From assembly GCA_003222395.1 (NCBI GenBank), contig QHWB01000061.1, positions 1 to 63,850 on the forward strand: a stretch of DNA of 63,850 bases, written 5' to 3'. The position numbers and the translations under genes are program-made. The first letter of the stretch is position 1; each line of letters starts with the position of its first letter. The notes under the pieces are model-generated. The model searched no databases. It worked only from the letters and a program-made list of their open reading frames with translations, and had not been told where the DNA came from. Origin of the DNA: Acidobacteriota bacterium. GTDB taxonomy: Bacteria > Acidobacteriota > Vicinamibacteria > Vicinamibacterales > CAVVIG01. Shown in pieces: positions 1 to 63,850 of the stretch.

Positions 1-3000
1 TGGTCGTGGCATCGATCGAAATCGGCGAGCCGTACGCCGTCGACGACGTCGTCGGATCGGATCCATCGGTGGTGTAGCGAATCACCGTGCTCGGCACCGC
101 ATTCGCGAGCGTCACCTGTTGCGTGACGACATACGTGCCTGTGCCCGGCGACAGCGTGACCGCCGGCAACGCCATCGTGTAGATCGCCGACGCGACATTG
201 CTGGCCGGCATGCCCGATGCCCACGCGGCGGCCTTGAACGTCATCGTCTGATCGATCGAGACCGAGCCGCCGGACACGACCGTGGGATCCGTCTGGGTGG
301 GATCGCTGCCGTTCGTCGTGTAGTGAATCTCGGCGCCGGACGTGACGGCCGTGACAACCACGCTGAAAATTGCGGAGTACGTGCCGGTCGGGTACGACAG
401 CCGTGGTGTGCTGGTCTTCCAGTTGAAGCCGGCCTCGCTGATCTTGACGGGCGCGATGCGTTGATCGACCGTGCCGTCGCCGAGCTGACCGACGTTGTTG
501 TAGCCCCAGGTCCAGACGGATCCGTCGCTGGTCACGGCCACCGTGAAGAAATACCCGGCTGCCACAGACGTGATGTTGCTCAGACCGGCGAGGTGGTACG
601 CCGTGGTGCGCGGCGTCATCGTCGTGCCGTCGCCGACTTCGCCGTCGTAGTTGTCGCCCCACGTCCAGACCGATCCGTCGGATGCGGCAGCGGCCGATGA
701 CGCCTGGCCGCCATCGGCCGTGGCGATGTTCGCAATGGTCGGCATTTGGCTCGGCGCCGTGTGTACGCCGCCGACGGTGCCAAGTCCGAGTTGTGCGGAG
801 TCGTTCGCGCCCCAGCTCCAGACGCTGCCGTCCGCGGTGGCTGCCACTGTGTACGCGTTGCCGGCCCATGGCCCGGCAGTCGCCGTGATCGTCGACACCA
901 GCACCGGACTGGTCCGTTGCGTTGTCGTACCATCCCCGAGCTGACCGCTCGCGTTCGCACCCCACGTCCACACGGCGCCGCTCGTCGTTCGCACGGCCGT
1001 GTGCGTGTCGCCCGCGGCGATCGAGGCGACCGCACTCAGACCCGGCACGTGAGTCGGCGTGGTCCGCTGCGTCACGGTTCCGTCGCCAAGCTGGCCGTTG
1101 GCATTGCTGCCCCACGTCCACAGGCTGCCGTCGCTTTTCAACGCGACCGAGAATGAGCCACCCGCGGCGATCGCGGTGACGGAGGAGAGCCCAGAAACGG
1201 CCGCGTAGGTGGATCGGTCGGTCGTCGTGGTGTCGCCGAGTTGCCCGGCCTCGTTCCCGCCCCAGGCCCACACGCTGCCATCTGTTCGCAGGGCGAGCAC
1301 GTGACGGGATCCGGCGCTGATGGCCGTGACACCCGTCAGGCCGTTCACCATTGCCGGGGTCGATCGTCCCGAGCTGCTGTCGCCCAGCGACCCGCCACTG
1401 TTCGAGCCAAACGTCCACACGGTGCCGTCGCTCTTCAAGGCGGCGACGAAGGTGCTGTTCGTCCTCACGGCGTACGACGTCAGCGGGCCGGTCAAGGTGT
1501 AGGCGGCGGTTTTCACGTCGCTCGACGTCCAGCCAGTCAGCATGGCGATCGCCTTCAGCGTGTACTGGCCGGCGATGACCGTTCCGCCGCTCGTGATCAC
1601 CGGATCGCTCGCGGTCGGCGTCGCCCCATTGGTCGTGTAGTGCATGACCGCACCCGGCGTGGCGTTGGTGACGGTGATCGCCTGGCCAGGCGCGTAGCTG
1701 CCGGCATCCGGCGAAAAGACCGGCGTCGAGACTTTGACCGTGTACGTCCCGCCTGATTGGGCGCTGGTCGTCCAGTCCGGATGAAAGGCCTTCGCGTAGA
1801 TCGTCACGGTGCCCGTGACGGTGATTGGACCCGTGTAGATCGTCGAGCTCGACGTCGGCGTCGATCCGTTCGTCGTGTACCGAATCGTCGCGCCAGAGGC
1901 GGCCGACAGCGTGACCGTCGTCCCGTATCCGATCTGTGCCGGCGGGGGCGAGAAGACAGGCGCTGCGAGCGTGCCATAGTTGAACGTATACGCGGCGGAG
2001 CCCACCCCGCTCGATGACCAGCCGGTCTTGAACCCGACGGCTTTCACGGTCATCGCCGTCGTCACGGAGATCGGCGCGGTATAGATCGTCGACGTGGCCG
2101 TTGGTGTCGTGCCGTCGGTCGTGTAGCGAATCGTCGCGCCGCTCGTCGAGCTCGTCATCGTGACCGTTTGCGCCGACGTGTACGTCCCGGTGCCCGGCGA
2201 CAGGGTTGGCGTGGCCACGGTCAGCGTGTACGTGGCGGTGGTCGTGTTCGAGGTCGGCATGCCGCTCAGCCACGCGTTGGCTTTGAGCGTGGTGGTTTGC
2301 GTGATCGCGATCGTGCCGCCTGACGCCACTGTGGGATCGCTCTCGGTCGGATTCACCCCGTTCGTCGTGTAATGGATGGTCGCGCCCGCCGTCACGTCGG
2401 TGACGGTGACGGTCATGTTCGCCGTCGAACTGCCGCCAAATGGACTCAGTCGCGGCGTCGCCACGCGCCAGGCGAATGCGGCGTCGGAGATTTGCGTGGG
2501 GGTTTTGCGCTGATCGACGGTGCCGTCGCCGAGCTGTCCTGACGTGTTGAAACCCCACATCCAGACGCGGCCATCGCTCGAGACGGCGATGGAATGACTG
2601 CCGCCCGCGGCCACCGCGACAAGGCCAGTCGGCCCCGACGGTTGCACCGGTGAATTGCGGTACGTCGTCGTGCCGTCGCCGAGCTGTCCAAACTGATTGC
2701 CGCCCCAGGTCCGCGGCGTGCCGTCGGCCATGGCGGCGACCGCATGCGTATCGCCGCCGGCGACGACCAGGCCCGACGTGAGACCCGACACCGATACCGG
2801 CGTCGTGCGTGAGAACCAGGTGCCGTCGCCCATTTCGCCGTCGTTGCCGTAGCCCCACGCTTTGACGGCGCCGGAACTGGTGATCGCATACGAGAACCCA
2901 CTGCCCCCGGCCGACTTCGAAACGCTCGTCAGGTTTGAGGTCTGCACCGGTGTCGACCGATTCGTCCCCGTGCCGTCGCCGACGGAGCTGTAAAAGTTGT

Positions 3001-3595
3001 CGCCCCACGACCACAACGTGCCGTCGGTCTTGATGGCGTGAGAGTTATTGCCGTGCGCGCTGATGCCGACGGCTGACGTGCCCAACGTCGTCACTTGAAC
3101 CGGGGCCGTCCGCATCGTGGTCGTGCCATCACCCAGTTGGCCGTAGCTGTTGCTGCCCCAGGCCCATACCGTACCGTCGCCCTTGAGCGCGATCGCGTGC
3201 GCCGACCCGGCCGCAATCGCGATGACGTTCGAGAGCCCCGTCACCGCCGTGGGACTCGTGCGGGTGGTTTGTGTCCCGTCGCCAAGCTGCCCGGATGCGT
3301 TCGCGCCCCATGCCCAGATGGTGCCGTCTGTTTTCAACGCGTACGTGCTGTTGCCACCGGCCGCGATGGCGACGACGCCGGTGATCGACGAGATCCACGT
3401 CGGCGTCGACCGCGTCGTCGTCGTGCCATCGCCCAGTTGGCCGAACCCATTCGCGCCCCACGTCCACACCGTTCCCGTGTCGGTCAACACCACGGAGTGT
3501 GCGCCGCCCGCCGCGGCGGCCGGACCGGCGAACGCGACGGAGGCGTCGATCAAGACGAATAACGCGCATGAGACCCACACCAGCACCGATTTCAT
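1..3595 (-). CDS. Secreted RCC1-propeller / chitobiase-C-terminal-module repeat protein (3' end off window)
   Basis: One frame is open on the minus strand from ATG at 3595 to the left edge, about 1198 codons with no stop. The N-terminus (MKSVLVWV...ASVAFAG) is a signal peptide ending in AFA. Residues ~30-378 hold seven RCC1 repeats, each marked by W-x-W-G-x-N-x-x-G-Q-L-G-D-G. Residues ~380-698 hold four Ig-like CHB_HEX_C modules with the signature G-A-x-I-x-Y-T-T-[ND]-G-x-x-P-T. Residues ~700-1055 hold seven further RCC1 repeats, followed by at least two more modules at the edge. Seven RCC1 repeats make one complete seven-bladed propeller, so the protein reads as propeller, linker, propeller, linker. 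Known relatives are extracellular or surface proteins; a binding or adhesion role is inferred. The C-terminus, and so any anchor or sorting signal, is outside the window. A weak Shine-Dalgarno (AAGGA) lies upstream. Confidence 0.88.
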   Translation of the reverse strand, partial: MKSVLVWVSCALFVLIDASVAFAGPAAAAGGAHSVVLTDTGTVWTWGANGFGQLGDGTTTTRSTPTWISSITGVVAIAAGGNSTYALKTDGTIWAWGANASGQLGDGTQTTRTSPTAVTGLSNVIAIAAGSAHAIALKGDGTVWAWGSNSYGQLGDGTTTMRTAPVQVTTLGTSAVGISAHGNNSHAIKTDGTLWSWGDNFYSSVGDGTGTNRSTPVQTSNLTSVSKSAGGSGFSYAITSSGAVKAWGYGNDGEMGDGTWFSRTTPVSVSGLTSGLVVAGGDTHAVAAMADGTPRTWGGNQFGQLGDGTTTYRNSPVQPSGPTGLVAVAAGGSHSIAVSSDGRVWMWGFNTSGQLGDGTVDQRKTPTQISDAAFAWRVATPRLSPFGGSSTANMTVTVTDVTAGATIHYTTNGVNPTESDPTVASGGTIAITQTTTLKANAWLSGMPTSNTTTATYTLTVATPTLSPGTGTYTSAQTVTMTSSTSGATIRYTTDGTTPTATSTIYTAPISVTTAMTVKAVGFKTGWSSSGVGSAAYTFNYGTLAAPVFSPPPAQIGYGTTVTLSAASGATIRYTTNGSTPTSSSTIYTGPITVTGTVTIYAKAFHPDWTTSAQSGGTYTVKVSTPVFSPDAGSYAPGQAITVTNATPGAVMHYTTNGATPTASDPVITSGGTVIAGQYTLKAIAMLTGWTSSDVKTAAYTLTGPLTSYAVRTNSTFVAALKSDGTVWTFGSNSGGSLGDSSSGRSTPAMVNGLTGVTAISAGSRHVLALRTDGSVWAWGGNEAGQLGDTTTTDRSTYAAVSGLSSVTAIAAGGSFSVALKSDGSLWTWGSNANGQLGDGTVTQRTTPTHVPGLSAVASIAAGDTHTAVRTTSGAVWTWGANASGQLGDGTTTQRTSPVLVSTITATAGPWAGNAYTVAATADGSVWSWGANDSAQLGLGTVGGVHTAPSQMPTIANIATADGGQASSAAAASDGSVWTWGDNYDGEVGDGTTMTPRTTAYHLAGLSNITSVAAGYFFTVAVTSDGSVWTWGYNNVGQLGDGTVDQRIAPVKISEAGFNWKTSTPRLSYPTGTYSAIFSVVVTAVTSGAEIHYTTNGSDPTQTDPTVVSGGSVSIDQTMTFKAAAWASGMPASNVASAIYTMALPAVTLSPGTGTYVVTQQVTLANAVPSTVIRYTTDGSDPTTSSTAYGSPISIDATT

Positions 3596-4289
3596 GGACG
3601 AATCCTTCCGATCTGATCGCGACGCGGCCCCGTGAAGCGACGACGCTCGAGCACCCCGATCAAGCGCCCGAACTCGTCGCACATAAAAATGTCGAATACC
3701 CGAGTGCGCCACGGCTGATTGCATGGACGGTGAGAAGAACTCCAACAGACGGAGACACTCCTCTCGAACGCATGCGGACACTCATGCCGATGCGGTCGTC
3801 CGTGCTTGGCTAATCGTGTGAATCGCTCGCAAGAAAACGCGAGCCGTGCGGTGGTGCGGCGAGGACTCTAGCCGCTGATCAGATCGGCGTCAACCGTCGA
3901 GCGCGTCGATCATTCACATCTCGAACGCGAAATTCGCCTCGTCGAGATCGTGCGAGTCATATAGCGCGCCATGTGTCAGTGGACCTTCTCGTACGACGAG
4001 TAACATGGCTACGCAATCCTACGCAATATTTCTCAGATTCTTTTCGACTCGACGCGAGCGATTCCACGAGCATGAAATGAATTCTCGGAGACGAAGCCCT
4101 GCTTGGAAACGACCGAACGTCAGAACGAAAGCGCTGTTCGGTTCCGTCGGCTAAACAACAGACGCCCTTGGTTTACGCCGCTTCCGGGTTGTGGCAACTC
4201 ACAAAGCGATTGAGCCGACATTTGGGCCGCAGCGGCGGCCATCACGTAATTGCAGAAATTCCGAGCACAGCTCCACGCTGACGCACGTG
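3596..4289. other. Non-coding stretch between the RCC1 gene and the mobile region
   Basis: No convincing gene is seen. The stretch is less GC-rich than its surroundings around 3940-4080 and contains a close direct repeat of TACGCAAT near 4010-4030. It must hold the promoter of the minus-strand RCC1 gene and of the plus-strand gene at 4290. It is also the most likely place for the left boundary of the integrated element, but no copy of the tRNA-Glu 3' end was found in it. Confidence 0.5.
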
Positions 4290-5405
4290 ATGGCCGCCTC
4301 GCAGCAACCGAACCAGCCCAAGACAAACGAACTCCGCCGATCGGAAATTGCTGCGCCCCTCACGACACCTGATAATCGTGTCACTCGGCTGAGCGGAGCC
4401 GATCTTTGCGCCGGGATTTTTGCGAGAGGTGAAGCGGTGTTCGACGACTTCGATCCACGCGACCGCGATGATGACGTCCGCGACATCGAGATGCCCTGGA
4501 TCGAACTGGGGCGCGGACCGGCCTCTGACCGCGAAGCGGATGATCCGCGCGACCGCGATGAAGACATTCGTGACCGCGATCGCGATCCGCGCGACCGCGA
4601 CAGCGATCCGCGCGACGTGTTCGTTGAAGGGCTCGAGCTGCCGCGCGGCTTCGAGCGCGAAATTGTGCTCGACGGAACTGACCGGTACGAATTGAATGGC
4701 GACGACAGCCGGTCGCTTGCCACCGTCGGGGCATTTCGGGTCGTGTCCGAACGGGATCTTCGCAATCCCCGAGATGAGACGTTCGATTCGCGCGACCGAA
4801 GCCTCGGTCACCTACGCGACGAAGGGCTGGTGCGATTCGTCTCGCTCGACGGTCGCGAACACGCCGTGACGTTAACGGAGCGCGGGCGCCATCTGCTGGA
4901 GACGCATCGCCGTGACCAGGATGACCAGCGGCCGCAATCGTTCTACGCGGACGTCAGTCGACCGCGGGAGCTGTCGCATGATGCCCATCTGTATAGCGCC
5001 TACCTTCGCGAAGAAGAGCGGCTGCGCGAACAGGGCGCCGACGTCCATCGCGTCGTCCTCGATCACGAACTCAAGCGTGAGTATCAGGAATGGCTTCAGG
5101 AAGGGAATCGCGGGCGACCGGACAGCGATGGACGACCCGACCGTGACCAGCACGAGATCGAACGGTGGGCGCACGAACACGACCTGCCGTATTTCGATGA
5201 GCGCGTGCACTTCCCTGACTTCCGCGTCGAGTACGAGCTGGATGGACGGGACCATCATCAGGACGTGGAGGTGGTCACCGAACACTATCGGGGCGCCCAT
5301 GCTGCGAGCGTCGCTCGCTCGGGATTCCGATGCTACGGGTCTGGTGGGAGCGGTCGCAGCGGCGGACGCGGGTTCGATCCGCACGTGGCCGAGCGCTTCC
5401 TATGA
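4290..5405 (+). CDS. Replication-relaxation-like protein with Arg/Asp-rich (RDRD) tract
   Basis: A 371-residue protein if read from ATG 4290; the frame extends upstream to a GTG at 4191, so the start is uncertain. Residues ~53-115 are an extreme charged tract built from R-D-R-D and D-P-R-D units. Residues ~125-205 look like a winged-helix segment (H-L-R-D-E-G-L-V-R-F, then V-T-L-T-E-R-G-R-H-L-L). Residues ~225-350 contain F-P-D-F-R-V-E-Y and D-V-E-V-V-T-E-H-Y-R-G-A-H, reminiscent of the PD-(D/E)xK-like part of Replic_Relax proteins; candidate acidic residues are D310 and E327. I recall similar proteins on conjugative elements of Proteobacteria and Acidobacteria, but from memory only. Its stop overlaps the next start by ATGA, so the two are translationally coupled. 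A DNA-binding role in element replication or mobilization is inferred. Confidence 0.75.
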   Translation: MAASQQPNQPKTNELRRSEIAAPLTTPDNRVTRLSGADLCAGIFARGEAVFDDFDPRDRDDDVRDIEMPWIELGRGPASDREADDPRDRDEDIRDRDRDPRDRDSDPRDVFVEGLELPRGFEREIVLDGTDRYELNGDDSRSLATVGAFRVVSERDLRNPRDETFDSRDRSLGHLRDEGLVRFVSLDGREHAVTLTERGRHLLETHRRDQDDQRPQSFYADVSRPRELSHDAHLYSAYLREEERLREQGADVHRVVLDHELKREYQEWLQEGNRGRPDSDGRPDRDQHEIERWAHEHDLPYFDERVHFPDFRVEYELDGRDHHQDVEVVTEHYRGAHAASVARSGFRCYGSGGSGRSGGRGFDPHVAERFL

Positions 5406-6484
5406 TGAACGCGGTCTCGATTCGCCTCCGACAGAGCGTGAGCCCCTTCCGGATTGGCATGCTCATGCGGTTTGGGTTCACCGAGCGCCAGGCGCGATTT
5501 CTCGCCCACGTGCTGATCTTCTCCGGCGTGTTCATCGAACGGCAGTACCGCGCCTTCACCGGTCTGGTGCACGGCCAGAAGACGCATGACTTCCTCGCGA
5601 AGCTCATCGCACACGGGTACGCGACGGCCATCACGCCCGGCGCGTTGCATCGCGGCCGGCTATATCACGTCCAGTTCAAACCGCTGTACGAGGCCATTGG
5701 TGAGCCGAATAATCGGCATCGGAAAGTGGCTTCACTCGGGCGCTTCGTCGAGCGATTGATGCTCTTGGATGCTGTGCTCGCGGACCGCCGGTACGGCTGG
5801 CTGGGCACGGAGCAGGACAAGCGCACGTACTTTCGCGAGGCGCTGGAAAAGGATTTGCCAGATAGTTGGTACCCGCACCTCACTTTCGGTGAGGGCGCGG
5901 AGAAAACGACGCGATTTTTTCCGGACAAGCTGCCGATCGGGGTGCCGCTCAAAGAGGCGTGGCGGCATGTCTTCCTCTACCTCGCGACCCGCGAGGTGCC
6001 AAACGACTTTCGGGTGTTTCTGATCCGGCACGCGGACCTGCTGACCTCAGTCGATGAGTGGACGATTCGCGTGCTCCTGCCGCGGCGATTCCGCAGGGCC
6101 GCGAGCCTCTATCGGTACGCCGTTCGTGACGCCTTCATGATGCCGCTGACCCCCGGTGAGACTGAGGAACTCGATTGGTATTTTCGGGCGCGCCAGGGCG
6201 AGGTCGTGTGTCCGCATCCAGACCCCGATCTCGACATGCCGACAGCCGCTCGGAAGTTTGCCGCGGCGAGATTCGAGGCGCTGTATCGGATGTGGCAACA
6301 ACGCGGCGTCCAGGCGCTCCGGGCGATGCAGGGCCCGACGCTCCGAGACCAGCTTCAACGCGGTCGGGGCCGGGTCGAATTTGCGGAACTCCCGCATCAG
6401 TACCTGCAGCTGACGCCCCTCGTTGGAGGACCCGGCGGGGTTGAGAAGGGGCCACAAGACCAGGACAACCTAATCACCGCGTAG
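5402..6484 (+). CDS. Winged-helix, replication-relaxation-like partner protein
   Basis: 360 residues from the ATG that overlaps the stop of the upstream gene (ATGA); an upstream in-frame extension to 5330 would lie inside the previous gene and is rejected. The N-terminal ~80 residues (F-T-E-R-Q-A-R-F-L, then V-F-I-E-R-Q-Y, then F-L-A-K-L-I-A-H-G-Y-A) have the helix pattern of a winged-helix domain. The middle and C-terminus are basic and aromatic-rich with no catalytic motif I can name. The tight coupling suggests it acts with the RDRD-tract protein, probably as a DNA-binding pair belonging to the integrated element. Function is not established. Confidence 0.72.
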   Translation: MMNAVSIRLRQSVSPFRIGMLMRFGFTERQARFLAHVLIFSGVFIERQYRAFTGLVHGQKTHDFLAKLIAHGYATAITPGALHRGRLYHVQFKPLYEAIGEPNNRHRKVASLGRFVERLMLLDAVLADRRYGWLGTEQDKRTYFREALEKDLPDSWYPHLTFGEGAEKTTRFFPDKLPIGVPLKEAWRHVFLYLATREVPNDFRVFLIRHADLLTSVDEWTIRVLLPRRFRRAASLYRYAVRDAFMMPLTPGETEELDWYFRARQGEVVCPHPDPDLDMPTAARKFAAARFEALYRMWQQRGVQALRAMQGPTLRDQLQRGRGRVEFAELPHQYLQLTPLVGGPGGVEKGPQDQDNLITA

Positions 6485-7156
6485 GTTGTCCTCAACCATT
6501 TCGACCTGTTCACACGCCTCACAGCCAGCCAAGTCACTGGACTGCGCTCGTCACGATCGCCCATCGCGCATCCACAGAAGCGGTTGTCGCAGCCTCGCCG
6601 CGATCGGGCGGCGTCGTTTGCCGCCCGTGTGTCTGAGCCACGGCGTCGGTAATTGAGAGCAAGCCGTGGTGTGAACGACCCCGGTGCCAGTGAGGTGGGG
6701 TGGCCCCACGTGTTACCGACGGGGTCGTTCACACCACAGCTTGCGTGTCATCGAGATGTGCACGTGGCGTGCAACGTGTGAGTGCATCTGGGCCGCCCGC
6801 TGGTGGCGATCTTCTTGACGATCAAAGGCGCATCCTGATGCCGGATCTTGCGGTCGATGAGAGCGCACATCTGATGTGTGATCTGGTACTGGTTCCACCT
6901 GTTGATCTGAGCGACGGCCATCACGCCTTTCAGGATGCCGCCGTGCTCGGCGCCGTCAATGCTCGTCGCCAGCATTCTCCGGCTCCGACCGCGCGTTCCG
7001 CGCGGCCTTCGGGCATTGACGGCGCCTGCGCGCAGCGGCGATTTAGCAGCTGCGTGATGACGTTTGATCGTGGCGTTTTCAGGGCTGCTGGCACTGGCGT
7101 TGCCACGAAGGCAGTCACTACGATTGGCAGATTGAAGGGTGTGGGGACGTGGAAGA
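6485..7156. other. Non-coding or decayed stretch with a nested inverted repeat
   Basis: About 670 bp without a gene I can support. Several overlapping open frames exist on both strands (for example 6700-7242 plus and 6748-7206 minus), but none shows a recognizable domain or a convincing ribosome binding site. It contains the inverted repeat at 6660-6743. It may be the remains of a deleted gene or a cis-acting site of the element. Confidence 0.4.
6660..6743. repeat. Nested inverted repeat (23-bp arms, 1 mismatch)
   Basis: The left arm 6660-6682 and right arm 6721-6743 are reverse complements except for one C/T difference; the core is GTGGTGTGAACGACCCC. The 38-bp spacer contains a second, smaller palindrome, GTGGGG-TGG-CCCCAC. 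The whole could fold into a cruciform or a long hairpin. Position just downstream of the replication-relaxation-like pair fits an origin of transfer, a protein-binding site or a terminator, but there is no run of T typical of an intrinsic terminator. Confidence 0.8.
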
Positions 7157-7484
7157 TCAACCAACCGGAATGTCGACTTCGATGTAGTCACCTCGCGGCG
7201 CCGCAACCACAGCCGCCGCGATCTCGGCGAGCCTCTCTTTGATCAGCCGCCATCGACCGTTGCTGAGCACCACCACCGCGATCTGACGACCTGTCAGGTT
7301 CTGCTGATACGGGATGTTTCGATCGGTCGTGACGAATACGTCGAAGCCGGCCGCTTCGGCGACGTCTAGGAGCTCGCCGTTCCGAAGGGCGTCCCAGCCG
7401 CGCGCACGGGCCTCCTCAGACGATGTGTTCGCGTAGCGCTGCCGCGACTCCTCGCGGCGTTCCATTGTCGAACAGGATGCGCAT
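7157..7484 (-). pseudogene. DUF5615-type PIN-like toxin, frameshifted
   Basis: The start ATG at 7484 overlaps the antitoxin stop (TGATG). The first frame reads M-R-I-L-F-D-N-G-T-P-R-G, the expected DUF5615 N-terminus with its Asp, then reaches a TGA at 7418-7416 after 22 codons. The rest of the family (E-E-A-R-A-R-G-W-D, then V-F-V-T-T-D-R-N-I-P-Y-Q-Q-N) continues one base out of frame from 7417 to a stop at 7157. One extra T near 7418 explains this. An open frame starting at 7465 reads the correct C-terminus but has an out-of-frame, meaningless N-terminus. Intact members are toxins of type II systems paired with DUF433. The toxin is probably inactive unless frameshifting or a sequencing error is involved. 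Confidence 0.82.
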
Positions 7485-7717
7485 CAGCGCCCGCGCAGGG
7501 GCGCATCAAGACTGCGTGCGGCAAACTCGAGGACCGCCTTGATCTGTTCGCGCGTCACAGGAAACTGCTCGACCACCTCGTCGATGGTCATACCGTCCTC
7601 GAGGTTGTCGAACACGATCGCAACCGGCGTCCGCGTGCCCTTGAACACCCAGGCACCGCTGACTTTTCCGGGCACGCTCTCCACCGCCGGGCATTGGGAC
7701 CAATCGAGCGAGGCCAT
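7484..7717 (-). CDS. DUF433 family antitoxin
   Basis: 77 residues, the usual DUF433 length. Recognizable features are the C-P-A-V start region, the G-x-x-V-F-K-G-T-R-T-P-V strand and the helical tail I-D-E-V-V-E-Q-F-P-V-T-R-E-Q-I-K, which form a small HTH-like antitoxin fold. Its stop codon shares a base with the start of the DUF5615 toxin gene, so the pair is translationally coupled in the standard antitoxin-first order. Antitoxins of this type usually repress their own operon. Here it may persist as an orphan, since the partner is frameshifted. Confidence 0.85.
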   Translation of the reverse strand: MASLDWSQCPAVESVPGKVSGAWVFKGTRTPVAIVFDNLEDGMTIDEVVEQFPVTREQIKAVLEFAARSLDAPLRGR

Positions 7718-8297
7718 CGGCTTCCTTTGTCTCCAGCTTACGGGATCTCGAACGCGGCGTCACGGCACACGTCAGCTGCTCAGAGAATGCGCCGCAGCCA
7801 TCCGCCTTGCAGTTACACAAAACGGCGTTTGACGAATGGCCTCGGCAGGCGTATTCTGCGGACCATCTCGTTGGTGCCCTACTCGGCACCCCCTGCGCGT
7901 CGCCCGACGCGGAGCGCTGATCGAATGCCGCCCCAGGGCCTCACTCGACAGCATCCCTGATTCACAATCGGTTGTTCTGCACACGCGTCGCACCCAGGTG
8001 CACCGCCGTCCAGAACGCGCGAGCCTCACGCGACCGCCATATCGCAGTCGCGTCGCTCGCCCACATCTGCGCTGACACGTGACCACGTCGTCGCGCAGTT
8101 CGTCCCTCTCGGTCGCACGTGCGGTGCGACCAGAGCGCGGAGCACAACCTCCCGCTCGTCTGGTGTCAGCCATATCGCCGACACCCGCGCCACCGGACGT
8201 CAGCGTGTCGGCCTCAAGGGTCGGCACGCGGCAGCGCGCGAACCCACACGACACACGCGATCGTTTTCGGGAACACGTGAACGCGTTGGAGGTGTGC
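7718..8297. other. Non-coding stretch upstream of the excisionase-like gene
   Basis: About 580 bp with only out-of-register open frames on both strands (for example 7772-8356 minus) and no recognizable domain. It must contain the promoter of the antitoxin on the minus strand and of the excisionase/integrase genes on the plus strand. No tRNA-like attachment repeat could be confirmed here. Confidence 0.4.
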
Positions 8298-8525
8298 ATG
8301 AAGACCTGGTTGACCGTGACGGAAGGCGCCGAGTACGCGGGCGTCAGCCGCGACACGATCTACACCGCCTGCGAGCGTTGCGAGCTCCAGCATGCGCGCA
8401 TCGGCGGACGGCGATCAATCCGACTCAAGCCGGCGTGGATCGACGCCTGGCTGGAGCGACACACGCGAGGTGTCCAGAACGTGGGTACCGTCGAGCGCGG
8501 CTCGATGGGCGGCGGAGTATCGTAG
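8298..8525 (+). CDS. Excisionase-family helix-turn-helix protein
   Basis: 75 residues starting at ATG 8298, preceded by GGAGG at 8288-8292 with 5-nt spacing, which decides the start over the longer upstream frame. The sequence W-L-T-V-T-E-G-A-E-Y-A-G-V-S-R-D-T-I-Y followed by R-I-G-G-R-R-S-I-R-L is the MerR-like HTH_17 domain of excisionases and recombination directionality factors. It lies 26 bp upstream of the integrase, in the same direction, and probably controls the direction of integration and excision or integrase expression. Confidence 0.83.
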   Translation: MKTWLTVTEGAEYAGVSRDTIYTACERCELQHARIGGRRSIRLKPAWIDAWLERHTRGVQNVGTVERGSMGGGVS

Positions 8526-8551
8526 CCGGGCATGCAGAAAGGAGGAAGGAC

Positions 8552-9859
8552 ATGGGTCTCTACAAAATCTGCGAGCACAAGGGGCGTGCTCGAGATCGGT
8601 GCGAGCACGCCTGGTGGGGCAGCTTTCGAGGCAGGCGCGTCAGCCTGGCTCGATGGGCGAACTGCGAGGTGCGCTCGAAGGCGAAAGCCGATGCTGTGCT
8701 CGACGAGTTGAGGAAGACCGTCAGAGCAGGCACGTTCGACGAACGCGGCCTCGAGCCTCCGCGCGAGGCTTCCCCATTGACGTTCAGCAATTTCGCGGAG
8801 GTGTACAAACAGCGGCACGTCCTCGCGAAGGGCCTGGCTCTGGCCAGCACGATCGACTACCGGCTCAAGCCATTGATCGCGCGGTTCGGCGATCGTCCGA
8901 TTGCCGAAATCCGTACGGCGGACATCGAGGACTTCGTGGCGGACTTGAAGAAGCCTCGCACAGTCAACGGTCTCGACGGTCGGAAACTCATGCCGGCGTC
9001 GATCAACCGAACGCTCGGACTGTTGCGGCACATGCTCAATTGGGCCGTCGGTCGCGAGTATCTGGACCGCACGCCATTTCGACGCGGCACCGAGGTTCTC
9101 GTCCGACTCGAACGCGAGGACAACAGGCGGCGTCGGCGTGTTTCAGAGCAGGAAGAAGCTGCGTTGCTCGCCGTCGCCTCGCCGCATCTCCGATCGATGA
9201 TCATCGCGGCGCTGGACACCGGCGTGCGACGAGGCGAGATGCTCGCGCTCAGGTTCGACGATGTCGATTGGAAGCGGCGCTTAATCGTTTTGCGAGGAGA
9301 GACGACTAAGAGTCGCCGAACGCGTGTCGTTCCGATCGGAACGTCGCGGCTGCTCGCGGTCCTGCAATGGCTCAGGCTCGACAGCACCGGCGGCCTCAAG
9401 AGCGATGATGCAGCGATCTTCAGCAACGAAGTCGGAGAACCGCTCAAAACATTCAAGAAGGCATGGCTGGTGGCCGTCCTGAAGGCCCACGGCATCGATC
9501 CGCACTGGCGCAAAGGCGCGTACAAAGACCTCACGTCAGAGTGTCAGCAGCGGTTTCGCGAAATCAATCTGCACTGGCACGACCTCAGGCATGAGTACGC
9601 GTCCAGGCTCGTCGAGCGCGGCGTTCCACTCGCTCAGGTTCGCGACCTCTTGGGCCACGCGTCGATTCTCACGACCGAACGTTACGACAACCAGAAGCTT
9701 GAAGCGCTTCAAGCTGCTGCTGAGCGATTGGAAGGAGGCAAGAAGTTCGACACGACGAACGATGACGCGGACAGAGTTTCAAGTTTTTTTCAAGTTTCAG
9801 TCGATCAGCACTTCGCCGACAGCGCTGACGCCGCCTCGAAAATCCTCAGAACTAACTGA
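8552..9859 (+). CDS. Tyrosine recombinase / phage-type integrase
   Basis: 435 residues from ATG 8552, chosen because AAAGGAGG (8538-8545) lies just upstream; the frame itself extends back to 8294. The order is an N-terminal arm-binding-like region (~1-70), a SAM-like core-binding domain (~75-180) and a catalytic domain (~195-395). All catalytic residues are visible: R226 in T-G-V-R-R-G-E, K253, H343 and R346 in H-D-L-R-H, H369 in L-L-G-H-A-S, and Y378 in T-T-E-R-Y-D. It should therefore be active. It ends 20 bp from the 3' end of tRNA-Glu, which is the likely attachment site. Confidence 0.93.
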   Translation: MGLYKICEHKGRARDRCEHAWWGSFRGRRVSLARWANCEVRSKAKADAVLDELRKTVRAGTFDERGLEPPREASPLTFSNFAEVYKQRHVLAKGLALASTIDYRLKPLIARFGDRPIAEIRTADIEDFVADLKKPRTVNGLDGRKLMPASINRTLGLLRHMLNWAVGREYLDRTPFRRGTEVLVRLEREDNRRRRRVSEQEEAALLAVASPHLRSMIIAALDTGVRRGEMLALRFDDVDWKRRLIVLRGETTKSRRTRVVPIGTSRLLAVLQWLRLDSTGGLKSDDAAIFSNEVGEPLKTFKKAWLVAVLKAHGIDPHWRKGAYKDLTSECQQRFREINLHWHDLRHEYASRLVERGVPLAQVRDLLGHASILTTERYDNQKLEALQAAAERLEGGKKFDTTNDDADRVSSFFQVSVDQHFADSADAASKILRTN

Positions 9860-9878
9860 CACGTTGTTGGTTGGGTTT

Positions 9879-9953
9879 TGGTAGCGGTACGGGGATTCGA
9901 ACCCCGGTCCCGTGGCTGAGAACCACGTGTCCTGACCCCTAGACGATACCGCC
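9879..9953 (-). tRNA. tRNA-Glu (anticodon CTC), CCA encoded
   Basis: A complete cloverleaf reads on the minus strand. The acceptor stem is GGCGGTA paired with TACCGCT (G1-T72 wobble), the anticodon stem is CGTGG/CCACG around the loop TTCTCAG giving anticodon CTC, and the T arm is CGGGG-TTCGAAT-CCCCG. The discriminator A is followed by an encoded CCA. The 3' end faces the integrase gene. Confidence 0.95.
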
Positions 9954-10006
9954 ACTCGCCGAAAGGAACCTCCAATCCTAGCACGAGTTGTGATTCAATC
10001 GAATCG

Positions 10007-11383
10007 ATGCTGCGCGCACTCGGCGTTCTCGTCGTCCTCGTCATCCTCGGCTGCACCGTCGCATATGTCGTCGCGGGACGCGGCGCTTCTCCGGCGCTTA
10101 CCATCAACAAACCGGAGCGCGCCGTCGGACAGACCGGCACGCTCGACGTGAGCGCAACCGCGCCGAATGCGAACTTCACCGCGCTGACGATCGCGCTCGA
10201 ACAAAATGGAAAGACAATCCCGCTCTACTCGAACGGCGCGGCACAGCAGGCAGAGGTGACACGCGTCGATCGCAATCAGCTGCGCATCTCTCGGCCGATC
10301 GGCAAGCAGAATCTTCCCGAGCTGCAATCCGGCCCGGCACGAATCGTCGTGACCGCGACGCGGCCGTCGTTCCTGAACCTGCGTCAGCTCACCTCTTCCG
10401 CAACGAAGGATTTTCAGGTGCGTCTCGAACGGCCGCGCATCGCGATCGTGTCGACGCATCACTACGTGAACCACGGCGGCGCGGAAATGGTGGTGTATCG
10501 AGCGACGCCGGCCGACGTGCAGTCGGGTGTGCGTGTGGGCAACGTCGAGTACCCGGGATTTCCGCTGTCGGTCCAGGGCGAGGCGGGCCCGGGAACAAGT
10601 GCCGCGTTCTTTGCCTTGTTGTGGGATCAGGATCTCGATACGCCGATTGCGGCATTCGCGCGCGACGAAGCCGGAAACGAATCGAAGGCGACCTTCGTCG
10701 ACAACGCCTTCGAGAAGCCGCAGCGCAAGAGCCGCATCGAGCTCGACGACAAGTTCCTGAACCGCGTCGTCCCCGAGATCGCCGAGCACGCGCCCGAGCT
10801 GAAGATGGCGCCGCCGTCCGAGGGCAGCGACATGCTGCCGCCCTTTCTGAAAGAAAACGGCGAGCTGCGCAGGATCAACGCCGACGAGATCGCGGCGCTC
10901 GCGAAGAAAACGTCGCCGACGCGGCTGTGGGAAGGCCCGTTCGTGCAGCTCGGAAACTCGAAAGTCGAAGCCTCGTTCGCCGATCACCGCACCTACTTCT
11001 ACAAGGGCAAGGAAGTCGATCGGCAGGTACACCTCGGCTTCGATCTCGCGGTCACCGAGCACGTGCCGGTCGTCGCCGCCAACGCGGGCGTCGTCGTCAA
11101 CGCCGACTGGCTCGGCATCTACGGCAACTGCGTGATCATCGATCACGGCATGGGCGTGCAGTCGCTGTACGGGCATCTGATGTCGTTCGACGTGAAGGTC
11201 GGCGACAAGGTGACGCGCGGCCAGCAGATCGGACGCAGCGATTCAACCGGTCTCGCCGGCGGCGATCATCTGCACTTCACCATGCTCGTCGGCGGCCGCA
11301 TGGTCAATCCCGTGGAGTGGTGGGATCCGCACTGGGTTGCGGATCGGGTCGACCGCAAGCTCAGGGAAGCAGGCGTGCAGTAG
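10007..11383 (+). CDS. M23 (LytM) family metallopeptidase
   Basis: 458 residues. Residues 1-23 form a signal anchor. Residues ~30-300 are a beta-rich extension without a family I can name. The M23 domain (~335-435) has zinc ligands H342 and D346 (H-L-G-F-D), H390 in Y-G-H, and H423 in H-L-H. Family members cut peptide cross-links of peptidoglycan in the periplasm or serve as binding partners when degenerate; all ligands are present here, so activity is likely. The gene starts 53 bp from the tRNA-Glu 5' end and is divergent from it. It is followed by paired heptamer repeats, so it is probably not co-transcribed with the oxidase genes. Confidence 0.9.
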   Translation: MLRALGVLVVLVILGCTVAYVVAGRGASPALTINKPERAVGQTGTLDVSATAPNANFTALTIALEQNGKTIPLYSNGAAQQAEVTRVDRNQLRISRPIGKQNLPELQSGPARIVVTATRPSFLNLRQLTSSATKDFQVRLERPRIAIVSTHHYVNHGGAEMVVYRATPADVQSGVRVGNVEYPGFPLSVQGEAGPGTSAAFFALLWDQDLDTPIAAFARDEAGNESKATFVDNAFEKPQRKSRIELDDKFLNRVVPEIAEHAPELKMAPPSEGSDMLPPFLKENGELRRINADEIAALAKKTSPTRLWEGPFVQLGNSKVEASFADHRTYFYKGKEVDRQVHLGFDLAVTEHVPVVAANAGVVVNADWLGIYGNCVIIDHGMGVQSLYGHLMSFDVKVGDKVTRGQQIGRSDSTGLAGGDHLHFTMLVGGRMVNPVEWWDPHWVADRVDRKLREAGVQ

Positions 11384-11394
11384 AATGTTCGTTT

Positions 11395-11519
11395 AGCTTT
11401 CAGCTGTCAGCTCTCAGCTTTCAGCTTTCAGCTGTCGGCTGCGAGCTTGACGAGCTGACACGCGTCGACAAAAGCTGTAGCTGATAGCTGATAGCTGATA
11501 GCTGATAGCTGATAGCTGA
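11395..11519. repeat. Two opposed heptamer tandem arrays
   Basis: Array 1 (11395-11436) is six copies of AGCTNTC. Array 2 (11478-11519) is six copies of TAGCTGA. The reverse complement of array 2 is a repeat of TCAGCTA, which matches array 1 at six of seven bases per unit, so the transcript could form a hairpin with arms of about 42 nt. It fills most of the gap between the M23 peptidase and the cupredoxin gene. Confidence 0.9.
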
Positions 11520-11539
11520 TGCTTTTATAGGAGATGTAA

Positions 11540-12346
11540 ATGCGCCTACGAAACGCTTGGGTGGGATGGACGGCGGCTGCTGCGCTGGCGGCGTCGGTCG
11601 TGGCATGCGGTGGCGGCAGCAAGGACACTTCGGCGGAGCCGGGCGGCGCAGCAAGCGGCGGAGAAAAGGTCGACACGGCCACGGCCGGCGAAGTGAAAGG
11701 CAGCGTCGCCGTCGACGGCACGGTGCCGAAAAACGACGCGATCAAGATGAACGCCGATCCGGTCTGCGTGCGCGAGAACACGACTCCGCAGTTCCAGGAG
11801 ACGTACGAAGTCGGCAGCGACGGCAAGGCACTGGCCAACGTGTTTGTCTACGTGAAGGACGGGCTCGGCAACTACTCGTACGACGCGCCGACCGACAAAC
11901 CGACGATCGATCAGAAGAACTGCCGCTATCATCCGCACGTGTTCGGGATGCGCGTCGGTCAGCCGCTCGAGATCGTCAACAGCGATCCGACGCTGCACAA
12001 CATTCACGCGATGCCGAAGGCGAACCAGGAGTTCAACAACGGCCAGCCGATTCAAGGCATGAAGATGACCCACACCTTCACCGCGAAGGAAATCATGGTG
12101 CCGTTCAAGTGCGACGTGCACAGCTGGATGAACGCGTACGTCGGCGTGCTCGACCATCCGTACTTCGCGGTGAGCGACAAGGACGGGAAATTCGACATCA
12201 AGACGCTGCCGCCCGGCGCCTACACGATCGAAGCGTGGCACGAAAAGCTCGGGACGGCGACGCAGCAGGTGACGATCGGTCCGAAGGAAACAAAGGAAAT
12301 CACGTTCACCTTCAAGGCGCCGGCGGGACCAACTCCAACGAACTGA
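11540..12346 (+). CDS. Cupredoxin-domain lipoprotein with regulatory-like C-terminal domain
   Basis: 268 residues. A lipoprotein signal ends in S-V-V-A-C (C23). A plastocyanin-like domain follows; probable type-1 copper ligands are H153 or H156, C191, H194 and M197 in P-F-K-C-D-V-H-S-W-M. The C-terminal ~60 residues (D-K-D-G-K-F-D-I, then L-P-P-G-A-Y-T-I-E-A-W-H) look like a carboxypeptidase-regulatory-like beta domain. It precedes ctaA by 88 bp in the same direction, and copper proteins of this kind are common beside haem-copper oxidases, where they may donate electrons or copper. AGGAGA lies just upstream of the ATG. Confidence 0.88.
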   Translation: MRLRNAWVGWTAAAALAASVVACGGGSKDTSAEPGGAASGGEKVDTATAGEVKGSVAVDGTVPKNDAIKMNADPVCVRENTTPQFQETYEVGSDGKALANVFVYVKDGLGNYSYDAPTDKPTIDQKNCRYHPHVFGMRVGQPLEIVNSDPTLHNIHAMPKANQEFNNGQPIQGMKMTHTFTAKEIMVPFKCDVHSWMNAYVGVLDHPYFAVSDKDGKFDIKTLPPGAYTIEAWHEKLGTATQQVTIGPKETKEITFTFKAPAGPTPTN

Positions 12347-12434
12347 CGGCCGAGCGTCAGGTAAGCCGGATGGGTCGGATAGGTAGGTTAGGCGCCTACC
12401 CGGCCCACCAGACGTACCTGACCAACCTGCAGAG

Positions 12435-13364
12435 ATGCTCCACAAATACTGCCGTCTTGTCGTCGCCAGCACCGTTCTCCTGATTCTCGCGGGCAGTTTC
12501 GTCACAAGTACCGATTCGGGCTTGTCGGTTCCCGACTGGCCGACCACGTACGGCTGGAACATGTTCACGTTTCCGCCTTCGAAAATGGTCGGCGGCATCT
12601 TCTACGAACACGGCCATCGTCTGATCGCGTCGACGGTCGGCTTGATGACGATCGTCCTGGCGGCCTGGCTCTGGATGACGGACTCGCGCCGCTGGCTGAA
12701 ATGGTTCGGCGTCGCCGCGCTGGGCGCCATCGTCGCTCAAGGGCTGCTTGGCGGCCTGACCGTTCTGTTTCTCCTGCCGCCGGCCGTGTCCACGGCGCAC
12801 GCCGCTCTCGCCGAAATCTTCTTCTGTATGACCGTCGCCATCGCGCTGTTCATGTCGCCCGGCTGGATTGACGGATACACCGCCGTCGGCGCCGACGACG
12901 TGCGGTTACGGCAGCTGACGACGGCGACGACCGTCGTCCTTTACACGCAGATGCTGATCGGCGCCACGATGCGCCACGTCGGCGCGGGCCTCGCGATTCC
13001 GGACTTCCCCTGGATGTTCGGCCACGTCGTTCCGGATCACTGGTCGCCGGCGATTGCGATTCATTTCGCCCATCGCCTCGGCGCGCTCATCGCGACGCTC
13101 TCGATTCTCGCGACCTCCATTTACATATGGATGCGGCACGCGGACCGGCCGGAGCTCGCCCGTCCAGCGACACTGATCATCTTTCTCGTTGGCGCACAGC
13201 TGATGCTCGGTGCCATCACCGTTCTGAGCCGCCGCGACATCTGGATCAACAGCTTTCACGTCGTCTGCGGCGCGCTGGTGCTGACGACGGCGCTGGTGAT
13301 CGCGCTGCGATCGTGGCGCGTCAAGTTCGCGAATGCTGCATCTGTCGTCGGAATAGCCGCATGA
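12435..13364 (+). CDS. ctaA: Heme A synthase (COX15/CtaA)
   Basis: 309 residues, eight predicted membrane helices in two four-helix halves, the normal CtaA layout. Likely haem ligands and conserved residues are E58 and H61 in Y-E-H-G-H-R, H122, H213 in H-F-A-H-R-L and H275 in S-F-H. The enzyme oxidizes the C8 methyl of haem O to give haem A in the cytoplasmic membrane. Its stop overlaps the ctaB start (ATGA), so the two haem-A steps are translationally coupled. An 88-bp gap with a short inverted repeat (GGTAGG/CCTACC) precedes it. Confidence 0.95.
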   Translation: MLHKYCRLVVASTVLLILAGSFVTSTDSGLSVPDWPTTYGWNMFTFPPSKMVGGIFYEHGHRLIASTVGLMTIVLAAWLWMTDSRRWLKWFGVAALGAIVAQGLLGGLTVLFLLPPAVSTAHAALAEIFFCMTVAIALFMSPGWIDGYTAVGADDVRLRQLTTATTVVLYTQMLIGATMRHVGAGLAIPDFPWMFGHVVPDHWSPAIAIHFAHRLGALIATLSILATSIYIWMRHADRPELARPATLIIFLVGAQLMLGAITVLSRRDIWINSFHVVCGALVLTTALVIALRSWRVKFANAASVVGIAA

Positions 13365-14263
13365 AGGATGTTCCTGCCGCCGTCGCCGGCGCGCCGAACG
13401 TCGCGGCGACGAACGCGTTTGCGGACTACCTCGCGCTCACGAAGCCGCGTCTGAACTTTCTGGTCGTCGCGAGCAGCGCGGCCGGGTATTACCTCGGCGC
13501 GCCGGGCAGCCCGGACCTGATCGCGATGGCGCAGGCCGTCGCCGGAACGGCGCTCGTCGCAGGCGGCGCGGCGGCGCTCAACCAGGTAGCCGAGCGCGAC
13601 ACCGACGCGATGATGCGCCGCACGCGTCTGCGTCCGCTTCCCGACGGTCGCGTGCCGGCAGCCGATGCGCGCGCGTTCGGCATCGCGTTGTCGGTGGCCG
13701 GTCTCGCGGTGCTCGCGGTGCGCGCCAGCTGGCTGTCGGCATCGCTCGCGCTCGCGACGCTCGTCGTCTATCTCTTCGTCTACACGCCGATGAAGCGCCG
13801 CACGCCGCTGGCGACGCTCATCGGCGCGGTTCCGGGTGCGCTTCCGCCGGTGATTGGGTGGACCGCTTCGCATGGCGCCGTGGCGCCAGGCGGCGCAGCG
13901 CTCTTCGCGATCGTGTTCCTCTGGCAGATGCCGCACTTCATGGCCATCGCCTGGATGTATCGCGACGATTACGGCAAGGCCGGATTCCCGATGCTGTCGG
14001 TCGTCGATCCGGTCGGCCGACGCGCGTCGCGAGAGGCGCTGCTCTACGCGGCAGTGCTGCTGCCGGTCAGCCTGCTGCCGACGACGGTGCGATTGACCGG
14101 AACGGCGTATCTCGCGGTCGCCGTCGTCCTCGGCATCGCCCTGCTGTGGCTTGCCTTCCGCTTCGCGGTGGCGCGCAGCGACGCGTCGGCGCGCGCGCTG
14201 TTCTTCGGCTCCATCACGTATCTCCCGCTGTTGTGGATCGCGATGATCGTCAACAAACTCTAG
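13361..14263 (+). CDS. ctaB: Protoheme IX farnesyltransferase
   Basis: 300 residues from the ATG overlapping the ctaA stop; a longer upstream frame lies inside ctaA. This is a UbiA-family polytopic membrane enzyme. The first allylic-diphosphate motif is N-Q-V-A-E-R-D-T-D (residues 74-82) followed by R-R-T-R, and the second region contains Y-R-D-D-Y-G-K-A-G-F-P-M. It transfers a farnesyl group to haem B to make haem O, the substrate of CtaA. The stop codon lies inside the first unit of a heptamer repeat. Confidence 0.95.
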   Translation: MKDVPAAVAGAPNVAATNAFADYLALTKPRLNFLVVASSAAGYYLGAPGSPDLIAMAQAVAGTALVAGGAAALNQVAERDTDAMMRRTRLRPLPDGRVPAADARAFGIALSVAGLAVLAVRASWLSASLALATLVVYLFVYTPMKRRTPLATLIGAVPGALPPVIGWTASHGAVAPGGAALFAIVFLWQMPHFMAIAWMYRDDYGKAGFPMLSVVDPVGRRASREALLYAAVLLPVSLLPTTVRLTGTAYLAVAVVLGIALLWLAFRFAVARSDASARALFFGSITYLPLLWIAMIVNKL

Positions 14264-14289
14264 CTGTCAGCTGTCAGCTGTCAGCTGTC
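14262..14289. repeat. AGCTGTC heptamer array (4 copies)
   Basis: Four perfect copies of AGCTGTC between ctaB and the DUF420 gene. The first copy overlaps the ctaB stop codon and the last ends 3 bp before the next ATG, so the array occupies the whole intergenic space including the ribosome binding region. The same unit occurs at 11395-11436. Confidence 0.92.
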
Positions 14290-14292
14290 GCC

Positions 14293-14718
14293 ATGTCCAT
14301 TCACGACCTGCCAGCCGTCAACGCAAGCCTCAACGCGATCTCGGGCGTGTTGCTCGTGATCGGCTACGCCTTGATGCGCGCGCGGAAGATCGATCTGCAT
14401 CGACGGGTGATGATCGGAGCGTTCGCCGCCTCGTCGCTGTTCCTGGTGTGCTATGTGGTCTACCACGCGCAGGTGGGATCGGTCCGCTTCACGCGGCAGG
14501 GATTCGTGCGGCCGCTGTACTTCACGATTCTGATCACGCACGTCACGCTGGCCGCGGTCGTGCTGCCGCTGGCGATCGTGACGCTGTCGCGGGGGCTCTC
14601 GTCGAGATATCCACAGCACCGCCGCGTGGCGCGCTGGACGTTTCCGATCTGGCTGTATGTGTCGGTGACGGGCGTCCTCGTGTACGTGCTGCTTTATCAG
14701 CCCACGTGGTTGCTGTAA
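14293..14718 (+). CDS. DUF420 membrane protein (CtaM/YozB-like oxidase assembly factor)
   Basis: 141 residues from ATG 14293, four predicted membrane helices. It matches the DUF420 pattern: N-x-x-L-N-x-x-S-G near the N-terminus, H-R-x-x-M near residue 37, Y-H at the end of helix 2, and H-V-T-L-A in helix 3. DUF420 proteins such as Bacillus CtaM are needed for assembly of haem-A oxidases. The position directly after ctaB supports this role. The oxidase structural genes are not in the window. Confidence 0.88.
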   Translation: MSIHDLPAVNASLNAISGVLLVIGYALMRARKIDLHRRVMIGAFAASSLFLVCYVVYHAQVGSVRFTRQGFVRPLYFTILITHVTLAAVVLPLAIVTLSRGLSSRYPQHRRVARWTFPIWLYVSVTGVLVYVLLYQPTWLL

Positions 14719-14899
14719 CGCTCGCCTGAAAGGCTCGCGCTACACGGCGCAATCTCCTGACGCTCGCCTGAAAGGCTCGCGCTTCACGTCGCAATCGGTA
14801 CACGACGCAATCTGTGGCGCGATGCTTTCATTAACGGTAGCGCGAGGCATTAACTGTCGCGCGAGGCTTTAACTGTAGCGCGAGGCTTTCAGCCGAGCG
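14719..14899. repeat. Cluster of REP-like palindromes
   Basis: Minus-oriented copies are at 14719-14743 and 14761-14785, partial plus-oriented copies at about 14836-14875, and a full plus copy at 14875-14899. The unit is GTAG + CGC-GA-GGCT-TTC-AGCC-GA-GCG, with a variant in which GGCT/AGCC becomes GCCT/AGGC, so pairing of the inner stem is kept. The last copy overlaps the 3' end of the convergent minus-strand gene. Confidence 0.88.
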
Positions 14900-17354
14900 G
14901 GTACAACAGATACTTCGCTCGAATGGCCCGCCATTTCGCCTCGTCTCCGGTCCACGACTGGGCGATGGCAAGCGGATCCTCTCCGGCGCGAATCTTCTGA
15001 ATCGTCGCTCGCGAGCCAAGCAGCGTCGCGGCGTCTTCCAGTCGGAACTGCTGACCGTACATGCGCGACAGCGCCGACGCGATTTCGACGCCCACGCGCA
15101 CCGGATGCAGCGCCGCGCGGTCGGTCACGATCATGAACACACCGTGACACGTCTGCCCGGCCAGCTTTGCGCCGGCGGCCGGCGTGAACGTCACCGGGTA
15201 GAAGCGAACGCCCGGAATCGATCGATCGTTGAGCGCCGACGCGAGCGCGCGCCCGTCGATCCACGGCGCGCCGATGTGCTCGAAGGGGGTGTCGGTGCCG
15301 CGGCCGACCGACAGGTTCGTCTGCTCGATCGCGCCGATGCCCGGATAGAGCGTCGCGGCGAGCAGGTTCCGCATGTTCGGTGAGGGTGCGATCCATGGCA
15401 GCGCGTCCTCGTCGAACCACGCCGCGCGCCGCCAGCCCTTCATCGGGATGACGGTCAGGTCGGCGCCGACGCCGCGCTCTTCGTTGAATAATCGCGCCAG
15501 CTCGCCGATCGTCAGCCCGTGTCGAACCGGCATCGTCACGTAGCCGGTGAATCCGATCGCTGACTGGTCCTGAAGCGGACCCTCGACGTCGACACCGCCG
15601 ATCGGGTTCGGCCGATCGAGGACGACGACCGCGATCCTTCGCCTGGCCGCTTCCTCGATCGCGAACTCCATCGTGGTGGGATACGTCCAGAAGCGGGCGC
15701 CGATGTCCTGCAGATCGACGACGAGCGTGTCGATGCCGGCCAGCATCGCGTCGGTCGGACGGCGCGAGTCGCCGTAGAGGGAAAAAATCGGCAGGCCGGT
15801 CCGCTCGTCGCGCGACGAATCGACCTTCTCTTCGAGTTGACCGCGGATGCCGTGCTCGGGGCTGAACAGCGCGACCAGCGTGACGCCCGGGGCATGCGCC
15901 AGCAGATCGATCGTGGTGGCGCCCGATCGCGAGATCCCGGTCTGATTCGTGACGAGTCCGATGCGCTTCCCGCGCAGCTCGGCAAAGCCATCCGCCTCGA
16001 GCACATCGATGCCGGTCATGACGGTTGGTAGCGCGAGGCTTTCAGCCGACCGGGCCCGCGCCGATTCGCTCGCCTGAAAGGCTCGCGCTACCGCGAGCTG
16101 ACTCAACGCCGCCGCCGCGATCGTCGCAACTTTGCCGCGCAGCGCCGTCACGTCCCCTTTGCCGTCGGGATGCACGCGGTTCGACAGGAACACGACGTAG
16201 CTTTTCGTCTGCGGGTCGAGCCACAGCGAGGTGCCGGTGAAACCGGTGTGACCGAACGACGATCCCACCTGAAACAGATCGCCGCGGTTCGACGAGTAGG
16301 TCGAATCGATATCCCACCCGAGACCGCGCACGTCTTTCATTCCTGCGGGCGTCGACGGCGTGATCATCCGTTCGATCGTCGCCGGCGACAGAATTCGCGC
16401 GCCCTCGAGGCGGCCGCCGTCGAGCAGCATGCGGCAGAAGCGCGACAGGTCCGCCGCCGTGCTGAACAACCCCGCGTGGCCGGCGACGCCGCCCATACGG
16501 CGAGCCGTCGGATCGTGCACGATGCCGCGCAGGAACGGAACCGCCGCGTCGTCTGCGCCGAGCGGAGTCGAGGGGCCTGCCCCGAGCGGAGTCGAGGGGT
16601 CGCAGGGCCACGACAGCGGGCGGCACCGCTCGGTCGGCGCGATGCGCGCCTGCAGCGACGCCGGCGGCAGGAACATCGTGTCGTCCATCGCCAGCGGATC
16701 GAAGACGTGCGCCTTCGCAAAGCGATCGAGGCGCTCGCCGCTGACGCGGCGCACGATGTCGCCGAGCAGGAAGAAATTGATGTCGCTGTAGACGAACCGC
16801 TCGCCCGGCTGCGACGCGGGCGTCAGATCGCCCGCGCGGCGAATCGCCTCGTCGGCGCCGCTGAATTCGACTTCGAGCGGCAGATCGGGCGGCAGCCCCG
16901 ACGTATGCGTCAGCAGATGGAGAATGGTGATCGAATTCTTGCCGTGCGCGCCGAACTCGGGGATGAACTGCGCGACGGGATCGCGCAGACGAATGCGTCC
17001 CTGCTCCACGAGCTGCATCACGCTCGTCGTCGTCGCCACGACTTTGGTCAGCGAGGCGAGATCGAAGATCGTGTCGTCGGTGATCGGCTCGGGCGACGGC
17101 GCGATCGCGCGACGACCGAACGCGCGCTTGTAGAGAACGCGGTCGCCGCGTCCGACGAGCACGACGGCACCCGGCAATTCGTGGCGCGCAATCGCGGCGT
17201 CGACGAGCGGCGCGATCGGCGCAAACGCCTGCGGCTCAGGCGCGTCCTGCCCGCGCGGTCCGTTCGACCGTGCCGCGCCGAGCGCGTCGAGCGACGCCGC
17301 CGCCACGAGCGCGAGAACGGCGATCGGCGCGCGGCGGCCTCTCACGGGATTCAA
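14889..17354 (-). CDS. Serine beta-lactamase-fold hydrolase fused to NamZ (DUF1343)
   Basis: 821 residues from a TTG at 17354; a GTG at 17345 is an alternative start and still gives the signal peptide. Residues ~45-415 are a class-C beta-lactamase/esterase-like domain with S101-L-T-K104, Y189-S-D and H369-T-G. Residues ~447-821 are DUF1343, now known as exo-beta-N-acetylmuramidase (NamZ), with V-T-N-Q-T-G and P-E-H-G-I-R-G (E500, H501). Both activities suit periplasmic cell-wall recycling. The linker (residues ~422-443, V-A-R-A-F-Q-A-S to A-E-S-L-A-L) is encoded entirely by an inverted pair of REP-like elements, and residues 251-267 come from two copies of another short repeat. Its start lies only 14 bp from the start of the divergent gene at 17369. 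Confidence 0.9.
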   Translation of the reverse strand: MNPVRGRRAPIAVLALVAAASLDALGAARSNGPRGQDAPEPQAFAPIAPLVDAAIARHELPGAVVLVGRGDRVLYKRAFGRRAIAPSPEPITDDTIFDLASLTKVVATTTSVMQLVEQGRIRLRDPVAQFIPEFGAHGKNSITILHLLTHTSGLPPDLPLEVEFSGADEAIRRAGDLTPASQPGERFVYSDINFFLLGDIVRRVSGERLDRFAKAHVFDPLAMDDTMFLPPASLQARIAPTERCRPLSWPCDPSTPLGAGPSTPLGADDAAVPFLRGIVHDPTARRMGGVAGHAGLFSTAADLSRFCRMLLDGGRLEGARILSPATIERMITPSTPAGMKDVRGLGWDIDSTYSSNRGDLFQVGSSFGHTGFTGTSLWLDPQTKSYVVFLSNRVHPDGKGDVTALRGKVATIAAAALSQLAVARAFQASESARARSAESLALPTVMTGIDVLEADGFAELRGKRIGLVTNQTGISRSGATTIDLLAHAPGVTLVALFSPEHGIRGQLEEKVDSSRDERTGLPIFSLYGDSRRPTDAMLAGIDTLVVDLQDIGARFWTYPTTMEFAIEEAARRRIAVVVLDRPNPIGGVDVEGPLQDQSAIGFTGYVTMPVRHGLTIGELARLFNEERGVGADLTVIPMKGWRRAAWFDEDALPWIAPSPNMRNLLAATLYPGIGAIEQTNLSVGRGTDTPFEHIGAPWIDGRALASALNDRSIPGVRFYPVTFTPAAGAKLAGQTCHGVFMIVTDRAALHPVRVGVEIASALSRMYGQQFRLEDAATLLGSRATIQKIRAGEDPLAIAQSWTGDEAKWRAIRAKYLLYPLG
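16028..16091. repeat. Inverted pair of REP-like palindromes inside the NamZ fusion gene
   Basis: A plus copy at 16028-16052 and a minus copy at 16067-16091 have GTAG heads pointing outward. The pair lies in frame in the gene and codes for the interdomain linker. Confidence 0.9.
16558..16599. repeat. Direct repeat of CCGAGCGGAGTCGAGGGG
   Basis: Two exact 18-bp copies (16558-16575 and 16582-16599) separated by 6 bp lie inside the serine-hydrolase domain. They encode the duplicated peptide P-S-T-P-L-G-A. This looks like a short mobile or expanding element tolerated in a surface loop. Confidence 0.85.
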
Positions 17355-17368
17355 TATATACTGGCCTC

Positions 17369-18316
17369 ATGATTCTTCGTCTTTTTCTAACTCGAACCGC
17401 GCTCGCGTGCCTGGCGATCGCGCTCGTCGCCGTCTACGCGGCCGCGCAGACCGGCCGCGTCGGCGGAACGGTCAAAGACGACATGGGCCAGGCGATCAAA
17501 GGCGCGACGATCACCGCTGAGAATCCGAATGCGTCGCCGAGCAGCTTCACGGCCACGACCGACGACAAGGGGCGGTTTTCGATCATCGGACTGCGCAGCG
17601 GGCAGTGGACGTTCATGGTGCAGGCGCCGGGATTCGCGCCCGAGGGAACGCGGATGAACGTGCAGACGATCGGCCAGCCGAATCCGCCGATCGAATTCAA
17701 GTTGAAGAAGAGCGCCGCGGCGCCCGTCAGCGCGCTCGGCAACGTCGCCGCGAAAGATCTGCAGTCGGAGCTCGCGACTGCCGATCAGCTGTACAACTCG
17801 CAGCAGTGGGATCAGGCGATCGCCGCCTACAAGACGATCCTCGCCAAAGCGCCGGCGCTCAGCGTGATCAACCTGCAGGTCGCTGCGGCGTATCGCAACA
17901 AGAAGGAGTACGACGCCGCCATCGGCGCGTACAACGATCTGCTGAAGGTCGATCCGAACAACGACAGGGCGAAGATCGGCATCGGCATGACGAACCTCGA
18001 GAAAGGCGACCTGCAGGCGGCCGAAGACACGCTGTCGAAAGCCGCCGAGAGCCCGAACGCGACGCGCGAAGTGCTGTACAACCTCGGCGAGGTCAAGTTC
18101 GCCAAAGGCCAGACCGAGGAAGCGGCGAAGGCGTATCAGAAAGCCGCCGGCATGGATCCGACGTGGGGGAAACCGCTCTTCAAGCTCGCGCTGGTGCAGC
18201 TGAACAAAGGCGACAAGGACGCCACGATCAAGGCGCTCGAAAAAGTCATCGTCGCCGATCCGACGTCACCGGAAGCCACGCAGGCCAAAGCCGTTATCGA
18301 ACAGTTGAAGAAGTAA
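17369..18316 (+). CDS. Exported carboxypeptidase-regulatory / TPR protein
   Basis: 315 residues from ATG 17369; the upstream in-frame extension would overlap the divergent gene. A signal peptide ends in A-Y-A-A-A-Q. Residues ~30-110 form a carboxypeptidase-regulatory-like beta domain (G-R-V-G-G-T-V-K-D-D-M-G-Q-A-I-K-G-A). Residues ~130-310 hold about five TPRs (Y-N-S-Q-Q-W-D-Q-A-I-A-A-Y; Y-D-A-A-I-G-A-Y; L-Q-A-A-E-D-T-L). It is probably a periplasmic scaffold. It is the first gene of a packed seven-gene plus-strand operon ending at 30132; the next gene starts 3 bp after its stop. Confidence 0.86.
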   Translation: MILRLFLTRTALACLAIALVAVYAAAQTGRVGGTVKDDMGQAIKGATITAENPNASPSSFTATTDDKGRFSIIGLRSGQWTFMVQAPGFAPEGTRMNVQTIGQPNPPIEFKLKKSAAAPVSALGNVAAKDLQSELATADQLYNSQQWDQAIAAYKTILAKAPALSVINLQVAAAYRNKKEYDAAIGAYNDLLKVDPNNDRAKIGIGMTNLEKGDLQAAEDTLSKAAESPNATREVLYNLGEVKFAKGQTEEAAKAYQKAAGMDPTWGKPLFKLALVQLNKGDKDATIKALEKVIVADPTSPEATQAKAVIEQLKK

Positions 18317-18319
18317 GGG

Positions 18320-20536
18320 TTGTCCCGTCCCTTCCGCTACACGTTCATTCTGGTTCTGACGGCGCTCGGGGCCACGCTGGCTGCCGTCGGCGGATGGCGC
18401 TACGCGCGCGCGTCGGCGCCGGCGAGCGGACCGATCGTCCTCATCTCGATCGACACGCTGCGCGCCGATCATCTGCCGGCCTACGGCTACACGAAGGTGA
18501 AGACGCCCGCCATCGACGCGCTTGCCGCAGACGGCGTCGTGTTCGAGCGCGCCTACTCGCACGCGCCGCAGACGCTGCCGGCCCACGCCTCGCTGCTCTC
18601 GGGGCGCCTGCCGTTCGAGACCGGCGTGCGCGACAACATCGGCTTCGCCATCAAGCCTGGCGAACGGATGCTGCCGCAGATGCTCCGCGACCGCGGGTAC
18701 TCGACGGCCGCCGTCGTCTCGGCCTTCGTGCTGCGCAAGGAGACGGGAATCGGCCAGGGATTCGACTTCTTCGACGGCGAGATGCCGCAGGCGTCGCTCG
18801 ACACGAGCATCGGTCAGGTGCAGCGCGACGGCGGCGCGTCGGAAGCGATTGCCGAGCAGTGGCTCGCATCCGCCGGCACCACGCGCGCGTTTCTCTTCCT
18901 CCATCTCTACGAGCCGCACAAGCCGTACGCGCCGCCGGAACGTTTTGCGGAATACGCGCCCTACGACGGAGAGATCGCGTACGCCGACGAAATCGTCGGA
19001 CTCCTGATCAAGTACTTGAAGTCGCATCAGCTGTACGACCGGTCGACGATCGTCCTGCTGTCGGATCACGGAGAAGGGCTCGGCGACCACGGCGAGCAGG
19101 AGCACGGGCTGTTCGTGTACGACGAGGCTATCCACGTGCCGCTCGTCATCAAGCAGGAAAGCAACGCGGGCGCAGGCCGGCGCGTCGCCGACGTCGTTCA
19201 GCACATCGACATCGTGCCGACGATCCTCGATCTGGTGAAGGCGCCGTCGCCCAGCAACCTGCGCGGCCGGTCGCTGAAGCCGCTGCTTGACGGTAGCGGC
19301 CGCCTTGCCGAGCAGGCGGTGTACTCCGAGGCGATGTACGCGCGCTATCACTTCGGCTGGAGCGAGCTGACGGCGCTCACCGACGGCCGCTTCCGCTACA
19401 TCAAGGCGCCGCGCGAGGAGCTGTACGATCTGCAGCGCGATCCCCACGAGCACCAGAACATCGCCGACGAGCGGCCGCCCGCACGTCAGGCACTGCGCGG
19501 CGCCCTCGACGGTTTGATCGCCGGCCGGCCGATTCAGTCGCCGAGCGACGTGCCTGCGGACGCGCGCGAGCGGCTGCAGGCGCTCGGCTACGTCGGCGCG
19601 CAGACCGACGTGTCGTCCGCGCCCGGCGAGACGCTGCCCGATCCGAAGGACAAGCGTGACATCCTCGAGACGTATCGCGCGGCGGTAGATCGCGCGGGCG
19701 ATCGCAAGTGGCGCGACGCCATCGCGCTGCTGCAGCAGATCCTGCGCGACGATCCCGGAATGGCCGACGTCTGGAGCCAGCTCGCCGCCTTCGCGGTTCG
19801 GGTCGAGCGGTACGATCTCGCCACAGACGCCTACAAGCATTTCATCGAGCTGAAGCCGTCGGATCCGGGCGGGTATCTCGGCGCCGCGGCGACGCTGTTC
19901 AAGCAGCAGAAGCTGAAGGAGGCGCGCGAGCATGCCGACTTTGCCGCGCAGATGGCGGCCGAGCGCGACTCGCGGTCGCGCGTCATCGCGCACGAGCTGC
20001 TCGCGAAGATCGCGCTCGCTCGACACGATGCGGAAGACGCCCGCAGGGAAGCGCAGCTCGCGCACGAGGCCGATCCGAAGCTGCCGCTGCCGGCGCTCGT
20101 CGAAGCGCGCCTGCTGTACGACCAGGGCAAGTACGCCGACGCGCTGCGTCCGTTCGAGGAGGCGCTGGCCGATCAGCGAAAGGCGGGGAGCGCTCCGCTC
20201 GCCGATCTTCATTACCTCGCCGGCGACACATACGGCCGCCTGGAACGGTACGCGGACGCCGAAGCGCAGTTCGCCGCCGAGCTGCGCGATTTCCCGCAGA
20301 ACATCCGCGCGCGCGGGGGGCTCGCCATGCTGTACCAGGCGACCGGCCGTGCCGACGCCGCCGCGCGCGTGATCGACGACATGGTTCGGATCACCCCGAC
20401 GCCCGAGGCCTTTGCGCTCGCCGCGCGGCTGTGGACGATGTTCGGAAACCGCCAGCAGGCCGATGCCATCCGCGCGGAAGCGAGACGGGCGTTCGCCGAA
20501 CCGCCGCGGGGCGGCACGCGCGCCGCGAGACACTGA
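18320..20536 (+). CDS. Sulfatase-fold/TPR paralog B1 (Thr nucleophile)
   Basis: 738 residues from TTG 18320. An N-terminal membrane anchor (residues ~8-26) is followed by an alkaline-phosphatase-superfamily domain (~38-400) and TPRs (~440-730). Metal and active-site motifs are I-D-T-L-R-A-D (D45), Q-T-L-P-A-H with T85 at the nucleophile position, D-H-G-E-G-L-G-D-H-G-E (D249, H250) and E-H-G. There is no C/S-x-P-x-R, so formylglycine chemistry is not expected. Subgroup B marker: Y-H-F-G-W-S-E-L before the strand ending in E-L-Y-D-L. The joint to the TPRs has L-Q-A-L-G-Y (~422) and L-P-D-P-K. No heptamer repeat is present in the pre-active-site loop. Probably periplasmic. Confidence 0.87.
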   Translation: MSRPFRYTFILVLTALGATLAAVGGWRYARASAPASGPIVLISIDTLRADHLPAYGYTKVKTPAIDALAADGVVFERAYSHAPQTLPAHASLLSGRLPFETGVRDNIGFAIKPGERMLPQMLRDRGYSTAAVVSAFVLRKETGIGQGFDFFDGEMPQASLDTSIGQVQRDGGASEAIAEQWLASAGTTRAFLFLHLYEPHKPYAPPERFAEYAPYDGEIAYADEIVGLLIKYLKSHQLYDRSTIVLLSDHGEGLGDHGEQEHGLFVYDEAIHVPLVIKQESNAGAGRRVADVVQHIDIVPTILDLVKAPSPSNLRGRSLKPLLDGSGRLAEQAVYSEAMYARYHFGWSELTALTDGRFRYIKAPREELYDLQRDPHEHQNIADERPPARQALRGALDGLIAGRPIQSPSDVPADARERLQALGYVGAQTDVSSAPGETLPDPKDKRDILETYRAAVDRAGDRKWRDAIALLQQILRDDPGMADVWSQLAAFAVRVERYDLATDAYKHFIELKPSDPGGYLGAAATLFKQQKLKEAREHADFAAQMAAERDSRSRVIAHELLAKIALARHDAEDARREAQLAHEADPKLPLPALVEARLLYDQGKYADALRPFEEALADQRKAGSAPLADLHYLAGDTYGRLERYADAEAQFAAELRDFPQNIRARGGLAMLYQATGRADAAARVIDDMVRITPTPEAFALAARLWTMFGNRQQADAIRAEARRAFAEPPRGGTRAARH

Positions 20537-22733
20537 AGGCGGATCGCGGGCCGGGGCGGACACACGGGTCCGCCCCTACCTGCGCACTGTCCGTCGAAGT
20601 CTGTATGCCGCCGCCAGTCTGATAGTTTTATTCGGAATCCTCTTCCTGCTTCGCGGCCGCAGCGCGCAAGCGGATCTTCATCCGATACCCGGTCAGAACG
20701 TTCTCCTCATCACGATCGACACGCTGCGCGCCGACGCGCTGAGCGTGTACGGCGGACCCGCGTCGACGCCCGCCCTCGATCGGCTCGCCGACGAAGGCGT
20801 CCGATTCGACTTCGCGCACGCGCACGCGGTGCTGACGCTTCCGTCTCATGTCAGCATTCTGACCGGCGAGTACCCGTTTCAGCACGGCGTCCGCGAGAAC
20901 AGCGGGTACCGCGTCGCGCCGAACGTGCGTACGGCTGCGACGCTGTTCAAGGACGCGGGATACGACACCGCGGCGTTCGTCGGCGCATTTCCAGTCCATT
21001 CGCGCTACGGCCTGAACGCCGGCTTCGACGTCTACGACGATCGCTTCGGCGAAACCCGCGCGCCGACTGAATTCGTGATGCCGGAGCGGCCGGCTACCGA
21101 AGTCGTCCGGCTCGCTCGCGCGTGGATCTCATTGCGGGGTTCCAGGTCCCCGGCAACCAGCAATCAGCAACCAGTACGCCCATGGTTCATGTGGGTCCAC
21201 GTCTTCGATCCGCACGCGCCATACAGGCCGCCGCCGCCTTTCGACACTCAGTACGCGTCACGACCGTATTACGGCGAAGTGGCGGCGACCGACGCGGCGC
21301 TGGCGCCGCTTCTCGACGACGTCCGCGGCGCCAGCCGGCCGGCGCTCGTCATCGTGACCGGCGATCACGGCGAAGCGCTCGGCGACCACGGCGAGGAGTC
21401 GCACGGACTCTTCGCGTACGAGTCGACGCTGCGCATCCCGCTGATCATCGCGGAGCTTGCTTCCACATCCTCGAGTCGCGATACGCGTGCCGGAGAGCTC
21501 TCGCACGTCGCCGCGCGGCACGTCGATCTTCTGCCGACGATGCTCGAGGCTGCCGGCCAGATGGTGCCCTCGGATTTGCCCGGACGCTCGCTGCTGTCAG
21601 CCGGCGAGCGTCGATCGAATGCGCCGCGCACGTCGTACTTCGAGGCGATGGCTGGCATGCTGAATCGGGGCTGGGCGCCGCTGTCGGGCGTGATTGTCGA
21701 ACGTGGCAAGTACATCGATCTGCCGATCGCCGAACGCTACGATCTCGCGGCCGATCCGGACGAGAAGCGAAATCTGTCCGGCCAGTCTCCCGATCGCGAT
21801 CGCACGCTGGCGGCGGCGCTGCGCGAGTACCGTGCGCCGCTTCCGGGCCAGCGGCGCGCCGAAACGCCTGAAGCGCTGGCCGAGCTCCGCGCGCTGGGAT
21901 ACGTCAGCGGCAGCTCGGCGGCGAAGACGAAATACACCGAAGCGGACGATCCGAAGCGATTAATCGACCTCGACGCCGCGATTCATACTGCGGTGGAAGC
22001 GTTCGGCGCGCGGCGAATCGCCGATGCGGTGCAGATCTACGAGCGCGTCATCGCGCGGCGTCCCGACATGGCGATCGCGTATCGCCACCTCGCATTCGTC
22101 CAGTGGGAGCGAGGCGACGTTTCCGCCGCGCTGAAGACGCTGCAGCGCGCGGTCGCCGCCGGCGTGACCGAGACGAGCGTCGTGACGCAGCTCGGCGAGT
22201 ACCTGGCCGAGACGGGCGAGCCGGGCAAAGCGACCGAGATGCTCCAGCCGCTCGCGAAGGATCCGAACGCCGACGCCGATACGCTCAACGCGCTCGGCAT
22301 CGCATTGGCGCGCGGTGGACGCCGCGACGAGGCGCGTCGTGTCTTCGAGCGCGTCCTTGCCGTCAATCCGGACAGCAGCATCCCGCTCGAGAACCTCGGC
22401 GTGCTCGCGCTCGAGCGCGGCGACATCGCCGCGGCGCGCCGCCATCTCGAGCGCGCAGTGAACGTCGACCCGCGCTCGTCGCGGGCGCACGCAGATCTCG
22501 GCGTCGTCGCGCTGAAAAGCGGCGACCGCCAGGCGGCCGTTGCCGCGTGGCAGGAAGCCGTTCGCCTCGATCCCACCAATTACGATGCGCTGTACAACCT
22601 TGGAACAACGATCGCGCGCGGTGGAGACATGAACACGGCGCGGCCGTACCTCGAGCAGTTCCTGCGGACGGCGCCGCCGGCGTTTTACGCGAAGGATCTT
22701 CGGGAGATCGAAAACATCCTGCGACGCGATTAG
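20463..22733 (+). CDS. Sulfatase-fold/TPR paralog A2 (Thr nucleophile)
   Basis: About 756 residues if read from ATG 20463, which overlaps the previous gene. No ATG, GTG or TTG lies in frame between there and the membrane anchor (encoded from ~20600), so a CTG at 20580 or 20601 may be the true start. The catalytic domain shows I-D-T-L-R-A-D, L-T-L-P-S-H (T125 from this start) and T-G-D-H-G-E-A-L-G-D-H-G-E. Subgroup A marker: N-R-G-W-A-P-L-S-G-V. The linker has L-R-A-L-G-Y and A-D-D-P-K-R-L, then TPRs to the end. The loop before P-W-F-M-W is encoded by a heptamer repeat. Probably anchored in the membrane facing the periplasm. Substrate unknown. Confidence 0.84.
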   Translation: MPSARKRDGRSPNRRGAARAPRDTEGGSRAGADTRVRPYLRTVRRSLYAAASLIVLFGILFLLRGRSAQADLHPIPGQNVLLITIDTLRADALSVYGGPASTPALDRLADEGVRFDFAHAHAVLTLPSHVSILTGEYPFQHGVRENSGYRVAPNVRTAATLFKDAGYDTAAFVGAFPVHSRYGLNAGFDVYDDRFGETRAPTEFVMPERPATEVVRLARAWISLRGSRSPATSNQQPVRPWFMWVHVFDPHAPYRPPPPFDTQYASRPYYGEVAATDAALAPLLDDVRGASRPALVIVTGDHGEALGDHGEESHGLFAYESTLRIPLIIAELASTSSSRDTRAGELSHVAARHVDLLPTMLEAAGQMVPSDLPGRSLLSAGERRSNAPRTSYFEAMAGMLNRGWAPLSGVIVERGKYIDLPIAERYDLAADPDEKRNLSGQSPDRDRTLAAALREYRAPLPGQRRAETPEALAELRALGYVSGSSAAKTKYTEADDPKRLIDLDAAIHTAVEAFGARRIADAVQIYERVIARRPDMAIAYRHLAFVQWERGDVSAALKTLQRAVAAGVTETSVVTQLGEYLAETGEPGKATEMLQPLAKDPNADADTLNALGIALARGGRRDEARRVFERVLAVNPDSSIPLENLGVLALERGDIAAARRHLERAVNVDPRSSRAHADLGVVALKSGDRQAAVAAWQEAVRLDPTNYDALYNLGTTIARGGDMNTARPYLEQFLRTAPPAFYAKDLREIENILRRD
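20553..20579 (-). repeat. GTAG-headed palindrome (GGGGCGGAC/GTCCGCCCC)
   Basis: Read on the minus strand it is GTAG followed by a 9-bp perfect stem and a 6-nt loop. It lies in the ambiguous start region of the next gene, between B1 and A2. The GTAG head links it to the REP-like elements elsewhere in the window. Confidence 0.8.
21150..21177. repeat. Heptamer repeat in coding loop of A2
   Basis: Four units (CCGGCAA, CCAGCAA, TCAGCAA, CCAGTAC) code for the loop P-A-T-S-N-Q-Q-P just before P-W-F-M-W-V-H. Confidence 0.85.
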
Positions 22734-22773
22734 TGGCACGAAAAAATTTCGGTGCTAAGATTTTTCACGTCGC

Positions 22774-25179
22774 ATGAAAACGGTGCTGGTCCTGCTGGCT
22801 CTCGCCCAGAGCGCGCAGCCGACATTCAGAGCCGGCGTCGAGCTCGTCCGCCTGGACGTCCGCGTCCTCGACGAACAGGGACGGCCGATACGCGATCTCA
22901 CGCAGGACGAGGTCGAAGTCATCGAAGGTGGCGAACGGCGGCCGGTCGTGTTCTTTCAGCACATCGAAGAGCCGGCCGACTCGTACGCAGACGTCACGAG
23001 CCGCACCGTGGCGAGCGAGGTCTCGACGAACCAGGGCGCCGCGCGCGGACATTTGTACGTGCTCGTGTTCGATCAGCAGCATCTCTCGCCCGGCGGCGAG
23101 CAGCGTGCGCGGCAGGCCGCCGGGACGTTTCTGCGCACGCGCGTCCGCCGCGGCGATCGCGTCGCTCTTTACGCGCTGCCGGGGCCGGGGCCGCAGATCG
23201 GCTTCACCGCAGACGCCCGGCGCGTCGCGGCCGAATTGATCAAGGTGCGCGGTCAGGCCGAGCAGCAGACCGTCGGCTGGACCGGGACGATGACGCCACA
23301 GGAGGCCGTTCAGATCGTCCGCGGAGACGAACAGCTGCTGCAGCGCGTCGCCGATCGCATTCAGGGACTCGTCGGGCCGACCGATCTGCAGCGCCGCGCC
23401 GACCCCTCGCTCATCAACACGAGCGCCAGGGTCAATCCGATCAAGGAGGACGCGCAGCGGCTCGTCAATCTCGTCGAAGGCGACAGCCGCCGCATACTCG
23501 CGACGCTGTCGGACGTGCTGCGCCACATGCGCGTCATCGAAGGACGCAAGACAATCGTCCTCGTCTCGGAGGGTTTTTACGCCGACCGCCTCACGCGTGA
23601 AATCGAGAGCGTCGCAGCGGCAGCGGCCGAGTCGTACAGCGTGATTCACGCGTTCGACGTGAATCGCCGCGAGCTCGATATCTCCGCCGACCTGCCGGCG
23701 AACGCCGACCAGCCGAATGCGATCCACGACAAGCTGAATCCGCTCGGCATGCTGGCGACGGAAACCGGCGGCACGCTCGTGCTCGACGCCAGCCGCCACG
23801 CTGAGGAAGCGTTCGCCGCGCTCGCGAATCAATCGGAGGACTACTACCTCGTCGGATTTTCTCCCGGCGTCGAGGCGCTCAAGGACCGCGGCGCGTACCA
23901 TGCGGTCACCGTGCGCGTCAAACGACGCGGCGCACAGGTCAGCACGCGGACGGGATTCACGCTGACCGACGCGGCGGCGCACATGGACCGACACCAGGCG
24001 ATCGAGCGCGCGCTGTCGGCGCCGTTCGCTCAGCAGGGACTCCCGATTCAGTACACGAGCTACGTGCTTCGCGGAAGCGCGCCGGGGCTGCAGCGCGTCA
24101 TCGTCAGCCTCGCGGCGGAGCTGCCGCTCGCCGCGAGCGATCGCACGCAGCCTGCCGACGTCGTCTTCGTCGTGCGCTCGACCGTCGACGGTCACGTTGC
24201 CGCAAGCGGACAGGACACGCTGCCGCTGCCGCCGGAGCGGACGCAGGGCACGACCGGAACCGGCGCCTATCGCGTGCAGTTCGAGCTACCGGCCGGCGAC
24301 TACGTGATGCGCGCCGTCGTCCGCGAGCCTGGCGGGCTGGTCGGCAGCGCCGATCGCCGGTTCACGGTCCGCGCGCTCGACGGTCCGGCGCTCGTCAGCG
24401 GCGATCTGATTCTGAGCGGCATGCGCGGCGAGCTGCCCGTCCGGCCGACTGTGTACACCGGCGACGGTCTGAGCGGCGTCCTCGATCTGTACGCGCGCAC
24501 AACCGAACAGCTGCGCAATGCGCATGTCACGGTCGATCTCGTCCCGGTTGGTGAACCGGCGGCCATCGTTTCGGGCTCCTGCGAGCTGCAGGAAGTCCGA
24601 ACGGTGAGCGGCGGTCTCGCGCGCGAGGCCCGCATCGACCTGCCGCTCGGCGGCGTCGCCGCGGGCACGTACATCGCGCGCGCACGCGTGCTGGATGGAC
24701 GCGACACGGCGAGCGAAGCGGTGCGGGAAATCGAGGTTCGCCGGGGTCAGCGTCCGTCATCAGCCGAAGGCCATGACGTCGACGCACTGGATCCGCGCGA
24801 GGCGGCCCGAAGCGCCGTCGCGCGCCGCTTCGAGTCGAAATACGGGACGCGCGCGCTGGAACGATTGGGTGCGGCCGATTATCCAGCGGCCATCGCTGAA
24901 TTGAAGGGCGCCGTCGACAGCGACCCCAGCGACGGCGTGGCCGCGTTTCTGCTCGGATGGGCGTTCCACGGCGCGGGAGACGATCGCCAGGCAATCAGCG
25001 CATGGCGCCGCGCCGCGTTCGTCGATCCGACCCTCGTCCCCGCGCATCTTGCGCTCGCCGAGATCTACGTCCGGCTCTCGCAGCCGGCGCTCGCGATGCA
25101 GGCGCTGCGCGCGGGCCTCGCTGCGCTGCCGCAGTCGCCCGAGCTGCTCGATCGGCTCCATCAGCTGGAACGGAGATGA
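22774..25179 (+). CDS. VWFA-related acidobacterial-domain protein with C-terminal TPRs
   Basis: 801 residues with a short signal peptide (ends near A-L-A-Q-S-A-Q). Residues ~20-75 match the N-terminal strand pattern of the family (V-E-L-V-R-L-D-V-R-V-L-D, then L-T-Q-D-E-V-E-V). The VWA-like domain (~85-385) has F-D-Q-Q-H-L-S where a MIDAS D-x-S-x-S would be, so metal-dependent adhesion is doubtful. It includes G-R-K-T-I-V-L-V-S-E-G-F and Y-Y-L-V-G-F. Beta-rich modules follow, then TPR-like helices (~690-800). A TAAGAT -10-like box at 22757-22762 may add internal transcription. Its stop overlaps the start of paralog B3 (ATGA), tying the two together. Function unknown; probably an extracytoplasmic interaction protein. 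Confidence 0.86.
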   Translation: MKTVLVLLALAQSAQPTFRAGVELVRLDVRVLDEQGRPIRDLTQDEVEVIEGGERRPVVFFQHIEEPADSYADVTSRTVASEVSTNQGAARGHLYVLVFDQQHLSPGGEQRARQAAGTFLRTRVRRGDRVALYALPGPGPQIGFTADARRVAAELIKVRGQAEQQTVGWTGTMTPQEAVQIVRGDEQLLQRVADRIQGLVGPTDLQRRADPSLINTSARVNPIKEDAQRLVNLVEGDSRRILATLSDVLRHMRVIEGRKTIVLVSEGFYADRLTREIESVAAAAAESYSVIHAFDVNRRELDISADLPANADQPNAIHDKLNPLGMLATETGGTLVLDASRHAEEAFAALANQSEDYYLVGFSPGVEALKDRGAYHAVTVRVKRRGAQVSTRTGFTLTDAAAHMDRHQAIERALSAPFAQQGLPIQYTSYVLRGSAPGLQRVIVSLAAELPLAASDRTQPADVVFVVRSTVDGHVAASGQDTLPLPPERTQGTTGTGAYRVQFELPAGDYVMRAVVREPGGLVGSADRRFTVRALDGPALVSGDLILSGMRGELPVRPTVYTGDGLSGVLDLYARTTEQLRNAHVTVDLVPVGEPAAIVSGSCELQEVRTVSGGLAREARIDLPLGGVAAGTYIARARVLDGRDTASEAVREIEVRRGQRPSSAEGHDVDALDPREAARSAVARRFESKYGTRALERLGAADYPAAIAELKGAVDSDPSDGVAAFLLGWAFHGAGDDRQAISAWRRAAFVDPTLVPAHLALAEIYVRLSQPALAMQALRAGLAALPQSPELLDRLHQLERR

Positions 25180-27347
25180 GCCACTGTCATCTTTTTCTTA
25201 GGCGCGTGGGGCCCCACCCCCACGCGCAGAAGACCTCTTCACAGCTCGCGGGGACCCCACCCCCGCGAGGGCCGCAGGCGCTGCGCTCGAGCGTAGACTC
25301 TCGCGCTCGGGTGTCCCTGTCGCTGGCGGCAGTGGTGATCTTGACGGTGTTCGCTCTGCGGCCGGCGCAGCCCTACGCCTCGACGTCCGCGTCGTCGACG
25401 AGCAGTGATGCACCGCCCAACGTTCTCCTCATCACGATCGACACGGTGCGCGCCGATCACATCGGCGCGTACGGAGCGACAAAGGCGGCGACGCCGGCCA
25501 TCGATCGGCTCGCGCGCGAAGGCGTCCGCTTCGCGGATGCGACGACGCAGGCGCCGCTCACGGGTCCGGCGCACGCGGCGATTCTCACGGGCCGCTATCC
25601 AGCGAGGTTCGGCGTCCGCGACAACGCGAGCGCACCCATTCCGCCGGGTGTCACGTCGATCGCCGAGCTGTTCAAGTCCAATGGCTATCGAACGGGGGGC
25701 TTCGTCGGCGCGTTCATCCTCGGACCGGAGTACGGATTCGCGCACGGGTTCGACGCGTTCGACACGAGCTTCGCGCGGTTCAACACCGGCATGAAGCTGC
25801 AGGCGCAGCGGCGCGGCGGCGAGGTGACCGACGCGGCCGTCGCGTGGATCGGCCAGCAGTCCAATCCGCAGTCCGCAATCCGCAATCCGCCATGGTTCGC
25901 GTGGGTCCATCTTTATGACGCGCATGCGCCCTACGATCCGCCGGCGCCATTCCGGACACGCTTCCAGACATCGCCGTACGATGGTGAGATCGCGTACGTC
26001 GACAGCTGCGTCGCAAGGCTCGTCGCCACTCTCGAGCGGGCCGGACAGCTCGATCGCACGCTCGTGGTGGTGATTGCCGATCACGGCGAGGGGCTCGGCG
26101 ATCACGGCGAAGCGGAGCACGGATTGTTCCTGTACGAATCGGTTCTGCACGTGCCGTGGGTCATGCGGCTGCCCGGTGGCGCGTCGGGCGGAGCGGTCGT
26201 CAAGACTCAGGTGCGCGCGATCGATGCGATGCCGACGATCGCGGCGATCGCCGGGCTGACGGCATCGAACGTCGACGGCGAGAACGTGATGCCGATCGTT
26301 CGAGGCGCTGCGCCTCGCGATCCAGCGCCGTCGTACGCCGAGACGTACTATCCCAGATGGCATTTCGGGTGGAGCGAGCTGAAATCGATTCGCGTCGGCG
26401 ATTGGAAGTACATCGACGCGCCGAAGCCCGAGCTGTACGACATGCGGACCGATGCCGCGGAGCGCCGGAACGCCATCGACGCGCGCGGAGCGCTCGCCGG
26501 CGGATTGTCGGCCGAGCTGACGAAGCTGCAGAACGCATTCGGCGCGGCGGCGTCCGCCGAAGCGCCGCAGCCCGACGCCGAAACGCTCGCGCGCCTGCGC
26601 AGTCTCGGCTACGTCGGCATCGCCGCGCCTTCCTCGACGGGTCGTGGTCCGGATCCGAAAGACATGGTCGCGAAGCTCGACGCGTTCCGCTCGGGCATCT
26701 CGCGCGCAATCGACGCGCTCGGGCGCGGCCAACCCGATGCCGCCATCGCCGACCTGAAGAACCTGATCGCCATCAACGATCGATCGTACGAGCTGCATTT
26801 GTTCCTGGGCGATGCGTACGCGGCGAAGCGTCAGTGGGAGAACGCGCTCGGCGAGTACAGCGCGGCGGCGGTCCTCAACCCGCACGGCAGCGGACCGCTC
26901 GTCTCGCAGGCACGCGTGTTCCTCGCGCAGGGCGACGCGGCGAAGGCGGCGGAAAAGATCGAGGCTGCCGCTCGCATCGAGCCGGCGAGCGGCGAAGTGG
27001 CGCTCGTGCGCGGATCGATTTTCGAGCAGCAGGGCCGCGGCGCCGACGCGCTCGCGCAGTACGAGGCAGCCGTGCAGGCGAACGGCTCCGACACCCAGGC
27101 GCGCGCCAGCCTCGCGAGTCTCGCCATGCGGACACGCCAGTACGACAAAGCACGGCCGCAGTTCGAAAAACTGCTGCAGATGGGGTATCGTCCCTCTCGT
27201 ATGCACTTCGGAATAGCCCAGATCGCCGAAGCGCAGGGCGAGATCAAACGGGCCCTCTCCGAGTACCGACAGGCTGTGCAGTTGGAACCAGGCCTGACGG
27301 AAGCGAAGAGTGCACTGTTGCGCCTTGGTGACAAAACGCCACACTGA
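25176..27347 (+). CDS. Sulfatase-fold/TPR paralog B3 (Thr nucleophile)
   Basis: 723 residues from the ATG overlapping the VWFA gene. The first ~45 residues are unusual because two palindromic repeats (25202-25269) lie there; a membrane anchor follows (~47-62). Catalytic motifs: I-D-T-V-R-A-D, L-T-G-P-A-H with T129, and A-D-H-G-E-G-L-G-D-H-G-E. Subgroup B marker W-H-F-G-W-S-E-L, then K-Y-I-D-A-P-K-P-E-L-Y-D-M. The linker has L-R-S-L-G-Y and P-D-P-K, then about seven TPRs. The pre-active-site loop is encoded by AATCCGC heptamers. Thr at the nucleophile position argues for phospho-transfer or phosphodiester chemistry rather than sulfatase activity. Confidence 0.87.
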   Translation: MSHCHLFLRRVGPHPHAQKTSSQLAGTPPPRGPQALRSSVDSRARVSLSLAAVVILTVFALRPAQPYASTSASSTSSDAPPNVLLITIDTVRADHIGAYGATKAATPAIDRLAREGVRFADATTQAPLTGPAHAAILTGRYPARFGVRDNASAPIPPGVTSIAELFKSNGYRTGGFVGAFILGPEYGFAHGFDAFDTSFARFNTGMKLQAQRRGGEVTDAAVAWIGQQSNPQSAIRNPPWFAWVHLYDAHAPYDPPAPFRTRFQTSPYDGEIAYVDSCVARLVATLERAGQLDRTLVVVIADHGEGLGDHGEAEHGLFLYESVLHVPWVMRLPGGASGGAVVKTQVRAIDAMPTIAAIAGLTASNVDGENVMPIVRGAAPRDPAPSYAETYYPRWHFGWSELKSIRVGDWKYIDAPKPELYDMRTDAAERRNAIDARGALAGGLSAELTKLQNAFGAAASAEAPQPDAETLARLRSLGYVGIAAPSSTGRGPDPKDMVAKLDAFRSGISRAIDALGRGQPDAAIADLKNLIAINDRSYELHLFLGDAYAAKRQWENALGEYSAAAVLNPHGSGPLVSQARVFLAQGDAAKAAEKIEAAARIEPASGEVALVRGSIFEQQGRGADALAQYEAAVQANGSDTQARASLASLAMRTRQYDKARPQFEKLLQMGYRPSRMHFGIAQIAEAQGEIKRALSEYRQAVQLEPGLTEAKSALLRLGDKTPH
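25202..25269. repeat. Two GC-rich palindromes at the start of B3
   Basis: 25202-25227 has arms GCGTGGGG and CCCCACGC. 25245-25269 is a variant with arms CTCGCGGGG and CCCCGCGAG. Both are inside the reading frame near the N-terminus. A reverse-oriented copy of the first occurs at 52502-52526, also in the N-terminal coding region of another gene. Confidence 0.82.
25863..25890. repeat. Heptamer repeat in coding loop of B3
   Basis: Four units of A[AG]TCCGC (AATCCGC three times, AGTCCGC once) code for the loop just before P-W-F-A-W-V-H. Confidence 0.88.
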
Positions 27348-27357
27348 GAGCAGACCC

Positions 27358-28095
27358 ATGGTGATCTTGGTCGTCGCCGCACTTCAGATCTCGCTTGCAT
27401 CGCCGCAGCCGATCGCGGAGGTCGACACCAGCAAACTGAAAGGCGAAGTCGCCAGGCTGGCCTGGTCGCCGGACGGCTCCGATCTCTACCTGCAGACAAT
27501 CGAGCGCGACAATGCCGGCGTCGTCAAATCGGCGAAGCACTACGTGATCTCGACGGCCGGCAAGACCATCAAAGGCCTCGACCAGGAGCCCGCGTGGGCG
27601 GCGAAGTACTGGTCGTGGAAATCGGCGCAGGCATCGCCGGCCGCCCCGGCCTTCAGGATCGACGTCAGGCAGCGCGAGGAAACGATCCGCGCCACCTCCA
27701 CGCCGACCGGCGGCGCGATGGCGAGGGGAGGCACGGCGAATCCGACCGATGGAACCTCGTTCGAGGAAGTGGCGAACGCGGCGAATCAGACGCAGAAGGC
27801 GATCATCTTCACGCTCCAGGTGCGCGACGAGAAGATCGGCGAATGGACGAATGAAGCCGTCATCCCCGGCGTGAACTTCGGCTGGGCGCCCGCTCCGTTG
27901 AGTCTGCTGGCGTTCGCGAGACGCGATGGCGGACCGCTCGTCGTGCTCGACGCCTCCGGCGGCAAACAGGAGCTCGCCGGAACGAAGGCGGCCGTGCTTC
28001 CCGCGTGGTCCGACGACGGGAAGCGCATCGCGTGGCTCGAGCGGAAGGACCGGAAGAAATACCAGCTGATGATCGCCGACATCCAGATGCAGTAG
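27358..28095 (+). CDS. PD40/TolB-like beta-propeller fragment protein
   Basis: 245 residues from ATG 27358, 10 bp after B3 and 3 bp before the next VWFA gene. A short hydrophobic N-terminus (M-V-I-L-V-V-A-A-L) acts as a signal. Two PD40-type strands are clear: R-L-A-W-S-P-D-G-S-D-L-Y-L and P-A-W-S-D-D-G-K-R-I-A-W-L. The middle is low in recognizable repeats. Too short for a full propeller, it is probably a small periplasmic accessory protein of the operon. Function not assigned. Confidence 0.72.
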   Translation: MVILVVAALQISLASPQPIAEVDTSKLKGEVARLAWSPDGSDLYLQTIERDNAGVVKSAKHYVISTAGKTIKGLDQEPAWAAKYWSWKSAQASPAAPAFRIDVRQREETIRATSTPTGGAMARGGTANPTDGTSFEEVANAANQTQKAIIFTLQVRDEKIGEWTNEAVIPGVNFGWAPAPLSLLAFARRDGGPLVVLDASGGKQELAGTKAAVLPAWSDDGKRIAWLERKDRKKYQLMIADIQMQ

Positions 28096-28098
28096 CGC

Positions 28099-30132
28099 AT
28101 GAAAGGGTTTCTGCTCGCCGCCGGGGTCGCATTCGCGATTCAGCAGCCTCAGGTCTTCCGTACCGGCGTCGACATCGTCGAGGTCGACGTCGTCGTCTAC
28201 GACAAGACTGGCGCGTTCGTCGCCGATCTCGCGATGGACGACTTCGAGGTGCAGGAGAACGGCGCGCCGCAGCGCGTCGAGCAGCTCTATCTCCACCTTC
28301 GATCCTCGCCGCCCACGAACGGCGCGCGCGCGGGGTCGTCGTCGCCGTCATCGCTGGCGCAACCGGCGACGGCACGGCGAACGTTCGTCGTCGTGTTCGA
28401 CAGCGATCACATGACGCCAGGCGGATTCAAACGGACGCAGCAGGCGGCGCTCGCGCTGTTCGAGAAGTCGTTCGTGAACGGCGGCGATTTCGGCGGCGTC
28501 ATCAGTGACGGACGCATGGTGAACAACCGGCTGACGAGCGACCGCGAGGAGCTCGTCAAGGCGGTGAAGAGCGCGAAGCCGAGCGCGAAGAAGAACTCGC
28601 GGCTGCTCGAGGAGCGCGGGTTCCCGCGGATGTCCGAGATCGAAGCCGTGCGGATCAGAGCCAGCAACGATCAGATGATGCGGTCCGTCGTCATTCGACG
28701 CGCGCTGGACGAGGATCCGAAAGCGCGCGTCGACTTCGTCGAAGCGGCGGTCGACGTCAAGGCGACGGATCTGAGCACGCAGGCGCAGGCTGCTACGAAC
28801 GAGACCGTTCAGGTGTTGATCGCGCTGATGAACGGGCTGGCGCGTCTCGAGGGCCGGAAGACCGTGCTGCTCATGTCCGAAGGGTTTCTCGCCGAGGAGT
28901 CGTGGCCGCTCGTGCGGGCGGCTGTCGACGCGGCGGCGCAATCGAACACGCGGCTCTATACCCTCGATGCCCGCGGGCTGAATCGCGGGCTCGGCGTCCT
29001 GATGGACGCGACCCCGGCCGATTCCGACGCGCGCCTGCTCGATCACATGGATTTCGGCGCCGACGCGATAAACAGTCTTGCGGTCGACAGCGGCGGCTTC
29101 GTCGTTCGCAACGTGAACGATTTCGGCCGGGCCGTCGCGCGCATCGTCGACGATTCGAGCAACTACTACGTGCTCGGCTATCGTCCGCGCACGACGCAGG
29201 ACGGCAAGTTCCACAGGATCGCCGTCAAGGTGAAGCGATCCGGCGTGGCGGTTCGCGCGCGTCGCGGGTACATCGCCGTCCGGCGTGCCGCCGTCACAAC
29301 AACCCGAGACACTACGGCATCACCACAAGCCGCGGAAGACGTTCGGCCCGATGCGGTCGCCTCGCCTCCTGCGCCGCCGTCTCCTGCTGAATCGCCCGGC
29401 ACAGAGCGGGACAGCGTCGTGGACGGACGAGCAACAGGCGTCGTGCCCGCGACCGGATACCGTGTCCGACCCGACAGCGGCAAGCACGTCGAGATGCTGC
29501 TGAAAGATCAGAAGAGCGACGAAGCAGCGCGCGCCGGCTGGGACGCGTACCAGCGCGGCGACGTGGCGACAGCGCGGACGTCGCTGACGATCGCGGCCGC
29601 GAGCCCGTCGTCGGAACCGTGGGTGCATTACGCGCTCGGGATGGCGGATTACGCGATGCGCGAGTACCGAGACGCGGCGGGCGAATGGGAAAAAGTGCGA
29701 CAGGCCGCGCCCGAGTTTGAGCCGGTCTACTTCGATCTCGTCGACAGCTACCTGCAGTTGAAGGAGCACGATCAGGCGTCGCGGGTGCTTCGCACCGCCC
29801 GCGAGCGGTGGCCGCGCGATCCCGAGGTCTTCAACGCCTTCGGCGTGGTCCAGACGAACCGCGGCGCCCTCGACGATGCGGTGAAGGCGTTCCAGGACGG
29901 TGTCGCCGTGGCGCCGAACGAGTCGACGAGCTATTTCAATCTCGGGCGGGCGTTGGAAATGCGCTATTACCGGTCGCGCCGGTACGTGCAGCAGCTGCGA
30001 TCGTGGGTGTCGAACGAGCACGATCGGACGAACGCCATCGAGAACTACCGCAAATACCTGGAGTTCGGCGGGCCGTTCTCGAAAGACGCGCAGGAAGGGC
30101 TCACGCGACTTGCTTGGGTGCCAAAGAATTGA
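28099..30132 (+). CDS. VWFA-related acidobacterial-domain protein with TPRs
   Basis: 677 residues with a signal peptide. Residues ~20-75 hold V-D-I-V-E-V-D-V-V-V-Y-D and the D-F-E-V-Q-E-N-G strand typical of the family. The VWA-like domain (~95-400) has F-D-S-D-H-M-T in place of a canonical MIDAS, G-R-K-T-V-L-L-M-S-E-G-F and Y-Y-V-L-G-Y. A Pro/Ala-rich linker (~405-460) leads to TPRs (~470-670), including N-A-F-G-V-V-Q-T-N-R-G-A-L-D-D-A. It is the last gene of the plus-strand operon; the gene to its right is convergent, 32 bp away. Confidence 0.86.
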   Translation: MKGFLLAAGVAFAIQQPQVFRTGVDIVEVDVVVYDKTGAFVADLAMDDFEVQENGAPQRVEQLYLHLRSSPPTNGARAGSSSPSSLAQPATARRTFVVVFDSDHMTPGGFKRTQQAALALFEKSFVNGGDFGGVISDGRMVNNRLTSDREELVKAVKSAKPSAKKNSRLLEERGFPRMSEIEAVRIRASNDQMMRSVVIRRALDEDPKARVDFVEAAVDVKATDLSTQAQAATNETVQVLIALMNGLARLEGRKTVLLMSEGFLAEESWPLVRAAVDAAAQSNTRLYTLDARGLNRGLGVLMDATPADSDARLLDHMDFGADAINSLAVDSGGFVVRNVNDFGRAVARIVDDSSNYYVLGYRPRTTQDGKFHRIAVKVKRSGVAVRARRGYIAVRRAAVTTTRDTTASPQAAEDVRPDAVASPPAPPSPAESPGTERDSVVDGRATGVVPATGYRVRPDSGKHVEMLLKDQKSDEAARAGWDAYQRGDVATARTSLTIAAASPSSEPWVHYALGMADYAMREYRDAAGEWEKVRQAAPEFEPVYFDLVDSYLQLKEHDQASRVLRTARERWPRDPEVFNAFGVVQTNRGALDDAVKAFQDGVAVAPNESTSYFNLGRALEMRYYRSRRYVQQLRSWVSNEHDRTNAIENYRKYLEFGGPFSKDAQEGLTRLAWVPKN

Positions 30133-30976
30133 ACGGTCCAACGTCCTGCGCGCGAAAAGCGCTTTCAACGTGCGGCGCGCGCGAGCGCTTCCGATGCGAA
30201 TGCCAGGCGCTCGGGGGCGGCGCCGAATTCCGTTGCACGTTGCAGCGCGACCGCTGCCCTTCGCGCATCGTGCACGTCCAGCGACAACAGACATAGATCG
30301 AGCCATGCTTCGCCGTTGGTCGGATCGAGCTCGACGACGCGCAGCATGCGGGTTTGGGCTTCGGCCGATCGGCCGGCCATGCCGAGCGCAACGGCAAGCT
30401 GACGAGTCATCTCTACATCGTCAGGGCTCAGCTCCACGGCGCGGCTGTATCCGCTGATCGCCTTGCCGGCCGACCCTTCTCGCGCGTCGACCAGGGCGAG
30501 GTGATACAACGCGCGCGCGTAATTGGGGTTGAGCGCGAGGGCGCGCGACAAGGCGTCGCGTGCTTCCGCGAGGCGGCCGCCGTCGTACAGCGCGAGGCCG
30601 AGGCCATCCCACGCGAAGGCGGACTTGGGATCGAGCGTGAGGGCGCGGCGATACGCCGCCTCCGCTCCGCCGAGATCGTGCTCGGTGATCAGCGCGCTGC
30701 CGGTAAACGCCCACTCTTCCGCGAGATTACGGTTGCGCGGATCGTTCAAGGCGCGGCTGAAAGCGATCGCTGCTACCCCTGCGGCTGCCTGCATCGCGAG
30801 CGCTCGCGTGTTGTGAGTCCGCAGCGCGTCGGCGACCGAGGCGACTGCCACGCCGGCGGCCACCGCAAGCGCCGGCACGAGCGGCATCCGGTACCGGAAT
30901 CCGACGACGAGGAATACGTTCGAGATCGCGACGGCGACGGCGTAGGAGAGCAACAGCCCGATCGTCTCAGACGATC

Positions 30977-31047
30977 CGCTCGCCTGAAAGGCTCGCGCTA
31001 CGGTGCCTGTGCCTTCGTCTTTGTAGCGCGAGGCTTTCAGCCGAGCG
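30977..31047. repeat. Inverted pair of REP-like palindromes in the GT39-TPR gene
   Basis: A minus copy at 30977-31001 and a plus copy at 31023-31047 have GTAG heads facing each other. They lie in the second reading frame (coding R-L-K-A-S-R-Y and V-A-R-A-F-Q-A-S), 35-110 bp from the frameshift. Confidence 0.9.
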
Positions 31048-31554
31048 ATTGCGATCGAGACCGCTCCGACCACGGTCCGCGAAAAAATAGAAGCTATGGC
31101 TGTCGCGGATCTCTTCGGCCTGGACGAGCCACACGAGTTTCGCAGCGAGGAGTCGCAGATAAGCGATCGGCTGCCTGCGGATTTCTGACAGCGTCTTCCG
31201 GAGATAGTAGCGATCCTGCGCCGCCGGATCGGTGATTCCGGCGCGCGACGGTTCGGCATTCAGCGCGTCCCAGGCGCCTCCGAGCCGAAATGTCGGCCGT
31301 CCGCTCTGCTGCGGCGAGTTGCCGATGTAGACGTTCAGTCCGCCGTATCCCTGGAGGCTGAGCGTGCGCGACACCGACCAATTCTTCGCGACCGCGGGCG
31401 CGATGACGACGGCGCACGTCACAACGAGAATCGCCGCAGCGTTCCGCGACCGCTGCACGAGCAGCCACATCGCGCACGCAGAGGCAACGACCACAGCGGT
31501 CGGCCTGACGAGGATCGCACAGCCGAGGGCGACACCCGCGCTTGCAATAACAAA

Positions 31555-31606
31555 GTGGGGCGGCCCTTTCAGGGCCGCCGACACGGGCCTGAAAGGCCCG
31601 CGCCAC
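31555..31606. repeat. GTGG-headed REP-like inverted pair in the GT39 domain
   Basis: A plus hairpin (GGCGGCCC-TTTC-A-GGGCCGCC) at 31555-31579 and a minus hairpin (CGGGCC-TGAAA-GGCCCG) at 31584-31606 are bounded by GTGG and CCAC. The insert is in frame and codes for a loop between membrane helices (W-R-G-P-F-R-P-V-S-A-A-L-K-G-P-P). Confidence 0.86.
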
Positions 31607-32155
31607 AAATTCTCGGCGCGGCCAAGGAGCAGCAACGCGAGCGTCAGCAGAAACAGGAGTAGCCCTTCGGACAGCAAAGCGACATCGACGTAGATCGCGG
31701 GCGCATAGAGCACATACACCAGGCCGGCAGCCAGGGCAGCGCCATCGCCGAACGAATCGCGCGCGATCGCGGCGACGAGCGTGGCGGTCAGAGCACCGAC
31801 AACCGCCTGCACCGCGATCGCAAACGGCGGCGATCCCGATCCGATAGCGAGCCACGCCGCGAGAAAGAGCGGGTACCCGGGACCGTGCTGCGAGACAACC
31901 GGCCACGAGAAGTCGCCCGCCGCGAGGCGGCGCGCCCATGACAGGTATTCAGCGGAATCGAGCTTGGGTGTTCTGACGAGTGGCAGCTGCCACAGCTCGC
32001 GCGCGGCGATGAGCCGAATGGCGAGAGCGACGAGAAACACTGACGCGCAGACGGCCGTCGCCCCCCGCTCGCGGACCGCCATCGGCGCCATCTTCGTCGA
32101 TTTGTCGTTCGGAGATTTGACGCGACGCGATCGCTTGGACAGAAGCGCCATTTTA

Positions 32156-32220
32156 GACCCCGGAGGGTTCCCTCCGGGGTCCTGTTGGTTCGTGGCGCTC
32201 GGCCGAGAGCCTCGCGCTAC
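32156..32220 (-). terminator. Hairpin plus REP-like element between TonB receptor and GT39 gene
   Basis: A perfect 12-bp stem (GACCCCGGAGGG/CCCTCCGGGGTC, 2-nt loop) at 32156-32181 lies downstream of the receptor on the minus strand and 5 bp before the GT39 start. A REP-like copy with CTAC end is at 32196-32220. There is no T-run on the minus strand, so this is a hairpin of probable but unproven terminator or mRNA-end function. Confidence 0.55.
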
Positions 32221-32230
32221 CGCAACGCGA

Positions 32231-35131
32231 TCAGAAGAAGAACCGCACGCCGAGACGCGCGATGCGCGGGTTCATGATCTCCTGAATCGTGTCGTAGGAC
32301 GTCAGGCGCGCGTCGTACTGCTTGCCCAGCACGGTCGCGTTGTTGAACAGATTGAACACGTCGAAATCGAACGCGACGCTCGTCGTCCCGAACTTGAACA
32401 TCTTCTCGACGCGCGCGTCGAGCGACGTGACCGCGTCGAGCCGGAACTGATCGGGCCCTTTTGCGAGCAGCAGGTTCTTGTTCGCGATCACCGGATCGCG
32501 CGCGTTGATGCGGCTGCGGAAGAACGGCTCGCCGTAGCCCTGGCGGAACACGAGGTTCGCGCCCAGGTCGATGCCCCAGGGCCCTTGGTACATGCCGTTG
32601 GCCGTGAGCTGGTATTTCGGCGGCAGCAGGTAGATGTCGCTCTTGCCGCTGCCGGTCGACCGCGTCACGACCGGTCCGCCGTTCACGAGCGGGCCGGCCG
32701 CCTGAAACGGCGTCGCGAACTGCCCGGACGCCGAGCGCGTCGGCGTCTTGTCGAGAATCGCATTCGGCCCGTCGAAGTACTCGTTCCAGCTCGTCGACGC
32801 AAATCCGAATCTCCCCATCCAGTGGTTCGCCATGCGCTTGGTCGCGCTCAGCTCGAAACCGAGATACCTCTGGTGATAGTCGGGACGATTCTGCTGCGTG
32901 TAGCCGGGCAAGGCGGACGTCGCGCCGTAGAAGGGCACGCTGACCGATCCGACTTCCGGGAACGTGCCGGCGAACGTGCCGGTCTGCACGTAACTCGCCG
33001 GCGTGACGCCGTTGCGCGGGGCCCACAGGAAATTGTTCATGTAGCGGTACGTCAACGTGGCGCTGACACCGAAGTTCGGCATCAGCTCGCGATCGACGCC
33101 GAACATCGCCTCGTTGGTCCGCGGCACGCTGATGTCGGCGACCTTGTTGTTCGTCGCCCTCACGCCAGGGTGTGCGAGATCGACTTCATTCGATCCCTGC
33201 ACGCCCGCGGCAAAATCGATCTCGTTGAGATCGGCGACGCCGTTTCCGTTCTTGTCGACGGCGTTGTAGTAGACGTAGGTGTAAGGCTGAATCGGCGAGA
33301 CGAATCCGGCCGCGCTGCCCGGCAGCTGCGACGCGAACATCGCATAGCTGGCTCGCGCAATCGTCTTGCGCGAATCGTCGAGCGCGTAGGTGATGCCGAC
33401 CCGTGGCGTGACGTTGTTGAACGTGTACGCATTGGGCACGGCAGCGGCTGCGACCGCAGGCAGCAGTGGGAAACTAGGTACCGCCGCGACGCTCGTCTGC
33501 AGGTACGACGACGTCTGGCGATCGAACCTGATGCCGCCGATGACCGTGAGACGGTTCATCGACAAGGTGTCGGTGATGAAGCCCTGAACGTAGCGCGCGT
33601 CCGTAGTCTGCGCCCAGTCCTGCTGCGCGTACGCCAGCATGTCCGGATAGCCGTTCCAGATCGTAATGATCTTGTGGCCGGTGACCTGCGAGATCGAATC
33701 GACAGGCGTCTTCCGCCACGAGAAGCCGAACTTCAGCTCGTGCTTGCCAGTGAAGTAGCTCGCGTCGGCGCCCGCGAAATGCTGCGGCCGCTTCGTCGAA
33801 TAGAAGTAGTACGAGTTGTGCCAGACGCCGGCGTCGTCCTTGTAGAAGTCCTTGTCGAGGCCGCCGACGGGAGTCAGGCTGAAGCCGCCAGAAATGTAGG
33901 CGTACCGCCCTGCCACGAACAGGTTCTGCCCGACGACGAAGTTGCCTTCGCCCTTGTAGTATTTCGTCGGCCCCGACTGGTTCCACGTCGTCTCGGACGG
34001 ATGCGTCGGGCTCGCGCCGCGGCCGAACTTCTCCTTGTTGCCTTCGAAGAAGGTGAAGTTGCCGCGAAGATTGGTAGTGGCCTGGCCATCAGCCTTGAAC
34101 GCGTAGTTTTTCAGGATGGTTTCGTCCGGCGTCCCGAGCAGCGTGAGAATCCTCGGGTTGGTCTTGCCGATCGTCCCCCACGCCCACAGCTTGTCCTTGA
34201 GAATCGGGCCGCCCAGGTCGAACCCATAGTCTTTGTACGAATCGGTGCGGTTCCCGCAGTGCTTCGTGAAATTACTGCTGATGCACTCCGGGTTGGTCCC
34301 GCCGATCGTCCTGGCGAGCGTCGGATCCATGTTGTTCGCCTGCAGCCCCTCGTTCTCGAAGTAGTACCGCGCGTTCCCGTGCGGCGTATTGCTTCCCTTC
34401 TTCAGCACGAGGTTCAGCTGGACGCCCGGCGTCGGGTTCTGCGCGTTGGCGCCGCCGGTCGTGATCGACATCTCCTGGAACATGTCGAAGTCGTAATAGG
34501 TCGGCGTGGATCCGGTGGCGCCCATGTCGGTGATCGGCACACCGTCGATGCTCCACGTGTTGTCGCTGCCGACCGATCCCTTGCCGAGATAGTTCGACTG
34601 CTGCCCCGACTCCGAACCGCCGACGTTGACTCGGTCGACGAAGATCGTCGGAACCGTCTGCATGATGACCCACGGGTCGCGCGCGGTCGGGATGTTCTGC
34701 AGCTCCTCCAGCGTCACGTTGGTCGTCGTCGTCTCCCGCTTGAGGTCGATGATCGGCGTCGCCGCGGTCACGTTGACCGTTTCGGCCGTCCCCGCGACGG
34801 CCATGCGGACCATCAGCGGCGTGGCGGAGCCGGTCCCGACGACGACTTGAGTGTTCGTGAACGTGTTGAAGCCCGAGAGCGCCGCTTTGACCGTGTAGGT
34901 GCCGACGGGCAGGTTGAGGAAATGCGCCTGACCCTCCGCATCGGTGACTTGCGTTTGCGTCGCAGGCCCGGTGAGGTCGACGTTGACCCCCGGCAGACGG
35001 CCGCCCGTCGTATCTTCTACGGTCACGTCAACGCGTCCTGTGAAGACCTGGGCCGACGCGGTTGACGCGATGCCGAAGACGAGGACGGCGGCCGCGAACC
35101 ACGCGGTGAGCTTGCCGATCTTACAGTTCAT
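32231..35131 (-). CDS. Oar-type TonB-dependent receptor 1
   Basis: 966 residues; signal peptide ending in A-S-T-A-S-A-Q; AGGAGG at 35144-35149 supports the ATG at 35131. Residues ~30-115 are a carboxypeptidase-regulatory-like domain (G-R-L-P-G-V-N-V-D-L-T-G). A plug domain (~125-240) and a 22-strand-type barrel follow. The protein ends in R-F-F-F, the terminal aromatic needed for outer-membrane assembly. Oar-like receptors import or display large ligands with TonB energy. It is divergent from paralog B4 across 139 bp that carry a conserved promoter-leader block. Confidence 0.92.
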   Translation of the reverse strand: MNCKIGKLTAWFAAAVLVFGIASTASAQVFTGRVDVTVEDTTGGRLPGVNVDLTGPATQTQVTDAEGQAHFLNLPVGTYTVKAALSGFNTFTNTQVVVGTGSATPLMVRMAVAGTAETVNVTAATPIIDLKRETTTTNVTLEELQNIPTARDPWVIMQTVPTIFVDRVNVGGSESGQQSNYLGKGSVGSDNTWSIDGVPITDMGATGSTPTYYDFDMFQEMSITTGGANAQNPTPGVQLNLVLKKGSNTPHGNARYYFENEGLQANNMDPTLARTIGGTNPECISSNFTKHCGNRTDSYKDYGFDLGGPILKDKLWAWGTIGKTNPRILTLLGTPDETILKNYAFKADGQATTNLRGNFTFFEGNKEKFGRGASPTHPSETTWNQSGPTKYYKGEGNFVVGQNLFVAGRYAYISGGFSLTPVGGLDKDFYKDDAGVWHNSYYFYSTKRPQHFAGADASYFTGKHELKFGFSWRKTPVDSISQVTGHKIITIWNGYPDMLAYAQQDWAQTTDARYVQGFITDTLSMNRLTVIGGIRFDRQTSSYLQTSVAAVPSFPLLPAVAAAAVPNAYTFNNVTPRVGITYALDDSRKTIARASYAMFASQLPGSAAGFVSPIQPYTYVYYNAVDKNGNGVADLNEIDFAAGVQGSNEVDLAHPGVRATNNKVADISVPRTNEAMFGVDRELMPNFGVSATLTYRYMNNFLWAPRNGVTPASYVQTGTFAGTFPEVGSVSVPFYGATSALPGYTQQNRPDYHQRYLGFELSATKRMANHWMGRFGFASTSWNEYFDGPNAILDKTPTRSASGQFATPFQAAGPLVNGGPVVTRSTGSGKSDIYLLPPKYQLTANGMYQGPWGIDLGANLVFRQGYGEPFFRSRINARDPVIANKNLLLAKGPDQFRLDAVTSLDARVEKMFKFGTTSVAFDFDVFNLFNNATVLGKQYDARLTSYDTIQEIMNPRIARLGVRFFF

Positions 35132-35179
35132 GTCGTCCGATCCTCCTGTGAGAGCGGAATGAAGACAGTATCAATGGCC

Positions 35180-35276
35180 ATAATAGCCCGAACGGTATAA
35201 ATCAAATGGTTCGTCGGCCCGCAGTTGAAGAACCGGGACAGCGTTCGATCCAAAATTCCGAGAGGGTTAGTTGAGC
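35180..35276 (+). promoter_or_regulatory. Conserved promoter/leader block of B4
   Basis: A block ATAATAGCCCGAACGG-TATAA at 35180-35200 and a second block (GCGTTCGATCC then AAAATTCCGAG, 35241-35262) precede the TTG at 35271. Paralog A7 has the same two blocks at 45071-45091 and 45133-45154 with almost identical spacing to its TTG (71 versus 72 nt from the first block). The first block resembles a -10-containing promoter and the second an untranslated leader. Confidence 0.6.
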
Positions 35277-37460
35277 TTGTACGCGGGCTCGCGGCTCAGT
35301 CGATTCGGCGTGGCTATCGCAGGCGTGCTCGCTGTCGTGTCCGTCAACTGCAATCGCGCCAGTCGTACACCGGCGCCGGGCGTGTATCGCGGCGCACCTG
35401 TGATCCTCATCTCGATCGACACGCTGCGCGCCGATCACCTTGCGCTCTACGGCTATAGAAGCGGCAACACGCCCATCCTCGACGGTCTCGGCCGCGACGG
35501 GATCGTCTTCGACGATCTCTACAGTCACTGTCCGCTGACGCTGCCGTCGCATTCGTCGCTGCTCACAGGACTGCTGCCGCTGCATCACGGCGTGCGCGAC
35601 AACATCGGATTCCGCCTCGTCGCCAGCGGCGAGACGATTGCCGATCGATTCAAGGCCGCCGGCTACGCGACGGGCGCGGCCGTGTCGACGTACGTGCTGC
35701 GACACCAGACCGGCATCGCTCGCGGCTTCGATTTTTACGACGACGCGATCGAAATCGCCGGCACCGGTGAATCGCTGTCAGAGTCGCAGCGCGATGGACG
35801 ACTGGCCGTCGAGGCGCTCGCCGCGTGGATCGATCGGCAATCGACCGCACGGCTGTTCGCGTTCCTCCACTTGTACGAGCCGCACACGCCGTACGATCCG
35901 CCGCCGTCGCACCGATTGGCGAACCCATACGACGGCGAAATCGCATATGCGGACGAACTGGTCGGCCGGTTTCTCACGCGGCTTCAATCGAAGGGACTGC
36001 TCGACCAGGCGGTCGTCGCCGTCGTATCGGATCACGGCGAAGGACTGAACGATCACGGCGAATCGGAGCACGGCATCTTCCTGTACCGCGAAGCGCTGCA
36101 CGTGCCGGGAATTCTGCGGCTGCCCCGTCGCGCCGGCGCAGGAACGCGCGTCGGCGGCACGATCGGGATCGTCGACGTCGCGGCGACATTGCTCGACCTC
36201 GTCGGCCTCACGGCGCAGAACATCGACGGCCGCCCGCTGTCGGCCGCGCTCTCGAGCGGGCGGGCGGACGATCGCACGGTTTACTCCGAATCGTGGTTTG
36301 CACGGCTCCATTTCGGCTGGGCCGATCTTGCGTCGGCCGTCGAAGGGCGATATCACTTCGTTCGCGCGCCCCGGCCCGAGTTGTTCGATCTCTCAGTCGA
36401 CCCGAAGGAGCAGCAGGACGTCGCGGTATCCAAGTCAAGTACCGCTTCGGGACTGGCGGCCTGGATCGACAAGACGAGGGCCGGATCGCCAGTGGTACAG
36501 GCGACGCAGGAATCGCGGGAAGCGCGCGAGCGGCTCCAGGCACTCGGCTACATCGGCTCGTCGCCGGCAGCCGCCGCGTCGACCGGCGCGCTGCCTGATC
36601 CGAAGGACGGTATTGCTTCGTACGAGTCGCTCAAACATGCGCTGACAGCGGCAGCGCATGGCGATGATGAAGGTGCGGCGTCGGAGCTTCGACGGATCGT
36701 CGCCGCGCAGCCGCGGATGCTCGACGCATGGGAGGCGCTTGCCAGGAGCTTCGAGCATTTGAATCGAACCGCCGACGCGGTTGCGGCATTCGGCAAGGTG
36801 CTGGAAATCGATCCGCTGAAGCCGGAAACCCACCTTGCCCTGGCGCGCATTCTCGCGCTCGACCGACAACCGGCGCGTGCGCTCGAGCACGCCAGGTTGG
36901 CCGTAGAGCGCGACCCGGCCGCGGCGTACGAGACACTCGCCGAGCTGTCGATGGACGCGGGGCGGCGCGACGAGGCGGCCGCGTTCGCGCGCAAGAGCCT
37001 CGACGCCGACGCCTCGCGCTACATGAGTCACTTCCTTCTGGGCGTCATCGCGCAGCAGAAGGGCCGCTGTGGCGACGCCATCCCGAGCTTCAGGAGCGCC
37101 ATCGACGCCAAGCGAACCGATCCGCACGCGGTGGTGCGAAATCTCCACGCCGGACTCGCGGATTGCCTGGCGAGGAGCGGTTTAACTGCAGATGCGGAAC
37201 GCGAATTCAAAGCGGAGCTCGCCGATATTCCATCTTCGCCGGAAGCGCGCGTCGGGCTCGCGACGTTGTATCGCTCGCAGGGTCGCGATGCGGAATCACG
37301 TGACGTGCTCGGCCAACTGGTAACCGTGACGCCCGACGCCGACGCGTCGACCTACTGGACGGTGGTTCACACCCTGACCGTGCTGGGCGACGCATCCGCC
37401 GCGCGCGAGTGGTCGGTGCGCGCCCACGAACGGTTTCCGAACGACTCGCGATTTCGTTGA
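35271..37460 (+). CDS. Sulfatase-fold/TPR paralog B4 (Thr nucleophile), lipoprotein
   Basis: 729 residues from TTG 35271. A lipobox V-S-V-N-C (C27) suggests a lipoprotein rather than a membrane-helix anchor. Motifs: I-D-T-L-R-A-D, C-P-L-T-L-P-S-H with T90, and S-D-H-G-E-G-L-N-D-H-G-E. Subgroup B marker L-H-F-G-W-A-D-L, then R-P-E-L-F-D-L. The linker has L-Q-A-L-G-Y and L-P-D-P-K, then TPRs. No heptamer loop. It is a single-gene unit divergent from receptor 1 and convergent with B5. Confidence 0.87.
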   Translation: MSLYAGSRLSRFGVAIAGVLAVVSVNCNRASRTPAPGVYRGAPVILISIDTLRADHLALYGYRSGNTPILDGLGRDGIVFDDLYSHCPLTLPSHSSLLTGLLPLHHGVRDNIGFRLVASGETIADRFKAAGYATGAAVSTYVLRHQTGIARGFDFYDDAIEIAGTGESLSESQRDGRLAVEALAAWIDRQSTARLFAFLHLYEPHTPYDPPPSHRLANPYDGEIAYADELVGRFLTRLQSKGLLDQAVVAVVSDHGEGLNDHGESEHGIFLYREALHVPGILRLPRRAGAGTRVGGTIGIVDVAATLLDLVGLTAQNIDGRPLSAALSSGRADDRTVYSESWFARLHFGWADLASAVEGRYHFVRAPRPELFDLSVDPKEQQDVAVSKSSTASGLAAWIDKTRAGSPVVQATQESREARERLQALGYIGSSPAAAASTGALPDPKDGIASYESLKHALTAAAHGDDEGAASELRRIVAAQPRMLDAWEALARSFEHLNRTADAVAAFGKVLEIDPLKPETHLALARILALDRQPARALEHARLAVERDPAAAYETLAELSMDAGRRDEAAAFARKSLDADASRYMSHFLLGVIAQQKGRCGDAIPSFRSAIDAKRTDPHAVVRNLHAGLADCLARSGLTADAEREFKAELADIPSSPEARVGLATLYRSQGRDAESRDVLGQLVTVTPDADASTYWTVVHTLTVLGDASAAREWSVRAHERFPNDSRFR

Positions 37461-37472
37461 AAGGCTATCGAA

Positions 37473-37525
37473 GTACGAGAGGCTTTCAGCCGGGCGGCTG
37501 ACGCTCGCCTAAAGGCTCGCGCTAC
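37473..37525. repeat. Degenerate REP-like inverted pair between B4 and B5
   Basis: A degenerate plus copy at 37473-37496 and a minus copy at 37502-37525 (one base shorter than consensus) lie between the convergent genes B4 and B5. A direct repeat of ACCGTTTCTGAAA-like sequence follows at about 37525-37556. Confidence 0.8.
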
Positions 37526-37595
37526 CGGTTTCTGAAACACTACCGTTTCTGAAAAATGTTGTGGGTCGTCGCGGTAATTATTCGCGAGCAGCTTG

Positions 37596-39791
37596 CTACG
37601 GGCCGGTGCGCGCGAGCGCGTCGGCCTGGCGCCGGCATCGCGCGGCCGACACCGCGTCGCCGGCGGCGTCGAAACCGGCGGCGAGGCTCCGCCACACGGC
37701 GGGACGGCGCGGGCCTGCGGCAAACGCGCGCGCGAGGTATTGGCGGCCGGCCGCGAGCTGACCGTCGGTCGCGAGGATCCGCCCGGCGACGGCCAGCGCC
37801 CATGGGTGCGACGGATTCAGCCGCAGCGCCTCGTTGGCGGCCGATTGCGCTTTGGCGCGATCGCCTGCGGCGAGCGCCGCTTCGGCAAGCTCGATGAACG
37901 ACTCGGGGTCGCTCGGCGCCTTCGCCTGTTCGAAGTACGTCAGCGAATCGGCCGATCGCCCTTCGCGCAGAAGGAGCCGTCCCTTGGCCGCCAGCGCTTC
38001 CGGGTGACGCGGGTCCTTGGCCAGCACCACATCGATCGATCGTCCCGCCTCGCCGGTCTTTCCGGCTGCGGTCAACGTTTCCGCGAGGTTGATGCGCGCC
38101 CGCGCATCGTCGTCTCCCGCCTGCTCCAGCGCGATGCGAAGCTGCCGCTCCGACTCGTCGTACCGTTCGAGCTCGCGCAGCAGCTTGCCGTAGTTCTGGC
38201 GGACGCCGGGCCGATCGGCGTCGAGCTCGAGCGTGCGCGCGAACGCGTCGGCCGCGAGCGTGAGACTTCCGTATCGATACGCCATCGACGCGAGCGTGCC
38301 GAAGGCAAACGGATCGTCCGGATCGATCTTCGTGATCGCCTGCACCTCCTCGAATGCGTGAGCGAGCGCGGGGCCGTGCGCCGCAGATGCAGACTGCAGC
38401 CGGTCGTAGAGCGCGACGCGCGTCCGCGGATCCGGCAGCGTGGGATCGTCGAGCGGACCGCTGCCGCCGGATCCGGCGGCGTAGCCGAGGCTGCGCAGCC
38501 GCTGTTCCTGTTCGGCGGAGATCGGATTGGGTTGCGCGCGATCGCCGCCCGGCGCAATCCGCGCAAGGGCGCGCACCAGCTGATCGTTCATCCGCTGCAC
38601 GCGATCGGGCTGATCGGAAGAACGGTCGTGCCGCTCGTCAGGATCGTTCGATAGATCGAACAACTCCGGATGCGGCCCGGCGATCAGCTTCCAGTCGCCG
38701 GACATCCATCCGCGCAGCGTGGCCCAGTGCATGTTCAGGCGGCCGAACAGGCTTTCGGAATAGAGCGGATCGTCGACGAGCGTCCGGCTCGCTGACGGAT
38801 TGACGACCGCAGTCAGATCGCGACCGGGCAGATCGCGATCCGCTGGAGCGCCGGCGAACGCGAGCAGGGTCGGCAGAACGTCGATCGTCGCGACGGAGGC
38901 CGCGACGACGCGGCCGCGCGCCACGCCGGGTCCCGCCATCATAAACGGCACGCGCATCGTCGACTGGTAGATCAGGACGCCGTGCGTGAGCTCGCCGTGA
39001 TCGCCGAGTCCCTCGCCGTGGTCGGCGAGCACGACCACGTCGGTAGTCGATTCACGATCCGCGGCGCGAAGCGCGTCGAGAACACGGCCAACCTGCTGGT
39101 CGGTGAATGCGATCTCTCCGTCGTACGGACGTCCGGAGAAACGGCTCCTGAACGGCTCGGGCGGATCGTACGGCGCGTGCGGATCGTAGAAATGGAGCCA
39201 GGCAAAGAACGGTCGTGATGCGTCCTCGATCCATCGAATCGCCACGTCCGCCACTTCGTTCGCGCGACGCTCGGCGCCCTGCTCGCCCGGATTGCTTTCG
39301 TGAAACTCCTCGTCGAACGTATCGAATCCCTGAACGAACCCGAATGCTGCGGCGACAGGGTAGGCGCCGACGAACGCGGCGGTGTGGTAACCGAGCCGCT
39401 TCAACCGCGCGGCTGCGGTCGCGTATCGCGATCCGAGCGTGAAGACGACGTTGCCCCGCACGCCGTGAGCCGGCGGGTACTGACCAGTAAGGATGGTTGC
39501 GTGCGAAGGGCCGGTGAGCGGGACGGCGGTTTCAGCGCGAGCGAAGCGCGTGCCGCGCACGGCCAGTGAGTCGAGCGTCGGCGTCTCGGCGGATGTCGCG
39601 CCGTACGCGCCGACGTGATCGGCGCGCAGCGTGTCGATGGTGATGAGAAGAAGGTTCGGATGACGCGGTGTGCGAGAATCGAAAATCCACCAAATCGCGA
39701 CGACGAGCGAAAGTGATATCGCACCGACAGCAACGACGATTGGGCCCCGATTCGATCGACGGCGCGAATTCATCGCCGATTGGCCAGCCAT
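37596..39791 (-). CDS. Sulfatase-fold/TPR paralog B5 (Thr nucleophile)
   Basis: 731 residues; ATG 39791 (M-A-G-Q-S-A-M-N-S) with a second ATG seven codons on. A membrane anchor spans ~18-36. Motifs: I-D-T-L-R-A-D, L-T-G-P-S-H with T93, and A-D-H-G-E-G-L-G-D-H-G-E. Its subgroup-B region is divergent (L-N-M-H-W-A-T-L, then H-P-E-L-F-D-L). The linker has L-R-S-L-G-Y and L-P-D-P-R, then about seven TPRs. There is no heptamer repeat; the loop before P-F-F-A-W-L-H is short. An intrinsic terminator separates it from receptor 2 upstream, so it needs its own promoter. Confidence 0.87.
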   Translation of the reverse strand: MAGQSAMNSRRRSNRGPIVVAVGAISLSLVVAIWWIFDSRTPRHPNLLLITIDTLRADHVGAYGATSAETPTLDSLAVRGTRFARAETAVPLTGPSHATILTGQYPPAHGVRGNVVFTLGSRYATAAARLKRLGYHTAAFVGAYPVAAAFGFVQGFDTFDEEFHESNPGEQGAERRANEVADVAIRWIEDASRPFFAWLHFYDPHAPYDPPEPFRSRFSGRPYDGEIAFTDQQVGRVLDALRAADRESTTDVVVLADHGEGLGDHGELTHGVLIYQSTMRVPFMMAGPGVARGRVVAASVATIDVLPTLLAFAGAPADRDLPGRDLTAVVNPSASRTLVDDPLYSESLFGRLNMHWATLRGWMSGDWKLIAGPHPELFDLSNDPDERHDRSSDQPDRVQRMNDQLVRALARIAPGGDRAQPNPISAEQEQRLRSLGYAAGSGGSGPLDDPTLPDPRTRVALYDRLQSASAAHGPALAHAFEEVQAITKIDPDDPFAFGTLASMAYRYGSLTLAADAFARTLELDADRPGVRQNYGKLLRELERYDESERQLRIALEQAGDDDARARINLAETLTAAGKTGEAGRSIDVVLAKDPRHPEALAAKGRLLLREGRSADSLTYFEQAKAPSDPESFIELAEAALAAGDRAKAQSAANEALRLNPSHPWALAVAGRILATDGQLAAGRQYLARAFAAGPRRPAVWRSLAAGFDAAGDAVSAARCRRQADALARTGP

Positions 39792-39843
39792 CTTGCGACC
39801 GTCATTTCAGCCGCGGCATCGAAAAGAATCGTATCCACCAAAG

Positions 39844-39871
39844 AAAACGCCCCGGGCCGACGCCCGGGGCG
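39844..39871 (-). terminator. Intrinsic terminator of receptor 2
   Basis: On the minus strand a 10-bp GC stem (CGCCCCGGGC/GCCCGGGGCG, 4-nt loop) is followed by TTTTCTTT. It lies 30 bp after the receptor 2 stop and 50 bp before the B5 start. Confidence 0.85.
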
Positions 39872-39900
39872 TGAGGAAACCGCGATCGCGCGTTTTCAGA

Positions 39901-42819
39901 TCAGAACTGCACCTTGGCCGTGATCCGCATGATCCTCGGCGCAAGAATCTCGTTCAACACGCCGAACGACGACGCGTTGAGCTGGCGGGCGCGTGCCAGT
40001 TCGGGGTTCGCGTTGAGCACATTGAAGACGTCGGCGGCCAGGTTCAATCTCAACGGACCGGCGATCTTGATGTTCTTTGCAACCCGCAGGTCGAGGTCCC
40101 ACAGGTTCGGATACCGATTGGCATCGATGGTCGGCGTCGCCAGAACCCGAATCAGCCCGTCGTTTCCAGCATTCAGGCGGAGGTTGAATGGACGCGCATA
40201 TCCCTGACGCCCGAACAGATTGCCCGCGACCTCGAATCCCATCGGGAGCTGATATAACGCGTTGGCGTTGATCTGCCATTTCGCGTTGTAGAAGATATCG
40301 CCCTTTCCTGAGCCGCTGGACCGCGGTGCGTATTGACCGCCATCGACCTGAGGACCTGAGAACTGGCCCCCCGTCGTGTCGCTTCGCGTCGGATTCTGAA
40401 TCGATCCGGATCCGGGGTGCTCCACGTAGTTGTTCCACGAGAACGCGATTCGCGCGAACCACTTATCCGCGAGGCGCTTCTGTAAGCTCGTCTCGAACCC
40501 GTTGTACGTAGTGTGGTAATCGGGACGGTTCGACAGAATCCGCGCGCCGTTAGTGGCGTCAACCTTCGCAGCATTCGGCCGGAACACCTGCACGGTGTAT
40601 CCACGCGCCGTGACAGGCGCCGCGGCCGTGTAGTCCGCGGGCGTCAGGCCTACTCGAGGATTCCAGCCAGGGATGTCGGTGCTGCTGTGGAACGTATACG
40701 CCACGTTGAACGCCAGGTTCGGCAACAGTTCACGGTCGAACCCCACGATCACCTCGTTGTCATGGTTTGGTCCGTAGTTCGGCGAAATGTCTTGCGGCGG
40801 GCTGACCGCCGCACCGGGATTCGAGATGTCGATGCCCGACCCCCAGTAAAGGGGTGCCAGGTTCGTGAGAATCTCGTTCCGCTGCGCAAGGTGATCGCCG
40901 TTGGTGTCCACCCACTTGTACGCGATATACGTGTAGTAGCTGCCGACCGGACTGGCTTGCGTGACCTGGCCCGGATTCAACTGGCCGGCATACCGCGCGT
41001 ACGACGCGCGGACGATGCTTTTCTTCGCCGAATCGAGCGCATACGTCGCGCTGACGCGTGGCGAGACAGCGTTCCATGCGATCGTGGGCCCGGTGCCGTT
41101 GTAATTAACGGCGGGCAGCAGGTTGGGGAATTCGGGATTCGCAGCCGCTACGCTGGGGAGATTCTTCGCCGTCTGCCGATCCCAACGGACGCCGACGTTA
41201 AACGTCGCCGGGCCCTTGCTGATCGTGTCTCCAACATACAAGTCCGCGTACTGCCCGATGGACGACACGTTGCGTTCGCGCCACACCTGTGCGACCTCGT
41301 CGCCAGGACCATTGTGAACTGCCCACACCTCGTTGCCGCTATAGCGTGTCAGCGAGTCGCTCGGCTTTCGGCTGTAACCGAACCCGAACTTGAACTCGTG
41401 GCTCGCACCGCCTCCACTGGCAAATGCACTGCCGCTGAGATCGACCGTGTGCCAAGCCTTCGTGTATTTGGCGGTGACGTAAGAGCCGTACGCGACGTCG
41501 TTGTCGAAGTCGACGCCACCGGGTTTATCAGCTCCTCCGATTGGATCAAACCCGTAGCCCCATCCGTACCAGGCATACTTGCCATTCACGAAGAGGTTCG
41601 AGCCGAACGTGTGATTGTCCTCAACCTTCCAGAGTCCGTGCAACGGATGCAGAATGCCCTGGTCAGGATAGAAATTCCCCTGGTTCCAGAGGAACGAGTT
41701 CGGCTCCGTGCCCGCCACGCCCGGCGAACGGCCGAACTTCTCCTTGGCGCCATTGAAATAGAACCCGGACACCTGATCGTTCTCGGTCGCCGACCAATTG
41801 ATCTTCGCGTTCGTGTTGGTCAGCACCGTCCTGTCGCCCGTCTGATTCAGGCGGACGATGCGGATGTCGTTGCGGCCCCATGAACCCCAAAACCACAGCT
41901 TGTCCTTGATGATCGGCCCGCCGATATCGAACCCTCGGTTCAGAATGTTGTTCGTGTGATTCGCCCTGTCGGCGAAGCCGCCGCCCGGCAGCGCAAGTCG
42001 GGCGTCGGACTTCAGTTCGTCGGGCAGGTTGGTCGCCTCCATGTTGTGGTTGTTGACTTCGGTGTAAACCGTGCCCTTGAACTGGTTCGTGCCGCGGCGC
42101 GTCACGAAATTGATGCCGATGCCGCCGGTCTGCTGCCGCAGGTCGTTGCCGCCGGTTGAAACGTTGACTTCGGAGAAGGCGTTGAAGTCGTAGTACGAAG
42201 ACGACGCGCCACCGGAGTTCACATCCGTAATCACGATGCCGTCGAGATTCCACATCGTGTCCGAGAGCGTCGTGCCCTTGCCGACGAATCCCGATTGCTG
42301 GCCGCTCTCGTTGCCGCCAACGTTGACGCGGTCCACGATCACTCCTGGTACCGTCTTGAGAACGGCCCACGGATCTTTTGACTGCGGCGTCCCTTCGAGC
42401 TCCGCTGTCGTCAACGTCGTCGCGGTACCGGTCTTCTTGACGTCGACGACGGGCGTGGAGCTCGTGACGGTTACCGTTTCCGACAGCCCACCCACCGCCA
42501 TCGCGAACGGCACATCGACATTGACGCCGGTTGTGACGATGACCTCGCGCTCCTGCTTCGTGAAGCCGGCGAGCTCCACGGACAGCTTGTAGGTTCCCGC
42601 ATCGAGGTTCAGGAATCGGAACTGCCCTGCGTTGTCGGAGGTCGTCGTCCGCGGTGGCCCGCCGATCGTACTGGACGCGAGCGTAACGGTGACGCCAGGC
42701 AGGATGGCGCCCTGCTGATCGACGACGGTGCCGTAGATGTTGCCCGTCGCGATTTGCGCGACTGCTGCCGTTGATCCTCCAATCCACAGCGCGACGATCA
42801 CGCCGAAGCATCGCTTCAT
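39901..42819 (-). CDS. Oar-type TonB-dependent receptor 2
   Basis: 972 residues from ATG 42819, preceded by AAGGAG; the frame extends further upstream into the next gene but the signal peptide (ends T-A-A-V-A-Q) fixes the start. The carboxypeptidase-regulatory-like domain (~25-105) contains G-T-V-V-D-Q-Q-G-A-I-L-P-G-V-T-V. The plug (~115-235) includes R-V-N-V-G-G-N-E-S-G-Q-Q-S, nearly the same as in receptor 1. The barrel ends in K-V-Q-F. An intrinsic terminator follows. A6 lies 68 bp upstream on the same strand, so the two may be co-transcribed. Confidence 0.92.
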   Translation of the reverse strand: MKRCFGVIVALWIGGSTAAVAQIATGNIYGTVVDQQGAILPGVTVTLASSTIGGPPRTTTSDNAGQFRFLNLDAGTYKLSVELAGFTKQEREVIVTTGVNVDVPFAMAVGGLSETVTVTSSTPVVDVKKTGTATTLTTAELEGTPQSKDPWAVLKTVPGVIVDRVNVGGNESGQQSGFVGKGTTLSDTMWNLDGIVITDVNSGGASSSYYDFNAFSEVNVSTGGNDLRQQTGGIGINFVTRRGTNQFKGTVYTEVNNHNMEATNLPDELKSDARLALPGGGFADRANHTNNILNRGFDIGGPIIKDKLWFWGSWGRNDIRIVRLNQTGDRTVLTNTNAKINWSATENDQVSGFYFNGAKEKFGRSPGVAGTEPNSFLWNQGNFYPDQGILHPLHGLWKVEDNHTFGSNLFVNGKYAWYGWGYGFDPIGGADKPGGVDFDNDVAYGSYVTAKYTKAWHTVDLSGSAFASGGGASHEFKFGFGYSRKPSDSLTRYSGNEVWAVHNGPGDEVAQVWRERNVSSIGQYADLYVGDTISKGPATFNVGVRWDRQTAKNLPSVAAANPEFPNLLPAVNYNGTGPTIAWNAVSPRVSATYALDSAKKSIVRASYARYAGQLNPGQVTQASPVGSYYTYIAYKWVDTNGDHLAQRNEILTNLAPLYWGSGIDISNPGAAVSPPQDISPNYGPNHDNEVIVGFDRELLPNLAFNVAYTFHSSTDIPGWNPRVGLTPADYTAAAPVTARGYTVQVFRPNAAKVDATNGARILSNRPDYHTTYNGFETSLQKRLADKWFARIAFSWNNYVEHPGSGSIQNPTRSDTTGGQFSGPQVDGGQYAPRSSGSGKGDIFYNAKWQINANALYQLPMGFEVAGNLFGRQGYARPFNLRLNAGNDGLIRVLATPTIDANRYPNLWDLDLRVAKNIKIAGPLRLNLAADVFNVLNANPELARARQLNASSFGVLNEILAPRIMRITAKVQF

Positions 42820-42887
42820 GCATAGCTCCTTATGAGCGGGGAGTGTAAACCAATCACTGCAAGTTTTGGCTAAATTCTGGAATCGCG

Positions 42888-45023
42888 TCACCGGTTGTGC
42901 AAAGGCGTATGCGCGAGCCAGTTTTGGACTCGCACCCGATCCTTGTCGCCGGCAGCGGGCGGCGCCTCGCGCAAATATCTTTCCCAATAACGCCGACCCT
43001 CGGACACTCGACCGAGGCGGATGAGCAAATCGCCGAGATTGTAGAGCACCTGATGATCGTGCGGATCGAGCGCCGCAGCGCGCTGCCACTGTGCGATCGC
43101 GGCGTCATAATTCCGCCGTTCTGCGTCTATGACGCCAAGACCGTTGAGCGCCCGAGCCATCGTGGGATCGATCGCCAGCGCAGAATTGAATTCGGCTTTT
43201 GAACGTTCGGTGTCGCCTGCGATCAAGTGAACCATTCCGATATTTACGACGGGCAGAGCGTTGGTCGGATCGATCCCTCTGGCGCGCTCGAACGCCGCAA
43301 GCGCATCCTTCGGCCGGTTTGATGCCGCCAGGGCGACGCCATACGCGATCAGGACGTCGATGTCCGGTTGCGGCGCGCGCGCATACGGCTCGAGACGGAC
43401 CACCGCTTCGGCTCCCAAACCTGCCTCGGTGAGATACGCGCCGAGCAACGCAGCCACGTCTTGAGCGTCGGGAGTCAGAGCGAGCGCGCGACGAATGGCT
43501 TCCGTTGCTCGACGATGATCGCCGAGCTCGTTGTACAGGAATGCCAAGTGTGTAAGCGACACCGACATGTCCGGGCGCTGTCGCACGATTTCTTCCTGGA
43601 GCGCAACGGCCCCGCGGAGATCGCCGCGTAGGTAACGCGTGATGACCTCGTCGATGGCGCGATCGAGAGCCACGAGCCGTTTCGGATCGTCCGCCTCGGT
43701 GAAGCGCGTCTTCGGCGCTGCGGTGGCGCTGGCGTACCCGAGGCTGCGGAGCCGCTCGCGCGTTTCGGCGTCTTCGGCGACGCGCGCCGTCACGCGCTCG
43801 TCGGCGCGCAGGGCTTGGAGAATGCGCTGCAATTCGCCGACGTCGCCCGGACGCGTCGACGCCAGGTTGTGCTGCTCGCCGGTGTCGGCAGCCAGGTCGT
43901 AGAGCTCGGGAATCGGAAGATCGATGTACTTCATCGACCCGCGAACGACACCGTACAACGGCGCCCATCCTCGATTGAGCGACGCCGAAAGCGATTCGAA
44001 GTACGTGGGCACAGCGACTGCACGCTTGCCGTTCGCTTCGTCGAGGAGACTGCGGCCATCGAGCGTGGACGGAACCACCGCTCCCAGCGCATCGAGGATG
44101 GTCGGCAGGATGTCGACGTGGCGCACCGGATCGGCGATGACGCGTGGCGTGAAGATCTGCGGCGCGAAGAGGATGAGCGGCACGTGCAGCGTGCCCTCGT
44201 AGGCGAACAGGCCATGCGTCGTTTCGCCGTGCTCGCCGCGCGCCTCTCCGTGATCGCCGGTCACGACGACGAGCGTGCGGCCGGACGCGCCGTCGCGAAG
44301 AATCGGATCGAGAAGCGGCGCGAGGGCGGCGTCGGCCGCGGCGACTTCGCCGAGGTACGGATCCGACGCGAATCGCGACCGGAACGGTTCGGGCGGCGCA
44401 TACGGAAAGTGCGGCTCGTAGAGATGGACCCAGGCGAACCATGGAGTGCGGACTGGTTGCTGGTTGCTGGGTGCTAGGGGCTGGGCGTTAGCGATCCACG
44501 CTTGGGCGGCGGCAACGGTCTCCGTTCCTGCTCGCTCCGCCACGTGAAATGCGGACCGATCGCGCCCCTTTCCGTAGCGGTCGTCGTACACGTCGAAGGC
44601 GCGATCGAGGCCGAATCGGCGGTCGAGAGGAAATGCGCTGACGAATGCGCCCGTCCGATATCCGAGCGCATGCAGCAGCGATGCGAGGGTGTCGACCTGC
44701 TGCGGCAGCCGGAAGCCGGAATTCTCGTGGACGCCATGGTGCGTCGGATAGAGGCCCGACAGGATGTTCGCGTGCGACGGCAGCGTCACGACGGTATGGG
44801 CATGCGCGGCAGAAAATCGGACGCCGCGCTCCGCCAGGCGATCGATCGTTGGGGTGGACGCTCGCGCGTTGCCGTACGCGCTGATGGCGTCGGCGCGCAA
44901 CGTATCGATCGTGACGAGCAGCACGTTGAGGCCTGCCTGCCTGTGAATCGGCGGCGACCGACGGCACGCGATAGCGCCGATCGCGAGCGCGAGGGCTATG
45001 AGGCAGTACCGACCAGGAAACAT
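42888..45023 (-). CDS. Sulfatase-fold/TPR paralog A6 (Thr nucleophile), lipoprotein
   Basis: 711 residues from ATG 45023; a TTG eight codons earlier (45047) is possible but spoils the signal peptide. Lipobox I-G-A-I-A-C (C20). Motifs: I-D-T-L-R-A-D, V-T-L-P-S-H with T80, and T-G-D-H-G-E-A-R-G-E-H-G-E. Subgroup A marker N-R-G-W-A-P-L-Y-G-V-V, K-Y-I-D-L-P-I-P-E-L-Y-D-L. The linker has L-R-S-L-G-Y and A-D-D-P-K-R-L, then about seven TPRs. A heptamer repeat encodes the loop before P-W-F-A-W-V-H. Divergent from A7 across 139 bp. Confidence 0.88.
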   Translation of the reverse strand: MFPGRYCLIALALAIGAIACRRSPPIHRQAGLNVLLVTIDTLRADAISAYGNARASTPTIDRLAERGVRFSAAHAHTVVTLPSHANILSGLYPTHHGVHENSGFRLPQQVDTLASLLHALGYRTGAFVSAFPLDRRFGLDRAFDVYDDRYGKGRDRSAFHVAERAGTETVAAAQAWIANAQPLAPSNQQPVRTPWFAWVHLYEPHFPYAPPEPFRSRFASDPYLGEVAAADAALAPLLDPILRDGASGRTLVVVTGDHGEARGEHGETTHGLFAYEGTLHVPLILFAPQIFTPRVIADPVRHVDILPTILDALGAVVPSTLDGRSLLDEANGKRAVAVPTYFESLSASLNRGWAPLYGVVRGSMKYIDLPIPELYDLAADTGEQHNLASTRPGDVGELQRILQALRADERVTARVAEDAETRERLRSLGYASATAAPKTRFTEADDPKRLVALDRAIDEVITRYLRGDLRGAVALQEEIVRQRPDMSVSLTHLAFLYNELGDHRRATEAIRRALALTPDAQDVAALLGAYLTEAGLGAEAVVRLEPYARAPQPDIDVLIAYGVALAASNRPKDALAAFERARGIDPTNALPVVNIGMVHLIAGDTERSKAEFNSALAIDPTMARALNGLGVIDAERRNYDAAIAQWQRAAALDPHDHQVLYNLGDLLIRLGRVSEGRRYWERYLREAPPAAGDKDRVRVQNWLAHTPLHNR
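44454..44487. repeat. Heptamer repeat in coding loop of A6
   Basis: About five units of TGGTTGC type (two exact, then TGGGTGC, TAGGGGC and a partial) lie on the plus strand; on the coding strand they read GCAACCA-type units and encode A-P-S-N-Q-Q-P. Confidence 0.85.
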
Positions 45024-45070
45024 CCGCTTTCCGAAGCAGGCGATCAAAGTCGAAGGGAGCAGCGCCGCTC

Positions 45071-45168
45071 ATATTAACGCGAACGGGATAAGGCGATAAT
45101 CAACGGCGGTTTCTGTTTTGCAAATCGTCCACGCGTACGATCCAAGATTCCGAGGCGTTCCGTTGAGC
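45071..45168 (+). promoter_or_regulatory. Conserved promoter/leader block of A7
   Basis: ATATTAACGCGAACGG-GATAA at 45071-45091 and a second block (GCGTACGATCC then AAGATTCCGAG) at 45133-45154 precede TTG 45163. Both match the blocks before B4 (17 of 21 and 20 of 22 bases) at the same distances, although the two genes belong to different subgroups. Confidence 0.6.
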
Positions 45169-47259
45169 CTGCTCAGAACCGGTTGGTCGAGTCGGGTCCA
45201 GTCATTCCAGATCGCCGCCGCCGCCTGCGGAATTGCTTTCATCGGCTGCGATGGCGCGAGCCAGCCTCCGCGTTCGAGTGACACACAGCCGCTCGCGCCT
45301 GGCGTGCTTCGAGGCGCGAACGTGCTGCTCGTGACGGTCGACACGCTTCGCGCCGATCGCGTCGGCGCCTACGGCAGCGGGCGCGGACTCACGCCGACGA
45401 TCGATTCGCTGGCCAACGAAGGACTGCGGTTCGACCGCACGTACGCCCACGTCCCGCTGACACTGCCATCACACGCGTCTCTGCTGACGGCGACGTATCC
45501 GACGCGCAACGGCGTCCGCGACAACGGCGCATTCCGACTGCCAGAAAATCGATCGACTGTTGCGACGGCACTCGAGTCCGCGGGATACCGGACCGGCGCG
45601 TTCGTCGGCGCGTTCGTGCTCGACGCGCGCTTCGGGCTCAATCGCGGCTTCGACGTGTACGACGACCGGATGCGGAGCCATGGATCCGATCTCGAGCTCG
45701 CCGAGCGACCGGCGGAACAGGTGTTCAGAGCAGCGGCCCGATGGATTCTCGACGGCCAGGCGGATGCGGCAACAGCGCGACCCGGCGAACTCAGCATCCG
45801 TGCGACCGATAAGAAGTGGTTTGCGTGGGTTCACGTCTACGATCCACACGAGCCGTACGCGCCGCCCGAGCCCTACCAGTCCCGGTATTCGGGCGCTCCG
45901 TACGATGGCGAAATCGCATACGCCGACGCGGCGCTCGGAGCATTTCTCGCGCGGTTGCGGACTGCGCAGGCGCTGATCAATACGCTGATCGTGCTTGCAT
46001 CGGATCATGGCGAGTCGCTCGGCGAGCACGGCGAGCGGACGCACGGGCTGTTTGCCTACGATGCGACGCTGCGGGTGCCTCTCGTCATGTGGGCGCCATC
46101 GCGCATCCGCCCCGGCGTCTTCTCCGATCCGATGCGACTCATTGACGTGGTGCCAACCCTCCTCGATCTCGTCGGCGAACCGCCGCTCGCCGACGCCGAC
46201 GGTCGGACGGTGCGCCCCGCGATCGCTGGCGAGCGACCCTTCGACGACCGCGAGTCTTACTTCGAAGCGCTGAACGCGAGCCTGACGCGCGACTGGGCGC
46301 CGCTGACCGGCGTCGTTCGGGGACGGCACAAGCTGATCGATCTCCCGTTGCCAGAGCTGTACGACCTGTCGGCCGATCCCGGCGAGCAGCACAACATCTA
46401 CGCACAGCGGCAGGAGATCGCGCGGGATCTCGAATCGCGTCTCGATCGAACCGTGAAGAGCGCGGCCGCCTCTTCGCCGGCGCCGATTGACGCCGATGCC
46501 GATGCGCGCCTGCGGTCGCTCGGCTACATCGTCGCGTCGGACCCCAGAGCGGCTCGGAAGTACACGCCAGACGACGATCCGAAGCGTCTCGTGCACCTGA
46601 ACACGGCGCTCGACGACGCGGCGGCGAGATTTGCGAAGGGGGACGCCTCAGGCGCGATCGATGAACTGCGTGGCATCGTTCGCGAGCGGCCTTCGATGAC
46701 GATTGCGTACGACCGGCTCGCGTTCGCGCTGCGGGCGATAGGCCGCATCGCGGAGGCTGTCGATGTGCTGGATGCCGCCGCCCGCGATGGCCGCGCAGAT
46801 CGAACGCTCTTGCGATCGCTCGGTTCGGCGCTGCGCGATGCCGGCGATTTGAAACGATCGGCGGCCGTGCTGGAATCGCTCGCGAAGGGCGACGCGTCGG
46901 ATCTGCAGTCGGCGGACGCGCTCGCTCAGACGTACACGCGCATGCGGCGGTCGCGCGACGCTGAGCTGCTGTTCAGGCGGGTACTCGCGGCCTCACCGAA
47001 TGCCGCCACCACATGGAACAACCTTGGCGCGCTGTTCCTGACACAAAAACGGACGGCGGATGCGATCGATGCGCTGTCGCGGGCCGTGGCGATCAATCCC
47101 GACCTCGCCGGCGCGCACAACGGCCTCGGCGTCGCGTACGCGGAGCAGGGTCGAAGGGAGATGGCGATCGAGGAGTGGCGGAAAGCGGTGTCGTTGCGGC
47201 CGGGCTTCGCCGACGCGCTCTACAATCTCGAGCGCGCCGGCGATCGCGTGCGCGATTAG
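45163..47259 (+). CDS. Sulfatase-fold/TPR paralog A7 (Thr nucleophile), lipoprotein
   Basis: 698 residues from TTG 45163. An earlier TTG at 45118 is rejected because it lies inside the leader conserved with B4, and because starting at 45163 gives a clean lipobox A-F-I-G-C (C29). Motifs: V-D-T-L-R-A-D, L-T-L-P-S-H with T100, and S-D-H-G-E-S-L-G-E-H-G-E-R-T-H-G. Subgroup A marker T-R-D-W-A-P-L-T-G-V-V, then L-P-E-L-Y-D-L. The linker has L-R-S-L-G-Y and D-D-P-K-R-L, then TPRs. No heptamer repeat. Its stop overlaps that of convergent receptor 3 by 4 bp. Confidence 0.88.
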   Translation: MSLLRTGWSSRVQSFQIAAAACGIAFIGCDGASQPPRSSDTQPLAPGVLRGANVLLVTVDTLRADRVGAYGSGRGLTPTIDSLANEGLRFDRTYAHVPLTLPSHASLLTATYPTRNGVRDNGAFRLPENRSTVATALESAGYRTGAFVGAFVLDARFGLNRGFDVYDDRMRSHGSDLELAERPAEQVFRAAARWILDGQADAATARPGELSIRATDKKWFAWVHVYDPHEPYAPPEPYQSRYSGAPYDGEIAYADAALGAFLARLRTAQALINTLIVLASDHGESLGEHGERTHGLFAYDATLRVPLVMWAPSRIRPGVFSDPMRLIDVVPTLLDLVGEPPLADADGRTVRPAIAGERPFDDRESYFEALNASLTRDWAPLTGVVRGRHKLIDLPLPELYDLSADPGEQHNIYAQRQEIARDLESRLDRTVKSAAASSPAPIDADADARLRSLGYIVASDPRAARKYTPDDDPKRLVHLNTALDDAAARFAKGDASGAIDELRGIVRERPSMTIAYDRLAFALRAIGRIAEAVDVLDAAARDGRADRTLLRSLGSALRDAGDLKRSAAVLESLAKGDASDLQSADALAQTYTRMRRSRDAELLFRRVLAASPNAATTWNNLGALFLTQKRTADAIDALSRAVAINPDLAGAHNGLGVAYAEQGRREMAIEEWRKAVSLRPGFADALYNLERAGDRVRD

Positions 47260-50180
47260 AACTCGACGCGGAATCCGACCTGGAACACCCGCGGGTCCAG
47301 CGTCGCGATCACCGTCTTGAAACTATCGGACAACAGATTGAAGTTCGTGACCGGATCGGCGTTGAGGACGTTGTAGATGTCCAGCATCGCCGTGATCCGC
47401 GACTTGCCCACAGGGAACGACTTGTCGAGCCGGATGTTCATCAGATTGACTGCTTCCGAGCGGTTCCTGTCGAGATTCTCGACGAAGAAGGTGCAGTTGA
47501 AGTTGCACATGTTCAGGCTCGGCGTGGTGGTGGCGCCGGCGTCGACGACGCGCGCGTACGGGAAGCCACTCTGCATTCGGTAATTCACCGCAAACCCGAC
47601 ATCGTACGGGAACGTGTACCGGGCGAACACCTGCGCGTGGTACATCGTCGTCTTCTGCCGGTTCGGCACCGCCGGGTTCGGCGTCAGCTGCGGTCCGACG
47701 CCGATCGGATCGGTGCTGAGCGGGCTCGTCGAGCCCCAGTCGGAGATGTCGGCCGATCGCAGCTCGTTGCGCCAGATGTGATCGAAGCTGCTCTCGATGA
47801 AGAACTTGCTGCTGAACCGATGGCGGAACGCCACTTCGACCGTGTCGTAGTCGAACGTGCCATCCGGCCAGTTATCGTACAAACCGCTGGTCTCGTCGGC
47901 AAGCGCGTCCGGAACGTCGACCAGGTTGAACGTCTCCGTGCCGCCGTTTGGCGTCGGATTGGTCACGCGCACGGGGACATTGATCTTGCCCACCCATGCC
48001 GGGATCAGTGGCGTGAAATAGAACGGAATGTACTGAGCCTGATGCTTCCGCACGTACGTCAGGCGGGCCGACGACTCACCCCAGAACTGCTGTTCGTACG
48101 TCCCGCTGATCTCGTCGGTGTACGGCGTCTTCAGATTCGGGTTCACCGTGTCGCTGCTCCCGCCGATGCGCGTGCGGAACGACACGAGCTCCTGTGGTCC
48201 GTCGTACTTGAGGTTTCCATTCAGGTCGCGGAAGTTGTAGTCGATGTAGTTCTGGCCACCCGGATTCACCGCCGAGAATCCGTCAGCAATGTTGTTGTAG
48301 TACCGGCCGTAGAACGCCTTCAGCACGCTGTTGCCTTTGCCGGTCAGGTTGTAGCTGACGCCGACTCGCGCCGAAACGTCCGTATTCGTCACGAACGATT
48401 TTCCTGCAATCGTCGTGTCGGCCGGGAAGATGCGACCGCCATCAGCCGCAAAGCCGGTCACATCCGTGACCTGGGGATGCCGGTGGGCGTCGAGGTACCC
48501 GAGATCCTGATAGTCGACGCGCACGCCGGCCGTGATGCTGAGCCGGTTGTTCGGCGCCCAACGATCCTGCGCGTAGAACGCATAATGCTTGTCGACGTTC
48601 GGCGAGGCATTCCAACCTTTCTCGAAATCGCTCGCCAGGCCGGTATCGACGAAGCGGATCCGATCCGGCGTCGGCGAGGTCGGCGTCGCGAACGAGAGCC
48701 GGTACGGACCCGATGTGCCGTTGATCCCGAGGCGGTACCAATCGTAAAGGTCCTCGAAGCCGAACTTGAAGTCGTGACTACCTGCAGCCTGCGGCAAGTA
48801 GTACGTCATCTGAGCTTTCACCTGCGGCTTCTTCCGTCCCGTCGTGAACGCGTTCCAGCCCGCACCGGCGATCGCTGTGGTCGACCTGTACTGAATCGGC
48901 GGCTTGACGGCGGGATCGACCTGCACGACCATCGGCCAGTCGAGGGTGAAATTGCCGACGTTCACGTTGAGGAACGCACGGTCGCTCATGACGAACTGCC
49001 ATTCGCCTTTGTACATCCGCGAGTAGCTGTCCTGCGCCCGGACTGATTCCGGCGGGACGAGCGTCGACAGACCGCGCTTTGGCTTCTGCTTGCGGCCCTG
49101 CTGAAAGTACCCGATCAACGTGCTCGACTCGGACGCCTTGTAAGTCGTCTTGCCGGTGAAGTTGTCGAAGATGCCGATATCGGTCGCGACGCTCTGGGAG
49201 ACGCCGGAAACCACCTTGTCGATCTTGAAGTGGTTGTAGGCGCCGTAGAACCACACCTTGTCGCGCCTGATCGGACCGCCTACGTCGGCGTGCCCTTCCC
49301 AGAACAACAGGTTGGGGTTCGCGCACTGCGGCACACCGTCGCCGTTTGGAGGACACGTGTAACCGCGGGCGCTGAGGTCCGCGGGCGCACCGTTGCTGCC
49401 GACGAACCTGCCCGGCTCGTACGATACGTGCTCGAGCCCTTTGAACGTGTTGCCGCCGCTCTTGATGGTCGTCACGATCGCGGCGCCCGGCGAGTTCATC
49501 TCGACGTCGCTGCCGAGCGCGCTGACCGAGACTTCCTCGTTTGCGAAGTAGTCCTCGTAGAACCCGGTGCCGCCGACGCCTTCGGTGTGATCGACGCCGT
49601 CGGAGATGACGCGCGCCTGGTTCTGCACACCGAAGACTTCGTAGCCGGACTGCTGACTCTTGTGGCTGCCGCCGACGTCGAATCCCTGCATCCGGACGCC
49701 AGGCGCTTCCGACAGCGCGCCCCACACGTCGGTGGAGTTCGGCACAGCGATGAGCTCGTCACCCTTGAGGTGAGCGCCCACCTTGGTCGTCGAGACGTCG
49801 ACGATCGGCGATGCGCCCGTTACCGTGACGCTCTCTGCCAGGCCGCCGACCTGCATCTGAGCATCGACGGCGATCGTCTGTCCGAGCACGACCTGGATGT
49901 TGTCGCGATCGAACTTTCTGAAACCGGACAGGTCGAACGTCACTCTGTAGACGCCCGTGGGCAACGCGGGAAACAGATACCGGCCGTCCGCTTCCGATAC
50001 CGTCGTGCGCGTACCGATCAACGCAGGCGACGTGACTGTGACGGTGACGCCAGGCATGACCGCCCCCTGCGTGTCGGTGACGATGCCGGTCAGACGACCT
50101 TGCGTAATCTGTGCGCTTGCTGGCGCGGCCAGCAAGCCGACAATCACAAACACGACGAACCACGCCGTTCTCGATCTCAT
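47256..50180 (-). CDS. Oar-type TonB-dependent receptor 3
   Basis: 974 residues from ATG 50180, preceded by GGAGG with 5-nt spacing; an in-frame ATG 14 codons earlier precedes that ribosome site and is rejected. Signal peptide ends A-P-A-S-A-Q. The regulatory-like domain contains G-R-L-T-G-I-V-T-D-T-Q-G-A-V-M-P-G-V. The plug has R-M-Q-G-F-D-V-G-G-S-H-K-S-Q-Q-S-G-Y, shared closely with receptor 4. The barrel ends R-V-E-F. It lies alone between A7 (convergent) and the octaheme cytochrome, upstream on the same strand. Confidence 0.92.
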   Translation of the reverse strand: MRSRTAWFVVFVIVGLLAAPASAQITQGRLTGIVTDTQGAVMPGVTVTVTSPALIGTRTTVSEADGRYLFPALPTGVYRVTFDLSGFRKFDRDNIQVVLGQTIAVDAQMQVGGLAESVTVTGASPIVDVSTTKVGAHLKGDELIAVPNSTDVWGALSEAPGVRMQGFDVGGSHKSQQSGYEVFGVQNQARVISDGVDHTEGVGGTGFYEDYFANEEVSVSALGSDVEMNSPGAAIVTTIKSGGNTFKGLEHVSYEPGRFVGSNGAPADLSARGYTCPPNGDGVPQCANPNLLFWEGHADVGGPIRRDKVWFYGAYNHFKIDKVVSGVSQSVATDIGIFDNFTGKTTYKASESSTLIGYFQQGRKQKPKRGLSTLVPPESVRAQDSYSRMYKGEWQFVMSDRAFLNVNVGNFTLDWPMVVQVDPAVKPPIQYRSTTAIAGAGWNAFTTGRKKPQVKAQMTYYLPQAAGSHDFKFGFEDLYDWYRLGINGTSGPYRLSFATPTSPTPDRIRFVDTGLASDFEKGWNASPNVDKHYAFYAQDRWAPNNRLSITAGVRVDYQDLGYLDAHRHPQVTDVTGFAADGGRIFPADTTIAGKSFVTNTDVSARVGVSYNLTGKGNSVLKAFYGRYYNNIADGFSAVNPGGQNYIDYNFRDLNGNLKYDGPQELVSFRTRIGGSSDTVNPNLKTPYTDEISGTYEQQFWGESSARLTYVRKHQAQYIPFYFTPLIPAWVGKINVPVRVTNPTPNGGTETFNLVDVPDALADETSGLYDNWPDGTFDYDTVEVAFRHRFSSKFFIESSFDHIWRNELRSADISDWGSTSPLSTDPIGVGPQLTPNPAVPNRQKTTMYHAQVFARYTFPYDVGFAVNYRMQSGFPYARVVDAGATTTPSLNMCNFNCTFFVENLDRNRSEAVNLMNIRLDKSFPVGKSRITAMLDIYNVLNADPVTNFNLLSDSFKTVIATLDPRVFQVGFRVEF

Positions 50181-50289
50181 ATGGTCCTCCGGCAAACTGA
50201 ACAGGCAAAGTTTTCGGCGCAAATACTAGCAGCAGCGGCTGACTGTGGCCAGCGTCAAGCCGGCTGCGCCGCCACAAACAGCGGATTTC

Positions 50290-52608
50290 TTACGCGCCTC
50301 TTCGGCGTTTTTGAACTTCCTCGATCAACTGTTCGATGTTGGGATAGCGGGGTGACACCGATTTGGCGGCAGTGAAGTGCCGCAGCGCTTCGTCGTACCG
50401 GCCGGAACGTGCCGCAAGGACTCCAAGCTGGACGTGAGGACGGGCATCGGAAGGGTCGAGCCTGACGGCCGTATTCAGCTCGCGCGCGGCATCCTCCTGG
50501 CGACCGAGCGCCGCATAAAGCCGTCCGAGCGTCGTGTGGTCGGCTGCCACATCGTTAAAGGTCCGTAAGCTCTCGGCCCACTCCTCCTGGGCTTTAGCGA
50601 GAGCCGCGCCGACGGCGCCGTCCAGGCGCGAGATCCCGCGATCGAACAGCGCCTCGGCTGCGCTCACGCGGACCAGACGCGAGTCGTCGACTAGATGCGC
50701 TGCGATCACCGGCGTCGTGCGCTGGTCATGGACGAGCCCAAGCGCGCGCACCGCGGTGATGCGCACCATCGCCTCGGGATCGGCGCTCGCGCCGATGAGT
50801 GCATTGATGATCGCAGGGCTGAAGCCCTGTGCCACCGTCGATTTCGACTCCACCTGCGACTTCGAGATCAGCTGACCGGCAAATTCCGCGGCGCTCGCCC
50901 GGATCAACGCGCCGTGCGATCGATCGGACGCGAGCCGCGCGACATCGGCGACGACCGCCGTGTCGCCCGTTCCCGCGCGGTAGAGCACATCCGACATCGA
51001 CACGATCGCCTGTCGCCGATCGTGGCTGCCATACCACCGATCCATCAGCGACGCGGCCCACTCCGGCGATCGATCGTCATGGCACGTCGTGCATGCGTTC
51101 GGCACGCCGTATCGTGCGGTCATCTCAGGGTTCGGCGGCTGAAACGTGTGATCGAGCCGGCGCGTGAAGAGCCGCCAGTTCACATCGCTCATGTGACAGT
51201 TCACGCAGCGGCTCCCCTGCGAATCCGCAGTGTGATGCGTGTGCTCTGTCCACGCTCCCACGCCTCCTGCCCGTTCAGCGCCTCCTGCCTGTCCTGCCCC
51301 TCCTGCCCGTCCTGCCCCTCCCGCCTGTCCTGCCCCTCCCGCCTGCCCTGCCCCTCCCGCCTGTCCTGCCCCTCCCGCCCTTCCTGCCTCTCCGATCGTC
51401 TTGTGGCATTGAGTGCACAACGTATCGCTGACCTTCGTGTGACCGCCGCCCGGCGCCTCGACCGGCACTTTCAGCATGTGCGCGTTCTCGGGCCCGTGCA
51501 GCCGGTGGCAATTGGTGCAGGTGGCGTCGCCTTTCTGAAAACATCCCGTCAGCGTCAGCGCCTGCGGACGGTTGAAGCGGCTCGGGCGGCCGTCGGGCCA
51601 GAAATCGCCCTGCGGATCGTTGTCGGGAATCGGCTGGCTGATGAGAAACGGCAGCGCGAAGTCCTCGTACCGATCGCCCGCTTTGAAACCGAAGAACACG
51701 TTGTTCTTGTTGCCGTGGCAGTAGCCGCACATGTCGAAGGTCTGCCGCGCCGGCGCTTTCTTCGGTGAAAAGATCTTCAGCACCGCAGGTGAAGGATCGG
51801 TGGGAGCGGCCAACGGATTCTTGTCCCACTCGGTCGTGATGGCGACGTGCTGCGCGCCCGGACCATGACACGCTTCGCAGCCGATTCCCATTTCGGTCCA
51901 CGTCGACGCGTAGGTGTTCGTCGACGGATCGAAGTTCTTCACCAGGTTCGTCGCATGGCAGTTCACGCAGGTCACGTTCCAGATCTGCCGCAGGTCGTGG
52001 TCCGCATCGTCGGGGATCGGCGTGATCTCCTTCCAGTCGAGCCAGCGCTTCGTTTCGTTGTGCCAGAAGACCGGCAGGACGTAGATGCGGCCGTCGCGCA
52101 GCTTCGAGAGGTAGCCCTGGAAGCGGCGGGCGCCGAGCGTGTAGTTCACTTCGAACGATTCGGCCGGACGGCCGCCGCGGGCGACCGAGATGAAGTAGCG
52201 CTTGTCGCGCGACTCCATCGTGTACGTGCGGCCGTACGCCTGAAGACGCGTGCCCGGCCTGAAGTCGCCTTCGACGCGCGCCTCGGCGATCGGCTTCGTC
52301 ATCTGGATGTGCAGCGTCTTCCGCCACGAGTCGTACTCGCCGTCATGGCAGTGCGCGCAGGACTCGGAGCCGAGGTATGACTCGGATCGCAGGTAAGAGG
52401 TTGTTGCGGATTCTTGAGAAGATGAATGTACGTCGGCCACCGCGCCACCGCTGTGACGTTCTGTTCTAGATACGACCGAGTGCAACGGCGCGAGGGCGTC
52501 AGCGCGTGGGGGTGGGGCCCCACGCGAAGTAAAAAATGTTGATCCCTGCGGCTGTATCAGCACCGTCAGGTAAGCCGTCACACCGAATGCAGTGACAAGT
52601 CTGTACAT
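50290..52608 (-). CDS. Octaheme c-type cytochrome with HEAT-like and TPR C-terminus
   Basis: 772 residues. Eight C-x-x-C-H motifs are visible (C-A-H-C-H at 84, then C-V-N-C-H, C-E-A-C-H, C-G-Y-C-H, C-T-N-C-H, C-T-Q-C-H, C-V-N-C-H, C-T-T-C-H), so eight covalent haems are expected. Alpha-helical HEAT-like repeats (~560-690) and two or three TPRs (~700-765) follow. Twelve nonamer repeats encode a flexible G-Q-A-G-G-A tract between haems 6 and 7. Two further palindromes lie in the gene. Such multihaem/TPR proteins are common in Acidobacteria; the electron partner is unknown. The membrane anchor is at residues ~5-20. Divergent from the VWFA gene at 52664. Confidence 0.9.
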   Translation of the reverse strand: MYRLVTAFGVTAYLTVLIQPQGSTFFTSRGAPPPRADALAPLHSVVSRTERHSGGAVADVHSSSQESATTSYLRSESYLGSESCAHCHDGEYDSWRKTLHIQMTKPIAEARVEGDFRPGTRLQAYGRTYTMESRDKRYFISVARGGRPAESFEVNYTLGARRFQGYLSKLRDGRIYVLPVFWHNETKRWLDWKEITPIPDDADHDLRQIWNVTCVNCHATNLVKNFDPSTNTYASTWTEMGIGCEACHGPGAQHVAITTEWDKNPLAAPTDPSPAVLKIFSPKKAPARQTFDMCGYCHGNKNNVFFGFKAGDRYEDFALPFLISQPIPDNDPQGDFWPDGRPSRFNRPQALTLTGCFQKGDATCTNCHRLHGPENAHMLKVPVEAPGGGHTKVSDTLCTQCHKTIGEAGRAGGAGQAGGAGQAGGAGQAGGAGRAGGAGQAGGAERAGGVGAWTEHTHHTADSQGSRCVNCHMSDVNWRLFTRRLDHTFQPPNPEMTARYGVPNACTTCHDDRSPEWAASLMDRWYGSHDRRQAIVSMSDVLYRAGTGDTAVVADVARLASDRSHGALIRASAAEFAGQLISKSQVESKSTVAQGFSPAIINALIGASADPEAMVRITAVRALGLVHDQRTTPVIAAHLVDDSRLVRVSAAEALFDRGISRLDGAVGAALAKAQEEWAESLRTFNDVAADHTTLGRLYAALGRQEDAARELNTAVRLDPSDARPHVQLGVLAARSGRYDEALRHFTAAKSVSPRYPNIEQLIEEVQKRRRGA
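50812..50835 (-). repeat. GTGG-headed palindrome in the cytochrome gene
   Basis: On the minus strand GTGGCA is followed by CAGGGC-TTCA-GCCCTG. It is in frame and encodes T-V-A-Q-G-F-S-P-A within the HEAT-like part. The head and layout match the GTGG elements at 31555-31606. Confidence 0.8.
51283..51390 (-). repeat. Nonamer tandem repeat (12 units) in the cytochrome gene
   Basis: Twelve units of TCC[TC]GCC[CT][CGT] type on the plus strand, 108 bp, exactly 36 codons. On the coding strand they encode repeated G-G-A-G-Q/R-A. The same unit is tandemly repeated in the intergenic region at 57937-58008. Confidence 0.9.
52502..52526 (-). repeat. GC-rich palindrome in the N-terminal coding region of the cytochrome
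   Basis: Arms GCGTGGGG and CCCCACGC, the reverse orientation of the element at 25202-25227. It encodes residues ~28-36 (R-G-A-P-P-P-R-A). Confidence 0.8.
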
Positions 52609-52620
52609 CGATTAGCTGAA

Positions 52621-52638
52621 GTCCGGCCGAAGCCGGAC
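52621..52638. repeat. UUCG/CGAA-looped hairpin between divergent genes
   Basis: GTCCGGC-CGAA-GCCGGAC, a perfect 7-bp stem with a stable tetraloop on the minus strand (TTCG). It sits in the 55-bp gap between the cytochrome and VWFA start codons and could affect both leaders. Confidence 0.8.
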
Positions 52639-52663
52639 ATGAGCGTGTAACCCGCAGTCTATA

Positions 52664-53524
52664 ATGCGTTTTGCCGTGTTTCCAGCGATACGCGCGGTTG
52701 CGGTTCTCGCCGCGATTGCGCTTCCGTTCACCTCACAGCCGCAGACCGGCGCGAGCCGCCTCGTGCTCGCGAGCGCGACGGACCAGCGCGGCCGCGCCCT
52801 CGTCGACGTTGGCGCCGACGATTTCGTCGTCCAGGAGGGCGCCGCCACCCGCGAGGTCCTGTCAGTGCGGATCGCGGACTACCCGATCGTCGTTCTCCTC
52901 GACGCCGGCGCCGCCGCGGAGGACTTCTCGCTCATGCAGAAGGCCGCGGTTCATTTCATCGAACGGCTTGGCGCCGAACGGCCGGTCATCGCCGGCGTGT
53001 TCGGCGGGCCGCCGAAGCTCATCGCGACGTTCGACGACGATCGATCGACAGTGCTCGAGCGCGTGAACGCGCTGACGCCGGGGGCGAGCGAAGGGAGTCA
53101 GCTGCTCAGCGGCGTCGCGCTCGCGTCGCAGACGCTGCACGCGACCGGCTCGCTGTTTTCGGCCGTCGTGGCGCTGTCGGCCGCTCCGCTGTCGGACGCG
53201 CACGACGGCGAGAGCAGCCCGGACGATGCGATCGGCCGCATCGTCGACGCCGGCGCGATCGTTCATGTGATCGGGAATCAGAAGATGGCCGGGGGTCGCG
53301 TCATGCAGGCGCTGCGCGGCCTCGTCGATCAGACGCGCGGCGAGTACACGCCGATCTACGCGGCCGCGTCGTACCAGGCTGCGCTCGATCGCCTGGCCGA
53401 TCGACTGTCGAACGAGCTGCTGATCGAGTACCTCGTTCCGCCGGGCTCGAAGCCGAACGACGCCAAGGTCGGCATCCGCATCCCGGGCGCGCGTGTGCGC
53501 GGCCTTCGCGTCGCCCCGCGCTGA
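52664..53524 (+). CDS. Short VWFA-related protein
   Basis: 286 residues with a signal peptide (ends P-F-T-S-Q-P-Q). The family strand D-F-V-V-Q-E-G-A-A and a VWA-like fold (~70-260) are present, but the MIDAS position reads L-L-D-A-G-A-A, lacking the two serines, so metal binding is doubtful. It lacks the TPR tail of the two larger VWFA proteins. It stands 2 bp upstream of paralog A8, repeating the VWFA-to-sulfatase-fold order seen at 22774/25176, and begins the second operon (VWFA-A8-A9). Confidence 0.84.
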   Translation: MRFAVFPAIRAVAVLAAIALPFTSQPQTGASRLVLASATDQRGRALVDVGADDFVVQEGAATREVLSVRIADYPIVVLLDAGAAAEDFSLMQKAAVHFIERLGAERPVIAGVFGGPPKLIATFDDDRSTVLERVNALTPGASEGSQLLSGVALASQTLHATGSLFSAVVALSAAPLSDAHDGESSPDDAIGRIVDAGAIVHVIGNQKMAGGRVMQALRGLVDQTRGEYTPIYAAASYQAALDRLADRLSNELLIEYLVPPGSKPNDAKVGIRIPGARVRGLRVAPR

Positions 53525-53526
53525 GG

Positions 53527-55653
53527 ATGGGGAAGAAGTTCTTTCTCTCTGCGGTCGCTCTTGTGGCGCTCGCCGGCTGGCTGGTCTGGCGCCGCGCGGT
53601 GCAGCCGCCGATCCAGTCCGGCGCATGCGCCGGCTGCAACCTCCTGCTCGTCACCATCGACACGCTGCGCACCGATCGCGTCGGCGCGTTCGGCGGGCCC
53701 GCGAACCTCACGCCGACGCTGGATCGTCTCGCCGCCGGCGGGCTCGTGCTGACGCGCGCGTACGCGTCCGCGCCGCTCACGCTGCCGTCCCACACGTCGA
53801 TCCTCACCGCGGTGTCGCCGCCCGTTCACGGCGTGCGCACGAACGGACTGTTTCGTCTCGGACCGAAACTGCCGACGCTGGCGACGGTCCTGAAGAACGC
53901 CGGGTACCGGACCGGAGCGTTCGTAGGAGCGTTCGTGCTGGACGCGCGCTTCGGCCTCACGCGAGGCTTCGACGTCTACGACGACCGCCATGGCGAAAAG
54001 CACGCGGGCGATCCCGCCGAAGGGGCCGAGCGCCGCGCAGAGGACGTCATCAAACCCGCGCTCGCCTGGATCAATTCGTCCATCTCGCAGCCGCCCGCAA
54101 CCAGCAACCAGCAACCAGCCCCCAGCCCCTGGTTCACGTGGATCCACTTCTACGATCCCCACGAGCCGTATCGCGCGCCCGAACCGTTCGCCTCGCGGCA
54201 TCAGCCGTACGACGCGGAGGTCGCCTACACCGACGCGACAATCGGTACGCTGTTCGACGGTCTGCGGTCCGCCGGCCAGCTCGATCGCACGCTCGTCGTC
54301 GTCGCCTCCGATCACGGCGAGAGCCTCGGCGAGCATGGCGAACGGACGCACGGCGTCTTCGTGTACGACGTGACGATGCGCGTGCCGTGGATTATCGCCG
54401 GCCCGCACGTGCATCACGGCGTGAACGAGGCGCTCGTGCGGCTGATCGATCTCGCGCCGACGACGCTCGATCTGCTCGGCATCGACCCTCCCGCGGAATT
54501 CGAAGGACGTTCCGTGATCAACGGCGGCGAGCGGACGGCGTACGTCGAAGCGATGGACGCGAATCTCACGCGCAACTGGGCGCCGCTCAGCGGGATCGTC
54601 AACGGACACTCCAAGCTGATCGATCTTCCGATTCCGGAAATGTACGACCTCTCCGCCGATCCGCGCGAGATGACGAATGTGCATGCGCGCGACCCGGCAC
54701 GGGCGCGCGTGCTCGAGTCGCTGCTGCGCGATACGGCGACGGCGCAGGCCGCGCGCGCGTCGAGCTCCGAGCGGACAACGTTGAACGCCGACGCACGGCA
54801 GCGGCTGCAGGCGCTCGGGTACGTCGCCGCCAGCGCCGGCGCCGGTCCGCGCGTCTACACCGACGCCGACGATCCCAAGATGCTGATCGGTCCCGCCGAG
54901 GATCTCAATCGGGCGCTGATCGCCTTCAGAGCCGGATCGCGCGACGAAGCGATGTCCGCGGTTCGCTCCATCATTCAGGCGCATCCTGGATTCACGACAT
55001 CCTACGGCGTGCTGGCATCGATGCAGCGCGACACCGGCGATCTGAAGGGCGCGATCGCCCTGCTGGAAACGGTGGTGCGCCGGGACATCGCCGATCAGAG
55101 CACCATGGTCGTGCTCGCCGGGTATCTGCAGGAGGCCGGCGCTCTGCAGCCGGCCGCAGACCTCCTCGAAGCCGTCGTCGCCGCGCATCCTGATTACGCG
55201 GACGCGCTCAATTCGCTCGGCGTCGTGTACTCGCGGCTTGGTCGTCACGATCGCGCCCGTCGGTCGTTCCGGAAGGTGCTGGAGCTCGACCCGACTTCCG
55301 CGGCGGCGTACGAGAATCTGGGCGTCGACGCGATGGGCGCCGGAGATCTGCAGTCGGCCGCCGGCGACTTGTCGCGGGCGCTGGAGCTCGACCCGGCGCT
55401 GGCGCGCGCGCACAATGCGCTCGCCGCGGTCTACATGCGCCAGCACCGCGAAGACGACGCCGTCGCACACTGGCGAACCGCGCTGACGCTCGATCCGACG
55501 TTGTACGACGCGTTGTACAACATCGGGGTCTCGCTGTGGGACAGCGGCAGGCGCACCGACGCGCACCCGTATCTCGAGCGCTTCGTCCACGAAGCACCGC
55601 CGCAGCGCTACGCGGCTGACATCGCTCACGTACAGAAGCTGATCGCGCGATGA
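53527..55653 (+). CDS. Sulfatase-fold/TPR paralog A8 (Thr nucleophile)
   Basis: 708 residues; membrane anchor ~5-21. Motifs: I-D-T-L-R-T-D, L-T-L-P-S-H with T85, and S-D-H-G-E-S-L-G-E-H-G-E-R-T-H-G. The last is strikingly like the S-D-H-G-E-S-L-G-E region of phosphoethanolamine transferases. Subgroup A marker T-R-N-W-A-P-L-S-G-I-V, then P-E-M-Y-D-L. The linker has L-Q-A-L-G-Y and A-D-D-P-K-M-L, then about seven TPRs ending in A-P-P-Q-R-Y-A. A heptamer repeat encodes the loop before P-W-F-T-W-I-H. It overlaps A9 by ATGA. Confidence 0.88.
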   Translation: MGKKFFLSAVALVALAGWLVWRRAVQPPIQSGACAGCNLLLVTIDTLRTDRVGAFGGPANLTPTLDRLAAGGLVLTRAYASAPLTLPSHTSILTAVSPPVHGVRTNGLFRLGPKLPTLATVLKNAGYRTGAFVGAFVLDARFGLTRGFDVYDDRHGEKHAGDPAEGAERRAEDVIKPALAWINSSISQPPATSNQQPAPSPWFTWIHFYDPHEPYRAPEPFASRHQPYDAEVAYTDATIGTLFDGLRSAGQLDRTLVVVASDHGESLGEHGERTHGVFVYDVTMRVPWIIAGPHVHHGVNEALVRLIDLAPTTLDLLGIDPPAEFEGRSVINGGERTAYVEAMDANLTRNWAPLSGIVNGHSKLIDLPIPEMYDLSADPREMTNVHARDPARARVLESLLRDTATAQAARASSSERTTLNADARQRLQALGYVAASAGAGPRVYTDADDPKMLIGPAEDLNRALIAFRAGSRDEAMSAVRSIIQAHPGFTTSYGVLASMQRDTGDLKGAIALLETVVRRDIADQSTMVVLAGYLQEAGALQPAADLLEAVVAAHPDYADALNSLGVVYSRLGRHDRARRSFRKVLELDPTSAAAYENLGVDAMGAGDLQSAAGDLSRALELDPALARAHNALAAVYMRQHREDDAVAHWRTALTLDPTLYDALYNIGVSLWDSGRRTDAHPYLERFVHEAPPQRYAADIAHVQKLIAR
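54094..54128. repeat. Heptamer repeat in coding loop of A8
   Basis: Five units: CCCGCAA, CCAGCAA twice, CCAGCCC twice. They encode P-A-T-S-N-Q-Q-P-A-P-S-P before W-F-T-W. Confidence 0.9.
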
Positions 55654-57899
55654 GAGGGTCTGAGGCAAACTCGCCGCGAGGGCCAGAGGGAAACTTACCT
55701 CCGTGTCCTCCGTGGTGGAGAGCTCGCTCGTGGAGGCGTGGCTGCGCCGCAGCGCTCATCGTCACTCTGCCGATCGGATGCGACCGCGGAGACCGATCGC
55801 GGTCGGACGAACGGCTTCGATCGGGCGCGCTCGCGCGATCGAACGTGTTGCTCATCACCATCGATACGCTGCGCGCCGATCGCGTCGGCGCCTACGGAGG
55901 CGGCACGCTGACACCGACGCTCGACCGCCTCGCGGCCCGCGGTGTCCGTTTCACGCGCGCGCATGCCCACGTTCCGCTGACGTTGCCGGCTCATACCTCG
56001 ATCCTGACCGGACTCGTGCCCGCGACGCACGGCGTTCACAACAACGGCGCGTCGGGAGTGGCTGCGGACGTGCCGACGCTCGCGTCTATCCTGCGTGACG
56101 CGGGGTACCGCACCGGCGCATTCGTCGGCGCGTTCGTTCTCGACGCGCGCTTCGGTCTGAGCCGCGGCTTCGACGTCTACGACGACCGCGTCGGCAGCGA
56201 GACCGGTCCGGTCACGTTCGCCTTCGCCGAGCGAACGGCCGATCGCGTCGTTCAGCTCGCAGGCGATTGGATTCTCTCTGGGCGCGCTTCGACTTCTTCC
56301 AGTCCCCAGCAACCAGCCCCCAGCAATCAGCCCCCAGCAACCAGCAACCAGCAACGAACGACGCCCTGGTTCTGCTGGATCCATCTCTTCGATCCTCATG
56401 CGCCTTACCGCGCTCCAGAACAGCGTGCTGCGGATCCGTACGACAACGAGGTGGCGTTCGCCGACGCACAGCTCGGGCGCCTGATCGAGCGTCTACGTAC
56501 CGCAGGACTGCTCGAATCGACTCTCATCGTCGCGCTCGCGGATCATGGCGAATCGCTCGGCGACCACGGCGAATCGACGCATGGGCTGTTTGCCTACGAT
56601 TCGACGCTGCGCATCCCGCTGATCGTCGCCGGTCCGTCGATGCATCCGGCCGCGTCGGACGCGGAGGCGGCGCAGTCGGACGTGCTGCCGACCGTGCTCG
56701 ATCTGCTCGGTATCGCGATGCCTGCGCGTCTGGACGGCCGATCGCTCGTGCCGGCGATGCGTGGAGCGGCCGGCGGCGAAAGACTCGTGTACTTCGAGGC
56801 GCTCGACGCGTACCTCACGCGCAGCTGGGCGCCGCTCACCGGAGTTGTCGCCGACGGATGGAAGTACATCGACCTGCCGGAGCCGGAGTTGTACGACCTC
56901 GTCAACGATCCCGGTGAGCTGCACAACAGGATCGACCACGAGCGCCAGCGTGCGGAGGTGCTGCGAACGCGTCTGAGCGAGTGGCCGCCGGCGGCATCGG
57001 CGTTGGCCGCCGCGAGAGCTGTGCCGATCGATCCCGATGCCGCGGCCCGGCTTCGCGCGCTCGGGTACACGGCCGCTCAGGGGACGACATCTTCGCGAAA
57101 GCAGTACACGTCGGCAGACGATCCGAAGCGGCTGCTCGATCTCGATCGCCGCTACGAGCGCGCGCTGGCGCTGACGGGCGACCGCCGGTACGCGGAAGCG
57201 GCGGCGCTGCTGCAGCAGGTCATCGCCGAACGTCCGGACTTCACGGTGGCGTACCTGAATCTCGCATCGGTGTTCATCGCCGGCGGCGACCCGCGGCGCG
57301 CCATCACGCTGCTCGAGGACGCGGCGAAGAGAGGCGTCACGAATTCCGAGCTGCAGGGACGGCTTGGCGCCGCATATCTCGCAGCCGGCGATTCGAGGCG
57401 CGCGGCCGCGGTGCTCGAACCGATCGCTCACGCGAACACGCCCGGAGGTGTCGAGGCGGAGAATACGCTCGGCATCGTGTTCACCGGGCAGCGCCGTTTC
57501 GATCGCGCACGGCATCTGTTCGGTGACGTGCTCGCGCGGGCGCCGCGTGCGGCGACGACGTGGAGCAATCTGGGATTGCTGGAGCTCGCCGCTGGAAAGC
57601 CCGGCGATGCGGCGCGCGCGTTCGAGCGCGCGGTCGACGCCGATCCGCAGCTCGCGCAGGCCTGGCAGGGGCTCGGCGCCGCGCGTCTGCGCTCGAATCC
57701 TTCCGGCGCGATCGACGCCTGGCGCCGAGCGCTGGAGCTCGATCCGCGCAACTACGATCTGCTGTTCAATCTTGCCGCGACGCTGCACGACCAGCAGCGG
57801 ATCAGCGAGGCGCGGTCGTACATCGAACGCTTCGTCCGCGAAGCACCGCCGGAGCGTTATGCAAGGGATATTGCGACGCTGCGAGGCTGGATCAGATAG
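55650..57899 (+). CDS. Sulfatase-fold/TPR paralog A9 (Thr nucleophile), lipoprotein
   Basis: 749 residues from the ATG overlapping A8. Lipobox L-P-I-G-C (C44) after an unusually long, Pro/Trp/Arg-rich N-region, so a later start cannot be excluded. Motifs: I-D-T-L-R-A-D, L-T-L-P-A-H with T111, and A-D-H-G-E-S-L-G-D-H-G-E-S-T-H-G. Subgroup A marker T-R-S-W-A-P-L-T-G-V-V, then E-P-E-L-Y-D-L. The linker has L-R-A-L-G-Y and A-D-D-P-K-R-L, then about seven TPRs ending A-P-P-E-R-Y-A. It has the longest heptamer loop of the set. A8 and A9 share ending and linker, which suggests a recent tandem duplication. Confidence 0.88.
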   Translation: MRGSEANSPRGPEGNLPPCPPWWRARSWRRGCAAALIVTLPIGCDRGDRSRSDERLRSGALARSNVLLITIDTLRADRVGAYGGGTLTPTLDRLAARGVRFTRAHAHVPLTLPAHTSILTGLVPATHGVHNNGASGVAADVPTLASILRDAGYRTGAFVGAFVLDARFGLSRGFDVYDDRVGSETGPVTFAFAERTADRVVQLAGDWILSGRASTSSSPQQPAPSNQPPATSNQQRTTPWFCWIHLFDPHAPYRAPEQRAADPYDNEVAFADAQLGRLIERLRTAGLLESTLIVALADHGESLGDHGESTHGLFAYDSTLRIPLIVAGPSMHPAASDAEAAQSDVLPTVLDLLGIAMPARLDGRSLVPAMRGAAGGERLVYFEALDAYLTRSWAPLTGVVADGWKYIDLPEPELYDLVNDPGELHNRIDHERQRAEVLRTRLSEWPPAASALAAARAVPIDPDAAARLRALGYTAAQGTTSSRKQYTSADDPKRLLDLDRRYERALALTGDRRYAEAAALLQQVIAERPDFTVAYLNLASVFIAGGDPRRAITLLEDAAKRGVTNSELQGRLGAAYLAAGDSRRAAAVLEPIAHANTPGGVEAENTLGIVFTGQRRFDRARHLFGDVLARAPRAATTWSNLGLLELAAGKPGDAARAFERAVDADPQLAQAWQGLGAARLRSNPSGAIDAWRRALELDPRNYDLLFNLAATLHDQQRISEARSYIERFVREAPPERYARDIATLRGWIR
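56299..56354. repeat. Heptamer repeat in coding loop of A9 (8 units)
   Basis: Eight units of [CT]CAGCAA, CCAGCCC or CCAGTCC type, 56 bp. The encoded loop (P-A-P-S-N-Q-P-P-A-T-S-N-Q-Q) precedes P-W-F-C-W-I-H. Confidence 0.92.
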
Positions 57900-57919
57900 G
57901 CGGGATGGGCGGGATGGGC

Positions 57920-58008
57920 AGGCAGGAAGCATTCCTTCCTGCCCGTCCTGCCCGTCCTGCCCGTCCTGCCCGTCCTGCCCGTCCTGCCTTTCCTGCCTGT
58001 CCCGCCCG
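57920..58008. repeat. Inverted repeat and nonamer array between A9 and receptor 4
   Basis: GGCAGGAA (57920-57927) pairs with TTCCTGCC (57936-57943), followed by eight nonamers of TCCTGCCCG type (57937-58008). It fills the gap between two convergent genes and ends 9 bp from the receptor 4 stop. It may act as a two-way transcription end, but no T-run is seen. Confidence 0.85.
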
Positions 58009-58017
58009 CTCAGTCCG

Positions 58018-60924
58018 TCAGAACGCGAAGCGGACGCCGAGCTGGAACGTGCGCGGATCGAGCGCGGCGATGATCCGGTTGTAGTTCGCGCCGTTGACCA
58101 GCGTGAAGTTCGTCACGGCATTCGAGTTCGTCACGTTGAACAGATCGGCCATCGCGGTGAAGCCGTAGCGGCCGAACTTGAACATCTTGTCCGCGCGGAG
58201 GTCGAGGATCGGCACGGTATCCGATCGGTTCGTGTCGATGTTCGCCGAGAGGAAGCGCACCGTGCCCGCATTCGGCAGCACGGCCTGGTAAATCGGCGAG
58301 TACGCAAACCCGCTCTGTACGCGCAGGTTCATCGCCGCGCCGATGTCGAGCGGGAACACATAACGGGCCATCCCGCGTCCCTGCCAATTCGTGCTTTTCT
58401 GCCGGTTCGGCACCGACGCGCTCGAGTTGTTGAAGAACCCGACTGACAGCGGATCGGAATTGAGCGGGCTCGTCGTGCCGGCGTACATCGTGTTCGTCCG
58501 GCTCGTCGAATCGCCCAATCCTCCGCCGCCCCGCAGCTCGTCGCGCCACTGGTAGTCGAAGCTGGTCTGAAGGAACAAACCGGTGCCGAAGCGCTTGTTG
58601 AAGGCGAACTGCATCGTGTCGTACTTGTAGTGACCGTCCGGTACGTTGGTGACCGTGTTCTGGCCGGTCGGCCGCTGATCGAGATCCAGCACGTTGACGT
58701 TGACCGTGCCGGTCACGCCGTTCACGAAATCACGCACTTGAATCGGCACGGTCATCGGAACGGTGAAGTGCCCGACGCGCGAGAGATCGATGGTCGAGAT
58801 TTCGTTGTTCGTGTTCTTGCGAACGTAGGCGACCCGCACCGACGATTCGCCCCAGAACTGATGCTCGACCGACGCGTCGTACTCGTCGGCGTACGGCTTC
58901 TTGACGTTCGGATCGGTTACGGTCGACACGCCACCGGCCGATGCGACGAACGCGCCGAGCTCCTGCGGTCCGTCGTACAGCCTGTTGCCGTTCAGATCGT
59001 TGAACTTGAACGTCTTGTAGTTCGCGCCGCCCGGGTTCAACGCGCTGAACGCGTCCGCGTAGTTGTAGTAGTACCGCCCGTAGAACGCCTTCAGGACCGT
59101 CGCGCCCCTGCCGCTCGCGTCGTAGCTCACGCCGAGCCGCGGCGCGACTGAGTTCCTCGTGATGATCGCGGATTCGGGGAATGACGTTGCCTGGAACATT
59201 GGCTGGCCGATCAGCGACGGCACACCGACGGCAGCCGGCAGTACGTCCCTGATGATCGGATCGCGCTTGCCCGTCAAATAGTATGGGCGCTGGTAATCCC
59301 AGCGCAGACCCAGCTGGAATGTGGTGCGCGCGTTCAGGTTCCACCGATCCTGCGCGTACCCGGCATACCGTTGGTTGCGGTTGTTTCCGCCCGACCAGGT
59401 GTTGTTCAGATCGCTGTTCTTGCCGACGTCGACGAACTGGATTTCATTCGTCGCGCCGCTCAGATCCCGGTACTGAATCGGGCCCGAGCGGCCGTCGATC
59501 GTGTACTTGCTGATGTCGAGCACGTACTCGAAGCCGACCTTCAGGTCGTGGCTGCCGGCCTTGTTCGGCACGTAGTACGTTGCCTGACCCGTAATCTGCG
59601 GCTTCTGCCGCGCGAGGTCGAACGCGTCCCACGCAGCGCCGGTGGTGAACTGGGTGCCGGTGTCGAGTCGAGGCGGGTGAGTCTGGAAATCGGTTTTTAC
59701 GCCCAGCGGAAAGTCATAGCCGAACAGGTTGAACTTCACATCGGTAAACAAGCGGTTCGACCACACGCGCTGATGCTCGCCTTTGTACACCCAGGAGATC
59801 GAATCCTGCGGCTGCGCCGCTTCGGGTGAGACGGTGACCGACAGGCCGCGATTCGGCTTCTGTTTCCGTCCGAACTGGATGTAGCCGACGATCGTGTCCG
59901 ACCCCGACGCCTTGTAGGTTTCTTTCGTCGTCTCGTTGTCGAAGAGTCCCAGGTCGGTTGCGATGTTGCGCGCCACGCCCGAAATCTGCTTGTCGATCTT
60001 GAAATGGTTGTAAGCGCCGAAGTACCAGAGCTTGTCCTTCTTGATCGGGCCGCCGATGTCGGCGTGCCCTTCCCAGAACTTGATGTTCGGCTGACCGGTG
60101 TAGCCGCGAGCCGTCTTCGCGGCGTCGCCGGTCTGGTTGTCGCCGACGAACGATTCCTGCTGATACGTGAGGTTGTTCAGCATCTTCACGGAGTTGCCGC
60201 CGCTTTTGATTGTGTTGACCACGGCGGAACCGGGCGTGTTCATCTCGACGTCGCCGCCGGCGGCGGCAACCGAGACCTCGTCGTTGGCGAAGAAGTCCGC
60301 GTAGAACCCGGCGCCGCCAGTGCCTTCGGTCGTATCCACGCCGTCGTTCAGCACGCGGTTCTGGTTACGGATGCCAAAGCTCTCGTAGCCGGTCTGTTGA
60401 CTCTTGTGGCTGCCGCCGACGTCGAAGCCGTTCATGCGGACGCCCGACGCCTGGCCGAGCACCGCCCACACGTCGGTGGCCGTCGGAACGCCAACGAGCT
60501 TGTCGGCGGTGAAGTCGGTACCGACTTTCGTGTTCTGCATGTCGACGACGGGTGACACCGCCGACACGGTGACCGTTTCCTGAAGCGCGGCGACACGCAG
60601 CTGCGCGTCGACCGTCAGAATCTGGCCGAGTCCGAGCTTCAGGTTGCCCCGGGTGAACGTCTGGAAGCCGCCGAGCTCGAACGACAGCTCGTAATCGCCC
60701 GACGGCAGCGCCGGCAGCGAGTATTTGCCGTCTGCTTCGGACACGACGCTGCGCGTGCCGATCAGCGCCGGCGACTTCGCCGTCACTGTCACGCCGGGCA
60801 GCACGCCGCCTTGGGTATCGGTCACGGTTCCGGTCAAGCGCCCCTGATCGATCTGGGCGAGCGCGGGCGCCGCAAACGCGGCAACCAGCGCGCAAAACAT
60901 CAATACCCGCAAATACACCTTCAT
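58018..60924 (-). CDS. Oar-type TonB-dependent receptor 4
   Basis: 968 residues from ATG 60924 with GGAGGAGG upstream; an in-frame ATG at 60948 lies before that ribosome site. Signal peptide ends A-P-A-L-A-Q. The regulatory-like domain contains G-T-V-T-D-T-Q-G-G-V-L-P-G-V. The plug has R-M-N-G-F-D-V-G-G-S-H-K-S-Q-Q-T-G-Y, closest to receptor 3. The barrel ends in R-F-A-F. Same direction as the broken receptor 5, 88 bp downstream of it. Confidence 0.92.
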   Translation of the reverse strand: MKVYLRVLMFCALVAAFAAPALAQIDQGRLTGTVTDTQGGVLPGVTVTAKSPALIGTRSVVSEADGKYSLPALPSGDYELSFELGGFQTFTRGNLKLGLGQILTVDAQLRVAALQETVTVSAVSPVVDMQNTKVGTDFTADKLVGVPTATDVWAVLGQASGVRMNGFDVGGSHKSQQTGYESFGIRNQNRVLNDGVDTTEGTGGAGFYADFFANDEVSVAAAGGDVEMNTPGSAVVNTIKSGGNSVKMLNNLTYQQESFVGDNQTGDAAKTARGYTGQPNIKFWEGHADIGGPIKKDKLWYFGAYNHFKIDKQISGVARNIATDLGLFDNETTKETYKASGSDTIVGYIQFGRKQKPNRGLSVTVSPEAAQPQDSISWVYKGEHQRVWSNRLFTDVKFNLFGYDFPLGVKTDFQTHPPRLDTGTQFTTGAAWDAFDLARQKPQITGQATYYVPNKAGSHDLKVGFEYVLDISKYTIDGRSGPIQYRDLSGATNEIQFVDVGKNSDLNNTWSGGNNRNQRYAGYAQDRWNLNARTTFQLGLRWDYQRPYYLTGKRDPIIRDVLPAAVGVPSLIGQPMFQATSFPESAIITRNSVAPRLGVSYDASGRGATVLKAFYGRYYYNYADAFSALNPGGANYKTFKFNDLNGNRLYDGPQELGAFVASAGGVSTVTDPNVKKPYADEYDASVEHQFWGESSVRVAYVRKNTNNEISTIDLSRVGHFTVPMTVPIQVRDFVNGVTGTVNVNVLDLDQRPTGQNTVTNVPDGHYKYDTMQFAFNKRFGTGLFLQTSFDYQWRDELRGGGGLGDSTSRTNTMYAGTTSPLNSDPLSVGFFNNSSASVPNRQKSTNWQGRGMARYVFPLDIGAAMNLRVQSGFAYSPIYQAVLPNAGTVRFLSANIDTNRSDTVPILDLRADKMFKFGRYGFTAMADLFNVTNSNAVTNFTLVNGANYNRIIAALDPRTFQLGVRFAF

Positions 60925-61012
60925 GGAAGGTCCTCCTCCTTCGGTCATGCTGATGAAACGGGCGGGAGCTTAACACGCTCAAAAAACTCCCGTCTCGATC
61001 TTGCCAGTCGAA

Positions 61013-63850
61013 CTACCAGATGAACCGGAACCCGATGCGAGCCGTCCGCGGCCCGAGAATCGCCGTCGGCGTCTGGAACGTCGAGACGCCCGAGCTGAGG
61101 CCGGTGAGCACGTTGATCGTCTCCGCGGCGTACTGATTCGTCAGGTTGTAGATATCGCCGAACAGGCGCACTTTGGCGGCGCCGACCGGCACCGTCTTCT
61201 CGACGCGCACGTCGAGAACCGAGATGTTGTCCTGCCGGTTGGCGCGCAGGTTGGTGAGGGTCGTCGACGTCCCCTGAATCCCTGCGCTGTACGTGCACGC
61301 GCACGATGCCGGCGCGCTCACAGAGATCTGACGCGCGTAATTCTGTCCTGCCTGGAAGCGATACGACACGCTCGCGAGCACGCTCCATGGGAAGTTGTAC
61401 GTGCCGGTGCCCTTCAGGCTGTAGAACGAATAGTCGTAGTCGAACGGACCGTTCGGCGTCCCCGGGAATCCGGGATTCGAGTTGTACCCGGGGAAATCGT
61501 GCTGCCAGGTGTAGCCGGCTCCGACGTTGGCAGACCAGTTGTGGCTCTGCCGCTTGTTCATCGAGAATTCGATTGTCTTGTACGTTCCGTTGTTCGACGC
61601 GTTCGTCTCGACCTGGTTCGTGGGGTACTGACAAGTCGGAGTGACGGTGATCACGGTCGGGCCGCAGCCGGAAATCAGGCTGTTCGGGATGCCGAACGCG
61701 GTCAACGTGCCGTCATCGCTCGTGCCTGCGCGGCCGTCGGGTCCGAGGTCGACGACCGTGAACGGCACGGTGTAGGCGCTCGCCGGACGCAGAGCCTGCA
61801 TCACGCCAAACTGATTGCTGACCTTCAGCAGCACGAAACCGACGCGCGCGCCCACGCCTTCGCTCATCTGCTGCTCGACATAGGCCGTCACCTGGTTGGA
61901 GTAAGGCTGCTTGAGATTCGGATCCACCGAGATCATAGAGCTTGTCGCCCGGGATGCACGTGGCGCACGCCTTCGTGTCGGTCCACGCGTACGTGATGCT
62001 CTTCACCGACTGATTCGGATTCGCATCCGATGCGAGGCCGACTCCCGGGTTGAACCGGTACAGGCCGTAGTTCGCCTTCAGCACCGTTTTGCCGGTTCCG
62101 AACAGGTCATAGCTCAGGCCGACACGCGGCGCGAAGGCATTGAATGTTGCGTACGTGCTTTCCGCAAACGTCGCTGCCGGAATGCTGAATCCTGTCGGGA
62201 ACGTGTACGCAAGCTGCTGTTGATCGGGCGACCACGAGCGATAGTGATCGAATCGGACGCCGAGATTCAGCGTCGCGCGGCCGACCGTCCATTGATCGGT
62301 GAGGAACGCATCGTAGGTCGTGACTTTGTTGACGTTTAGCAGCTCGCCGTGCGGACCCGAGAGAATCCCGCCGACATTGGTCGCCGTCGGTGCGTAGAGC
62401 TGCACCTGCGTGGCAAGGCCGCTCGTGTTGATCGTCTCGCGGATGTTGCCGGACGCCACCTGCAGATAGCCGATGTAGCCCACTTCATCGAGCCACTCGC
62501 CGCCGATTTTGAAGTTGTGAGAGCCGCCCCAACCATCTTTGAAGTAGGTAATCGCGCCGGTGATCTGGCCGCGATGGCGATCTGTCTGCTCCTTCTGATC
62601 GCCGTTGAAGTATTGATTCAGCTGCTGGTTGATGATCTCGGGCTGCGTGGTGTCGGTGTTCGCGACGAGCGGGAAGTAATAGCCGAACACGCCGTAGCGC
62701 GCTTCCGCATACAGCTTGCTGCTCAGCGTTCCATTCCACTCACCCTTGTAGACCCAGCTGCCCGAATCCTGCTTGTAGGTCGGACCGACCGATGCGTACT
62801 GGAACGTGCTGCTCGGCAGCCGATTCGGCTGGCTTTTCTGTCCCCACTGGTAGTAGCCGATCAACTTGTTGTTCTGATTCATCTGATACGTGATTTTTCC
62901 CGACGGATTCCACAGCGAGGTGTGAAACGGCGTTCCGGCGAAGTCGCCCACGAAATTCGGCTGCTGGACGTTCGTTGACTGGTACCGGTGTGAGAAGTAC
63001 CACCACACCTTGTCGTGGCGGATCGGACCGCCGACGTTCAGGTTGAAGTCGTTGTAGTTGATCAGCTCGTTGCTGCCGACACGAATGCCGTTCGGATTCG
63101 TCGCGTTGAGCGCATACTGCGATGGCAGGTTGCTGCTGATGTTGTCGGTCTGCCACGAGTTGCGTTCGTAATCCTTGTAGATTTCGCCCTGGAACTTGTT
63201 CCCGCCCGACTTGCCGAGGAACTGGCTTTGCACGCCGGGCGTCGGCATCTCGGCGCCCTGACCGATGGTGCCGAGGAAGACTTCCTCGAACGATCCGTAG
63301 TCGAAGTAGAAGCCGGCGCCGCTGGTACCTTCAGTCGTGTTGATCCCCTCGACGAGCACGCGGTTCTGACCGCTGTAGCCGTACGCCGTGTAACCGGTCT
63401 GCGTTCCCGCGCGGTTGCCGCCCACGTCGATGCGCGACATCTGCACGGCCGGCGTCACCGCGAGCAGCGACCACATGTCGCGGGCGTTGGGAATCTCCTG
63501 CAGCGCCTCGAGCTTGAAGTTCTGCTGCACGCGGGTGTTCGACGTGTCGATCACCGGCGAATCGCCGGTCACGGTGACGGTTTCCTGCAGCGAGGCGACG
63601 GCGAGCTCGACGTTCACCGTCGCCGTGAAGCCCATCGCGATTTGAATGTTCTCGCGCTTGAGCGTGTTGAACCCGGGTAAATCGAAGGTCACCGTATAGC
63701 TGCCGGGCGGCAGCGCCGGAAACCGGTAATTGCCGCTGGTATCGCTGACGGCCGTCTGCACACCCATCAACGACGGGCTGGACGCTGTCACGGTGACGCC
63801 CGGCAGCACGGCGCCGCTGCTATCCGCAACTTTGCCGTTGATGGATCCCG
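61013..63850 (-). pseudogene. Oar-type TonB-dependent receptor 5, frameshifted (5' end off window)
   Basis: The frame entering at the right edge (G-S-I-N-G-K-V-A-D-S-S-G-A-V) covers the regulatory-like domain, plug (M-S-R-I-D-V-G-G-N-R-A-G-T-Q-T-G-Y) and most of the barrel down to about 61940 (P-G-D-K-L-Y-D-L). It then runs out of frame to a stop at 61713. A second frame picks up the barrel at about 61930 (V-D-P-N-L-K-Q-P-Y-S-N-Q) and ends correctly in R-F-I-W at 61013. One small indel between about 61925 and 61945 explains this. Receptor 4 has the equivalent D-P-N-V-K-K-P-Y-A-D-E without a break. It may be a true pseudogene or a sequence error. Confidence 0.82.

Follow-up and report, generated by a model that had tools for sequence, protein, structure and literature searches.

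Does a run of sulfatase-fold enzyme genes interleaved with genes for TonB-dependent receptors encode one envelope system, and if so, what chemistry does it perform? The question is raised by contig QHWB01000061.1 of assembly GCA_003222395.1 (Acidobacteriota bacterium; Vicinamibacterales; CAVVIG01), from which a stretch of 63,850 nt, hereafter the window, was analyzed. The source genome comprises 7.74 Mb and is of a soil-bacterium type. Enzymes that join a sulfatase-fold domain to a C-terminal TPR region are labeled AP-TPR. The original prediction suggested that nine such enzymes, five Oar receptors and three VWFA proteins make up a single envelope system, which would bind or import a polymer and modify it. 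The parts of the cluster are of known kinds, and no description of their combination was found in the part of the literature searched. The arrangement is largely kept in relatives, which points to an uncharacterized envelope system. We tentatively read it as an acidobacterial envelope gene cluster that is conserved, has expanded locally and works by the mechanism proposed below, a reading that we consider plausible, if somewhat short of probable. The genome encodes well over a hundred Oar receptors, and the AP-TPR family, whose genes adjoin those of such receptors in many Acidobacteriota, offers a handle on the function of some of them.

The gene cluster

The cluster spans window positions 17270-63850 and holds nine AP-TPR and five Oar-type receptor genes together with VWFA-TPR, PD40, PMT-TPR and octaheme cytochrome genes. 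On the forward strand, a core set is led by a gene for a secreted CarboxypepD_reg and TPR protein (17369..18316, in a longest ORF from 17270; PF13620 7e-15). It is followed by AP-TPR enzyme 1 (18320..20536; PF00884 1.1e-43), with Thr at the nucleophile position, and enzyme 2 (20412..22733 as the longest ORF; 8.9e-36), whose real start is probably later, past 20536. VWFA-TPR protein 1 (22774..25179), enzyme 3 (25176..27347, longest ORF from 24957; 1.3e-47), a PD40-like protein (27310..28095, longest ORF; PF07676) and VWFA-TPR protein 2 (28099..30132) come next on the same strand, and the stop codon of VWFA-TPR protein 1 overlaps an ATG of enzyme 3 at 25176. A PMT_2 (GT39-like) and TPR membrane protein, apparently in two frames (30165..32151), and Oar-type receptor 1 (32231..35131) lie on the reverse strand, with enzyme 4 (35271..37460, forward; 9.7e-39) divergent from the receptor. 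Enzyme 5 (37596..39791; 4e-43), receptor 2 (39901..43089) and enzyme 6 (42888..45047; 7.8e-44) are again reverse and enzyme 7 (45118..47259; 5.8e-48) is forward, with a lipobox pattern in enzymes 6 and 7. Receptor 3 (47256..50222) and an octaheme c-type cytochrome (50290..52608) are reverse; a small VWA-like protein (52664..53524), enzyme 8 (53527..55653; 1.6e-45) and enzyme 9 (55650..57899; 1.2e-43) are forward. The cluster closes on the reverse strand with receptor 4 (58018..60948) and receptor 5 (61022..63848), which lies in two frames (tblastn frames -3 and -1) and is cut by the contig end.

All nine predicted sulfatase-fold paralogs were recovered within 18320-57899, with PF00884 Sulfatase at 124-164 bits (cut-off 25) and C-terminal TPR families. 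PF13620 together with PF25183 defined the Oar type; both were found in all five receptors, and the PF07715 plug was found in two of the five (receptors 1 and 2). These are CarboxypepD_reg-type TonB-dependent receptors, a kind called "Oar-like". The expected number of five was borne out by four complete genes and the cut one, but receptors 4 and 5 fall outside 18320-57899.

Two of the three anticipated VWFA proteins pass the cut-off of the acidobacterial model TIGR03436 (81.25 bits), at 152 bits (22774) and 174 bits (28099), but the third (52664) is weak, failing at 18.5 bits and reaching 23.5 bits with PF13519 (cut-off 27). The strong pair differs from typical TIGR03436 proteins by a C-terminal TPR region, and a model of VWFA-TPR protein 1, of middling confidence (pLDDT 70, pTM 0.43), also suggests beta domains in between. 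By sequence inspection, the MIDAS-like motif of this pair appears degenerate. The PD40 match exceeds its cut-off of 20.9 but is weak (24.4 bits), with nothing at E 1e-5. The GT39-TPR protein does combine PF13231 (5e-8) with TPR, but in separate frames of an apparently split gene (overlapping ORFs 30967-32151 and 30165-31259). Its distant homolog at locus L027 is a single frame of 673 aa that is 27% identical over the PMT part. By eye, genes in L119 and L120 also look PMT-like; Pfam gives TPR alone. The octaheme cytochrome was confirmed by eight CxxCH motifs alongside matches to cytochrome, HEAT and TPR families, and a 68% identical homolog occurs in L104.

PMT-like genes with TPR recur near AP-TPR genes in L104, L027 and L028 (BLAST to the window gene) and in L060 (PF13231). 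Such recurrence would suit a cluster that exports or matures secreted proteins, in which Oar is the secretion channel and the enzymes, PMT-like and VWFA proteins modify the cargo. A role of Oar in PopC secretion in Myxococcus xanthus is reported (PMC6434023), but a cargo gene was not found, and we regard an export function as quite improbable.

A single enzyme family

With a profile built from the family itself, the nine window copies scored 548-615 bits and 10 further copies in the genome (one of them in two pieces) 346-522 bits. The next sulfatase-domain gene scored 125 bits, and on the strength of this gap (346 versus 125 bits) the genome is taken to hold one family of 19. Since nine of these 19 lie within about 40 kb of a 7.74-Mb genome, the clustering of the enzymes is not due to chance.

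If one enzyme gene had simply multiplied in tandem amid common gene families, such a cluster would arise with neighbors that lack any joint function. The window enzymes are indeed paralogs, their number in other genomes varies from 0 to at least 15 (lower bounds, with at most 46 and at most 31 candidates scored per genome in two surveys), and the genome is rich in Oar and VWFA proteins, with 27 matches to TIGR03436 and, from the 150 of 258 candidates that were scored, at least 150 to PF13620. Against this, tandem AP-TPR pairs are mostly old paralogs: recent duplicates account for only four of 36 pairs, and the order of the genes agrees with their tree (p 0.0025; 36 of 41 pairs were used, five being omitted because a gene was not in the tree or was shared by two pairs). 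Enzyme 1 (18320..20536) clusters with the copy of few-copy relatives, and enzyme 2 (20412..22733) with the second members of tandem pairs. Gene order is moreover retained in other genera, and catalytic residues are intact in all nine window copies. We judge expansion without joint function to be unlikely.

Active site and predicted fold

An AlphaFold2 model of enzyme 8 (53527-55653; pLDDT 94.1, pTM 0.91) shows the S1 fold of the alkaline phosphatase superfamily, and the best 50 rows of the fold search (VIA-align Z 32.7-39.4) are mostly S1 sulfatases. This fold and the strong PF00884 match would favor formylglycine sulfatases acting on sulfated polymers. S1 sulfatases such as choline sulfatase, PsS1_NC and E. 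coli AslA share with AP-TPR the catalytic fold, the motif layout and the first metal Asp. The active site speaks otherwise. In an alignment of 174 rows, the nucleophile position is Thr in 172 of the 173 sequences having a residue there, in place of Cys or Ser, and the only Ser belongs to a short, lower-scoring protein (L137). The Arg of the CxPxR motif is replaced by His, also in 172 of 173. T85 lies opposite the first Ser of SSPSR in 6pt6_B, a PDB entry titled C84S, and relative to this chain AP-TPR has Thr for the second Asp and His for Lys; relative to AslA, it has His for Asn. The C/S-x-P-x-R signature with a Cys or Ser nucleophile was accordingly absent from AP-TPR in comparison with the alignment, the PDB chains and AslA. 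Scores of the three of nine proteins scanned with NCBIfam sulfatase models fell far below the cut-offs (PRK13759, 157-174 of 481 bits; choline sulfatase, 134-147 of 433; Mn arylsulfatase, 79-94 of 850). Because the nucleophile is Thr and the other sulfatase residues are replaced, AP-TPR enzymes are not classed as formylglycine sulfatases; the sequence already contradicts that assignment, and we consider it highly improbable.

The remaining residues fit the alkaline phosphatase superfamily label originally given to these enzymes. Asp, Asp and His, which by analogy with known families we take to be metal ligands, are kept in 173, 172 and 173 of 174 rows, and two further His are each conserved in at least 172 of 174. 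All nine window copies retain the Thr, the Asp, the Asp-His and both further His. AP-TPR thus contains the Thr nucleophile and the Asp, Asp-His set of the Thr-type phosphotransferases and phosphatases of the superfamily. Membership in a named Thr-type family (phosphoethanolamine transferase, LtaS, YejM, PafA, PhoY) was not obtained with NCBIfam models, all scores being far under the cut-offs. If the chemistry is on phospho-esters rather than sulfate esters, family members annotated as sulfatases are misnamed, which would affect how sulfur and phosphorus cycling are estimated.

Identity to the reference averages 23% in the TPR tails and 40% in the catalytic part. Tails had been proposed to dock the enzymes to each other or to the receptors; this found no backing in the tail columns, where no conserved surface was visible and the conserved columns mostly fit TPR-fold positions. 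A home-made TPR profile matched 14 of 20 AP-TPR entries, and its counts were not used. The TPR part of E. coli LapB is cytoplasmic, and among the helices of the AP-TPR model no membrane-spanning stretch is seen between the catalytic part and the tail; an analogy with LapB/YejM was dropped for these reasons.

Gene order in relatives

The loci from 27 relatives were a chosen subset of profile matches, picked by enzyme match before their Oar status was known. The CarboxypepD/TPR gene followed directly by AP-TPR is present in 14 of these 27 relatives, with longer orders in several, so that the conserved neighborhood proposed beforehand as a check was found. The same two-gene order occurs in 18 loci besides the window, and in 12 of these 18 it adjoins the CtaA, DUF420, M23 and lipoprotein genes that occupy 10007-14718 of the window. 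Most of the window gene order is repeated in genome G016, and the PD40-like gene has homologs in the corresponding position in L104, L115, L117 and L118.

Association with Oar receptors

With so many Oar and VWFA genes in the genome, their presence alone means little and adjacency had to be tested. The Oar profile was run directly on the sequence, and 32 random places were drawn from 6.74 of the 7.74 Mb. Outside the window, an Oar gene lies within 4 kb of all 10 AP-TPR genes (six of six places), versus none of eight other PF00884 genes and six of 32 random places (p 3e-4 for places versus random; p 2e-5 for genes versus other PF00884), with the 4-kb limit having been chosen after the distances had been seen. 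At 3.3 kb the counts are nine of 10 genes, five of six places, none of eight and five of 32. For one control, L251, the sequence on one side extends only about 2.7 kb. Within the window, an Oar gene is within 4 kb of six of the nine AP-TPR genes, and for the core-set enzymes (18320, 20412, 25176) the nearest one is 5-12 kb away.

Counts in relatives rest on loci flanked by at least 4 kb in each direction, shorter loci being kept apart. Oar was within 4 kb in 19 of 22 such AP-TPR loci of other Acidobacteriota and was missing within that distance from four of 13 loci of relatives with full flanks; it was near none of four Planctomycetota loci.

A dedicated Oar clade for AP-TPR was not found in tree and distance tests. 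In a tree of 132 Oar proteins the 14 linked ones do not group (13 changes versus 13.5 expected). Mean pairwise distance gave p 0.057 for these 14 and 0.028 for the nine that lie elsewhere in the genome, and nearest-relative distance p 0.09 and 0.32, respectively. No dominant enzyme partner of non-linked Oars was seen among 103 direct neighbors (149 lay at most 600 bp away and had 200-1300 aa, and a size limit of the scan removed 46 of these); among the 25 of 130 Pfam families listed, the commonest were TPR with nine and FG-GAP, MacB, GFO_IDH, FtsX and UnbV with three each. A listed Oar is within 5 kb of only five of 23 VWFA genes, measured against an incomplete list of 133 of at least 150 matches kept by hand (17 short frames or partial domains dropped) plus one window Oar.

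These results also bear on the view that AP-TPR proteins serve general envelope modification or phosphate scavenging without needing Oar, the two lying together because both sit in envelope-gene islands of Oar-rich genomes. It is favored by the Planctomycetota and other loci without a nearby Oar, by the scattering of linked Oars in the tree, by the presence of at least 132 Oar proteins in this genome, and by the core set, which adjoins heme A synthesis genes at some distance from Oar. The control counts around other sulfatase-domain genes and random places, and the frequency of Oar at acidobacterial loci, argue against it, and we judge it doubtful yet a serious contender. The single envelope system first proposed gains from the conserved neighborhood, the tight spacing and an AP-TPR/Oar association that is beyond chance in this genome and frequent in other Acidobacteriota, but the lack of a linked clade, the VWFA distances and the Planctomycetota loci weigh on the other side.

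Proposed mechanism and comparison with known systems

We cautiously favor a module in which Thr-dependent phosphoesterases or phosphotransferases work alongside Oar transport, with TPR parts holding the components together; we find this quite possible. At the core of the cluster, the CarboxypepD/TPR gene precedes one AP-TPR gene or several, and in some genomes VWFA-TPR, PD40 and VWFA-TPR genes come next; Oar genes usually adjoin those for the enzymes. Each AP-TPR protein starts with a signal or anchor that would keep it in the envelope, continues with the sulfatase-like Thr domain and ends in the TPR superhelix. It may act by hydrolysis or transfer on the phosphate or phosphodiester groups of a substrate, which the adjoining Oar receptors would carry across the outer membrane, and its TPR parts may keep the components together. 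The analysis shows the gene order, the association with Oar genes, the residue replacements and the predicted fold, while phospho-chemistry, substrate, direction of transport and TPR docking are what we infer here.

Among the structural matches of AP-TPR are LtaP (4uop, Z 33.0) and YejM/PbgA/LapC (6xlp, Z 32.7). E. coli LapC aligns by hhalign at 98.1% probability with Thr opposite Thr; the alignment to E. coli OpgB is weak (5.6%). NCBIfam scores are 35 of 500 bits for the phosphoethanolamine transferase domain, 40 of 825 for YejM, 27 of 650 for PafA and 24 of 970 for LtaS. The C-terminal TPR superhelix sets AP-TPR apart from LtaP, YejM/PbgA/LapC, EptA-type transferases and PafA, and from the S1 sulfatases as well. 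The window receptors are likened to the Oar of M. xanthus by name.

With the PF07980 profile alone, SusD gave no matches in this genome and was positive in Bacteroides ihuae among 14 control genomes. No glycoside hydrolase family was seen in 30 scanned ORFs except NamZ, outside the cluster. At L127, an AP-TPR locus elsewhere in the genome, one gene resembles GH3 by eye. In layout the cluster resembles SusC/SusD polysaccharide utilization loci, in which a TonB-dependent receptor also lies beside TPR envelope proteins; TPRs are described in a structural study of the SusD family, with the speculation that they contact SusC (PMC2954216). The systems differ in that the catalytic domain of AP-TPR is fused to the TPR. 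A bolder version, which we consider decidedly unlikely, is that the TPR-tailed Thr-type enzyme is both partner and catalyst of Oar, its tail replacing the SusD scaffold, with pairs of old, non-identical paralogs as the working complex. If true, the cluster would be an acidobacterial counterpart of SusCD with partner and enzyme in one polypeptide.

The AP-TPR family and its arrangement in the window

The cluster described here is a real, conserved envelope gene cluster, so far uncharacterized as far as these searches show; its function is one that we infer. It runs from 17270 to the end of contig C107, which the window covers in full. A Pfam scan of the window ORFs found a sulfatase-fold domain (PF00884) combined with C-terminal TPRs (hereafter AP-TPR) in nine proteins, in agreement with the original prediction of nine paralogs. 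A profile built from their catalytic domains identified 19 AP-TPR copies in the source genome (7.74 Mb), with a clear gap between the lowest copy (346 bits) and the next sulfatase-domain gene (125 bits), and the nine thus belong to one family. The ten copies outside the window are located on contigs C1, C8, C18 (three), C34 (two), C94 (two) and C118 of the same genome. Nearest named matches of the enzyme came from assemblies of Acidobacteria group 6, other Acidobacteria and Vicinamibacterales, and the source genome contains 27 matches to TIGR03436, an acidobacterial VWFA family. On both grounds the genome is assigned to Acidobacteriota, probably Vicinamibacterales.

On the + strand, positions 17270-30132 encode CarboxypepD/TPR, AP-TPR, AP-TPR, VWFA-TPR, AP-TPR, PD40-like and VWFA-TPR proteins, with gaps of 3 to 40 bases where starts are clear and a start/stop overlap at 25176-25179, where a VWFA-TPR gene ends and an AP-TPR gene begins. 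A second tight set (VWA-like, AP-TPR, AP-TPR) occupies 52664-57899. The Oar-type TonB-dependent receptor (Oar) genes follow the first set at higher coordinates, on the opposite strand; the fifth (61022-63848, - strand) is read in two frames and ended by the contig border. A PMT_2 plus TPR gene (30165-32151, - strand) apparently occupies two overlapping frames, reflecting a frameshift or assembly error. In both VWFA-TPR genes (22774-25179 and 28099-30132), the VWA metal-site motif, Asp-x-Ser-x-Ser, looks degenerate by eye, reading Asp-x-x-His.

Conservation of the locus

AP-TPR genes were present in 31 of 40 genomes searched (E 1e-70) and in 39 of 60 genomes drawn from the phylum (E 1e-95), the source genome included in each case; its 19 copies were the top count in both searches, copy numbers elsewhere being minimum values. 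Gene maps of the loci of 27 relatives and of the 79 named loci were made using profiles and BLAST with window proteins as queries. The original prediction had read the repeated grouping as one system, and a conserved neighborhood was indeed recovered. Most of the window order recurs in relative G016, on the other strand: CarboxypepD/TPR, AP-TPR, AP-TPR (a step spanning the border between stretches L104 and L105), VWFA, AP-TPR, PD40, VWFA, PMT-like, Oar, and then a VWA-like gene, an octaheme cytochrome and one more AP-TPR. Compared with the window, G016 lacks most of the enzyme and Oar genes found at 35-50 kb and has the final two partner genes in swapped order. Loci L115, L117 and L118 carry CarboxypepD/TPR, two AP-TPR, VWFA, PD40 and VWFA genes; L027 and L028 hold Oar, PMT-like, AP-TPR, VWFA and CarboxypepD/TPR together. 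A CarboxypepD/TPR gene is directly followed by AP-TPR at 18 loci besides the window (in 14 of the 27 relatives, and at L025, L030, L044 and L067), with a second AP-TPR next in six and VWFA next in three; 12 of these 18 loci share upstream genes with window positions 10007-14718 (M23, CarboxypepD lipoprotein, CtaA, DUF420). From these shared orders we conclude that the locus is old, was inherited in place and has expanded in the source genome.

The L028 contig is labelled Acidimicrobiia, and its block is nearly the same as that of the Vicinamibacterales locus L027; it is probably mislabelled or mis-binned.

Tandem pairs and the TPR tail

Among 41 same-strand tandem AP-TPR pairs, the members were mutual nearest relatives in only 4 of 36 usable pairs, and first or second position tracked the tree beyond chance (17 changes vs 25.5, p 0.0025). 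The pairs are therefore mostly retained old paralogs, as would be expected of two-part complexes. The tail averaged 23% identity to the reference, compared with 40% for the catalytic part, and 31 of 256 and 145 of 397 columns, respectively, were conserved at ≥60%. Since the conserved tail columns are mostly Gly, Ala, Leu and Pro fitting the TPR pattern, along with an Asp-Pro-Lys junction, conservation across the 256 tail columns does not support a single docking surface common to the family; partner-specific surfaces are possible.

Active site and predicted chemistry

The AlphaFold2 model of 53527-55653 (pLDDT 94.1, pTM 0.91) has an N-terminal helix, a catalytic domain to residue ~432 and TPR helices up to the C-terminus. 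In structure comparison, matches of the catalytic part included S1 sulfatases, with Z values reaching 39.4, as well as LtaP (4uop, Z 33.0) and PbgA (6xlp, Z 32.7). T85 of 18320-20536 aligns opposite the first Ser of SSPSR in PsS1_NC (chain 6pt6_B, entry title C84S); there, Thr also stands in for the second Asp of DD and His for a Lys, and the alignment to AslA shows His in place of the Asn after Asp. Over 174 non-redundant sequences, 172 of the 173 with a residue there have Thr at the nucleophile position, and as many (172 of 173) have His four residues further along. The Asp, the Asp-His and two further His are each retained by at least 172 of the 174; another two His occur in 171 and 169 sequences. 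The replacements and the near-invariant Thr argue strongly against formylglycine chemistry. In LtaS/EptA-type enzymes, Asp, Thr and Asp-His serve as transition metal ligands, and by analogy with this pattern phosphate chemistry appears likeliest. For the AP-TPR enzymes, sulfatase is thus probably a misnomer.

A simple pattern detected a lipobox in 45 of 135 N-termini and another hydrophobic segment in 85. The enzymes had been predicted to be anchored or lipidated; in the window the pattern flags a lipobox in two of nine, and two more appear lipobox-like only by eye.

Linkage of AP-TPR and Oar genes

The source genome sequence was scanned directly around AP-TPR genes, other PF00884 genes and random places. 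An Oar lay within 4 kb of all ten AP-TPR genes outside the window (six places), of none of eight other PF00884 genes and of 6 of 32 random places. Around the eight other PF00884 genes, the full 14-kb stretches (one ending at 10 kb at a contig end) held no Oar at all. With this 4-kb limit, which was chosen after the distances had been seen, AP-TPR places differed from random places at p 3e-4 and AP-TPR genes from other PF00884 genes at p 2e-5. In the window, six of nine AP-TPR genes have an Oar within 4 kb, and the three core-set enzymes (at 18320, 20412 and 25176) are 5-12 kb from the nearest. Among loci having 4 kb on both sides, an Oar occurred within that distance in 9 of 13 from the relatives, 19 of 22 from other Acidobacteriota and 0 of 4 from Planctomycetota; two of the six remaining named loci also had one. 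The link is therefore strong in Acidobacteriota but does not hold everywhere the enzyme occurs.

No dedicated clade of linked Oars was found: in a tree of 132 Oars, the 14 are dispersed (13 changes vs 13.5 expected). Mean pairwise distance (p 0.057 for the 14, 0.028 for the nine outside the window) and nearest-relative distance (p 0.09 and 0.32) indicate at most a weak tendency for them to be closer to each other. At least 5 of 23 VWFA genes in the source genome have an Oar within 5 kb among the Oars listed.

Elsewhere in the source genome (L127:3472-16432), an AP-TPR/Oar pair lies beside what look by eye like a GH3 gene, a long TPR protein and an FG-GAP/UnbV protein; FG-GAP/UnbV is present in the L055 cluster too.

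Neighboring genes

A beta-lactamase-family serine hydrolase (PF00144) fused to a NamZ exo-muramidase (PF07075, PF20732) is encoded at 14889-17354 (- strand), and homologs adjoin the cluster in L025, L105, L115 and L116. At 11540-12346 (+ strand) is a lipoprotein-like protein with CarboxypepD_reg, whose relative in L131 has, by eye, a C-x-x-H-x-x-M-like stretch resembling a cupredoxin site. At 8294-9953, a phage-type integrase ORF ends ~20 bases from a tRNA-Glu gene, like the edge of an integrated element, and a 1260-aa RCC1-repeat protein with CHB_HEX_C domains (2-3781, - strand) is open at the contig end.

Comparison with known systems

SusD (PF07980) had zero matches in the source genome, and by membership the cluster is therefore not a SusCD locus. 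TPRs have been reported in a SusD structure, with speculation that they make contact with SusC (PMC2954216); a SusD-like role for AP-TPR is retained on this analogy as a low-probability reading. In M. xanthus, PopC secretion is reported to require Oar (PMC6434023), and by analogy the window Oars may mediate export as well as import.
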